Assembly (NCBI GenBank): GCA_026391315.1
Contig: JAPLDT010000017.1
Coordinates: 1-39,420 of the forward strand
Source of the DNA: Bacteroidia bacterium
GTDB lineage: Bacteria; Bacteroidota; Bacteroidia; Bacteroidales; Prolixibacteraceae
DNA length: 39,420 nt
Direction: 5' to 3'
In this document: positions 1 to 39,420 of the stretch, piece after piece
Numbering within the stretch: the stretch's first letter is position 1
How the letters are laid out: every line of letters begins with the position of its first letter
Program-made: the position numbers and the translations under genes
Notes under the pieces: model-generated
What the model was told of the DNA's origin: nothing
What the model saw: the letters and a program-made list of their open reading frames with translations, nothing else
Database searches by the model: none

Positions 1-91
1 AACAGGATAAGCACCAACCGATGTCACAAATCGTAGTAATAAAATTGCTACGAGGAAGTACGAGCATGAAAATTTACTCTCTTAACCTGTT
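1..91. other. Nested inverted repeat at window edge
   Basis: The first 11 bases (AACAGGATAAG) can pair with bases 81-91 (CTTAACCTGTT) with one mismatch, and an inner stem TCGTAG/CTACGA sits near 32-54. The motif CACCAACCGA at 12-21 recurs at 161-170 and, with one change, at 249-258. This spacer may therefore be a diverged relative of the leader repeat that follows. No gene is visible in 1-311. A remnant of a recombination site is possible but unproven. Confidence 0.35.
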
Positions 92-120
92 TTATTAATT
101 ATTGATTTTTAAAGTATTAG

Positions 121-303
121 AAATTTATATACACATGAAATACCCATGAGACAAATATCACACCAACCGAAAATGAATATGTGGGTATTCCATGTGGCAA
201 TTAAAAAACAAATTATATACACATGAAATACCCATGTGGTAATATCTGCACCAATCGAAAATGATTAGGTGGGTATTCCATCTGGCAACTGAAAAACAAA
301 ATT
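121..303 (+). repeat. Tandem ~89 bp leader repeat before antitoxin
   Basis: Two imperfect head-to-tail copies (about 121-209 and 210-297) start with an AT-rich TATATACACATG block. Each contains inverted arms GAAATACCCAT and GTGGGTATTCC about 30 nt apart. A third partial copy begins at about 298, and its TATATACAGATG supplies the start codon of the downstream antitoxin gene. The arms could form hairpins or act as operators for toxin-antitoxin autoregulation; that role is inferred only from position. Confidence 0.6.
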
Positions 304-311
304 ATATACAG

Positions 312-560
312 ATGAATACAAAGTTGACATTGACGATTGAGCAAACGATTATCGAAAAGGCAAAAAAATATGCCAATAACAAAGGTCGTAGCTTATCCGA
401 CATTATTGAAAATTATCTCAAAGTCATCACTAAAGAAGACAACACTGAGAGTATCGAACTAACACCAATTGTTAAATCACTAAAAGGATCATTTACTGCT
501 CCTAAAAACCTCGACATCAAAAAGGAATTAACGAAAAGGCTTAAAGAAAAATACTTGTAA
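312..560 (+). CDS. Antitoxin of PIN toxin-antitoxin pair (DUF6364-like)
   Basis: Small protein of 82 residues, predicted to neutralise the PIN ribonuclease encoded 3 nt downstream. The first ~40 residues resemble ribbon-helix-helix/DUF6364-type antitoxins: a basic beta-strand-like start (TKLTLTIEQTII) followed by helices rich in Lys and Asn (KAKKYANNKGRSLSDIIENYL). The charged C-terminal tail would bind the toxin. The ATG at 312 is preferred over the in-frame ATG at 261, because the upstream 17 codons come from the tandem repeat and 312 begins at the usual family start. Such antitoxins normally bind DNA and repress their own operon, and the inverted repeats just upstream are plausible sites. 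The family name is by resemblance; the pairing with a PIN gene is strong evidence for the role. Confidence 0.75.
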   Translation: MNTKLTLTIEQTIIEKAKKYANNKGRSLSDIIENYLKVITKEDNTESIELTPIVKSLKGSFTAPKNLDIKKELTKRLKEKYL

Positions 561-563
561 AAA

Positions 564-989
564 ATGAAAAGAATTCTTATCGATACCGATGTAATTTTAG
601 ACTTTTTTTTTGATAGAAAACCTTTTTCAGACAATGCTGCAAAAGTTTTGTCTCTGTGTGAATCAAGAGAAATTAAAGGCTTCATCACATCTGTGATTAT
701 AAGCAATGTTTACTATTTGTTGCGACAAACATCAACACATGAGAAAGTTATTGAAAAGCTAATGCAATTAGTGACTATAACAGAAATACTAACAACAGAC
801 AGAGATGTAATCATAAAAGCTTTGAACTCGAATTTTAAGGATTTTGAAGACGCATTGCAAAATTATTCAGCTGAATTGAATGGCCAAATTGACTTAATTG
901 TTACAAGAAATATCAAAGACTTTTCAAATAGCTCTCTTGGGGTAATGACTCCAGAGAATTATCTAAAGACTTTAAGTGCCAGCCACTAA
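564..989 (+). CDS. PIN-domain ribonuclease toxin (VapC-like, PIN_3 type)
   Basis: A 141-residue single PIN domain, predicted to be a magnesium-dependent ribonuclease that stops translation when its antitoxin is lost. Visible acidic positions fit the PIN active site: D7 and D9 in LIDTDVILD, D96 in DFEDALQ, and D110 in a segment ending DLIVTRNIKDF. The DFEDAL...VTRNIKDF pattern is typical of the PIN_3 group common in Bacteroidota, rather than classical VapC. The gene starts 3 nt after the antitoxin stop, so the two are surely co-transcribed. Its stop codon lies inside the left arm of a long palindrome (984-1113) that resembles an integron attC site, suggesting acquisition as a mobile cassette. 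Base composition is AT-rich compared with the metabolic genes after 1800, which fits transfer. Confidence 0.85.
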   Translation: MKRILIDTDVILDFFFDRKPFSDNAAKVLSLCESREIKGFITSVIISNVYYLLRQTSTHEKVIEKLMQLVTITEILTTDRDVIIKALNSNFKDFEDALQNYSAELNGQIDLIVTRNIKDFSNSSLGVMTPENYLKTLSASH

Positions 990-1113
990 CAAAGGCTATG
1001 GAGCAAAAGCGGCTTATGTGGAAAACCATCTGTCGGTCACGTCTATGAAATTGTCCGAGCGGACACTTTCGTAGCTCGCTACCCGCTCTTGCTCATAGCC
1101 CAGATGTTAGCAG
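984..1113. repeat. attC-like long palindrome after the toxin gene
   Basis: The left arm (984-1012) begins at CACTAAC and runs through GGCTATGGAGCAAAAGCGG. The right arm (1083-1113) reads CCGCTCTTGCTCATAGCC and ends ATGTTAGCAG. The arms pair almost completely, with one unpaired G (TATGGAGC against GCTCATA). A small inner hairpin GTCC/GGAC lies at about 1053-1064. The total of ~130 nt, TAAC...GTTA ends, an extrahelical base and a position directly after a short TA cassette are all features of attC sites. The 7-base core boxes do not match the RYYYAAC/GTTRRRY consensus exactly, so this stays a candidate. Confidence 0.5.
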
Positions 1114-1197
1114 CTTGCCTAAACAACCGCTCGACCCGACATGGCACAAGATCAATTGCATGACATTGCAATCAAATCAATTTAACACATTAAGTCA

Positions 1198-1767
<570 letters not shown>

Positions 1768-1838
1768 ATATTGCATAATCACAAAGATTACACTAAGAAT
1801 TTTCTTAACTTACAGTTTCTTAGATAATTTATCGCTAT

Positions 1839-3224
1839 ATGATTATAAACTACCACATTAAACCAGCTGATCTAAAAGAAAAACTGGATCGCTTCTGGCA
1901 ATTATCCGGCGATAAGATCAAAAACATTGAAAAGGAATATGACGCCTCCCTGGGCGCTCCGGTCTTTACCAAAAACGGGAAATACGCCACTCGCGGCTGG
2001 ACGGAATGGACCCAGGGATTCCAGTTCGGATCTGCCATCCTTCAATTCGACGCTACCGGCGACGAATCGTTCCTGGAGACTGGCTTGCAAAATACCGTAA
2101 GATTAATGGCTCCGCATATCAGCCATGTCGGGGTTCATGATCATGGATTTAACAACATCAGCACCTTCGGAAACTTGCATCGTCTGATGAAGGAGGGCAA
2201 AATTCCCTTCAATGAATGGGAGAAGAATTTTTACGAACTGGCACTCAAAGTCTCCGGGGCGGTTCAGGCAAACCGGTGGACCAAAACTTCCGATGGTGGG
2301 TTTATATATTCTTTCAATGGGCCGCACTCCCTGTTCGTCGATACCATCCGTTCGTGCAGGATTTTGATGATGGCCCATCGGTTGGGACACTACCTGCCTG
2401 GCGAAAATGATAAGCATACCTCCCTTTTGCAGCGGGCAACAGATCATCTTTTGGCCACTACAAAATATGCGGTTTATTATGGCGAAGGCCGCGACAGCTA
2501 TGATGTATGGGGAAGAACCGCCCACGAGTCCATCTTCAATCCAAACGACGGAAACTACCGCTGTCCGAATTCGCAGCAGGGATATTCTGGCTTCACCACC
2601 TGGACCCGCGGACTGGCCTGGGCGATGGTTGGATTTGCCGAAGAGCTGGAGTTTTTGCAGACACTACCGGAAACTGAATTCGAAGGTGGAAACTCTAAAG
2701 AACATATTATCAGTATTCTGCTAAAAGGCGCCAGGGCGACCTGTGATTTCTACCTCGATCATACATCAACCGATGGAATTCCTTACTGGGACACCGGCGC
2801 ACCGGGTCTGGACAATATGAAAGATTGGCTTACCAGGAAAGCCGATCCATTCAATGATTTTGAACCGGTCGACAGTTCTGCCGCGGCAATTGGCGTTCAA
2901 GGGTTTTTGCGTCTTGGGCAATACTTGAAACTTCAGGGAAAAGAGGAGGAGGGGAACCGCTACTGGCAAGCAGGCCTGACCGTGGCATCCAGGTTACTGG
3001 AGACCCCTTATTTGTCGATGGATCCCGATCATCAGGGAATATTGCTGCACTCGGTTTACCACCGGCCAAATGGCTGGGACCATATTCCGGATGGTTTCAG
3101 GATTCCATGCAATGAATCAAGCATGTGGGGCGATTACCATATCCGGGAAGCCGCTTTGTATCTGACCAGGATCATTTCCGGGGAACCTTACTATACCTTC
3201 TTTAATGGAATAACCGAGCCATGA
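1839..3224 (+). CDS. Glycoside hydrolase family 88-like (unsaturated glucuronyl hydrolase type)
   Basis: A 461-residue (alpha/alpha)6-barrel type protein predicted to remove 4,5-unsaturated uronyl residues from oligosaccharides made by polysaccharide lyases, through hydration of the double bond. D101 in VGVHDHGF and D168 in LFVDTIRS sit where GH88 enzymes carry their two acidic residues. The WTRGLAWAMVGFAEE block, DSSAAAIGVQGFLRL and the C-terminal block with HSVYHRP and ESSMWGDYHIREAALYL are also family-like. No signal peptide is seen, so it probably works in the cytoplasm on imported sugar. Its stop overlaps the next start by 4 nt (ATGA), which shows translational coupling with the isomerase. 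GH105 is a related alternative. The exact substrate cannot be read from sequence. Confidence 0.78.
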   Translation: MIINYHIKPADLKEKLDRFWQLSGDKIKNIEKEYDASLGAPVFTKNGKYATRGWTEWTQGFQFGSAILQFDATGDESFLETGLQNTVRLMAPHISHVGVHDHGFNNISTFGNLHRLMKEGKIPFNEWEKNFYELALKVSGAVQANRWTKTSDGGFIYSFNGPHSLFVDTIRSCRILMMAHRLGHYLPGENDKHTSLLQRATDHLLATTKYAVYYGEGRDSYDVWGRTAHESIFNPNDGNYRCPNSQQGYSGFTTWTRGLAWAMVGFAEELEFLQTLPETEFEGGNSKEHIISILLKGARATCDFYLDHTSTDGIPYWDTGAPGLDNMKDWLTRKADPFNDFEPVDSSAAAIGVQGFLRLGQYLKLQGKEEEGNRYWQAGLTVASRLLETPYLSMDPDHQGILLHSVYHRPNGWDHIPDGFRIPCNESSMWGDYHIREAALYLTRIISGEPYYTFFNGITEP

Positions 3225-4051
3225 TAGCTGAAATAAAAGATCTCTCCAAACTTTGCGTCCACACGCTGACGACCAAACCCTGGAACATCGAAGAATGTGT
3301 GAAAAACTATTCGGCAGCAGGTATCAAAGGCATTACCATCTGGCGCAATGTATTGGAAAACAGAAATCTGACCGAGGTTAGAAAATTGCTGGATGAATTT
3401 GATATGGAGGTAGTGTCACTGGCTCGTGGAGGGTTTTTCCCATCCGTGAACCAAAAAACGCGTCAAGCTGCCATTGATGACAATCTTTTTGCCATTGATC
3501 AGGCTGCCGGAGTTGGGGCACCATCGATTGTGCTTGTTTGTGGTGCGGATGGTGGTCAGTCGCTGGAGAAATCGAGAGATCAGATCGCCGAAGGAATCCT
3601 CAGGATATTGCCTTACGCTCAAAGTGCAGGAGTAAAACTATCTGTCGAGCCGCTTCATCCGATGTATGCCGGCGATCGTTCGGCCATCAACACCATCCGG
3701 CAGGCCAACGATCTGGCCGAGACCCTCAATTCAGCGTGGGTAGGTGTAGCTGTTGATGTTTATCATCTCTGGTGGGATCCGGATCTTAAGAAAGAAATTC
3801 AACGATGCGCTGCCCATAACAACCTGTTTGCTTTTCATGTTTGCGACTGGAACGTACCGACAATAGATTTTCTGAATGACCGCGGACTGATGGGAGACGG
3901 CTGCATCAATGTTCCCGAAATCAGGTCTTGGGTCGAAGAAGCGGGCTTCTGCGGATACCATGAGGTGGAAATTTTTTCGGATAAATTCTGGGCAACCGAC
4001 CAAATTGTCTATCTCGAAAAAATTAAGCAGGCTTATCTAACAAAGACGTAA
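3221..4051 (+). CDS. Sugar phosphate isomerase/epimerase family (TIM barrel)
   Basis: A 276-residue xylose-isomerase-like TIM barrel (AP-endonuclease-2 fold), predicted to isomerise or epimerise a sugar or keto-sugar acid. The expected divalent-metal ligands are visible in order: E143 in SVEPLHP, D179 in AVDVYHLWWDP, H206 in FHVCDW, and E248/E250 in YHEVEIFS. Its ATG lies inside the stop of the GH88-like gene, so the pair is coupled and should act in one pathway. The substrate is unknown; the neighbour suggests a product of uronyl-oligosaccharide breakdown. After the stop the strand carries 351 nt without a gene, mostly occupied by structured repeat copy 1. Confidence 0.8.
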   Translation: MIAEIKDLSKLCVHTLTTKPWNIEECVKNYSAAGIKGITIWRNVLENRNLTEVRKLLDEFDMEVVSLARGGFFPSVNQKTRQAAIDDNLFAIDQAAGVGAPSIVLVCGADGGQSLEKSRDQIAEGILRILPYAQSAGVKLSVEPLHPMYAGDRSAINTIRQANDLAETLNSAWVGVAVDVYHLWWDPDLKKEIQRCAAHNNLFAFHVCDWNVPTIDFLNDRGLMGDGCINVPEIRSWVEEAGFCGYHEVEIFSDKFWATDQIVYLEKIKQAYLTKT

Positions 4052-4110
4052 ACGCAGAGGGCAAATGGCATGGAGCATGGAGAAAGGAAAAACGGAGACC
4101 TGAAAAGCGA

Positions 4111-4318
4111 GGGGGCGACTTGGCGAGGGGGAGAGTGGGCGAGTGGTTAAATGAAATATTTGAAAGGAGTGGAATCCCTTTGGGGATGACCAGTATTGTA
4201 GCCCGGGATGGAGCGAAGCGGAATCCCGGGTAAATGAATGCAGGGAGATCAACGTCCGCGGTAGCATTTAGGAAAATGAGATTGAATTGTTTCGGACGGA
4301 AAGAACAAATATTGAAAG
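4111..4318 (+). repeat. Structured dispersed element, copy 1
   Basis: Core 4174-4318. Hairpin 1 is ATCCC/GGGAT (4174-4187), hairpin 2 is CCCGGGAT/ATCCCGGG (4202-4230) with the REP-like loop GGAGCGAAGCGGA, and a closing stem CGTCCG (4253-4258)/CGGACG (4293-4298) encloses 34 nt. It ends AAAGAACAAATATTGAAAG. A G-rich extension from 4111 (GGCGACTTGGCGAGGGGGAG) is shared with copy 3. The Gfo/Idh/MocA gene starts 85 nt downstream in the same orientation. The rest of spacer 4052-4402 shows nothing else. Confidence 0.75.
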
Positions 4319-4402
4319 CTGGCGATCGAAATTTTTCAATAGTTTATTCAATGTGAAATTATAATTTTGATAAAAGACCAAACTTTTTTTTTATTCATTG
4401 AT

Positions 4403-5560
4403 ATGGCTGAAAATATTACCATCCACAAAGTTGGGATCATCATGAACGGCGTGACCGGACGCATGGGCACCAACCAGCACCTGATGCGTTCCATTGTCGA
4501 AATAATCAAACAGGGCGGCGTGCAATGTGGACCCGCTGAGTATATCATGCCCGATCCTGTACTTGTTGGTCGCGATGAAGTTAAACTCAGGAAGCTGGCT
4601 CAACTGTCGGGAGTCGAAAAATGGACCACCAACCTGGATGAGGTCATGAAGGATCCATCCTATCAGATCTATTTCGATGCGCAAACCACCGGACGCCGTG
4701 CCGAGGCTGTTAAAATGGCCGCAAGGGCAGGCAAGCATGTCTATTGCGAAAAGCCCGTAGCAGTTGATACAGCAACGGCCCTTGAATTGTATGAGGTATG
4801 TGAAAAGGCCGGCGTCAAGCATGGGGTAGTGCAGGATAAGCTTTTCCTGCCGGGGATGTTAAAACTCAAACGGCTGATGGAGAACGATTTTTTCGGGAAG
4901 ATACTGTCGGTAAGGGGGGAATTCGGATACTGGGTCTTCGAAGGATTTAATATCCCTGCCCAACGTCCCAGCTGGAACTACCGGAAAGAGGATGACGGTG
5001 GCATTATCGTTGATATGCTGTGTCACTGGCGGTATGTACTCGATAATCTTTTTGGGAATGTGAAGGGTGTCTTCTGTCTTGGCGCCATGCATATCCCCGA
5101 AAGGGTAGACGAGAAGGGCAAGGTTTATAAATGTACGGCCGACGATGCTGCCTATGCTACTTTTGAACTCGAAGGCGGGATCATCGCTCATTTCAACTCC
5201 TCCTGGGTGACGAGGGTGCGTCGCGATGACCTGCTTACGCTGCAGGTCGATGGTACCAAAGGTTCTGCCGTAGCCGGATTGCGCGAATGCTGGACCCAGC
5301 ATTATGGAAATACGCCCAAACCCGTCTGGAATCCGGATATTCCGAGTCCCATCAATTTTTTTGAAGGATGGTCAAAAGTGCCTGAACAGGAGTCGTTTGG
5401 AAATGCATTTAAAGTAGAATGGGAACTCTTCCTCAAACATGTGGTCAAAAACGAGCCCTTCCGCTGGACCTTACTTGAAGGCGCCAAAGGAGTTCAGCTG
5501 GCCGAAAAAGGGCTGGAGAGTTGGGCGAAACGGTGCTGGGTGGAGGTTCCGCCGCTGTAA
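4403..5560 (+). CDS. Gfo/Idh/MocA family oxidoreductase
   Basis: A 385-residue NAD(P)-dependent dehydrogenase of the Gfo/Idh/MocA type, predicted to oxidise or reduce a sugar or sugar-derived hydroxyl. The N-terminal Rossmann segment is unusual: instead of a plain GxGxxG it reads VGIIMNGVTGRMGTNQHL. The family hallmark EKPVA follows in GKHVYCEKPVAVDTATA, then the substrate domain with DMLCHWRYVLDNLFG. The ATG at 4403 is preferred because the Rossmann strand follows at once; the in-frame start at 4367 would add 12 unrelated residues. It is separated from the isomerase by structured repeat copy 1, so it may be transcribed from its own leader. Context suggests a later step of the same sugar pathway. 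Confidence 0.82.
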   Translation: MAENITIHKVGIIMNGVTGRMGTNQHLMRSIVEIIKQGGVQCGPAEYIMPDPVLVGRDEVKLRKLAQLSGVEKWTTNLDEVMKDPSYQIYFDAQTTGRRAEAVKMAARAGKHVYCEKPVAVDTATALELYEVCEKAGVKHGVVQDKLFLPGMLKLKRLMENDFFGKILSVRGEFGYWVFEGFNIPAQRPSWNYRKEDDGGIIVDMLCHWRYVLDNLFGNVKGVFCLGAMHIPERVDEKGKVYKCTADDAAYATFELEGGIIAHFNSSWVTRVRRDDLLTLQVDGTKGSAVAGLRECWTQHYGNTPKPVWNPDIPSPINFFEGWSKVPEQESFGNAFKVEWELFLKHVVKNEPFRWTLLEGAKGVQLAEKGLESWAKRCWVEVPPL

Positions 5561-5906
5561 AAGTGGAGAGACTCCGAAATAATTTGCACGCAATGACAGG
5601 ACGGGGAGATTAGGAGACGGGGGGACTTGGGGACGGAAAGACTTGGAGACTACGGGACTTGGGGAAAGAACTCCTAAAAGTTGAAACGATGAAATAGAGA
5701 TATCTCTTTTCATTTCAATCTGTATAATTGTTTTCCACCGGTAGTCAGAGGTTTATCTGTGGCTATTTGTGCAATTTGTGTAATTTGTGGTGGGGAGGGG
5801 TTTTATATGGTTTGAAATGTTTCCCAATTCTGTTTATTCTGAAATTCTGTAAATTCTGCTTCAGACAATTTGTGTAATTTGTGGTGGTGATAATCTAAAC
5901 TTGAAA
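5561..5906. repeat. Intergenic spacer with purine-rich block and direct repeat
   Basis: No gene is visible. Bases 5593-5668 are a purine-rich stretch built from loose copies of GGAGACTTGGGGAC-like units; similar wording recurs at about 20401-20440. The 22-base motif starting CAATTTGTGTAATTTGTGG occurs twice in direct orientation (5772-5793 and 5866-5887), and the second copy ends 19 nt before the SDR start codon. No terminator or clear promoter was found. Confidence 0.55.
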
Positions 5907-6677
5907 ATGAAAAAGATCGCATTAATTACCGGCGGAACCCGTGGCATAGGACTCGGCATCGCCATAGAACTGGCAAAAGCCGGATTTAACCTGGCATTGA
6001 GCGGAAAGCGTGAGGAATCATCTGTTGCATCAGTGCTGGAAGAATTGGCTGAGTTGGGTAGTGAGGTGGCCTATTTCCGGAGCGATGTATCAGTAACAGC
6101 CGACCGCCAGCAACTCGTTGATTCTGTAAGGAAGCGGTTTGGCAAGGTGAATGTCCTGGTAAACAATGCCGGCATAGCCCCGTCCGAACGAAGGGATATC
6201 CTGGATGCAACCGAGGAGAGCTTTGAGCAGGTACTTCACGTTAACTTGCAGGGTCCCTATTTCCTGACCCAATTAATAGCCAATCAGATGATAGAAGTGA
6301 AGAAGCAGGTGCCGGATGAATTTTTCTGCATCATCAACGTTTCTTCGGTGTCGGCTTCATTTGCATCGACCAACCGTGGTGAATACTGTATTTCAAAAGC
6401 TGGAATTGCCATGGCCACCAAATTGTGGGCAACCCGGCTGGGAGAATTTGACATTCCGGTGTATGAAATTCAGCCCGGGGTGATCAGAACCGACATGACC
6501 TACGGAGTCCAGAAAAAATACGATGCGCTGTTTCAAAACGGAATGGCCATTCAGTCAAGATGGGGAGCGCCTGAAGATGTAGGTAGGGTGGTAGCTGCCA
6601 TGGCAACAGGAAGTATGCCCTATTCAACCGGACAGGTGGTAATGGTAGATGGGGGGATGTCTGTACCAAGACTATGA
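5907..6677 (+). CDS. Short-chain dehydrogenase/reductase (FabG-like SDR)
   Basis: A 256-residue classical SDR, predicted to reduce a keto group or oxidise an alcohol using NAD(P). Motifs run in the expected order: cofactor loop TGGTRGIGLGIA near the N-terminus, NNAGIAP at about 86-92, the catalytic serine region NVSSVSA at 144-150, and the YxxxK pair Y160/K164 in EYCISKAG, followed by PGVIRTDM. The ATG at 5907 is used; a TTG two codons earlier is in frame but less likely. FabG is the closest textbook relative. However, the gene lies in a sugar-degrading cluster and not with fatty acid genes, so a sugar or sugar-acid substrate is more likely. It is the last gene before a 561 nt repeat-filled spacer. 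Confidence 0.82.
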   Translation: MKKIALITGGTRGIGLGIAIELAKAGFNLALSGKREESSVASVLEELAELGSEVAYFRSDVSVTADRQQLVDSVRKRFGKVNVLVNNAGIAPSERRDILDATEESFEQVLHVNLQGPYFLTQLIANQMIEVKKQVPDEFFCIINVSSVSASFASTNRGEYCISKAGIAMATKLWATRLGEFDIPVYEIQPGVIRTDMTYGVQKKYDALFQNGMAIQSRWGAPEDVGRVVAAMATGSMPYSTGQVVMVDGGMSVPRL

Positions 6678-6732
6678 TTGTGTAGTAGTTATTTGATCAC
6701 ATGTTTTTTTCATAAGATAGTTTGACTTTTAA

Positions 6733-6918
6733 CAGATTGCTTCCCGCTTCGTGCCTCGCGGTCGCAATGACGGATCATTTTTTTGGAGGTGAGGGTGGAG
6801 AGAAGGAGGCGGGCGGCTATTCTACTATTACCGAAAACTGATGATCCGCCTCCTTCTCTCCATCCTCACAAAATCAACAGCATACCGTCATTGCGAGGAG
6901 GAACGACGAAGCAATCTG
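6733..6918. repeat. Large dispersed palindrome with GCAATCTG ends
   Basis: The outer arms CAGATTGCTTC...CGCAATGACGG (6733-6773) and CCGTCATTGCGAGG...GAAGCAATCTG (6885-6918) are imperfect inverted copies. The inner arms 6789-6812 and 6846-6869 (GTGAGGGTGGAGAG...GAGGCGG and its complement) match at 23 of 24 positions. This type of CGTCATTGCGAGG...GAAGCAATCT repeat is widespread in bacterial genomes as a non-coding palindrome. It probably also ends transcription from the SDR gene. Confidence 0.7.
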
Positions 6919-7174
6919 CTGATATACAGTAAAATATACTTTGAGCCAGTTATGACAAAATTTGATATTAGATCATCGCACTGTGCCAATTATGACAGAT
7001 GATATGTATCTGTCATTGGTAACACTGCCTGTCCCGATTTTTCATCGGGAAGGAACGAAGTGCGAAGCAATCTGTTTATAAGCCGCACTTGATTTTCTTA
7101 AGGCATTGAATATTAATAGAATGATAAAAGTCCTCATCAATCGACTAAAAAAATAGTTAAATATTTATAAAACT
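6919..7174. repeat. Remainder of spacer with two hairpins
   Basis: No gene is visible. An 8-bp stem TGACAGAT/ATCTGTCA lies at 6992-7014. A CCCGAT/ATCGGG hairpin at 7033-7049 is followed by GAAGTGCGAAGCAATCTG, a partial second copy of the palindrome end found at 6733-6918. Confidence 0.5.
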
Positions 7175-7206
7175 ATTGTGTGACTATAAATATAGTTGTA
7201 CATTTG
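7175..7206 (+). promoter_or_regulatory. Promoter and candidate BlaI-type operator
   Basis: ATTG (7175-7178), a 20 nt spacer and TACATTTG (7199-7206) fit the Bacteroidota TTTG/TAnnTTTG promoter pattern. The spacer holds a perfect palindrome ACTATAAATATAGT (7183-7196). BlaI/MecI-family repressors bind AT-rich dyads overlapping their own promoters, so this is a likely autoregulatory operator. The start codon lies 32 nt beyond the -7 box. Confidence 0.6.
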
Positions 7207-7238
7207 TTTCGAAGGATTGACAACAAAAAACAACAACC

Positions 7239-7616
7239 ATGCAATTAACAAGATCAGAAGAACAGGTGATGCAGATTTTGTGGGGATTGGGCGAAGGACT
7301 CGTCAAGGATATCCTGGACAAGTTTGACGACCCAAAACCTGCACGCAATACAGTATCGACAGTAGTAAGAATTCTGGAAAAAAAGGGATTTGTCGGGCAC
7401 AAGGATTATGGCAAAGTGTTTGTCTATTATCCGCTGGTGCAAAAGAAAGAGTATTCGGGCAAGCAGTTGATTGGATTGATGAACAACTATTTTAACAACT
7501 CCTTCCCTGCCATGGCCTCCTTCTTTGCCAAGGAGAACGACCTGTCGATCCGTGATCTTGAATTGCTGCTCGAAGAGACTAAAAAGGAGTTGGTAAAACG
7601 CAATAAAACCGAATAA
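7239..7616 (+). CDS. BlaI/MecI family transcriptional repressor
   Basis: A 125-residue winged-helix repressor of the penicillinase-repressor family. The N-terminal DNA-binding part is clear: LTRSEEQVMQILWGLGEG, then the recognition-helix region ARNTVSTVVRILEKKGFVGH and the wing GKVFVYYPLV. The C-terminal helices (residues ~75-125) should form the dimer. The next gene, an M56 metallopeptidase, begins 1 nt after the stop, giving the usual repressor-sensor pair. In that arrangement the sensor triggers cleavage or release of the repressor. No beta-lactamase gene is adjacent, so the signal may be envelope stress rather than an antibiotic. The palindrome in its promoter suggests autorepression. Confidence 0.9.
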   Translation: MQLTRSEEQVMQILWGLGEGLVKDILDKFDDPKPARNTVSTVVRILEKKGFVGHKDYGKVFVYYPLVQKKEYSGKQLIGLMNNYFNNSFPAMASFFAKENDLSIRDLELLLEETKKELVKRNKTE

Positions 7617-7617
7617 A

Positions 7618-9768
7618 ATGGAAGCACTCGGATTGGTTCTGTTAAAATCAGCCGCATGGCTGACCGGTTTTGCACTGGTTTATCTGCTGGTGTTGCGCAA
7701 CGAACGCTATTTCAGGCTCAACAGGCTCTACCTGCTGACAGGAATAGCTGCTTCTCTCCTATTTCCTTTTTATACTTTTCATTACACGGTAGTCATTCCT
7801 TCAAAATTGATGGATTCTGCTTCAGTAGGAGAGTTAATGCCCGGAGGCGTTGTTGCATCCGAGTCTGCACTGCCCTTCTACTTCTGGATCTATCTGGCTG
7901 GTATTGTTACTTTTTTGCTTAGGCTTCTCTTCCAGACGTGGAAGATCATCCGGAAATTAAAGGAAACCGGCTATGAACAAACCGGATCCGTGAAACTGGT
8001 CCGTACATCGGAATATGCCTCCTCGTTTTCATTTTTCTCTTACGTATTTGTCAATCCTTCAACAGCGACAAGTGAGATGGAAGTGATCATGAACCACGAG
8101 CGCGAGCATATTCAGCAGCGCCACTGGTTGGATCTGCTGTTGGTCGAATTGATCTGTATTGTGCAATGGTTCAATCCGTTTGCCTGGATTTACGTCCATC
8201 TGGTCCGCCAGAACCACGAATACCTGGCCGATGAGCAAGCCTTGCAGCGTACAGTCGATCCGGTCATTTATCAGGCTGCACTTCTAAACCAGTTGTTGGG
8301 AGTTCCTGTCTTCAGTCTCACCAACTCCTTCAGCTATTCACTAAACAAAAAAAGATTTAACATGATGAAAAAGAAAATAGAATCCCCTTTCAGAAAATTA
8401 AGGATGTTGCTGGTTTTGCCACTGGCGGCCATGATTTTCTATGCCTTTGCCGTGCCGGAATATCAATATGGAAGCGATCAAAACACGCTTGCACCCGATG
8501 GGAAAACGATGAATGTGAAAGGCCAGGTGCTTAAAGCAGATGGAACTACACCACTGCCAGGAACCTCCGTTATTTTGAGAGGTTCTACAATTGGAACAAT
8601 TACTGATCCGGAAGGAAATTTCCTCTTTAAAGGAGTTCCGGTAGATGGGGAACTGGTCTTCTCCTTTGTGGGATTTAAGACCGTAGTCCAGAAGGTAAGC
8701 AATCAACCGATGAAAATTGTCATGGAGGTTGAAAAGGTCGGTATTGACCTGGTGGTTGTCACTGCGTTAGGACCGCCACCACCACCACCGCCGCCACCGC
8801 CGCCACCACCACTTGATTTGACAAAAATGATTAGTGATCTGAATCCTCCACTGGTGTTTTTGGATGGTGTTCAAATTTCGAAGGAGGGAATGAATCAGAT
8901 CAAACCGGACCAAATTGAATCGATCTCTGTGCTAAAGGATAAGTCTGGAATTACTTTATATGGTGACATGGGCAAGAATGGCGTGATTCTGATCACTACC
9001 AAGGCTCAGGCAGGCAAAAATCCCTATAAGAATATAACCTATTCAGACAAAAAGGGGGAACCACAAAAAAGTGCTGATAATGTCTTTGTGGTAGTGGAAG
9101 AGATGCCCGAATTTCCCGGAGGAGAACTGGCACTGAGAAGTTTTATCGGCAGAACGATCAAGTATCCGGCAGATGCAATCAAAGACAGTATCCAGGGAAA
9201 AGTATTCGTCACCTTCGTCGTTAAGTCGGACGGGACCGTCAGCGATGCCAAAATAGCCAGGGGAGTTCATCCTTTACTGGATAACGAAGCAATTAGGGTA
9301 ATAAATCTGTTACCCACCTGGAAACCAGGCAAACAGCGTGGTCAGGCAGTGAATGTATCTTATACTGTTCCCGTAACATTCGCCCTGGATGGTGGTAAAG
9401 CTAAACAAACAGCATCTTTTGTAGCGCCAAAAACTCCTCAAAAAGGGGAAAAGCAAGTCTTCATCGTAGTTGAAGAGATGCCGGAATTTCCGGGAGGAGA
9501 ATTAGCTTTAAGAATGTTTGTAGGTAAGTCAATCATATATCCTCGTGAAGCTCAAAAAGATGGGGTTCAAGGAAGCGTTTTTGTCTCCTTTGTCATTAAT
9601 TCGGATGGGAAAGTTGAGCAGGCAAAAATTGAAAGGTCAGTCAATCCGGCCCTGGATGCCGAAGCAATCAGGGTTGTTAACCTGATACCCGACTGGAAAC
9701 CAGGAAAACAACGTGGACAGGCGGTTAGCGTAGCCTATACCATTCCGATTGAGTTCAAGCTGCAATAG
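7618..9768 (+). CDS. M56 (BlaR1-like) metallopeptidase fused to TonB-type domains
   Basis: A 716-residue inner-membrane protein. Residues 1-~285 form a BlaR1/MecR1-like M56 domain with several membrane segments and the zinc motif HEREH at 160-164, followed by ADEQAL. Next comes a carboxypeptidase-regulatory-like beta domain (about 300-375: KGQVLKADGTTPLPGTS...GFKTV), then a run of 13 prolines (386-398), and a segment like a TonB-receptor plug (VFLDGVQIS...GVILITTK). Two tandem TonB C-terminal domains end the protein, each starting FPGGELALR and containing WKPGKQRGQAV. The proline run could span the periplasm. It is co-transcribed with the upstream repressor. It may sense envelope state and contact outer-membrane transporters; the fused domains make a purely antibiotic-sensing role unlikely. 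Confidence 0.85.
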   Translation: MEALGLVLLKSAAWLTGFALVYLLVLRNERYFRLNRLYLLTGIAASLLFPFYTFHYTVVIPSKLMDSASVGELMPGGVVASESALPFYFWIYLAGIVTFLLRLLFQTWKIIRKLKETGYEQTGSVKLVRTSEYASSFSFFSYVFVNPSTATSEMEVIMNHEREHIQQRHWLDLLLVELICIVQWFNPFAWIYVHLVRQNHEYLADEQALQRTVDPVIYQAALLNQLLGVPVFSLTNSFSYSLNKKRFNMMKKKIESPFRKLRMLLVLPLAAMIFYAFAVPEYQYGSDQNTLAPDGKTMNVKGQVLKADGTTPLPGTSVILRGSTIGTITDPEGNFLFKGVPVDGELVFSFVGFKTVVQKVSNQPMKIVMEVEKVGIDLVVVTALGPPPPPPPPPPPPPLDLTKMISDLNPPLVFLDGVQISKEGMNQIKPDQIESISVLKDKSGITLYGDMGKNGVILITTKAQAGKNPYKNITYSDKKGEPQKSADNVFVVVEEMPEFPGGELALRSFIGRTIKYPADAIKDSIQGKVFVTFVVKSDGTVSDAKIARGVHPLLDNEAIRVINLLPTWKPGKQRGQAVNVSYTVPVTFALDGGKAKQTASFVAPKTPQKGEKQVFIVVEEMPEFPGGELALRMFVGKSIIYPREAQKDGVQGSVFVSFVINSDGKVEQAKIERSVNPALDAEAIRVVNLIPDWKPGKQRGQAVSVAYTIPIEFKLQ

Positions 9769-9790
9769 AATTATTTTCATAACTTTGTTG

Positions 9791-9827
9791 GAGGCCGTTT
9801 CAAAGAGGTGAAGCGGCCTCTTCTTTA
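9791..9827 (+). terminator. Rho-independent terminator after the M56 gene
   Basis: Stem GAGGCCG (9791-9797) pairs with CGGCCTC (9814-9820) and is followed by TTCTTTA. It lies 23 nt past the stop codon of the M56-TonB gene. Confidence 0.65.
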
Positions 9828-10129
9828 TGCCCGCCCTTTTCCCCTTTTTAATCATGGCCTTACTAAATTCAGGCCATTGTTCAGATAGGTGAAGAGGTGA
9901 AAATAAGATACGAAGTTCAGTTGTTAAAACAATCCTGAAAAATCTCGTATAAACAGACAGAGAAATGTCATTCGTCTTTGTGAAACCTTCGTGTCTTTGT
10001 GACTTAGTGGCTATTATTTTCCTGCCACAAAGACGCAAAGTCACTAAGGCATCACAAAGAATTATAATTTGAACAATTCTGAATGTGCAGGATAGATCAA
10101 AAATGGACACAAAGAATTTTTAAAAAACT
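9828..10129. repeat. Spacer with imperfect CTTTGTG palindrome
   Basis: No gene is visible. Arms 9976-10011 (CTTTGTGAAACC...TTAGTGGC) and 10024-10059 (GCCACAAAGACGC...CACAAAG) form a long imperfect hairpin. Relatives with CACAAAG or CACAGAG wording lie at about 12298-12405 and 30043-30223. Confidence 0.55.
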
Positions 10130-10996
10130 ATGGCCATCACACCTTTAATCGGTTCAACCATGCAATTGAATGCATTGAATAATTTAGCGGGATTTACGAA
10201 CAACACAGCGCAAATGCCTGTGCTGTTTCTGGGCCACGGCTCTCCGATGAACGCCATCGAAGAGAACGAATTTGTTGCCGGATGGCGGGAAGCCGGGAAA
10301 ACCATACCACGTCCCAATGCCATATTGTGTATCTCTGCGCATTGGGAGACAAGTGGTACTTTTGTGACTGCCATGGAGAAACCATTGACCATCCACGACT
10401 TTGGCGGTTTCCCGCAGAAATTGTTCGATATGCAGTATCCGGCTCCGGGAAGTCCGGAACTGGCTTCCAATGTTCAAAAGATCATCACAAAAACAGAGGT
10501 CGGTCTCGACCAGAAATGGGGTCTCGACCATGGCTGCTGGAGTGTGGTAAAGCATCTGTATCCTGCAGCGGATGTGCCTGTTATCCAGATGAGCCTGGAT
10601 TATTACCAGACACCCCAGGCACATTATGATCTGGCCAAAGAGCTAGCCTCCCTGCGGATGAAGGGGGTTTTGATTGTGGGAAGCGGGAACATCGTTCACA
10701 ACCTGGGCCGGGTTGCCTGGGATAAACTGAATGAGCCAGGATTTGCCTTCGATTGGGCCACAGAAGCGAACGAAACCATGAAGAAGTTCATCCTCAATGG
10801 CGATCACAAGCAGTTGATCGATTACAAATCACATGGCAGGGCCTTCGATCTGGCCATCCCGACACCCGAACATTTCCTGCCGTTGTTGTACATTCTTGCG
10901 TTAAAAGAGGAGCATGAAGAAGTGACGATATTCAACGATCAGACAGTTGTCGGCTCTCTTTCCATGACTTCTGTAAAAATTGGCGCAAGCCGCTAA
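10130..10996 (+). CDS. ygiD: 4,5-DOPA-extradiol-type dioxygenase (YgiD/LigB family)
   Basis: A 288-residue cytosolic enzyme of the class III extradiol dioxygenase fold. The family binds a metal, zinc or iron, and in plant and bacterial relatives opens the catechol ring of DOPA. Metal-ligand histidines are visible at H36 (FLGHGSP) and H71 (ISAHWE), with later ones in NIVHNLG and TPEHFLPLLY. DHGCWSVVKHLYP and SLDYYQTPQAHYDLAKEL are typical of YgiD-like proteins. The N-terminus is ~14 residues longer than in E. coli; an internal ATG at 10160 is an alternative start. The gene stands alone between repeat-rich spacers, and the physiological substrate in Bacteroidota is unknown. Confidence 0.82.
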   Translation: MAITPLIGSTMQLNALNNLAGFTNNTAQMPVLFLGHGSPMNAIEENEFVAGWREAGKTIPRPNAILCISAHWETSGTFVTAMEKPLTIHDFGGFPQKLFDMQYPAPGSPELASNVQKIITKTEVGLDQKWGLDHGCWSVVKHLYPAADVPVIQMSLDYYQTPQAHYDLAKELASLRMKGVLIVGSGNIVHNLGRVAWDKLNEPGFAFDWATEANETMKKFILNGDHKQLIDYKSHGRAFDLAIPTPEHFLPLLYILALKEEHEEVTIFNDQTVVGSLSMTSVKIGASR

Positions 10997-11014
10997 CGGC
11001 AAATATAATTTCAA

Positions 11015-11022
11015 TACTTTTG
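11015..11022 (+). promoter_or_regulatory. Candidate -7 box for the MFS gene
   Basis: TACTTTTG matches TAnnTTTG and lies 63 nt before the ATG of the transporter. No convincing -33 TTTG was seen. Confidence 0.3.
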
Positions 11023-11085
11023 CTGCCAGACCTTGAAGTCGACCCAATTTTTACAGGAAGGCTTTTGCGTTTTTAAAGTATTTGA

Positions 11086-12276
11086 ATGACGAATTTTACC
11101 CCAACAAATAGCCTTCACGAAGAATCTGCCCCGAGTAAAAGACGTATCCGCATCGCCGTAGCACTGGTATATTTCAGCATGGGACTCTGTTTCTCGTCGT
11201 GGGCGAGCCGGATTCCTGAGATTAAAACGGCTCTGCATTTGAACGATGCCTTGTTTGGGACCATTTTATTTGCTTTGCCGGTTGGCCAGTTCCTGATGAT
11301 GCCTTTCTCTGGCAAACTTGTCACGCGCTTTGGAAGTCACAAGGTATTGCCTTATGCCCTTCCTGCCTACACCATTGTCCTTAGTTCTATTGGTTTGGTT
11401 CATGCCGGTTGGCAGTTGGCCATCGCGCTGCTCCTGTTCGGGCTTTCAGGCAATTTGTGCAATATCTCCATCAATACGCAGGGCGTGGCTGCCGAAAAAT
11501 TATACCAGCGATCCATCATGGCCTCTTTTCATGGGGGATGGAGTTTAGCGGGATTTGCGGGTGCACTGGTTGGAATTGCTATGATTAACCTGCATATCGA
11601 ACCGTTCTGGCATTTTATTACCATCATTTTGATCGTCTGGACAATCGTCTGGATCAATTATCCGTTTTTGGACCGTACCAAACACAGGGCCAAATCTGGT
11701 GAGCCCAAACGCAAACTGTTTAGCCGGCCCGATGGTGTTCTGATTCAGCTCGGAATCATCGGATTTTGCAGCATGGCCAGCGAAGGGGCCATGTTCGACT
11801 GGAGTGGCATCTACTTTAAAGATGTGGTTCATGCACCGGCCTCCCTGGTGGTTCTTGGTTACACCTCTTTCATGGTCATGATGGCAACAGGGCGGTTTGT
11901 TGCCGATTACTTTGTTTCGAAGATTGGCAGAAAAAGATTGATGCAGATATGCGGTGTCATGATCTCGACTGGCTTGTTTACAGCTGTTTTAGTTCCCTAT
12001 CTGATTCCCTGTACCCTTGCGTTTATGCTGGTTGGATTGGGTGTTTCAAGCATGGTCCCCTCCGTTTACAGCGCTGCCGGGCGACATTCAAAAGTCCCGA
12101 CTGGCATTGCCCTGGCAACGGTTTCGAGTGTAAGTTTTCTCGGCTTTTTGATGGGTCCACCCTTGATCGGATATATCTCGCAAGCCGCCGGATTGCGTTA
12201 TTCCTTCGCGGTGATTGGTTTCTTTGGTTTGGGAATCACCCTATTGGTTTCCAGGGTCAAGGCATTGCAGAATTAG
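11086..12276 (+). CDS. MFS transporter (YbjJ-like)
   Basis: A 396-residue integral membrane protein of the major facilitator superfamily with about 12 hydrophobic segments. The first half carries FSSWASRIPEIKTALHL and GKLVTRFGSHKVLPY, the usual loop between helices 2 and 3. FHGGWSLAGFAGALVG around residue 150 resembles the FH..WSLG block of YbjJ-like and sugar-permease-like transporters. The second half has GRFVADYFVSKIGRKRLM. The N-terminus is soluble and basic (SKRRIR just before the first helix), which fits a cytoplasmic end. Substrate cannot be told from sequence; export of a small metabolite and sugar import are both possible. It is monocistronic as far as can be seen. Confidence 0.85.
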   Translation: MTNFTPTNSLHEESAPSKRRIRIAVALVYFSMGLCFSSWASRIPEIKTALHLNDALFGTILFALPVGQFLMMPFSGKLVTRFGSHKVLPYALPAYTIVLSSIGLVHAGWQLAIALLLFGLSGNLCNISINTQGVAAEKLYQRSIMASFHGGWSLAGFAGALVGIAMINLHIEPFWHFITIILIVWTIVWINYPFLDRTKHRAKSGEPKRKLFSRPDGVLIQLGIIGFCSMASEGAMFDWSGIYFKDVVHAPASLVVLGYTSFMVMMATGRFVADYFVSKIGRKRLMQICGVMISTGLFTAVLVPYLIPCTLAFMLVGLGVSSMVPSVYSAAGRHSKVPTGIALATVSSVSFLGFLMGPPLIGYISQAAGLRYSFAVIGFFGLGITLLVSRVKALQN

Positions 12277-12297
12277 CCGGGCATTAATTATTGCTTT

Positions 12298-12405
12298 ACC
12301 ACGAAGGACACAACGGGAATCCACGAAGGTCTCAAAGAGCACATAATCATGCCTGCAGGTTTGTGCCCTTTGTGTGTTTACGTGGAGTTCTTTGTGGTTA
12401 ATCCT
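12298..12405. repeat. Imperfect CACGAAGG/CTTTGTGG palindrome
   Basis: TTACCACGAAGGAC near 12298 is roughly complementary to GTTCTTTGTGGTTAA ending near 12402, with CTGCAGG at the centre. It belongs to the same loose family of Bacteroidota intergenic hairpins as 9976-10059. Confidence 0.45.
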
Positions 12406-12442
12406 TGCTATCCGTAGATTCTCGAAGGAAATAAATTTCTTT

Positions 12443-12450
12443 TACCTTTG
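12443..12450 (+). promoter_or_regulatory. Candidate -7 box for aroB-aroA
   Basis: TACCTTTG matches TAnnTTTG exactly, 31 nt upstream of the aroB ATG. The -33 element is not clear. Confidence 0.45.
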
Positions 12451-12481
12451 CGGTTTATTGGAACTGAAGACCCGTTAATAT

Positions 12482-13546
12482 ATGACTCCTAATAATTCCG
12501 TAGTTGTAACTGATCAGCTCGAAAGTGTACTGGCTTCATCAATAGCTGCTTTCCCGGCTGACAAACTCTTTCTGGTGGTCGACCAAAACAGCGACCGTTT
12601 TTGCCTTCCGCTCTTGTGCGATACCCCTTCTTTCGAAAAGTGTAAGAAGATTGTTATCCCTGCCGGGGAAGAAAATAAATTGTTGTCATCGGTTGAAAAG
12701 ATCTGGCTTTTCCTTAGCAGGAATGGTGCTGACCGAAAATCCCTGGTAGTGAACCTTGGCGGAGGAATGGTGACCGATTTGGGCAGTTTTGCAGCCTCAA
12801 CATTCAAGCGGGGGGTTCAGTTTATCAATATTCCCACCACCTTGCTGGCGCAGGTGGATGCCTCTGTCGGAGGGAAGACCGGTTTCAATTTCAATGGTCT
12901 GAAAAATGAGATAGGTATAATCAATCAGCCGATTAAGGTGATTATCGACACCCGTTTCCTGAAAACACTTGACCACGATAATCTCATTTCCGGATACGCA
13001 GAGATGATCAAACATGGGCTAATCCATTCCCAGGACCACCTTGCTGAACTTCAAAGATTTGATTTTCAACACCCGGATTATGCGATCTTGCAGGGAATGA
13101 TAGCTCATTCCGTCATCATCAAAAATTATTTTGTAGAAAGGGATCCCAACGAAAACAACATACGCAAAGCATTGAATTTTGGACATACCATTGGACATGC
13201 GTTTGAGAGCTTTTCGCTCAGCAAGGGTCAACCTTTGTTGCACGGGCATGCCGTTGCCTTCGGAATGATTGCTGAGCTTTATCTCTCTCACCTAGTTTCA
13301 GGATTTCCTGATGGCAACATGCATTATCTGGCCAAATGGCTGATCGCTGTTTATGGGAAATACCAATTGTCGGCCACCGATTATGAGGCATTGTTCGAAC
13401 TGATGGGTCACGACAAAAAGAATGAAGGGAAGCGAATCAATTTTACCCTGGTCAAATCGGTGGGAGAGGTGGAGATCAACCAGAATTGCAGCAAACAGCA
13501 AATCTTTGAGGCGCTTGATTATTTCAGGGAGATAAACAACGATTAA
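12482..13546 (+). CDS. aroB: 3-dehydroquinate synthase
   Basis: A 354-residue enzyme for the second step of the shikimate pathway, converting DAHP to 3-dehydroquinate with NAD and a divalent metal. Family blocks are all present: NLGGGMVTDLGSFAASTFKR for NAD binding, NIPTTLLAQVDASVGGKTGF, then GYAEMIKHGLI and the metal-binding histidines in NFGHTIGHAFE and LLHGHAVAFGM. Length is normal for the family. The next gene, aroA, begins 3 nt after the stop, so the two form an operon for aromatic amino acid biosynthesis. The -7-like box 31 nt upstream is a plausible promoter. Confidence 0.95.
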   Translation: MTPNNSVVVTDQLESVLASSIAAFPADKLFLVVDQNSDRFCLPLLCDTPSFEKCKKIVIPAGEENKLLSSVEKIWLFLSRNGADRKSLVVNLGGGMVTDLGSFAASTFKRGVQFINIPTTLLAQVDASVGGKTGFNFNGLKNEIGIINQPIKVIIDTRFLKTLDHDNLISGYAEMIKHGLIHSQDHLAELQRFDFQHPDYAILQGMIAHSVIIKNYFVERDPNENNIRKALNFGHTIGHAFESFSLSKGQPLLHGHAVAFGMIAELYLSHLVSGFPDGNMHYLAKWLIAVYGKYQLSATDYEALFELMGHDKKNEGKRINFTLVKSVGEVEINQNCSKQQIFEALDYFREINND

Positions 13547-13549
13547 GCC

Positions 13550-14794
13550 ATGCAAATCCTTTTGACCAAAACAGATTCCTCCATCTTTGGCGAAATTACG
13601 CTGCCCGCCTCCAAGAGTATCAGCAACAGGGTGCTCATCATCAATGCGCTGAGCTACTCTTCGTTTCCGGTTAAAAATCTTTCTGACTGCGACGACTCAC
13701 TGGTGATGAACCAGGTACTGGAATCAAACTCGAACTCCTTCGATATTCATCATGCCGGTACCGCCATGCGGTTTTTAACAGCTTATTTATCGAAAATTGT
13801 GGGTGAGTGGCATCTGACCGGATCCGAAAGGATGCAGCAAAGGCCTATCTCAATTTTGGTTGATGCCTTGCGTAAACTTGGGGCACAGATTGAATATACA
13901 GGTCAGGAAGGATTTCCGCCACTCAAGATTACCGGTACAGCCCTCAAGGGAGGGATCCTCGAACTGGATGGAAGCATCAGCAGTCAGTATATTTCGGCAT
14001 TGCTGATGATCGCTCCCACCGTTCAGGGTGGTTTGACTCTGCGGTTGACCAACAGGATTACCTCTCGTTCTTACATCGAAATGACCCTTGGGATCATGAA
14101 GAAATTTGGTATAAAACACCGGTGGAACGGCAATGAAATCCGCATCGAGGCGCAAACTTACAAGCCTATATCCTACTCGGTTGAGGCGGATTGGTCAGGA
14201 GCATCTTACTGGTATGCAATGGCTGCATTGTCTAAAGGATGCGATTTACATCTGAAAGGTCTCCGGTTAAATAGCCTGCAGGGTGATTCAGTACAAGCCG
14301 AATGGTTCGAAAAATATTTTGGATTAATTTCCCGGCAGGAAGGCGATGCAGTCAGGGTGACAAAAAGCAAAGAGATCACAGCTAAAAAGCTGAACCTGAA
14401 TTTTATTGAGTACCCGGATATCGCCCAAACTTTTGTCGTTTTGGCGATCGGCAAACGGCTTCCTTTTCACTTTACAGGTTTGAAAACCTTGAAGATAAAA
14501 GAGACAGATCGCATTGCTGCACTGACAATCGAATGTGCCAAATTGGGTGTCGTGCTTACCGAACCTGCCGAAGGTGAACTGGCTTGGAATGGAGAGATCA
14601 ATCAATCCCTTATGCAGAGCAAACCGGTTATTGCCACCTACCACGACCACCGAATGGCCATGGCCTTTGCCCCAGTTGCCATGTTCAATGGATGCATAAG
14701 GATTGAAGATGCCATGGTCGTGACCAAGTCATACCCTTCCTTTTACGAAGACCTGCGTAAAGTTGGGTTTAATGCAGAGACAGTTACTCCTTGA
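13550..14794 (+). CDS. aroA: 3-phosphoshikimate 1-carboxyvinyltransferase (EPSP synthase)
   Basis: A 414-residue cytosolic enzyme that joins shikimate-3-phosphate and phosphoenolpyruvate, the penultimate step to chorismate. Visible signatures are LPASKSISNRVLIINAL at the N-terminus, the GTAMRFLTAYL block, GSERMQQRPISILVDALRKLG, the catalytic-Asp region EYPDIAQTF and TYHDHRMAMAFAPV near the C-terminus. It is slightly shorter than E. coli AroA (427), as usual in Bacteroidota. It follows aroB by 3 nt, and its last 11 nt overlap the end of the convergent cyclophilin gene, so no bidirectional terminator separates them. The GTAMR motif (instead of GNAGTAMR) is a small variation common in this phylum. 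Confidence 0.95.
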   Translation: MQILLTKTDSSIFGEITLPASKSISNRVLIINALSYSSFPVKNLSDCDDSLVMNQVLESNSNSFDIHHAGTAMRFLTAYLSKIVGEWHLTGSERMQQRPISILVDALRKLGAQIEYTGQEGFPPLKITGTALKGGILELDGSISSQYISALLMIAPTVQGGLTLRLTNRITSRSYIEMTLGIMKKFGIKHRWNGNEIRIEAQTYKPISYSVEADWSGASYWYAMAALSKGCDLHLKGLRLNSLQGDSVQAEWFEKYFGLISRQEGDAVRVTKSKEITAKKLNLNFIEYPDIAQTFVVLAIGKRLPFHFTGLKTLKIKETDRIAALTIECAKLGVVLTEPAEGELAWNGEINQSLMQSKPVIATYHDHRMAMAFAPVAMFNGCIRIEDAMVVTKSYPSFYEDLRKVGFNAETVTP

Positions 14795-15614
14795 TTACTT
14801 TGATCGTCATCCTGATGTTCTCCAGCGGACGATCGTTAGCGCCGGTTGGTTGGGCAGCGATGGAGTCAATGACGGCAAATCCTTCCAACACTTCACCAAA
14901 AACGGTATAACCTCCATCAAGGTGTGGAATTCCTCCGAGCGTGGTGTAGCTTTCAACTTGTTGTTTGGTTAGCCTGACCGGATTTTTTTCGACCTCCCTG
15001 ATCGCCTTTTGCTTTAGTTTTTCAATCAATTTGTCGTATCCCTCCTTGTTTCTGGCCATTTGGAACAACATGAGGGTATCAATTTTCTCAGATTTCATTT
15101 TCAGAAATAGCGATTGCGATGCCCCGATATTCATTTTTTGCTCAATGACCGGAATTTCTTCCAGTTTGTACACTTTGCCCTGGGCGAGATAAAACTGGGT
15201 GGCCGAAGAGCGGCGTTCGGGATTCTCTTCATCTCCGTTTCTTGCGGCGGCGATCACCCCTTTTTTGTGAATAATTCCGGGTACGATTTCTGCCGGAATG
15301 GTATAATTCAGATCTCCGTCGCCGAGCACCTGGTCTTTGGTGGCACGTTTGGAATTGGGATCTCCACCTTGTACCATAAAGCCTTTGATCACACGATGAA
15401 AAATCAGGCTGTCAAAAACGCCCTCTTTCGTAAGCTTCATGAAGTTGTCGCGGTGCAAGGGCGTTTGGTTGTAAAGCACCACCTTCATATCGCCATATTT
15501 TGTTGAGATCAGCACCATTGGACCTTCTGGCACCGGTTTGTTCTGTGAGAATGAGCAGGAGGAGATGGTGGCAATGGCCAGAAACAGGGAGGTTTTTATC
15601 AAGAAATGTTTCAT
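14784..15614 (-). CDS. Cyclophilin-type peptidyl-prolyl isomerase lipoprotein
   Basis: A 276-residue exported PPIase. The N-terminus is a lipoprotein signal with the lipobox TISSC at residues ~16-20, so the protein should be lipid-anchored in the envelope. The cyclophilin fold follows: MVLISTKYGDMKVVLYNQTP, FHRVIKGFMVQGGDP, and the late block GGYTVFGEVLEGFAVIDSI. An inserted helical segment of ~70 residues (about 165-225, rich in Lys and Glu) interrupts the domain between the SSATQFYLAQG strand and the last block. Such insertions are typical of Bacteroidota periplasmic cyclophilins. It probably assists folding of envelope proteins. It is convergent with aroA and overlaps it by 11 nt. Confidence 0.88.
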   Translation of the reverse strand: MKHFLIKTSLFLAIATISSCSFSQNKPVPEGPMVLISTKYGDMKVVLYNQTPLHRDNFMKLTKEGVFDSLIFHRVIKGFMVQGGDPNSKRATKDQVLGDGDLNYTIPAEIVPGIIHKKGVIAAARNGDEENPERRSSATQFYLAQGKVYKLEEIPVIEQKMNIGASQSLFLKMKSEKIDTLMLFQMARNKEGYDKLIEKLKQKAIREVEKNPVRLTKQQVESYTTLGGIPHLDGGYTVFGEVLEGFAVIDSIAAQPTGANDRPLENIRMTIKVIKE

Positions 15615-15653
15615 AATAAAATGATTACTTGTATTATTTATCGGAATAGTGAC

Positions 15654-15905
15654 TCATAAGCCCAGGAGGAGAGGAATGTCCTCAGGTTTTACTGAAACCA
15701 AGTCCCCATGATTGGCTTCTTCTATCGAACGATCGAGTCGCGCCCGGATCTCTGGTTCAGAGAAATATTTTACTGTTTCGTCAATGGGAACAAGAGCATA
15801 TGATTTATTCTTGCCGCGTTGCACGATGACCTGTTCTTTTTGATCGATTAGGTCAAAATACTTCTTTTGATTCTCACGGAACTCTCTGCTACTAATGACC
15901 AACAT
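15654..15905 (-). CDS. Phd/YefM-type antitoxin, apparently orphan
   Basis: An 83-residue protein with the Phd/YefM N-terminal DNA-binding fold: MLVISSREFRENQKKYFDLI, followed by the strand pair EQVIVQRGKNKSYALVPID. The C-terminal part (about 48-83, ending PEDIPLLLGL) would bind a toxin. No toxin gene lies downstream: 39 nt after the stop is the end of the oppositely unlinked cyclophilin gene start, and no RelE/YoeB or Doc ORF is visible on either side. It may be a remnant or act in trans. A TATCTTTG box and a perfect dyad just upstream suggest it still controls its own promoter. Confidence 0.8.
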   Translation of the reverse strand: MLVISSREFRENQKKYFDLIDQKEQVIVQRGKNKSYALVPIDETVKYFSEPEIRARLDRSIEEANHGDLVSVKPEDIPLLLGL

Positions 15906-15935
15906 AACTTAAAATTAATAGTATATAATTTTAAC

Positions 15936-15966
15936 AAAGATAAATTGAAAGTACCAATTTGGTACA
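15936..15966 (-). promoter_or_regulatory. Promoter box and perfect dyad before the Phd gene
   Basis: On the minus strand TATCTTTG (15936-15943) matches the Bacteroidota -7 pattern. Immediately upstream of it, in the spacer expected between -33 and -7, lies GTACCAATTTGGTAC (15952-15966), two 7-bp arms around one base. This is a likely operator for Phd autorepression. Confidence 0.55.
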
Positions 15967-16011
15967 CGTTTTCTAAAAATAATTACCTATTATAGGATCA
16001 CTTGAATGTTT

Positions 16012-17100
16012 TTATTCATGCGCCAGAAACAATTCATGTAATTTTTGTGCCAGTATTTTTTTGTCAGGTATGGCCATCAGGTATTGGGCAACCATTGTCG
16101 GACTTAAACTTCGGTTCAAAGCATACTCAACTACCTCATCGTCCTTGTCCCTGCAAAGTAATATCCCAATGGTTGGATTCTCATGGGTTTTTTTAATATC
16201 CCGATCCAGTGCTTCCAGATAGAAATTGGTTTTACCCAGGTATTCCGGTTCAAACCGACTGGTTTTAAGTTCAAAAGCGATCAAACATTGAAGGGATCTG
16301 TGAAAAAACAGAAGGTCGATTCTAAAATCGCGATTGCCAACCTTAATTGGAAATTCTTCACCGACAAGCAGATAGTCAGATCCCAATTCCAGCAAAAAGT
16401 GCTTTAATTCATGCAACAAAGCTTTCCTTAGTTCATTTTCGATATAAGGTTCAGGAAGGTTCAAGAATTCAAAAACATAGCTGTCTTTAAATACGTTGCT
16501 AAAATCCTGGGGCAGTTGTTTGATGTTTTTTGAAAGATGGGCATTCCCCAGCATGACCCGTTCAAATACTCCGCTGTTAATTTGTCTGTCCAATTCCCTT
16601 TTGCTGTAATGGTCCTGAATACAAAGCCGGATATAAAACTCTCTTTCTTCCGCCGATTTGCATCTTCCGATAATAATCAGATGATGAGTCCAGCTTATTT
16701 TAGCCAAAATTGTCTTACGAATATCATCGCTCTCAATGATGGGGATTTCCTCCTCCTGTAAATGTCGCACCAGTGGTGCGACATTTACAGGAGGTTATAA
16801 ATCAGTATCTTGTAAATGTCGCACCACTGGTGCGACATTTGGCGCATCCTTATACAATTGATAAAACTGACACATCCGGTAGATGTTTTTCTTGTCAAAT
16901 CCTTTGATATCCGGATATCTGTTTTTGATAAAGTTCGTCAACTCAACAACAGTACTTTCTCCCCAGGAAGCGTTCCCCAATTTTTCAGAAACAAAATGCC
17001 CCACTTGCCAGTAAAGATTCACCAATTCGCTGTTTACAGTGTAAAGTGCCAGACTACGGGCACTTTGAAGCAGTGACACAATTTGTGAAAATTCATTCAT
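16012..17100 (-). pseudogene. DUF1016 (YhcG-like) PDDEXK nuclease gene interrupted by in-frame stop
   Basis: Read through, the frame is 362 residues, normal for the DUF1016 nuclease family, whose members are linked to R-M and defence islands. Residues 1-101 are the N-terminal domain (VNLYWQVGHFVSEKL, GFDKKNIYRMCQFYQLYKDAP). A TAA at 16795-16797 stops the frame, which resumes in phase without a frameshift. It continues into ISWTHHLIIIGRCKSAEEREFYI, RQINSGVFERVML and the PDDEXK-like core (FRIDLLFFHRSLQCLIAFELKT). The stop lies between two copies of NVAPxVRHLQ, coded by a tandem duplication of perfect palindromes (16752-16794, 16814-16840). A GTG at 16768-16770 could restart the second half. It could be a pseudogene, a two-part protein or a read-through gene. 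Confidence 0.8.
16752..16840. repeat. Two tandem perfect palindromes inside the DUF1016 gene
   Basis: Bases 16752-16794 form a 43-bp palindrome with perfect 21-bp arms around one central base; its core is TGTCGCACCAGTGGTGCGACA. Bases 16814-16840 form a 27-bp palindrome with 13-bp arms around one base, the same core with C at the centre. The two are 19 bp apart. In the gene frame both encode NVAP(L/V)VRHLQ, and the stop codon TAA lies between them. Confidence 0.85.
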
Positions 17101-17306
17101 ACCTAAAAATTTAAATGATTGTGAATTTTGATCCAGAAACCAACCAATCGGGAATTGGTTTATAGGTCTCTATTAAAGTTACCCAATTTTGACCAGAATT
17201 CCAAATTTGCATGATGGAAACCTCTTAGCATGACTTCTAAGTAGCAATCATCCAGATCAAACCACCTCTTTCTGACCAGTTTTATCCTTCCCATCCCTTT
17301 TTTTTA

Positions 17307-17314
17307 TAATTTTG
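17307..17314 (+). promoter_or_regulatory. Candidate -7 box for cysS
   Basis: TAATTTTG matches TAnnTTTG and ends 26 nt before the cysS start codon. A TTTA rather than TTTG lies about 22 nt upstream. Confidence 0.4.
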
Positions 17315-17340
17315 CAGCTTGATATTTAGATACAACCACC

Positions 17341-18816
17341 ATGGAAAAGTTAACGCTGCACAACACCCTGACCCGTAAAAAGGAGCTTTTTGTCCCCATT
17401 CACAAGGATCATGTCGGGATGTATGTCTGCGGTCCGACTGTCTATGGGAATGCCCACCTGGGGCATGCCCGTCCGGCAATCACCTTTGATTTACTCTTTC
17501 GGTATTTGTTGCACATTGGATACAAGGTAAGGTACGTCAGAAATATCACAGATGTGGGTCATCTGGTCAACGATGCGGATGAAGGAGAAGACAAGGTGGC
17601 AAAAAAAGCCAAAGTGGAGGAACTGGAACCGATGGAAATCGTTCAAATCTACACCAACAGCTACCGCAAGAACATGGCGCAGCTCAACGTGCTTCCGCCC
17701 AGCATTGAACCCACTGCTTCAGGGCATATCATCGAGCAGATCGAAGCTGTAAAGAAGATGATTGAAGCCGGATTTGCCTATGAAACAAATGGTTCCGTTT
17801 ATTTTGATGTGGAGACCTATGCAAAAAACCATCCTTACGGGATACTTTCCGGCCGAAAAATTGAGGATCTCTATACCAATACCCGCGACCTGGATGGTCA
17901 GAACGAGAAGAGATCAGGTTTGGATTTTGCGTTATGGAAAAATGCCTTGCCCGAACATATCATGCGCTGGCCGTCACCCTGGGGTATCGGTTTCCCGGGA
18001 TGGCACACGGAATGTACGGCCATGAGCACCAAATACCTGGGTGAGACTTTCGATATCCACGGAGGCGGACTGGATCTTCTTTTCCCGCACCACGAAGCAG
18101 AGATTGCCCAGGGAGTGGCTTGTTTTGGTCATGCTACTGTTAACTATTGGATTCATAACAACATGATCACCATCAATGGTCAGAAAATGGGCAAATCACT
18201 GGGTAATTTTATCCAGTTGGATGAGTTCTTCACGGGCAACCATCCTTTGCTCGAAAAGGCCTACAATCCAATGACCATTCGCTTCTTCATGCTACAGGCA
18301 CACTACCGTAGTCCGCTCGATTTCTCCAATGAGGCACTCCAGGCTGCCGAAAAAGGATTTGAACGGCTGATGAATGCCATGGCATTGCTCAAAAACCTGA
18401 AAACAGCCGACACTTCCACCCTGGATGTGGAAAAGCTGAAAAGGAATTGCTATGATGCATTGAACGACGACCTAAACAGTCCGATCCTCATTGCCCACCT
18501 TTTTGACGGAGCGAAAATGATCAACTCTGTCAATGACGGGAACATGACAATCACGGCTGCTGATCTCGTGAAACTTCAGCAGCTTTATACCGACTTGGTT
18601 TACGATGTCCTTGGATTACAGCCTTCCGGCGACAGCCCGGAAAACGGCAACAGCGAGCTATTCGGGCAGATGGTTGAGCTTCTGCTCATCCTGCGGCAAG
18701 AGGCAAAAACCAAAAAGGATTGGACTACTTCCGACCAGATCCGCGACCGCCTCACCGCTTTGGGCTTTGAAATCAAAGACACCAAAGAGGGGGCAGACTG
18801 GAAACTCAAAAATTGA
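17341..18816 (+). CDS. cysS: Cysteinyl-tRNA synthetase
   Basis: A 491-residue class I aminoacyl-tRNA synthetase that charges tRNA-Cys. The zinc-ligand cysteine and HIGH-type motif sit in [57 protein letters not shown] contains further zinc ligands. The adenylate loop reads KMGKSLGNF, with Gly in place of the usual Ser of KMSKS. The C-terminal part carries the helical anticodon region ([38 protein letters not shown]). Length is normal. It is a single-copy housekeeping gene and seems monocistronic, with a Bacteroidota -7 box 26 nt upstream. Confidence 0.95.
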
Positions 18817-18952
18817 CAGTTAACAATTGATAATGGACAACTGTCAACTAAAGTGAACTAAATTGTCTAAAGTTTTTGTTTTGAACCAATACAGTGCCGA
18901 TACCATAAGTACTTTAGTCACTTTAGCTCACTCTAGTCACTTTAGGCATTTC
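18815..18952. repeat. Convergent spacer made of palindromes
   Basis: TTGACAGTT (18815-18823) and AACTGTCAA (18838-18846) form a perfect stem directly at the cysS stop and may terminate it. Further on, CTAAAGTGA-type words near 18850-18875 are inverted against ACTTTAGTCACTTTAG near 18909-18948, ending at the stop of the convergent zinc-ribbon gene. Confidence 0.5.
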
Positions 18953-19387
18953 TTAATAAGTGAAAAGCTTTCGCACATCCTTTTTCTCGTCATCGGAGAG
19001 ATGAGTCAGCGAATCAAGGGCGGCGCTTATCTTTGATTTAAAATTCCAGCAAGTCATCTGTCTGAGGGAAAGTCTTCTGGCAAACTCGTAGGTTGAAATG
19101 GTCTCATTCCCTTTGCATACCTGGAAGGCTATGTAAAAGGCTTTGCTGATCGGAAACTTGCAGTTGTGAAAAATTGTTCCGGCAGTTGCCGATTCTTCGC
19201 TTTTGCATTTTGTGCATCTCCTCGAAAATGGGGTCTTGCCAGTGCAGTAGTTGGTGTTTCCACATTTCCTGCATTCAAATCCCTCCCCCCATTTTAATGC
19301 AGAGATAAACTCAAGACATTTCTCATCGCTTTGAAACATCAAGTCAAGCTCATCTGGAGTCAGATCCTCTGAAAAGAAATTCTTCAT
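18953..19387 (-). CDS. IS1595/ISXO2-type zinc-ribbon protein, stand-alone
   Basis: A 144-residue protein matching only the N-terminal part of IS1595-family transposases. It shows the zinc ribbon (CRKCGNTNYC...CTKCKSEESATAGTIFH, residues ~39-73), then the helical block KFPISKAFYIAFQVCKGNETISTYEFARRL. The catalytic DDE domain that normally follows is absent: the frame ends after SLTHLSDDEKKDVRKLF. No terminal inverted repeats or target duplication were found around it. It is either a truncated transposase remnant or a domesticated DNA-binding protein; the intact frame and its own TATTTTTG box just upstream favour retained expression. With that box so close, the transcript could be nearly leaderless. 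Confidence 0.7.
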   Translation of the reverse strand: MKNFFSEDLTPDELDLMFQSDEKCLEFISALKWGEGFECRKCGNTNYCTGKTPFSRRCTKCKSEESATAGTIFHNCKFPISKAFYIAFQVCKGNETISTYEFARRLSLRQMTCWNFKSKISAALDSLTHLSDDEKKDVRKLFTY

Positions 19388-19391
19388 TTTG

Positions 19392-19399
19392 CAAAAATA
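19392..19399 (-). promoter_or_regulatory. Candidate -7 box for zinc-ribbon gene
   Basis: On the minus strand TATTTTTG ends 5 nt before the start codon, which would leave almost no 5' leader. Confidence 0.3.
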
Positions 19400-19451
19400 G
19401 TGATAATAAAAAGATTTAAGTGATAGTAATACGATTTAAAATTAATTTTTC

Positions 19452-19459
19452 TATTTTTG
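19452..19459 (+). promoter_or_regulatory. Candidate -7 box for the ArsM-like gene
   Basis: TATTTTTG matches TAnnTTTG, 75 nt before the chosen ATG at 19535. No good -33 element was seen. Confidence 0.35.
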
Positions 19460-19534
19460 TCGGATCAATGCAACGATTGACGAACTTAGTTGGTTAGTAA
19501 TTGTTTATTTAATGGATTAGTTTTTTGTAAAGAT

Positions 19535-20188
19535 ATGGATTATTCTAGTATAAATCTTAGGTACAGTCAGTTGGCCAAGACAGAATGCTGTCTTTCTTGT
19601 GGTGGTGCACTCAATTTTTCAAAAATTCAGCCCGGTGAAATTTGTGTGGACCTGGGAAGCGGACGGGGTACCGATGTGCTTCGAATGGCCGAACAGGCAG
19701 GAGAAGAGGGATTTGCATACGGTATAGATATTTCGGATGGCATGTTGGCAACCGCCAGGGAGAATGCCGGTAAATTTGGAGTCAGCAATGTCAAATTTAT
19801 CCAAAGTGAACTGGAGAAACTGGAACTGCCTGATCAAACAGCAGATCTGGTTGTATCGAATTGTACCATCAACCACGCTGCAGATAAAGCAGCCGTATGG
19901 AACGAAATTTTCAGGATTCTGAAAAAGGGGGGGCGTTTTGTCATAAGCGATATTTATGCGACCTCATCTGTTCCGGAGGAGTACCGCAACGATCCGGTAG
20001 CAGTTTCAGAGTGCTGGGCAGGCTCGGTTACACGCGAGGAGTATCTGGATACCCTTAACGCAGCCGGATTTCAAACAATCACGATTCTGGAAGAATCCAA
20101 ACCTTATCCGAAAGGGAAGGTAGAGGTCTGCAGTTTCACCATAGCCGGGGAAAGGCCGAAAGGCAAAACCTGCGGCTGCAAAGCATAG
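19535..20188 (+). CDS. ArsM-like SAM-dependent methyltransferase
   Basis: A 217-residue class I methyltransferase. The SAM-binding motif is VDLGSGRGTD (38-47), with GIDISDGML further on. It resembles arsenite methyltransferases in its cysteines: C22 in ECCLSCGGA, C110 in VVSNCTINH and C160 in SECWAGS sit where ArsM has arsenic-binding thiols. Two more cysteines close the tail (KTCGCKA), and C18-C19 add a pair at the front. It is shorter than typical ArsM. The ATG at 19535 is preferred over an upstream TTG, since the family-like sequence starts there. A 32-residue Cys-rich ORF follows 55 nt later and a terminator ends the unit. Substrate may be arsenite, or the thiols of a peptide; sequence alone does not decide. 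Confidence 0.72.
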   Translation: MDYSSINLRYSQLAKTECCLSCGGALNFSKIQPGEICVDLGSGRGTDVLRMAEQAGEEGFAYGIDISDGMLATARENAGKFGVSNVKFIQSELEKLELPDQTADLVVSNCTINHAADKAAVWNEIFRILKKGGRFVISDIYATSSVPEEYRNDPVAVSECWAGSVTREEYLDTLNAAGFQTITILEESKPYPKGKVEVCSFTIAGERPKGKTCGCKA

Positions 20189-20243
20189 TGGCTTTTCTAA
20201 GCAAATATATAATTACGTAATTCATTCATTAATTGTTTTTTAA

Positions 20244-20342
20244 ATGAAAAGTTTGGTTAAAAAGCAGGAAGCGCAGAAAAGCGTGGTGATAGCCCAGTGC
20301 TGTGCCAAGACTTCCAAGTCGGTTGTGGGATGCCACGACTAA
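20244..20342 (+). CDS. 32-residue Cys-rich peptide, candidate precursor
   Basis: This small ORF of 32 codons plus stop lies between the methyltransferase stop and a strong hairpin. The first 18 residues are basic and polar (MKSLVKKQEAQKSVVIAQ), leader-like; the last 14 carry C19, C20 and C30 (core CCAKTSKSVVGCHD). The upstream sequence is A/T-rich, as usual in this phylum, with no Shine-Dalgarno site. A radical SAM/SPASM protein, a common modifier of short ribosomal peptides, is encoded 327 nt downstream, and the ArsM-like methyltransferase lies directly upstream. It could be a RiPP precursor, a metal- or metalloid-binding peptide, or a chance ORF. I do not recognise a named family. Confidence 0.5.
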   Translation: MKSLVKKQEAQKSVVIAQCCAKTSKSVVGCHD

Positions 20343-20351
20343 ATCATCCTG

Positions 20352-20390
20352 AATAGGCTGCCAGGAGAGCAATTTCCTGGTAGGCTTATT
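20352..20390 (+). terminator. Terminator hairpin after the Cys-rich ORF
   Basis: CCAGGA/TCCTGG with an 8-nt loop is extended by AATAGGCTG pairing with TAGGCTTATT through one bulge and a wobble, then CTTT. It lies 10 nt past the small ORF stop and separates it from the downstream radical SAM gene. The spacer 20391-20453 holds only purine-rich sequence (GGAGACTAGGAGA-like). Confidence 0.6.
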
Positions 20391-20453
20391 CTTTAAGGAA
20401 AGACTAGGAGACTAGGAGAAGGGAAGACGGGGTGAGTGGAACTCCGGAGCTAT

Positions 20454-20600
20454 ACCGCGAAGCGGTTAAATGTTAATAGCCCGGGGTGAGCGACGAAGGA
20501 GCATAACCCCGGGTAAAAGAATGCATAAGAACCACCGTCCGTGGTAGCAGATAGAAAAAACGTTGAAAGATTTATTCGGACGGAAAGAATAAATATTGAA
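20454..20600 (+). repeat. Structured dispersed element, copy 2
   Basis: Hairpin 1 ACCGC/GCGGT (20454-20466), hairpin 2 CCCGGGGT/ACCCCGGG (20480-20513) and closing stem CCGTCCG (20535-20541)/CGGACGG (20577-20583) around 35 nt, ending AAAGAATAAATATTGAA. The radical SAM gene starts 69 nt later in the same orientation. Arm sequences differ from copies 1 and 3 but pairing is kept. Confidence 0.75.
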
Positions 20601-20668
20601 TGAAGCGCAATCGACCCTTCGGCTGGCTCAGGAACCGAATCGAAAATCCAAAATCGAAAATTGTCTAA

Positions 20669-22009
20669 ATGATCCTATCAAAACACAATATTGTATCCAA
20701 AGTAGCTGGTTCAGAGAGCTATTTCGTAGTGAACCTGTTAAGCGGAAATGCCGATCTTCTTACCAAAGAAGAGGCTGATACTTTGACGAAACAAGATATA
20801 GCGTTGGCTGAGAACCAGCAAATGGTTAATGATCTTGCTGAAAACGGGTACATCATCACTGCCGAAAACGAGAATAAAATCTACCGCAACCGTTATTTTG
20901 ATTTTGTAGATCAACGGGACGATGAAGAGGTTCAGCTCTTCTTTGTTCCGAATTACAGTTGCAATTTTAGCTGTAGTTATTGTTACCAGGATGAGTACAC
21001 CAATCCACATCAGCGTGCAACGCCCGAACTGATCCATGCTTTCTTCGACTATGTCAGGAAAGAACTGCCTGGAAGGCGTAAATACCTGACCATTTTCGGC
21101 GGCGAACCGTTGTTAAATACTCCCCAACAGCGCGAACTGATTGCACTTTTGGTTGAGAAATCCAATGAAGCAGGAATAGATATTTGTGTTGTTACCAATG
21201 GTTATTACCTTGAAAACTATATTGATCTGCTCTCAAAAGGGAAAATCCGCGAGATACAAATCACCCTGGATGGCACAAAAAAGATCCACGATCAGCGGCG
21301 TTTTATCAAAGGAGGTTCACCTACTTTTGAGCCGATCGTAAGGGGTATCGATGCCGCGTTGACAGCAGGTTTTCCGGTTAATCTACGGATGGTGATCGAC
21401 AAGCAAAATATCGGGAATCTTCCTGAACTGGCCTCTTTTGCCATTGAAAAGGGATGGACCTCGCATCCTTTGTTTAAAACGCAAATTGGTCGGAACTATG
21501 AATTGCATCACTGTCAGTCAACTCCTGATCAGTTGTTTACGAGAATTTCGCTGTTCAGGAAAATTTTTGAACTAACAGAAGAATATCCGCATATCCTGAA
21601 ATTTTACAAACCCTCCTATTCGGTGGCCAAATATCTTTCCGAGAACGGTACCCTGCCTGACCCGTTGTTTGATGCCTGTCCGGCGTGCAAATCGGAGTGG
21701 GCATTTGACTACACCGGACGAATTTACTCCTGTACTGCAACCGTCGGCAAAGAGGAGGAGGCATTGGGTACTTTTTACCCGGAGGTAACAAAAAACGAGC
21801 AGTTGATACATCAATGGGCTTCGCGGGATGTCACCTCCATTGAAGAGTGCCGGAATTGTTCAGTACAACTCGCATGCGGCGGAGGGTGCGGTTCGGTGGC
21901 TAAAAACAAGAATGGCTCCATCCTTTCGCCCGACTGCCGTCCCGTGAAAGAGTTGCTGGAGATTGGTTTCAGGGCGTATTTCGGCGCAGAATTGACAATT
22001 GAAAGTTGA
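20669..22009 (+). CDS. Radical SAM/SPASM domain protein, probable peptide maturase
   Basis: A 446-residue protein. Residues 1-~90 look like the small winged-helix/PqqD-like front found on peptide-modifying radical SAM enzymes (SESYFVVNLLSGNADLLTKE). The radical SAM cluster motif CxxxCxxC is C98, C102 and C105 in YSCNFSCSYCYQDEY. The barrel continues with FGGEPLLN and TNGYYL. The C-terminal SPASM region begins at C337-P-A-C340 and continues with YSCTATVG, SIEECRNC and ACGGGCGS, enough cysteines for auxiliary iron-sulfur clusters. Such enzymes make thioether or carbon-carbon links in ribosomal peptides or modify enzyme partners. The nearest small ORF is the Cys-rich one at 20244. Structured repeat copy 2 forms its leader. 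Confidence 0.85.
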   Translation: MILSKHNIVSKVAGSESYFVVNLLSGNADLLTKEEADTLTKQDIALAENQQMVNDLAENGYIITAENENKIYRNRYFDFVDQRDDEEVQLFFVPNYSCNFSCSYCYQDEYTNPHQRATPELIHAFFDYVRKELPGRRKYLTIFGGEPLLNTPQQRELIALLVEKSNEAGIDICVVTNGYYLENYIDLLSKGKIREIQITLDGTKKIHDQRRFIKGGSPTFEPIVRGIDAALTAGFPVNLRMVIDKQNIGNLPELASFAIEKGWTSHPLFKTQIGRNYELHHCQSTPDQLFTRISLFRKIFELTEEYPHILKFYKPSYSVAKYLSENGTLPDPLFDACPACKSEWAFDYTGRIYSCTATVGKEEEALGTFYPEVTKNEQLIHQWASRDVTSIEECRNCSVQLACGGGCGSVAKNKNGSILSPDCRPVKELLEIGFRAYFGAELTIES

Positions 22010-22048
22010 CAATGAAGCACTGAGCGCTGAGAAAATGAGAAGTGAGAA

Positions 22049-22296
22049 GGGGCGACTTGGCGAGGGGGAGAGTGGGGCGAGTGGTTTAAAAGGGAAACAC
22101 GAGTGGTGACAGGGAGCGTGGAAGACGGAGAAAGTTCGACTCCTGAGTTTAGCCACGTAGTGGCGAAATCTTGGTAGCCAGGGGTGGAGCGAAGCGGAAC
22201 CCCTGGTAAATGAATGCAAAACGACCCACCGTCCGCGTAAGTAATTTGAAAAATGGTTGATGATTGTTTCGGACGGAAAGAGCAAATATTGGAAAG
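22049..22296 (+). repeat. Structured dispersed element, copy 3
   Basis: Hairpin 1 GCCAC/GTGGC (22152-22164), hairpin 2 CCAGGGGT/ACCCCTGG (22178-22206) with loop GGAGCGAAGCGGA, closing stem CCGTCCG (22229-22235)/CGGACGG (22270-22276) around 34 nt, then AAAGAGCAAATATTGGAAAG. The G-rich front from 22049 matches that of copy 1. The Trx-TrxR gene begins 27 nt after the end. Nothing else is seen in 22010-22322 apart from an AATTGACAATTG-type repeat at the left edge. Confidence 0.75.
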
Positions 22297-22322
22297 AGAA
22301 TATCAAATAGAAATAAAAATAT

Positions 22323-23591
22323 ATGAAAGAGATCAACAGTTCAGAATTTGAACAGGAAGTATTAAACGGAGGTAAAGTTGTTTTGGATTTTTATTCTACA
22401 GAATGTCCTCCATGTGAAGCTGTCGCCCCCAAATTTGAATCATTGGCGGGGATGTACGGTCATGAAATTAAATTCATCAAGATGTACCGTCAGGCAAACC
22501 GGGAACTGTCTGACAAATTGGGCGTGAAATCTTCACCGACCCTGCTTTTCTTCGACCAGGGCAAAGAGGTTACAGAGCGATTGGCCGGAGGTATCAAGCG
22601 CAGCGAAATCGTCAAAAACCTGAATGCTATGCTGCCGGCAGAATCTGTCAGCAAAATTACAGGTAAAATTGTACCGCAGGTTTCTGAATATGATGTGATT
22701 GTCCTGGGAGGTGGTCCCGGTGGACTTACTGCCGGATTGTATCTCTGTCAGGCGAAGATCAAAACCGTATTGGTAGATATTTCACTTCCAGGCGGACATG
22801 TTTCGACCACACATGAAGTATCGAATTATCCCGGATTCATTGATCCACAGGCCGGATACATGCTGTCGCACAACATGTCCGAACAGACCAAACTGTGCGG
22901 AACTGTGTTCAAAGTTGCTGTAGATGTGACCAAAGTAGATCTGATTAAACGGACTGTGGTCATTGATGAATATGAGACCATCCATGCAAAAAAAATCATC
23001 ATCGCTACCGGTACAACGCCGAATCTTACAGGCGCCAAAGGTGAAAGGGAGCTGAAAGGGAAAGGCATCTCTTATTGCGCTACCTGCGATGCGAAATATT
23101 TTGTCGACAAAGAGGTGATAGTGATTGGTGGAGGTAACTCGGCCGTTGAGGAGAGTGACTTTATCGCCAAATTTGCTTCCAAAGTGACGATGGTCCATCA
23201 GTTTGCCGCCTTTACTGCCAACAAAACAGCACAGGATAAACTGCTGGCCAACCCAAAAATTCATCCCATCTTTTTGCATGAGCCCCGCTCCTTTAAAAAA
23301 GTTGGCGACCGTATGGTAGTCGATGTGGAGGATTTAACCACAAAGGAGATCAAAACGATTGAAGCCGACGGCGTCTTTATTTTCATTGGCATGAAGCCCA
23401 ATCTGGGTCTTTTTACCGACAAGCTGGAGCTGGATCAGTGGGGCTATATTAAAACCGATGATGAGATGCGGACCTCTATTCCCAATGTTTATGCGGTAGG
23501 GGATGTGATCAGCAAAAAATACCGTCAGATTACCACTGCTGTGGCGGATGGCACGATTGCCGCTATTTCGATTGCCAAAGAGTTGGATTGA
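22323..23591 (+). CDS. Thioredoxin-thioredoxin reductase fusion
   Basis: A 422-residue two-domain flavoprotein. Residues 1-~105 are a thioredoxin with active site C28-P-P-C31 (canonical is CGPC) and the cis-proline region VKSSPTLLFFDQG. Residues ~120-422 are a thioredoxin reductase: FAD motif VLGGGPGGLTAGL, redox pair CATC in ISYCATCDAKYF, NADPH motif VIGGGNSAVEE, and the C-terminal AVGDVISKKYRQITTAVADG. The order is thioredoxin first, the reverse of the fusion in Mycobacterium leprae. It should pass NADPH electrons to its own thioredoxin and then to a partner. It lies between a radical SAM gene and DUF302, so reduction of an ArsM-like enzyme or a Cys-rich peptide is plausible. A general housekeeping reductase is the alternative. 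Confidence 0.9.
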   Translation: MKEINSSEFEQEVLNGGKVVLDFYSTECPPCEAVAPKFESLAGMYGHEIKFIKMYRQANRELSDKLGVKSSPTLLFFDQGKEVTERLAGGIKRSEIVKNLNAMLPAESVSKITGKIVPQVSEYDVIVLGGGPGGLTAGLYLCQAKIKTVLVDISLPGGHVSTTHEVSNYPGFIDPQAGYMLSHNMSEQTKLCGTVFKVAVDVTKVDLIKRTVVIDEYETIHAKKIIIATGTTPNLTGAKGERELKGKGISYCATCDAKYFVDKEVIVIGGGNSAVEESDFIAKFASKVTMVHQFAAFTANKTAQDKLLANPKIHPIFLHEPRSFKKVGDRMVVDVEDLTTKEIKTIEADGVFIFIGMKPNLGLFTDKLELDQWGYIKTDDEMRTSIPNVYAVGDVISKKYRQITTAVADGTIAAISIAKELD

Positions 23592-23660
23592 GGTTAGAAA
23601 TAGATAGAAATAACTGGAAATAACCGGAAATAGGATTAATTTAGAAGGATGATTTCTGAA

Positions 23661-23674
23661 CCTGAAATTTCAGG
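23661..23674. promoter_or_regulatory. Perfect 14-bp palindrome before DUF302 gene
   Basis: CCTGAAATTTCAGG is its own reverse complement and lies 37 nt before the DUF302 start codon. It could be a repressor site. The preceding 23592-23640 stretch is a loose repeat of GAAATAACTG/GAAATAACCG. Confidence 0.35.
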
Positions 23675-23711
23675 CGATCTTACAAGTTTAATAGTATAAA
23701 AAACAATAGCC

Positions 23712-24113
23712 ATGCAGGAAAACCAACCAATTTTTGAAAAAGAGAGTCTTTTTGGGTTCAACGAAACTGTTGAGTTATTGATCACGGCTGCGACCGACCG
23801 TGATTGGATGAACCCGGCAAACCACGATCTTCAGCAATCCCTGGCCAAAGCCGGAAAGTCGGTAAGGCCGGTGAAAGTTGTTGAGATTTGTAAACCGGCC
23901 TATTCGGGTGTCATGCTGGAGAAAAGCGATGAACGGATCGTCTCCGTGATGATGCCCTGCCGCATCTCGGTGTATGAGAAGGAGGATGGCAAAATCTATG
24001 TGGCAACTTTAAACGGCAGGACGTTCGCAGCTGCCATGCCCGAAAATATCCGCGGTACCATGGTTGACGCCGCTGACGAAATTGAGGAGATCGTCAAAAC
24101 AGTTGTCGGGTAA
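23712..24113 (+). CDS. DUF302 domain protein
   Basis: A 133-residue single DUF302 domain. The family fold of strands and helices is recognisable from ESLFGFNETVELLITAATDRDW, VKVVEICKPAYSGVML and the C-terminal VDAADEIEEIVKTVVG. C60 in VEICKP is the position commonly held by cysteine in the family, and C83 follows in MMPCRISVYE. DUF302 genes are often found near sulfur-relay and redox genes, but no reaction is assigned. There is no signal peptide, so it should be cytoplasmic. It follows the thioredoxin-reductase fusion by 120 nt in the same direction, with a palindrome in between, so it may be co-transcribed or separately controlled. Confidence 0.82.
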   Translation: MQENQPIFEKESLFGFNETVELLITAATDRDWMNPANHDLQQSLAKAGKSVRPVKVVEICKPAYSGVMLEKSDERIVSVMMPCRISVYEKEDGKIYVATLNGRTFAAAMPENIRGTMVDAADEIEEIVKTVVG

Positions 24114-24202
24114 GAATTTTCGATTTTCGATTTTGGAATGACGCAATATCTTAATTTCGTTTAGGATTCATCATTCCTTTTTGATCATGCTCAAAGATAT
24201 TT

Positions 24203-24271
24203 GACCCCGGCTGGGGTCTCATAACTGCACGTTTGATCCATTTTCTATAAATATTTTATCCCTCTGGGATA
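24203..24271. other. Two short hairpins in convergent spacer
   Basis: GACCCC/GGGGTC (24203-24218, loop GGCT) and TATCCC/GGGATA (24257-24271, loop TCT) lie between the convergent DUF302 and DUF1080 genes. They may terminate transcription from either side. Similar short-loop hairpins occur at 34806-34901. Confidence 0.5.
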
Positions 24272-24272
24272 A

Positions 24273-25286
24273 TTATTTGACAATCGGTCTGATCTCAATA
24301 TTTCGGTACAAAACTTTACCATGATCCCCCTGCAGGTAAAGTGGGCCCGTGATAAATTCATCGGGCGTGATGGCCCCGCCGGTACAGCCAAGCACCGGCT
24401 GGTTGTCGATGATGGTCTTGCCGTTCAGGATCACGGTTACGTGCCTGTCGCAAAGGGTAATGTCCATATCTTGCCAGACACCGGCAGCCTTTTCGGCCGA
24501 TTCGGATGGGGTAATCCTGCTGTAAAGCGCTCCCATGTTGTGCGGATCCAGTTTTTGACCATAACTGTCTATTACCTGAATCTCATAAATACCACGCAGA
24601 TAGACGCCGCTGTTACTGCCGGCCGGAACATTGACCTGAAGTTTCAGGTTGAAATCTTCATATTTATCGACTGTGCAAAGATTTCCATATTGGATGTGAG
24701 GCTGTCCCTCCTTTTGAGCAGGATCATTCACGAGCACACCATCCACGATGGACCATCCGCTTACTTTGTTGGCTTCCAATAACTTCCAGCCGGCGAGGTC
24801 TTTCCCGTTGAGCAGTTTGACAGGTTTGCCATATACCAGTTTGGAAAGGTCGGGAGCGGCAGGCACATCAGGAATTTTCTTTCCGGTAAAACGCATGGTG
24901 GTGCAACTGCCATCTTTTTCGGGGGAGATCTCTTCACCTACAAGCTGGTCGGCGAAAAAGCTGAAACGAAATTGCGTGTTGACAACATGCGTGCGGGTTG
25001 CTGCACCTGCAGCATCGGTGGTCCGGACAATGTTGCGTGTGCGGGTAACGACAAGCGTTTGGCCTTCCATGTAGACACTGTTAACAGGTTCTACACTTCC
25101 ACCATACCAGAGCAAGCTGGCATCCAGGTATCCGTCCATCTGTTTTACCTCCAGCCATCCGGCGCCACCGGGAAGGAATAGGGCCCAACGGCCTAAAAAT
25201 GGTTTAACGGAATCGATAGCTTTCGATACATTGGGGATTGAAAGCATCATCATCATTGCCCCGATCAGAGTGATTTTTCTTAGCAT
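24273..25286 (-). CDS. DUF1080 (3-keto-disaccharide hydrolase-like) exported protein
   Basis: A 337-residue exported protein. An N-terminal signal peptide (MLRKITLIGAMMMMLSIP, cleaved near SKA) is followed by a small beta-rich domain (~25-135), then a DUF1080 jelly-roll domain: LLNGKDLAGWKLLE, GWSIVDGVLVND, FNLKLQVNVPAGSNSGVYLRG, YEIQVIDSYG, and the terminal GPLYLQGDHGKVLYRNIEIRP. DUF1080 domains include 3-keto-glucoside hydrolases and related carbohydrate-binding lectin-like folds. It is therefore likely to act on a modified sugar in the periplasm. It is not adjacent to the sugar cluster at 1839-6677. Upstream of its -7-like box sits a 9-bp minisatellite. Confidence 0.85.
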   Translation of the reverse strand: MLRKITLIGAMMMMLSIPNVSKAIDSVKPFLGRWALFLPGGAGWLEVKQMDGYLDASLLWYGGSVEPVNSVYMEGQTLVVTRTRNIVRTTDAAGAATRTHVVNTQFRFSFFADQLVGEEISPEKDGSCTTMRFTGKKIPDVPAAPDLSKLVYGKPVKLLNGKDLAGWKLLEANKVSGWSIVDGVLVNDPAQKEGQPHIQYGNLCTVDKYEDFNLKLQVNVPAGSNSGVYLRGIYEIQVIDSYGQKLDPHNMGALYSRITPSESAEKAAGVWQDMDITLCDRHVTVILNGKTIIDNQPVLGCTGGAITPDEFITGPLYLQGDHGKVLYRNIEIRPIVK

Positions 25287-25332
25287 GAGATCTGGTTTTT
25301 AATTATAGTTGTAGTGTTAATTGAACTCCATC

Positions 25333-25340
25333 CAAAGGTA
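25333..25340 (-). promoter_or_regulatory. Candidate -7 box for DUF1080 gene
   Basis: On the minus strand TACCTTTG matches TAnnTTTG, 46 nt before the start codon. The 9-bp tandem array begins 3 nt upstream of it and occupies the place of the -33 region. Confidence 0.45.
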
Positions 25341-25342
25341 AA

Positions 25343-25431
25343 GAAATGTTTGAAATGTTTGAAATGTTTGAAATGTTTGAAATGTTTGAAATGTTTGAAA
25401 TGTTTGAAATGTTTGAAATGTTTGAAATGTT
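25343..25431. repeat. Minisatellite, GAAATGTTT x ~9.9
   Basis: Nine perfect copies of the 9-bp unit GAAATGTTT (25343-25423) plus 8 further bases. It lies between the thioesterase stop and the DUF1080 promoter box. A related set of TTTAAACCCTTCAAACCC words follows at 25440-25475, and its inverse occurs near 30090-30140. One frame reads Leu-Lys-Cys repeats, which is a by-product of the array. Confidence 0.95.
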
Positions 25432-25476
25432 ATAACCCTATAAACTTTTTAAACCCTTCAAACCCTTCAAACAATT

Positions 25477-25893
25477 TTAGAGCAGTTCTTCAAACCCTGG
25501 AACGGATTCCAGCTTCATAGGTCTGCCGTGATTCAGTCCGACTCCCGTTACTTTGGCATGTGATACCAACCTGTTTTCCGGAAGTTTAAAAATATCCTGT
25601 TCAAAGATAAATCTGAGATGTCCCTCTTTTCGGGTGGTAACAGTTACTTTGAAGGTATCTCCGCTCCAGAGAGGGTATTTAAAGTCAATTTCAATCCTTG
25701 ATACAATCAAATCAATCCCTTCGGTGTGCAGTTTCGCGAAATCGACCTTCTTGCCTAGCAGGAACTGATGCCGGGCATGTTCGTAATAGTTCTGGTAAAC
25801 CGCATTGTTGACGATCCCCTGCAGATCGCACTCGTAATCGCGAACAGAGAATTCGAGCTCATATGGCTTGCTGGTCACTTCATTATTTGTCAT
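25477..25893 (-). CDS. Acyl-CoA thioesterase (4HBT/YbgC-like hotdog)
   Basis: A 138-residue hotdog-fold protein. The active-site block VRDYECDLQGIVNNAVYQNYYEHAR matches the 4-hydroxybenzoyl-CoA thioesterase family, where the Asp of D.QGIV acts in catalysis. It is followed by the central strand region IEIDFKYPLWSGDTFKVTV and the final strands RLVSHAKVTGVGL. It should hydrolyse a small acyl-CoA in the cytoplasm; chain preference is unknown. The last residues overlap a spacer rich in TTCAAACCC repeats. It reads toward the DUF1080 gene but a 190 nt repeat-filled gap lies between, so co-transcription is doubtful. Confidence 0.88.
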   Translation of the reverse strand: MTNNEVTSKPYELEFSVRDYECDLQGIVNNAVYQNYYEHARHQFLLGKKVDFAKLHTEGIDLIVSRIEIDFKYPLWSGDTFKVTVTTRKEGHLRFIFEQDIFKLPENRLVSHAKVTGVGLNHGRPMKLESVPGFEELL

Positions 25894-26057
25894 TGTTCAA
25901 ATCCTTCCATTTTCTTGTTATATCCTAATAGTAGTTCAAAGAGAACCGCAAGATCAGAATTTTTTTAAAATTGGCAATGCCCTTCATCGTCTGCTGGTAA
26001 TAGGAATGAGTTAATCAGAGTCGGACTATTGATCGTATTTGTTCTGATATTCAAAGT

Positions 26058-26088
26058 TTTGCACAATAAAAATGTTTAATTATATTTA
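26058..26088 (+). promoter_or_regulatory. Candidate promoter for DUF2339 gene
   Basis: TTTG (26058-26061), a 19 nt spacer and TATATTTA (26081-26088) fit the Bacteroidota pattern except for the last base. The start codon is 143 nt away, so the leader would be long. The rest of spacer 25894-26231 shows no gene or repeat. Confidence 0.4.
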
Positions 26089-26231
26089 GCAATCCAAACC
26101 CACTCCAACTTAAAAAATGAGGTGGATTGTAGCATTCGTTTGAACCATTTCCTTATTTGAAATTCATCCCTGCAACTAAATGCAGCTGGTGAAAGCACTG
26201 GCGTACATCTAAATCTAACTAATTTATCATC

Positions 26232-28592
26232 ATGACTGAGAACCCCAATCAAGCAGATGAACTACTTGAAAAGCTTGAAATTCTGCAGAAAAAGCAGGAT
26301 CAGTTTGCCAAAGAGATCTATCAACTGCACAAAGAGATCGGCAGGCTTAAGAATGCAGAGGTAGAGCATTCGTTTTCAGAGCGATCTATTGCTACTGAGG
26401 ATAAGCAGCAGGAAGTTAAAGCGACAGAAAACCAAGCTTTTGTTAAAAGGGAACCCATGCTTTCAGATAATGCTGAAGCCGCTGAGATAATGCGAAAGTA
26501 CACCAACCCGCAGAATAATTCGAAAGAAGCCTCAAACATTGAGAAATTTATCGGAGAGAACCTTATCAATAAAATAGGGATCGCCATCACCATAATTGGA
26601 GTCTCTATTGGGGTGAAGTACTCAATAGATCACGAGTTAATTAGTCCTTTGGCAAGAGTATTGTTGGGATATTTAGCCGGACTGATCCTATTATTCTTAG
26701 GAATCCGCCTGAAAGCAAAATATGAAAATTATAGTGCCGTCCTGGTAAGTGGATCCATGGCCATTCTATATTTTATGACTTATGCTGCTTACACTTATTA
26801 CGGCTTGCTTCCACAGTTCGTGGCATTCGCCTTAATGGTTCTGATAACGGTTTTTACGGTCGGGGCCGCATTACAATACGACAGAATGGTTATTGCCCTG
26901 ATTGGCCTGGTTGGAGCCTATGCCATTCCTTTCCTGTTAAGTAATGACTCAGCAAATGCAACTATTCTTTTTAGTTATATGGCCATCATCAATACCGGCA
27001 TCCTGATAATTGCCGTAAAAAAATATTGGGAACCATTGTATTACGCTTCATTCGTCCTAACCTGGCTTATCTATTTTTCCTGGTTTATCACAACCTACAA
27101 ACCTGATAGTGACTTTGGTCTGGCATTTGCCTTTCTTGGAATATTCTTTGTCATTTTTTATCTGACATTTGTTGCTTACAAAGTGGCAAAAGATACGCAG
27201 TTTGATATTCCTGACATCCCTCTCTTGCTGGGCAATACCGCAATTTTTTTTGGGTTAGGCTATATCCTGGTAAGCGGTCAAAAATGGTTGGAAGGCAGCC
27301 TGGGTTTGTTCACCTTGCTGAATGCGCTGATTCATTGTTCAGTAGCCCTGATACTTTATTTTAGGAAACACAAGGATAAGAATTTATTCTATTTCATTAC
27401 CGGACTGGCATTGGTCTTTGTTACCATTGCTGTTCCCGTTCAACTGGATGGGTATTGGGTGACAATGCTTTGGGCCGGTGAAATGGCCTTACTATTCTGG
27501 ATTGGAAGAACCCAAAAGGTTTCGGTATACGAAATTCTTTCCTATCCCATCATGGCTTTGACATTTTTCAGTCTGATACATTGCTGGTCTGTCGGATACT
27601 TTCATCCTGTAAGTGAGGATAGTACAACAACCATGCTTCCACTGTTCAATGAATATTTCCTTACAACTTTGCTGGTGGCTTTATCTTTTGGATTTCTCCA
27701 CCTGATTAACAGCAAAGAACAATATACCTCATCAATCTCTAACCAAGAAGATTTTCTGAGTCTTGTCTCTGTTGTGATTCCATCCATCCTGCTTTTAACA
27801 ATGTACTTTTCATTCTGGAATGAAATAGCCTTTTACTGGGATCATCTGCATTTTAATGCGGTAGTGAAGGCAAATGGTAGCTGGAGTAAATATTATACAG
27901 ATTTCTATTGCTCTGACCTTCTTTACCTAAAAACCATTTGGATCATCAATTATTCACTTTTATTTTTTTCAATATTGTCTTTTCTTAATATCCATCATAT
28001 TAAAAATCGATCTTTTGGGTTGGTTAACCTGTTTATTAATTTGGTTATTACCGCAGTTTTCATCACCGTAGGATTGTTTTTTCTTGAAAAGTTTGGCACC
28101 AATCTTGCGAATGCTGCGACACTAAATGACCAGCATAGTTTCTTTAATATTTTGATCAGGTATATCTCCTTTGGCTTCTTGGCGCTGATGCTTTTGGCCT
28201 GTTATCGGTACATCAGACAGGATTTTCTGAAGAGAGACGACTATAGGATGGAGTTTGATTTAGTCCTTTTCACCTCCATTATTTGCGTTGCCAGCAGTGA
28301 ACTTATCAACTGGATGAATGTTGCCGGGTCGGCCGAGTCGTACAAACTAGGTTTAAGCATACTCTGGGGGGTTTATTCATTGCTGATCGTCTCATTAGGA
28401 GTATGGAAGAAGAAGAAATACCTGAGGATCGGAGCGATCGCTCTTTTCACTGCAACATTGATTAAACTTTTCTTTTACGATCTCTCTACGCTCGACACCA
28501 TCTCAAAAACCATCGTTTTCGTTTCACTTGGCATCCTTTTGCTGATCATCTCGTTCATTTACAACAAATACAAAAACTTCATTTCAGATTAA
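26232..28592 (+). CDS. DUF2339 multi-pass membrane protein
   Basis: A 786-residue integral membrane protein of the DUF2339 family, function unknown. Residues ~8-45 are a coiled-coil with charged heptads (ELLEKLEILQKKQDQFAKEIY), followed by a polar linker to ~110. From NLINKIGIAITIIGVSIGVKYSI on there are more than 20 hydrophobic segments with short loops, ending LLLIISFIYNKYKNF. The early GYLAGLILLFLGIRLKAKYE and SGSMAILYFMTYAAYTYYGL segments are characteristic of the family. A role in the cell envelope is likely but unproven. It is transcribed alone, convergent with tyrS 53 nt downstream. Confidence 0.88.
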   Translation: MTENPNQADELLEKLEILQKKQDQFAKEIYQLHKEIGRLKNAEVEHSFSERSIATEDKQQEVKATENQAFVKREPMLSDNAEAAEIMRKYTNPQNNSKEASNIEKFIGENLINKIGIAITIIGVSIGVKYSIDHELISPLARVLLGYLAGLILLFLGIRLKAKYENYSAVLVSGSMAILYFMTYAAYTYYGLLPQFVAFALMVLITVFTVGAALQYDRMVIALIGLVGAYAIPFLLSNDSANATILFSYMAIINTGILIIAVKKYWEPLYYASFVLTWLIYFSWFITTYKPDSDFGLAFAFLGIFFVIFYLTFVAYKVAKDTQFDIPDIPLLLGNTAIFFGLGYILVSGQKWLEGSLGLFTLLNALIHCSVALILYFRKHKDKNLFYFITGLALVFVTIAVPVQLDGYWVTMLWAGEMALLFWIGRTQKVSVYEILSYPIMALTFFSLIHCWSVGYFHPVSEDSTTTMLPLFNEYFLTTLLVALSFGFLHLINSKEQYTSSISNQEDFLSLVSVVIPSILLLTMYFSFWNEIAFYWDHLHFNAVVKANGSWSKYYTDFYCSDLLYLKTIWIINYSLLFFSILSFLNIHHIKNRSFGLVNLFINLVITAVFITVGLFFLEKFGTNLANAATLNDQHSFFNILIRYISFGFLALMLLACYRYIRQDFLKRDDYRMEFDLVLFTSIICVASSELINWMNVAGSAESYKLGLSILWGVYSLLIVSLGVWKKKKYLRIGAIALFTATLIKLFFYDLSTLDTISKTIVFVSLGILLLIISFIYNKYKNFISD

Positions 28593-28645
28593 TGTAAATC
28601 TAGATCAAATTATCTTGTGAAACAGATTTGCTCCAATATCCTGGT

Positions 28646-29938
28646 CTATCCGGCTATCAGAAGGAAATAGTTTTTCTTCCCCTTTTGTACTAACAGGTAT
28701 TTTCCGCTAATCAACTGTTTCGCATCTATTTGCAGGTCGGCAGATTCCAATTTGATCTTGTTTATGGAGACTCCTCCGCCGGCAATGGTGCGTCGTGCCT
28801 CTCCCTTGGAAGGGAAAACTTCGCTTTTTTCGGCAAGGAGGTCGATGACATTGATCCCTTTCTCCAATTCTGCGTGAGCAACATTGAACTGTGGTACCCC
28901 TTCGAAAATGGAGAGCAGCGTATCTTCATCGAGCTTTCGCAATGTCTCTTCCGTCCCTTTTCCAAACAGGATCTCGGAGGCTTCCACGGCAGTGTTGTAA
29001 GCCTCTTCAGAGTGAACCATGCAGGTTACCTCTTTGGCCAGACATTTTTGCAGCAAGCGCAAATGGGGCGCTTCGAGGTGCTCTTTGACAAGTGATTCAA
29101 CCTCATCTTTCGAAAGCAGCGTAAATATTTTGATGTATTTCTGGGCATCCTCATCAGAAGTATTCAGCCAGAACTGGTAGAATTTATAAGGTGAAGTGCG
29201 TGCCGGATCGAGCCAGACATTGCCCGATTCGGTTTTGCCGAACTTGGTGCCATCGGCCTTTTTGATCAACGGACAGGTTAAAGCGAAGGCTTCACCTCCC
29301 AGTTTACGGCGTATCAGTTCAGTCCCGGTCGTGATATTTCCCCACTGATCGGAACCTCCCATTTGTAATTTGCAGTTTTTATGTTCGTAGAGGTGCAGAA
29401 AATCAGTTCCCTGAACCAGTTGATAGGTGAATTCGGTAAAAGACATTCCTGATCCACTGTCTGAATCAAGACGTTTTTTGACTGAATCTTTTGCCATCAT
29501 ATAGTTGACTGTGAGATGCTTTCCAATATCCCGAATGAAATCCAGAAAAGTAAAAGTGCTCATCCAGTCGTAGTTGTTGACCATCTCGGCGGCGTTGGGG
29601 GCCTTAGACTCGAAGTCGAGAAATTTGGCCAGCTGCTGTTTCAGGCATTCTTGGTTGTGTCTCAGGGTTGGCACGTCGAGCAGATTTCGCTCCTGAGATT
29701 TCCCGGAAGGGTCACCAATCATTCCTGTGGCCCCGCCAACTAAGACAATTGGCTTGTGACCGGCAACCTGAAAATGCTTCAGCATCATCACCCCAACCAG
29801 GTGACCGATGTGCAGGGAATCTGCAGTCGGATCAATACCAACGTAGGCAGTGGTCAGCTCTTTGGCAAGTTGTTCGTCCAAACCGGGCATTTTGTCGTGG
29901 ATCATGCCTCTCCAGGAAAGTTCTTCAACAAAGTTCAT
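28646..29938 (-). CDS. tyrS: Tyrosyl-tRNA synthetase
   Basis: A 430-residue class I synthetase that charges tRNA-Tyr. HIGH appears in [15 protein letters not shown], and the second signature is KFGKTESGN in place of KMSKS, as in bacterial TyrRS type 1. [15 protein letters not shown] and the tyrosine-binding block [14 protein letters not shown], with GGSDQWGNI, are clear. The C-terminal S4-like RNA-binding domain is visible as [23 protein letters not shown]. The start at 29938 ([11 protein letters not shown]) is chosen because the 41 in-frame codons upstream are spacer sequence and the family starts here. A TATTTTTG box lies 15 nt upstream. Confidence 0.95.
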
Positions 29939-29953
29939 GGGAATATTTTTGAG

Positions 29954-29961
29954 CAAAAATA
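29954..29961 (-). promoter_or_regulatory. Candidate -7 box for tyrS
   Basis: On the minus strand TATTTTTG matches TAnnTTTG and ends 15 nt before the tyrS start codon. Confidence 0.4.
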
Positions 29962-30042
29962 ACGCATTATTCCGGCCGGTGAAAATTGAATTGATAATCA
30001 GGCGAAGTTTTCCGATCTTTGGGTGAAAGTTGCACATTTGAA

Positions 30043-30223
30043 ATGTTACACAGAGTTTCACAGAGGAGCACAGAGTTACACAGAGAAAATATGAAAAAGT
30101 TTGAAGGGCTTGTAGGGTTTAAAAAGTTTGAAGGGTTATCCACCAAAACATTTCAAACCATTCCTTTCCTCTGTGCAACTCTGTGTTACCTCCTGGTGTT
30201 CCTCTGTGTAATAATTTATTAGG
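30043..30223. repeat. CACAGAG palindrome enclosing TTTGAAGGG words
   Basis: Arms rich in ACACAGAG (30043-30087) are inverted against CTCTGTGT words (30169-30223). The loop carries AAAAAGTTTGAAGGG twice, similar in reverse to the spacer at 25440-25475. The divergent tyrS and amidotransferase genes lie on either side; 29939-30249 contains no gene. Confidence 0.6.
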
Positions 30224-30249
30224 CACAAATATTGATTAAATAATCTGCA

Positions 30250-31335
30250 ATGAAAAACTTTCAAATCCTTCGGAAAACCCTGTTCCTGCTGCTTCTGCAA
30301 TTTTTAATCCTGTCAACTTTTGCTCAGCACAAGATCTTTTTACTCCACCCGACGGTTGGAAATATTGAGAATATGCTGGAGCTGATCAAGCAAAGGGTCA
30401 TCGATATTCCTGACATGGAGATGGTGGGTGTTTACCACGAAAAGGAGGTGTCAGACTATTCCCAGTCTGAGAAATACCTGAAGGAGCACAACGTTGCACA
30501 TTATACGCTGATGAAAATCAGCGGTGTGCTGAATACGCAAAACATCTATCAGGAGAATGCCTGCACGCCGGCGTTTAAGCAAATCGTAAAGGAGGCGGAT
30601 GCCATCCTTTTCTTCGGAGGACCGGATATCCAGCCTTCCATTTACGGTGAAAAGCAGCATCTGCTGACGGAGGTAACTGACCCCAACCGGCACCTGATGG
30701 AGACTTCTCTCTTGTTTCATCTGATTGGGGGTAGCCGTAATCCGGGTTTTAAACCGTTGTTGCTGCAAAAGCCGAATCTGATTGTCCGCGGATTCTGTCT
30801 GGGTATGCAAACCATGAATGTTGCCGCCGGCGGGACACTTGTACAGGATATTCCGGTCGAGATCTACCACATTTCAACTGCTGAAGGGATGCTGGCTATC
30901 GATGCCAAAAACCGTCACAGGAATTACAATACACAGTTGAATCCAAGTTGCGATCTCTCCTGGGGATTTCTTCATCCCATCCTGATTAACCCCAAGGGCT
31001 ATCTTCATGAGCTTTGTGCTAGTTTGGAGCAGCAGCAACCTTACGTATTGAGTTCTCACCATCAGGCCGTTGGCAAAATGGGACAAAACCTGGAGGTAAT
31101 AGCTACTTCGTTGGATGGTAAAGTGGTTGAAGGACTTCAGCACAAAATTTTTAAAGAGGTGGTTGGCGTTCAGTTTCACCCCGAGCAGGCTACCTTATAC
31201 CTACCGGGAAGTCGGTTTACCAATACCCCGGGCAACGACTATTCGCCCAACGAGCAACTGATTACCGAGAAGAGCATGGAGTTTCACATGAAATTTTGGA
31301 AGGATTTCTCAGAGAAGGTAAAAGGGACAAAGTAA
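30250..31335 (+). CDS. Exported C26-type glutamine amidotransferase-like hydrolase
   Basis: A 361-residue protein with a clear signal peptide (hydrophobic stretch LFLLLLQFLILSTFAQ, cleavage near residue 26). The rest is a class I glutamine amidotransferase domain of the gamma-glutamyl hydrolase/PuuD (peptidase C26) type. FFGGPDIQPSIYG is the oxyanion region, C183 in VRGFCLGMQTMNVAAGG the nucleophile, and H310 and E312 in GVQFHPEQ complete the triad. YVLSSHHQAV is also family-typical. PuuD-like enzymes are normally cytoplasmic, so export suggests cleavage of gamma-glutamyl peptides or cell-wall fragments in the periplasm. Substrate is unknown. It stands alone, convergent with cvpA across a repeat-filled gap. 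Confidence 0.85.
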   Translation: MKNFQILRKTLFLLLLQFLILSTFAQHKIFLLHPTVGNIENMLELIKQRVIDIPDMEMVGVYHEKEVSDYSQSEKYLKEHNVAHYTLMKISGVLNTQNIYQENACTPAFKQIVKEADAILFFGGPDIQPSIYGEKQHLLTEVTDPNRHLMETSLLFHLIGGSRNPGFKPLLLQKPNLIVRGFCLGMQTMNVAAGGTLVQDIPVEIYHISTAEGMLAIDAKNRHRNYNTQLNPSCDLSWGFLHPILINPKGYLHELCASLEQQQPYVLSSHHQAVGKMGQNLEVIATSLDGKVVEGLQHKIFKEVVGVQFHPEQATLYLPGSRFTNTPGNDYSPNEQLITEKSMEFHMKFWKDFSEKVKGTK

Positions 31336-31338
31336 AAC

Positions 31339-31609
31339 AAGGATAAAGGATAAAGTCAAAAGGATAAAGTGGGATCCAAGGATAAAGGATAAAGTCAAAA
31401 GGATAAAGTGGGATCCAAGGATAAAGGATAAAGTAAAAAGGATAAAGTGGGATTTGAGCTAATCCGAATATTTCGTCGTTGAAATAAATGAACAACTGAA
31501 CGGAGTCCACTACTTTATCCTTTATCCTTTTTACTTTATCCTTCGAAACGGAGTCCACTACTTTATCCTTTATCCTTTATCCTTTTGACTTTATCCTTTA
31601 TCCTTAGAA
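31339..31609. repeat. Inverted pair of GGATAAAG tandem arrays
   Basis: A 39-bp unit with AAGGATAAAGGATAAAGTC and ending GTGGGATCC repeats about 2.9 times (31339-31452). From 31501 to 31609 the complement words (TTTATCCTTTATCC) repeat with a ~48-bp period led by CGGAGTCCACTACTTT at 31501 and 31549. Together they form a large hairpin between the convergent amidotransferase and CvpA genes, and could terminate both. The same GGATAAAG words recur at 33768-33812. Confidence 0.85.
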
Positions 31610-31612
31610 CTT

Positions 31613-32128
31613 TCAGGACACAATTTTCTTTTGAACCTCCTCTTTCTCTTCCCGGAGGAATGGCAACAGGTTCGGGGCTAATTTCTCAATGGGCGCGTAA
31701 AGTTTGGATCCTCTTTTCGGTTCTTTGGGTATAATGGTCACATCGTAAGATTCGATGCGTACCACCACATACATGAGGAAGCTCAGTATGAACGCGGTTT
31801 TGATCACCCCAAAAATTGCACCGCCTATCCTGCTAAGTATGCCAAGGGCTATTGCTCGTACAAATTTTTCCAGGGCATTGGCAATCAGGTGTACAACGAT
31901 AACTACACTGATAAAGATGATAAAGAAGGCCGCAGCCTTGACTGTTCCGGCTTGCCACGAAACTACGGCAGATAGCCAATGTCGGAGGGACTCGGAAAAC
32001 ATCATGGCACACAAAACGCCCAGGATGATGGCTGCCACTGATGCAAACTCAGCAAAAAAGCCTTTGACAAACCCATGAATGGCTGCAGCAACCAGTATTA
32101 TGATTAGGATCAGGTCGACTATGTTCAT
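31613..32128 (-). CDS. CvpA family membrane protein
   Basis: A 171-residue inner-membrane protein of the CvpA family (colicin V production protein type). Four hydrophobic segments are visible: VDLILIIILVAAAIHGFVKGF, FASVAAIILGVLCAMMF, AAFFIIFISVVIVVHLIA and VIKTAFILSFLMYVVVRI. GFVKGFFAEFAS and LSRIGGAIFGVIKTAF are family-typical. The C-terminal tail is charged (FLREEKEEVQKKI) and cytoplasmic. The start at 32128 is preferred over an in-frame ATG 18 codons upstream, since the first helix follows at once. The function of CvpA outside colicin export is poorly defined; envelope maintenance is likely. Confidence 0.85.
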   Translation of the reverse strand: MNIVDLILIIILVAAAIHGFVKGFFAEFASVAAIILGVLCAMMFSESLRHWLSAVVSWQAGTVKAAAFFIIFISVVIVVHLIANALEKFVRAIALGILSRIGGAIFGVIKTAFILSFLMYVVVRIESYDVTIIPKEPKRGSKLYAPIEKLAPNLLPFLREEKEEVQKKIVS

Positions 32129-32251
32129 ATTATTGTGTAATAAGAATGTAGGGAATAAAGTTAAAAATTTAAATGTTCCCATCTTCGGATTGCGCGAAAA
32201 TTCGTAGTTTTAACCTCCATAATTAACTAAGACAACCCATAACGAGACTCC

Positions 32252-33772
32252 ATGACTATTGTTAGCTCCATCATCAATTGGATCAATTATAAAAGGATTT
32301 ACCAAATAGAACTCTATAAGGAGCATGCCAGGGATATTCAGGTTGAGTTGCTTTTTGATTTGATTGGTTCAGCAAAAAATTGTGAATGGGGAAAGAAGTA
32401 TGACTACGAATCGATAGTCTCAATCAAGGAATTTCAGAAACGTGTTCCCATTTCTACTTACGAAAAAATAGAACCTTTTATCAGTCAAATGATTGAAGGG
32501 AAAAAGAATATACTTTGGCCTGGAGAGATCAAATGGTTTGCCAAATCTTCCGGTACAACCAATGCAAAGAGCAAATTCATTCCTGTTTCAAAAGAGTCCC
32601 TGGATGAATGTCATTTCCAGGGAGCAAAAGATGTGCTTGCGATCTATTACAACAATTTTCCTGAAACGCGTGTTTTATCTGGAAAGAGCCTGACACTGGG
32701 TGGTAGTCACAGGGTAAACAGCATGAATAGCAATAGCTTTTATGGTGATCTATCGGCTATCATGATTGAGAATCTCCCCTTTTGGACAGATTTTCACAGA
32801 ACACCACCCACTGAGATAGCACTGATTGAGCAGTTTGAAAAGAAAATTGATGAGATTGCCAAGACTTCCATCCACGAAAATGTTACCTCTTTTGCCGGGG
32901 TACCCTCATGGAACCTGGTTTTGATGAAATACATCCTGGAATGCACCGGGAAATCGAATTTGCTGGAGATCTGGCCAAATCTGGAGGTCTTTATTCATGG
33001 AGGTATTGCCTTTGAACCCTACCGGGAGCAGTTTAAGAAATTGATTCCATCTGAAAAGATGCAGTACATGGAAACTTACAACGCCTCAGAGGGATTCTTT
33101 GCCATTCAGGATGATCCCAACTCTCCGGACATGTTGCTCATGCTCGATTATGGCATTTTTTACGAGTTTATTCCGATGACCGAAATTTGCTCGGATACAC
33201 CTCCGGCTTTACCGATCTGGGAGATTGAAACAGGGATCAATTACGCCATCGTCATCTCGACCAATGGCGGCTTGTGGCGGTACATGATTGGAGATACTGT
33301 GATGTTCACCTCGAAGAATCCCTACAAATTAAGGATCACAGGACGCACCAAACAGTTTATCAATGCATTTGGGGAAGAGATTATCGTTGACAATGCGGAA
33401 CGGGCCATACTGGCAGCCTGTAACGAAACTGGAGCTATTGTCAGCGAATACAGCGCCGGACCGGTTTTCATGAGCGATACAGCCAGGAAGGGTTCACATG
33501 AATGGATCATCGAATTTGAAAGGGAGCCGGACAATCTGGTGAGATTTACCAATGCGCTGGACAAAAGATTGCAGGAGCTCAACTCCGATTACGAAGCCAA
33601 ACGGTTCAAAAGTGTTACGCTTGAAAAACCGAAAGTGGTTGTTGCAAACAAAGGTACTTTCCTGCATTGGTTGCGTGACAAGGGCAAGGTTGGAGGGCAG
33701 CACAAAGTTCCCCGCCTTTCCAATAATCGTGAGTACTTGGATGAACTTTTATCCATTAACAATCAAGGATAA
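32252..33772 (+). CDS. GH3 auxin-responsive-promoter family acyl-amido synthetase
   Basis: A 506-residue cytosolic member of the ANL adenylating superfamily, GH3 group. In plants GH3 proteins join an acyl-adenylate to an amino acid. The ATP-binding motif is visible as FAKSSGTTNAKSKFIPVS (~100-117). YNASEGFFAIQDDP (~285-298) is the second adenylation block. The third is NGGLWRYMIGDTVMF, and the C-terminal domain begins after RITGRTKQFINAFGEE. Length is typical for bacterial GH3 proteins, which are frequent in Bacteroidota but of unknown substrate. It is followed by a GGATAAAG array and the kinase gene. No neighbours suggest a natural-product pathway. Confidence 0.88.
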   Translation: MTIVSSIINWINYKRIYQIELYKEHARDIQVELLFDLIGSAKNCEWGKKYDYESIVSIKEFQKRVPISTYEKIEPFISQMIEGKKNILWPGEIKWFAKSSGTTNAKSKFIPVSKESLDECHFQGAKDVLAIYYNNFPETRVLSGKSLTLGGSHRVNSMNSNSFYGDLSAIMIENLPFWTDFHRTPPTEIALIEQFEKKIDEIAKTSIHENVTSFAGVPSWNLVLMKYILECTGKSNLLEIWPNLEVFIHGGIAFEPYREQFKKLIPSEKMQYMETYNASEGFFAIQDDPNSPDMLLMLDYGIFYEFIPMTEICSDTPPALPIWEIETGINYAIVISTNGGLWRYMIGDTVMFTSKNPYKLRITGRTKQFINAFGEEIIVDNAERAILAACNETGAIVSEYSAGPVFMSDTARKGSHEWIIEFEREPDNLVRFTNALDKRLQELNSDYEAKRFKSVTLEKPKVVVANKGTFLHWLRDKGKVGGQHKVPRLSNNREYLDELLSINNQG

Positions 33773-33864
33773 AGTAAAAACAAGGATAAAGGATAAAGTA
33801 AAAAGGATAAAGTAAGAACGCTTTGATGATGATTTTCATAACTCATAACTCATAACTCATAACT
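33768..33864. repeat. GGATAAAG words followed by CATAACT x4
   Basis: AAGGATAAAG words fill 33768-33812, beginning inside the last codons of the GH3 gene. Four perfect tandem copies of the 7-mer CATAACT occupy 33837-33864, directly ahead of the kinase start. The reverse complement of the same 7-mer recurs at 38092-38114. Confidence 0.8.
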
Positions 33865-33893
33865 TTTCATTCATGAAAAAGGAGCCAACAAAC

Positions 33894-34508
33894 ATGCACA
33901 TCGCCATTGCCGGAAATATCGGCGCCGGCAAAACTACGCTTACCCGCCTTCTTGCCAAACACTACGGATGGGAAGCGCATTACGAAGATGCCGATAACAA
34001 CCCCTATCTTGATGATTTTTACCATGATATGCTCCGTTGGTCCTTCAACTTGCAGGTGTATTTCCTGAATTCGCGATTTACGCAGGTGCTCGATTTCAGA
34101 GATAGCGGGAAAACTGTAATTCAGGATCGTACGATTTATGAAGATGCAGAAATATTTGCACCCAACCTCCACGAGATGGGGCTGATGAGTTCGCGCGATT
34201 TTTCAAATTACCACAAGCTTTTTTCGCTGATGAGCAGGTTGATCAAAGCACCAACCCTCATGATTTACCTCAGGGCAACCGTTCCGACCCTGGTCAACAA
34301 CATCCAAAAAAGAGGCCGCGATTACGAAAACAGCATACGGCTGGATTACCTCAGTCAGCTAAATCAGCGCTATGAGGCTTGGGCAAGTCACTACACGTTG
34401 GGGAAGATGTTGATTGTCAATGTTGATAGCATTAATTTTGAGGCAAATCAGGAAGATCTCAGTAAGATAATCGACAAGATCAATGCACAGTTTCATGGGT
34501 TGTTTTAG
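33894..34508 (+). CDS. Deoxynucleoside kinase
   Basis: A 204-residue P-loop kinase of the dNK/dCK/dGK family that phosphorylates deoxyadenosine or another deoxynucleoside for nucleotide salvage. The Walker A loop is GNIGAGKTTLTRLL at residues 7-20. The substrate region contains RWSFNLQVYFLNSRF, the DRTIYEDAEIF block carries the catalytic Asp-Arg pair, and the lid region is NIQKRGRDYE. The ATG at 33894 is chosen because relatives start with MHIAIAGN and AAAGGAG lies 9 nt upstream; an in-frame ATG at 33873 would add seven residues. It is probably separate from GH3, given the array between them. Confidence 0.88.
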   Translation: MHIAIAGNIGAGKTTLTRLLAKHYGWEAHYEDADNNPYLDDFYHDMLRWSFNLQVYFLNSRFTQVLDFRDSGKTVIQDRTIYEDAEIFAPNLHEMGLMSSRDFSNYHKLFSLMSRLIKAPTLMIYLRATVPTLVNNIQKRGRDYENSIRLDYLSQLNQRYEAWASHYTLGKMLIVNVDSINFEANQEDLSKIIDKINAQFHGLF

Positions 34509-34640
34509 TAGTTGAAATTGATAGAAATAGGGAAATAAATAGAAATAAGGGAATAGATAATTTTTTTACAATTCGCAGTTTATTAATAGTTTGTAAAAGA
34601 AAACCGAAGTATTGTTAACTCTAAAGCAGATTTTAATATA

Positions 34641-34740
34641 GTATTTCAATGTATTTCAATGTATTTCAATGTATTTCAATGTATTTCAATGTATTTCAAT
34701 GTATTTCAATGTATTTCAATGTATTTCAATGTATTTCAAT
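34641..34740. repeat. Minisatellite, GTATTTCAAT x 10
   Basis: Exactly ten perfect copies of a 10-bp unit lie in the 519 nt spacer before the hut genes. The unit length is close to one DNA turn, so the T-runs would be in phase. Just upstream, 34513-34556 is a loose repeat of AGAAATAGGGAAATA. Confidence 0.97.
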
Positions 34741-34805
34741 TTTCAAATAATGCATTAATGAAAATTTAACCGAACTATTGAGAAAAAAACAACGAAGAAA
34801 TCTAT

Positions 34806-34901
34806 TGTCCGTTAGGACATTGACAGATAAAAGATTAATTCCCTACGGGAAATCTGGTTTAATGATGTGCCCTTTCTATTGACATTTATCTCCTACGGAG
34901 A
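34806..34901. other. Three short hairpins upstream of hutH
   Basis: TGTCC/GGACA (34806-34819), TTCCC/GGGAA (34839-34851, loop TAC) and TCTCC/GGAGA (34889-34901, loop TAC) are spaced over ~95 nt. They resemble the paired hairpins at 24203-24271 and are probably another dispersed element. The rest of 34509-35027 has no gene. Confidence 0.5.
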
Positions 34902-35027
34902 AAATTTAAACAGTCTGAATATCGTAAATTATCTGTATAATAGGTCGTATCATGACTATTGTTAGGTGTTGAGTGAAAATTGATTAGTAATTTTCAATTC
35001 TCGTTTTTGCATACTTAAAAAGAGAAT

Positions 35028-36605
35028 ATGACCAACCAAAAATATTTCAATTACGGCGAAGACCATCTGACTGCTGGACTGGCTCTCCGGATTGCCTCAG
35101 GAGAATTAACAGGCAGAATAACTCCCGTTGCTGCTGAAGTGATCGAAAAGAGCAGGGAAAGAGTGGATGAGATTGTTGCCAACCACCAAAGTGTGTATGG
35201 TATCAACACAGGTTTTGGGCCACTTTGCACCACCATTATTTCTGAAAAAGATACCAAAACACTTCAGTACAATATCCTAAAGAGCCACAGTGTGGGGGTT
35301 GGCGATCCTATTTCACCTGAAATCGCCAAGCTGATGATGATCCTAAAAGTGCATGCGCTCTCGATGGGCTATTCGGGTATCGCAATGAGCACGTTGGAGC
35401 GAATCATCTGGCACATCGATAAAGATATCATCCCGGTAGTTCCATCACAAGGGTCAGTTGGCGCCTCCGGCGATCTCGCCCCCTTGTCGCACCTCTTCCT
35501 GCCACTGATTGGACTAGGTGAGGTTTATTCCGATGGAATCAGAACCGAAACAGGCAAAGTGCTTCAGAAATTCGGTTTGGCGCCTGTTGAACTGGGAGCC
35601 AAAGAGGGGCTGGCGCTGATCAACGGTACTCAGTTTATTGCCGCGCATGCGGTCAAAGTCGTTGAAAGGCTCCAGAACTGTCTCGACAATGCCGACCTGA
35701 TCGCAGCGATGAACCTCGAGGCCATGCTGGGATCTGTCAAAACTTTTACTGAAGAGCTTCATCTGCTGCGCCCCTATCGTGGAACCATCTATGTCGCAGA
35801 GCGGATGAGGATACTCCTTGCTGACTCGGAGATGGTCCTATCACACAAAAACTGCACCAGGGTACAGGATCCCTATTCCCTTCGTTGCATTCCACAGGTG
35901 CATGGCGCCTCAAGGAACGCCTTCCTTCATCTCAAAGAGTTGTTGCACATTGAATTGAATTCGGTAACAGACAATCCCATTTTACTCAGGGATGGTAGCT
36001 CCGTTTCCGGAGGCAATTTTCATGGTCAGCCACTGGCTATGGCGCTCGATTATGCAGCTGTAGCCGCGGCAGAATTGGGTAATATCGCCGACCGGCGGAT
36101 TTATCTCTCCCTGAAAGACACCATCCCCGGTCTGCCAAAATTGCTGATGCACGAAACCGGTCTCAATTCCGGATTCATGATTCCACAATATACCACCGCA
36201 GCATTGGTAAGTGAAAACAAATCGCTCTGTTTTCCCGCTTCCGCGGATAGCATTCCTACCTCAATGGGGCAGGAAGACCATGTTAGCATGGGTTCCATCA
36301 GTGCTCGCAAGTGTCTGATGATCATCGATAATCTTGAAAAAATTCAAGGAATTGAACTCTTTTGCGCCGCCCAGGGTTTTGATTTCAGAAAGCCTTTGAA
36401 ATCAAGCATGATCATGGAGGCTTGCCATGATTTGGTGCGGAAACAGATTCCATTTGCCGAGTCAGATCATGTGATGTCGGAGGAGATGAACAAAGCCATC
36501 GCCATGGTTAAAAATAAGTCTTTGGTTAAATGCTCGGGTGAAGTTGCTTCCGGCTACGGGATTAAACTTAAAAATGAAGAGGATGAACTATTTGGAATTT
36601 ATTGA
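35028..36605 (+). CDS. hutH: Histidine ammonia-lyase
   Basis: A 525-residue cytosolic lyase that removes ammonia from histidine to give urocanate, the first step of histidine degradation. The self-forming MIO cofactor tripeptide Ala146-Ser147-Gly148 is in [57 protein letters not shown] and SVTDNPI, with [16 protein letters not shown], are all hallmark blocks. Length is slightly above the ~510 usual. Its 3' end overlaps the hutU start by 23 nt, showing translational coupling. A GTATTTCAAT minisatellite and short hairpins lie upstream, and no clear promoter was recognised. Confidence 0.95.
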
Positions 36606-38106
36606 AAAATACGCTGCCCATCCCAATTACCACGCACCACGTGGGATCACCCTGAACGCCAAATCGTGGCAGACGGAAGCGCCGCTCAGGATGCTGCTCA
36701 ACAACCTCGACCGGGAGGTGGCGGAAAATCCAGAAGAGCTTGTGGTCTATGGTGGTACGGGTCAGGCTGCCCGAAACCAAACTGCACTTCAACAGATTAT
36801 TAAGGAGTTGCTTACGCTGGATGAGGATCACTCACTACTGGTACAATCGGGCAAAGCTGTGGGCGTCGTTCGAACTCATCCACAGGCGCCCAGGGTATTG
36901 ATTGCCAACAGCAATCTGGTACCTGCCTGGGCCACCTGGGAACATTTCGAACAACTAAAGCAGGACGGATTGATGATGTATGGCCAGATGACGGCCGGAA
37001 GTTGGATCTACATAGGGACTCAGGGTATTTTGCAGGGGACCTATGAAACCTTCGCCGCCTGTGGAAAAAAATATTTCAACGGCAATCTTAGAAATAAATT
37101 GCTGGTATCCGGAGGATTAGGAGGCATGGGAGGAGCCCAGCCTTTGGCCGCGACCATGGCCGGAGCAACATTCCTGGGTATCGACATCGATCCGGAAAGG
37201 ATCAAAAAAAGACTGAGGACAGGTTACATCGATCACATCGCGTATACCTACCGGGAAGCTGTAGACCTCGTTTTGCGCGCCAAAGAGAAAGGTGAGGCTA
37301 TTTCAGTCGGGTTGGTGGCAGATATCGGCGATACACTTCAGAATCTGCTGAACGATGGTATTGTCCCGGATATTCTCACAGACCAAACTTCCGCGCATGA
37401 TCCGCTTCATGGCTATGTTCCGAACGGGATATCGCTGGAAGAGGCCATCCTGCTAAGGAAATCAGATCCCGCTACCTACCGGGAACGCTCCATGAAAAGT
37501 ATGGCACGCCATGTCGGATTGATGTTGAAAATGCAGGATCTCGGAAGTATCACCTTCGATTATGGAAACAATCTTCGGGAGATGGCCAAACAGGGCGGTG
37601 AACCAAATGCGTACGACTACGACGGATTTACCCCGAAATTTATACGGCCACTTTTCTGTGAGGGGAAAGGACCTTTCCGGTGGGTAGCCTTGTCGGGTGA
37701 TCCGGAAGATATTTATACAACGGATCAGGCACTCATTGAAGCATTCCCTGAGAATCACCACATGATCGCATGGCTTAAAAAGGCACGCGAAAGAATCTCC
37801 TTTCAGGGACTTCCTGCCCGGATTTGTTGGCTTGGCATGGGGGAACGCGAAAAGGCCGGACTGCTTTTCAATGACTTGGTTAAAACCGGCAAAGTGAAGG
37901 CCCCCATAGTGATTGGCCGCGACCACCTCGACTGTGGATCGGTCGCCTCACCCAACCGCGAAACGGAAAAGATGAAAGATGGCAGCGATGCCGTCTCCGA
38001 CTGGCCGCTACTCAACCTAATGTCAAATACCGCCGGAGGCGCCACCTGGGCAACAGAGACATTGAAGAAGTTTGGAATGGAGCTGAGAGGAAGTTATGAG
38101 TTATAA
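36583..38106 (+). CDS. hutU: Urocanate hydratase
   Basis: A 507-residue NAD-dependent enzyme converting urocanate to imidazolone propionate, second step of the hut pathway. Blocks include [75 protein letters not shown], the NAD motif [18 protein letters not shown] and [16 protein letters not shown], where the cysteine lies near the active site. The length is shorter than the ~555 of Pseudomonas and begins without the N-terminal extension. The ATG at 36583 starts [20 protein letters not shown]; one at 36574 is also possible. The last codons (GSYEL and stop) are formed by a CATAACT-type repeat in reverse. Confidence 0.95.
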
Positions 38107-38114
38107 GTTATGAG
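38092..38114. repeat. Reverse CATAACT-type repeat at hutU stop
   Basis: AGTTATGAGTTATAAGTTATGAG is two AGTTATG words around ATAAG; read on the other strand it is the CATAACT family of 33837-33864. The hutU stop codon TAA (38104-38106) lies within it. Confidence 0.6.
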
Positions 38115-38188
38115 AAATGAGATTTTGCCTTTAAAACAGATTGACAAGTTTTTATGGATTTATAGGAAAGAAAAATTTCTGGCAAACT

Positions 38189-38524
38189 ATGGAAAGTAAT
38201 ATAGCAATATTTGACACATTCAAAATTCGTCGTCAATACGATGATGCGAAAGAGGTTTGGTATTTTTCAGTAATTGATATAGTGCGGGTATTAACCGATC
38301 AACCGGATTATCAAAAAGCCCGAAAATATTGGAACAAACTAAGCGAGCGGCTTAAAAAAGAGGGGAGTGAGTCGGTGACAAATTGTCACCAACTGAAATT
38401 GGAAGCGGCAGATGGGAAAAAAGCTCGACTTGAACTTGAGGGAAAAACAGGCAAATCAGTAATTTCAAATCAAAATTTTCTACCCAAAGATGCAAAGAAG
38501 AAATTAATTGAGAGGGGAAAATAA
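38189..38524 (+). pseudogene. Bro-N (phage antirepressor-like) gene with internal deletion
   Basis: The frame is 111 residues. The first ~75 match the Bro-N domain common in Bacteroidota: IAIFDTFKIRRQYDDAKEVWYFSVIDIVRVL, then YWNKLSERLKKEGS and NCHQLKLEAADGKK. Full-length relatives run to ~270 residues and end with a block like ARLELEGKTGKSVISNQNFLP. Here that ending follows directly after LEAADGK, so a central piece of perhaps 150 residues is missing while the frame is kept. The start at 38189 is used, since the upstream TTG start would add unrelated residues. It sits between hutU and hutI, interrupting the hut operon, and its codon use is more AT-rich than theirs. It is probably non-functional, but a short DNA-binding product is possible. 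Confidence 0.65.
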
Positions 38525-38625
38525 ATTTCCACAAAATAAACATAGACATGAACATGGGCAGGATGTCTATGCAGCTAAATGAATAAGAATTGAAAAATGT
38601 CAACGAGTCGAATTACTCAATTGAG

Positions 38626-39420
38626 ATGAACAACCAACAAGTCCCAATCTTTATTACCGGTCCTTTCAAACAACTTCTGACGATGGACCACCTTTCGCTC
38701 ATAGGTAGTTTGAAGGATGCTCAATTGGAGATCATTGAGGAGGCGGGAGTTGTACATCAAAATGGGATAATTCTGGAGATTGGTCTTTTCGAAGAGTTTT
38801 GTACCAAATATAACTCAGCGCATCCGGAAATCCAATACATTGAAAGTGACATGATTGCGCTTCCGGGATTTGTGGACGCTCACACCCATCTTTGCTGGGC
38901 AGGAAGCCGCGAAAATGATTATGCCATGCGGCTGGAGGGAAGAAGTTACAATGAAATTGCGCAAAGCGGAGGAGGCATCTGGGACACGGTCACCAAAACC
39001 AGAAATGCCACTGATGAAGAGCTGAAAATGTTACTGAAAGTGAGGGCAGACAGACAGCTTGCGAACGGAATTACCACCTGTGAGGTAAAAAGCGGTTATG
39101 CGCTTAATCCTGAAGGAGAAATCAGGTTGCTCGAAATAATCCGTTCTGCAAATCAGGAGCATTCCATCGACCTGGTTTCCACCTGTTTGGCTGCCCATAT
39201 AAAACCAAAGGAATTTGATGGTGGAACAGATGGTTACCTTCAGTTTCTTGCAGATAAGTTATTGCCGGTCATCAAAAAAGAGAAGCTCACCAACCGCGTC
39301 GATATTTTTGTGGAGGAAGGCGCTTTTGGGGTTCAGGAAGCCTGGAAATACCTGCTTGAAGCAAAAAAGATGAGCTTTGAGCTGGTCGTGCATGGCGAGC
39401 AGTTTACTTCGGGCGGCGTA
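38626..39420 (+). CDS. hutI: Imidazolonepropionase, 3' end beyond window
   Basis: The first 265 residues of an amidohydrolase that opens the imidazolone ring in histidine degradation. The metal-binding HxH is clear in LPGFVDAHTHLCWAGSREND. RLEGRSYNEIAQSGGGIWDTV, TTCEVKSGYALNPEGEIRLLE and FVEEGAFG, with the late histidine in LVVHGEQF, match imidazolonepropionase in order. No stop codon occurs before the window end, and about 150 residues should follow. It lies 101 nt after the Bro-N remnant in the direction of hutH and hutU, so it was probably next to hutU before the insertion. The start ATG gives MNNQQVPIFITGPFKQLL, as usual in Bacteroidota HutI. Confidence 0.92.
   Translation, partial: MNNQQVPIFITGPFKQLLTMDHLSLIGSLKDAQLEIIEEAGVVHQNGIILEIGLFEEFCTKYNSAHPEIQYIESDMIALPGFVDAHTHLCWAGSRENDYAMRLEGRSYNEIAQSGGGIWDTVTKTRNATDEELKMLLKVRADRQLANGITTCEVKSGYALNPEGEIRLLEIIRSANQEHSIDLVSTCLAAHIKPKEFDGGTDGYLQFLADKLLPVIKKEKLTNRVDIFVEEGAFGVQEAWKYLLEAKKMSFELVVHGEQFTSGGV

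Follow-up and report, generated by a model that had tools for sequence, protein, structure and literature searches.

Three structured elements of about 145 nt in the window, i.e., the whole 39,420-nt stretch of Prolixibacteraceae DNA analysed here (contig JAPLDT010000017.1), are a sample of a dispersed repeat family that is represented by dozens of copies in the genome, and the repeat pattern is far above chance expectation. Going by sequence comparisons, we lean slightly towards the view that the family is a composite, non-autonomous mobile element of the REP type with exchangeable hairpin cassettes and putative mobilization in trans. The constant unit of such an element would consist of a linker of about 21 nt and the stem CCGTCCG-N34/35-CGGACGG, and the REP cassette in front of it would comprise hairpin 1, 9-10 nt including (G/A)TAG or ATAA and, in most cases, a second hairpin. 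A literature search limited to openly licensed PMC papers returned no earlier description of the composite.

The repeat family and its third stem

All three window copies lie on the plus strand (4174-4318, 20454-20600 and 22152-22296), exactly where the initial annotation had placed them, and display the layout it described, with paired stems (hairpin 1, hairpin 2, third stem) and strict spacing (Table 1). Each is followed by an ATG on the same strand, at a distance of 84, 68 and 26 nt for copies 1, 2 and 3, respectively. The third stem is 7 bp long (CCGTCCG/CGGACGG) in copies 2 and 3 and 6 bp long in copy 1.

Table 1. Components of the three element copies and adjacent features in the window
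Feature	Position	Strand	Remark
Purine-rich repeat (family D7), upstream of copy 1	4102-4139	+	89% identity to 22039-22076, upstream of copy 3
Copy 1, hairpin 1 (ATCCC/GGGAT)	4174-4187	+	
Copy 1, GTAG tag (4198-4201) and hairpin 2 (CCCGGGAT...ATCCCGGG, 4202-4230)	4198-4230	+	
Copy 1, third stem CGTCCG-N34-CGGACG, constant unit	4253-4298	+	Model R2 match 4244-4315
GFO/IDH/MocA oxidoreductase gene, downstream of copy 1	4403-5560	+	
Copy 2, hairpin 1 (ACCGC GAA GCGGT)	20454-20466	+	
Copy 2, ATAG tag and hairpin 2 (CCCGGGGT...ACCCCGGG), long-loop type	20476-20513	+	
Copy 2, third stem CCGTCCG-N35-CGGACGG	20535-20583	+	Also matched by model R2
Radical SAM protein gene, downstream of copy 2 and upstream of copy 3	20669-22009	+	
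Copy 3, hairpin 1 (GCCAC GTA GTGGC)	22152-22164	+	
Copy 3, GTAG tag and hairpin 2 (CCAGGGGT...ACCCCTGG)	22174-22206	+	
Copy 3, third stem CCGTCCG-N34-CGGACGG	22229-22276	+	Also matched by model R2
Gene with thioredoxin and pyridine-nucleotide-disulphide oxidoreductase domains, downstream of copy 3	22323-23591	+	

A covariance model built from five copies and run against the window's own genome yielded 42 full-length matches of at least 82 bits, the next match scoring 60; third stems in this genome number 51. None of the 42 copies falls within codon-scored genes (0/42), i.e., they are intergenic; in a cruder ORF list, opposite-strand frames overlap several of them. Many copies extend at the 5' side by about 35-100 nt beyond the boundary originally drawn. 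The tail AAAGAxxAAATATTG turned out not to be general, with AATATTG present in only 7 of the 42 genome copies, and the 'AAATATTG' tail was accordingly dropped as a family-wide feature. GTAG, ATAG or ATAA, as read by eye, precedes hairpin 2 in nearly all copies of this genome; the two C63 copies lack hairpin 2. Some paralogous pairs at different loci have about 250 bp or more in common, and one pair of composites is inverted (C46:101421-101538 and C46:101639-101788).

The proposed covariation was borne out among 47 matches from three sister genomes outside the model, where 98.0% of the cells are paired with the true partner vs at most 55.8% with a slid partner, in an alignment that was fitted to the covariance model and hence is biased towards its pairing. 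Changes on both sides were observed in 9 of the 20 pairs. Here and in the orientation counts below, the relatives' copies are the best-scoring ones from three genomes, and tandem copies are each counted singly. A search of 23 copies for extra helices linking the 5' part with the third stem recovered only the three known stems and the inner part of hairpin 2. Within the window, no Rfam family scored above the gathering threshold, which sets the element apart from the families described there, and at E up to 1 the single match was to a snoRNA (E 0.24), outside the copies.

The third stem, with the consensus CCGTCCG-N34/35-CGGACGG and almost invariant arms, is the constant part of the element and, we infer, near-exclusive to Prolixibacteraceae. 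The loop could be parsed in 79 of 85 copies and is 34 or 35 nt long in 77 of these, despite drift of its sequence, and the spacing between hairpin 2 and the third stem is 20-22 nt in each of the 68 copies (out of 85 examined) for which the positions of both could be determined. By eye, 3 of the 51 third stems in the window's genome have no preceding hairpin at all, and 4 are preceded by other REP types. In some copies, another repeat sits within the third-stem loop (L115, L116, L228). The helical pitch of DNA is 10.5 bp, and the centres of the arms, 41-42 bp apart, are thus separated by about four turns. Together with the near-invariance of the arms and the loop length, this spacing would suit a double-stranded DNA site at which a putative protein dimer recognizes the inverted CCGTCCG/CGGACGG arms. 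We regard such a site as quite improbable as the main explanation, given that it explains neither the constant distance of the REP cassette nor the orientation of the copies.

Orientation and neighbouring genes

The orientation set comprised 85 copies, of which 6 lacked a flanking gene. Of the 79 classifiable copies, 67 are followed by a sense gene and 9 by a convergent one, and 3 are antisense; between co-directional genes, the ratio of sense to antisense copies is 60:3 (27:2 when a simpler gene caller is applied to the window's own genome). Random orientation, which the initial annotation had named as evidence against a regulatory RNA, was therefore not found. Co-orientation of genes with replication is modest and would hardly produce such a bias. 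Given the 60:3 ratio, some link between the element and transcription seems likely. The promoter-like motif TAnnTTTG occurs around the copies only 2 times upstream and 7 times downstream, too rarely to be informative.

The structured RNA or leader regulator that was favoured initially is weakened overall, even if the sense bias speaks for it. A cis-regulatory, riboswitch-like leader of the downstream gene would account for the window copies, which end 26-84 nt ahead of a same-strand start codon, and for the prevalence of sense downstream genes. However, the five downstream genes that were tested belong to unrelated families, the distance to the next sense gene varies widely, the convergent and antisense cases have no place in this scheme, and Rfam provided a match neither at gathering nor, credibly, at E up to 1. 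With unrelated neighbours (5 tested) and 12 of the 79 copies devoid of a sense downstream gene, a leader lacks support as the main explanation, and we consider it very unlikely. The one downstream distance of 1429 nt reflects a gene missed by the caller; the simpler caller places a sense gene at 39 nt.

A broader possibility is a transcribed RNA element, in a 5' or 3' untranslated region, the stems of which would protect, process or insulate operon segments, and which would have spread as a repeat but been kept for its function. The sense bias with either gene caller, the strict loop length of the third stem and the preservation of all three stems through two-sided changes, some of which affect just one pair and leave the cassette type unaltered, are all compatible with such a role. 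Conversely, the element is missing from several sister genomes at the two sites described below, the third-stem loop can harbour other repeats, and part of the hairpin-1 change consists of replacement by types that resemble units of TnpA loci. On this evidence, an RNA element appears unlikely, albeit less so than a leader.

Hairpin cassettes, TnpA genes and known REPs

In the host genome, where the initial annotation had proposed to look for a RAYT transposase, eleven Y1_Tnp matches were identified, 10 of them above the cut-off. Hairpin 1 with its 9-nt spacer and tag has the same layout as units that flank these Y1/HuH TnpA genes. In the flanks of the 11 TnpA loci, we counted 31 units consisting of a hairpin, 8-10 nt and (G/A)TA(G/A), vs a mean of 0.98 and a maximum of 5 in 100 rounds of dinucleotide shuffling; at least one unit is present at 8 of the loci, and none in the flanks of L001, L005 and L010.

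Two cassette types, represented by degenerate patterns that were written after inspecting both TnpA flanks and composites, occur 25 times in total, 12 times around a TnpA gene and 13 times in front of a third stem. Specifically, GCGGTTANAGTNTTGTAG has 8 occurrences, 4 around TnpA L004 and 4 at composites, and GYNGCGDNATNNTGGTAG has 17, 8 around TnpA L008 and 9 at composites, including window copy 3, where the match spans hairpin 1, spacer and GTAG (to 22177). No exact 18-mer is common to the TnpA units and the composites. A third cassette type is less exclusive (14/20), the remaining 6 occurrences being at double hairpins without a third stem. The long hairpin-2 loop was seen only in composites (25/25). 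An attempt to link the family to TnpA by direct neighbourhood failed: tblastn with 9 TnpA proteins against loci L047-L157 detected TnpA only in L069, among all 242 loci TnpA is confined to L069 and the 12 loci fetched for the cassette patterns beside L004/L008, and a full composite adjoining a TnpA gene was not found in any of the 242, L069 containing weak model matches only.

Two hallmarks of REPs, a conserved tetranucleotide at the 5' foot of a palindrome and many intergenic copies, are present in the composite. According to two papers (PMC3733652, PMC6006769), the GTAG-tagged REPs of TnpA_REP/RAYT, which lie mainly between unidirectional and convergent genes, share with it the short palindromes, a tag of the GTAG type at the 5' foot (here, of hairpin 2), numerous intergenic copies with units of comparable layout around HuH/Y1 transposase genes, and a location mostly between unidirectional genes. 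Unlike the REPs described there, the composite combines two dissimilar tandem hairpins in differing cassettes with a constant third stem of 48/49 nt at a fixed distance, and is strongly sense-oriented. The CGTC near the 5' end of the third stem recalls the CGTC-tagged REPs, in which, according to PMC3733652, the CGTC end is unpaired and adjoins an 8-9 bp stem with a loop of mostly 4-5 nt. In the composite, by contrast, CGTC is paired inside a 7-bp arm and the loop is 34-35 nt long, which does not fit this kind of REP. Similarly, the presence of more than one REP-like hairpin is reminiscent of BIME/REPIN pairs (PMC6006769), but these consist of two inverted REPs as a unit, whereas hairpin 2 differs from hairpin 1 and follows it in tandem rather than being its inverted copy.

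All 9 TnpA proteins whose domain match is nearly complete contain the motif Y---Q--HH, as does TnpA_Y1 subclass 1.2 in PMC6006769 (the partial matches L010 and L011 fall outside this set). The table in that paper lists REP as 'no' for this subclass; here, in contrast, hairpin-spacer-tag units flank 7 of the 9 genes and one partial match, so that a subclass listed as REP-free has such units around most of its genes. REPs have generally been viewed as palindromes that belong to a single transposase, and here cassettes resembling the units of several TnpA genes share one conserved anchor.

Orthologous sites and cassette exchange

In the spacer between the radical SAM and thioredoxin genes, the composite is present, with differing hairpin modules, in 4 of the 6 readable sister genomes and absent from 2, and at the other orthologous site examined it is absent from 6 of 7. 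The type of the hairpins preceding the third stem varies between species. Inspection of the element-free sites by eye revealed no clear target-site duplication, such as a MITE of a DDE transposase would leave, the boundaries being blurred by other repeats.

Among 15 cross-genome pairs with shared flanks, 12 were used and 10 parsed; the 3 omitted by hand were one that involved an alternative partner for a tandem copy and two whose match was confined to the downstream side. In these 10 pairs, five of which are supported only by the upstream flank and three of which form a triangle at one site, the identity of the third-stem loop is 0.69 vs 0.60 in non-orthologous pairs (resampling p 0.00025); by this measure, the loop is inherited at orthologous sites. 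The stem of hairpin 1 is the same in 3 of the 10 pairs, which is no lower than the 15% seen among non-orthologous pairs (p 0.18), and differs in 7, of which 4 differ in both stem and spacer class and 3 by one stem pair. The latter are what ordinary compensatory change would give, leaving only 4 clear type changes. Because of this count (4/7) and the lack of a shared exact 18-mer, we lowered our confidence in both the composite REP and the landing-pad reading given below; the odds assigned to the transcribed RNA element and to the leader rose.

The mobile REP-type element, originally mentioned as the alternative, has become the better-supported half of the initial interpretation, with TnpA-like cassettes, dispersal, empty sites and type differences in its favour and the 60:3 sense bias against it; neither this bias nor the strict 34/35-nt loop is predicted by a plain REP. 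Under the composite REP model, TnpA proteins would act on single-stranded DNA of the cassette, cutting and joining it, and cassettes of different TnpA families would be gained and lost at a fixed position beside the constant unit. Whole composites would be copied into further intergenic sites or disappear from existing ones, and would survive mostly when oriented with the surrounding transcription. It is conceivable, albeit doubtful, that the third stem serves specifically as a landing pad, at a fixed distance from which enzymes of TnpA_Y1 subclass 1.2 exchange REP cassettes. Several transposase families would then share this anchor, and insertion or survival would depend on the direction of transcription. 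Should the exchange be real, sister species would provide natural before-and-after pairs for REP movement, and the sense bias opens the connection between REP placement and transcription to direct testing. Gene conversion between copies is another possible cause of cassette replacement.

Layout of the composite and its constant third stem

The three copies of a structured element described in the initial annotation are real and can be read directly in the window as one common layout: hairpin 1 (5-bp stem, loop of 3–4 nt), 9–10 nt, a GTAG/ATAG tag and hairpin 2 (8-bp stem), then ~21 nt and a third stem, CGTCCG/CGGACG, enclosing 34–35 nt. A whole-element covariance model of five copies (those in the window and two others located by pattern) has 42 full-length matches of 82–160 bits in the own genome (4.69 Mb, 111 contigs, with the window on contig C27), the next-best match scoring 60 bits; thus, the window copies are only part of a larger repeat family.

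What stays constant in this composite is the third stem. Among the 51 third stems of the own genome (E < 1e-6), 44 form the main list, i.e., the 42 full composites and 2 copies without hairpin 2; 4 others are associated with different types of cassette, and the remaining 3 lack a hairpin ahead. The third stem starts 20–22 nt after hairpin 2 in all 68 copies in which both were located (85 examined), and its loop is 34 or 35 nt long in 77 of 79 parsed copies, despite the drifting loop sequence. The arms are nearly fixed, with two-sided change at one of seven pairs, in 4 of 44 copies. Hairpins 1 and 2 are the main source of the strong covariation signal, which in them combines differences between cassette types with single-pair changes within a type.

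The whole-element model has matches in 27 of 61 genomes (the own genome and 60 relatives), many of those outside the genus being weak and possibly hairpins alone. A model of the third stem only is more specific, with matches in 17 of the 81 genomes searched. These comprise every one of the 8 genomes of the genus, including the own one (1 to 42 copies in the others), and 9 of 41 elsewhere in the family; none of 32 from other families of the same order has a match. In an even phylum sample of 296 genomes, this model matches the own genome and a single weak case from another family. Named genome contigs, a set in which records close to the own genome are possibly missing, were also scanned by pattern; this returned 36 stretches, every one from a MAG whose title reads Bacteroidetes, Bacteroidota, Bacteroidia, Bacteroidales, Prolixibacteraceae or Tangfeifania.

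Two weak third-stem matches (L196 and L197) have a variant stem, CGCCCG/CGGGCG, in similar CCTTATT/AATAAGG surroundings, and perhaps represent a second, related family.

Hairpin cassettes at transposase genes and in composites

The own genome has 11 Y1_Tnp matches (10 over the cut-off), and the motif Y---Q--HH is present in all nine TnpA proteins whose domain match is near-full. Pairing of REPs with HuH transposases is known as a kind (PMC3733652, PMC6006769); in the latter source, this motif is that of TnpA_Y1 subclass 1.2, for which REPs are listed as absent, whereas most own-genome genes with the motif are flanked by hairpin units. Counted as a hairpin, 8–10 nt and (G/A)TA(G/A), 31 such units occur beside the 11 TnpA loci, compared to a mean of 0.98 and a maximum of 5 in 100 rounds of dinucleotide shuffling; these flanks total 16,500 nt, and 60,000 nt taken from elsewhere in the own genome contain 5 units. 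At least one unit is present at 8 of the 11 loci (L002, L003, L004, L006, L007, L008, L009 and L011, the last being a partial TnpA match, with the motif assignment covering near-full matches), and none was found in the flanks of L001, L005 and L010. Neither REP-like units beside subclass 1.2 genes nor a composite with a constant anchor was found described in searches of openly licensed PMC papers.

Two cassette-type patterns, composed after both contexts had been viewed, were searched genome-wide. The pattern GCGGTTANAGTNTTGTAG has 8 own-genome matches, 4 around L004 and 4 as composite hairpin 1, and GYNGCGDNATNNTGGTAG has 17, 8 around L008 and 9 at composites, including window copy 3, so that 12 TnpA-side and 13 composite matches account for all 25 and there is no third context. 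No exact 18-mer is common to the TnpA-side units and composites of these two types. For a third type the restriction is looser: of its 20 matches, 14 lie at composites and the other 6 are double hairpins without a third stem. The long hairpin-2 loop AGCGACGAAGGAGYG is confined to composites (25 of 25 occurrences) and therefore has no TnpA-side partner in the own genome. The likeness of the cassettes in the two contexts suggests that TnpA could drive their exchange; gene conversion is a possible alternative.

Turnover, orientation and interpretation

Gene order around the window's radical SAM gene is kept in the sister genomes wherever readable. The copy-3 spacer contains a composite in 4 of 6 readable sisters; in the other 2 it is missing, and the protein matches are only ~95–115 nt apart. 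By eye, the module ahead of the third stem varies at this site among genomes: one hairpin, two with a decayed second, or another two-hairpin type resembling one beside the TnpA locus L006. The copy-2 spacer has a composite in only 1 of 7 sisters, again with another hairpin type. Third-stem loop identity is 0.69 in 10 parsed orthologous pairs, a small set with genomes and sites partly common to several pairs, vs. 0.60 in 1967 non-orthologous pairs (resampling p 0.00025), and hairpin-1 stems agree in 3 of the 10 vs. 15% (p 0.18). The 7 differing pairs differ by stem and spacer class (4, classes by eye) or by one stem pair (3). Some paralogous pairs have ~250 bp or more in common at different places, with mosaic ends. 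L112 and L194 are an inverted, REPIN-like pair of composites, with hairpin-1 ends face to face and ~100 nt between them.

Orientation was classifiable with a codon-scored gene caller for 79 of 85 copies from four genomes: 60 sense and 3 antisense between co-directional genes, 9 convergent and 7 divergent. In the own genome the sense:antisense ratio is 31:1 (binomial p 1.5e-8), or 27:2 between co-directional genes with a simpler caller; pooled p values are not relied on because tandem and orthologous copies are non-independent. Given the similar numbers of convergent and divergent sites, neither a pure leader nor a pure 3'-end element is a fit. At co-directional sites, the downstream sense gene lies at −8 to 840 nt (median about 95–100), excluding one value of 1429 where the caller missed a gene. 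The five downstream genes checked encode a GFO/IDH/MocA oxidoreductase, a radical SAM protein, a thioredoxin plus pyridine-nucleotide-disulphide oxidoreductase, a DUF4922 protein and a CxxCxxCC protein.

Of the two readings initially offered, a REP-type mobile element is the better fit to the evidence, as a composite with exchangeable cassettes, and a structured regulatory RNA or leader the poorer one. The REP reading explains neither the sense bias nor the constancy of the loop length, and a role at the RNA level or in DNA binding is possible.

Other repeats around the copies

A 5' domain, GACCACnAT...AATCC, lies directly ahead of hairpin 1, in the region ~35–100 nt 5' of it, in 19 of 42 own-genome copies by text pattern (23 by eye), and is often preceded by a GTGAAAATTGGCAGTTGCAC stretch; other copies have a GCAACTCCGGGGTTA type in its place. 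A further short interspersed palindrome, GGTCCCTGAGC...GAAGGG, is frequent around the copies and at times lies within the third-stem loop, just 5' of the 3' arm (L115, L116, L228).

Coordinates of composites, variant stems and other window repeats
Feature	Location	Strand
Copy 1	window 4174-4318	+
Copy 2	window 20454-20600	+
Copy 3	window 22152-22296	+
L112, composite	G000 C46:101421-101538	-
L194, composite	G000 C46:101639-101788	+
L196, variant stem	~2001-2073 (G000 C96:69929)	
L197, variant stem	~157-229 (G000 C110:157)	
Short tandem array of GAAATGTTT (9 nt)	window 25343-25431	
Short tandem array of GTATTTCAAT (10 nt)	window 34641-34740	
AAGGATAAAG direct and inverted repeat cluster	window 31338-31608 and 33781-33819	
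Two near-identical palindromes AAATGTCGCACCAGTGGTGCGACATTT, inverted to each other	window 16760-16840
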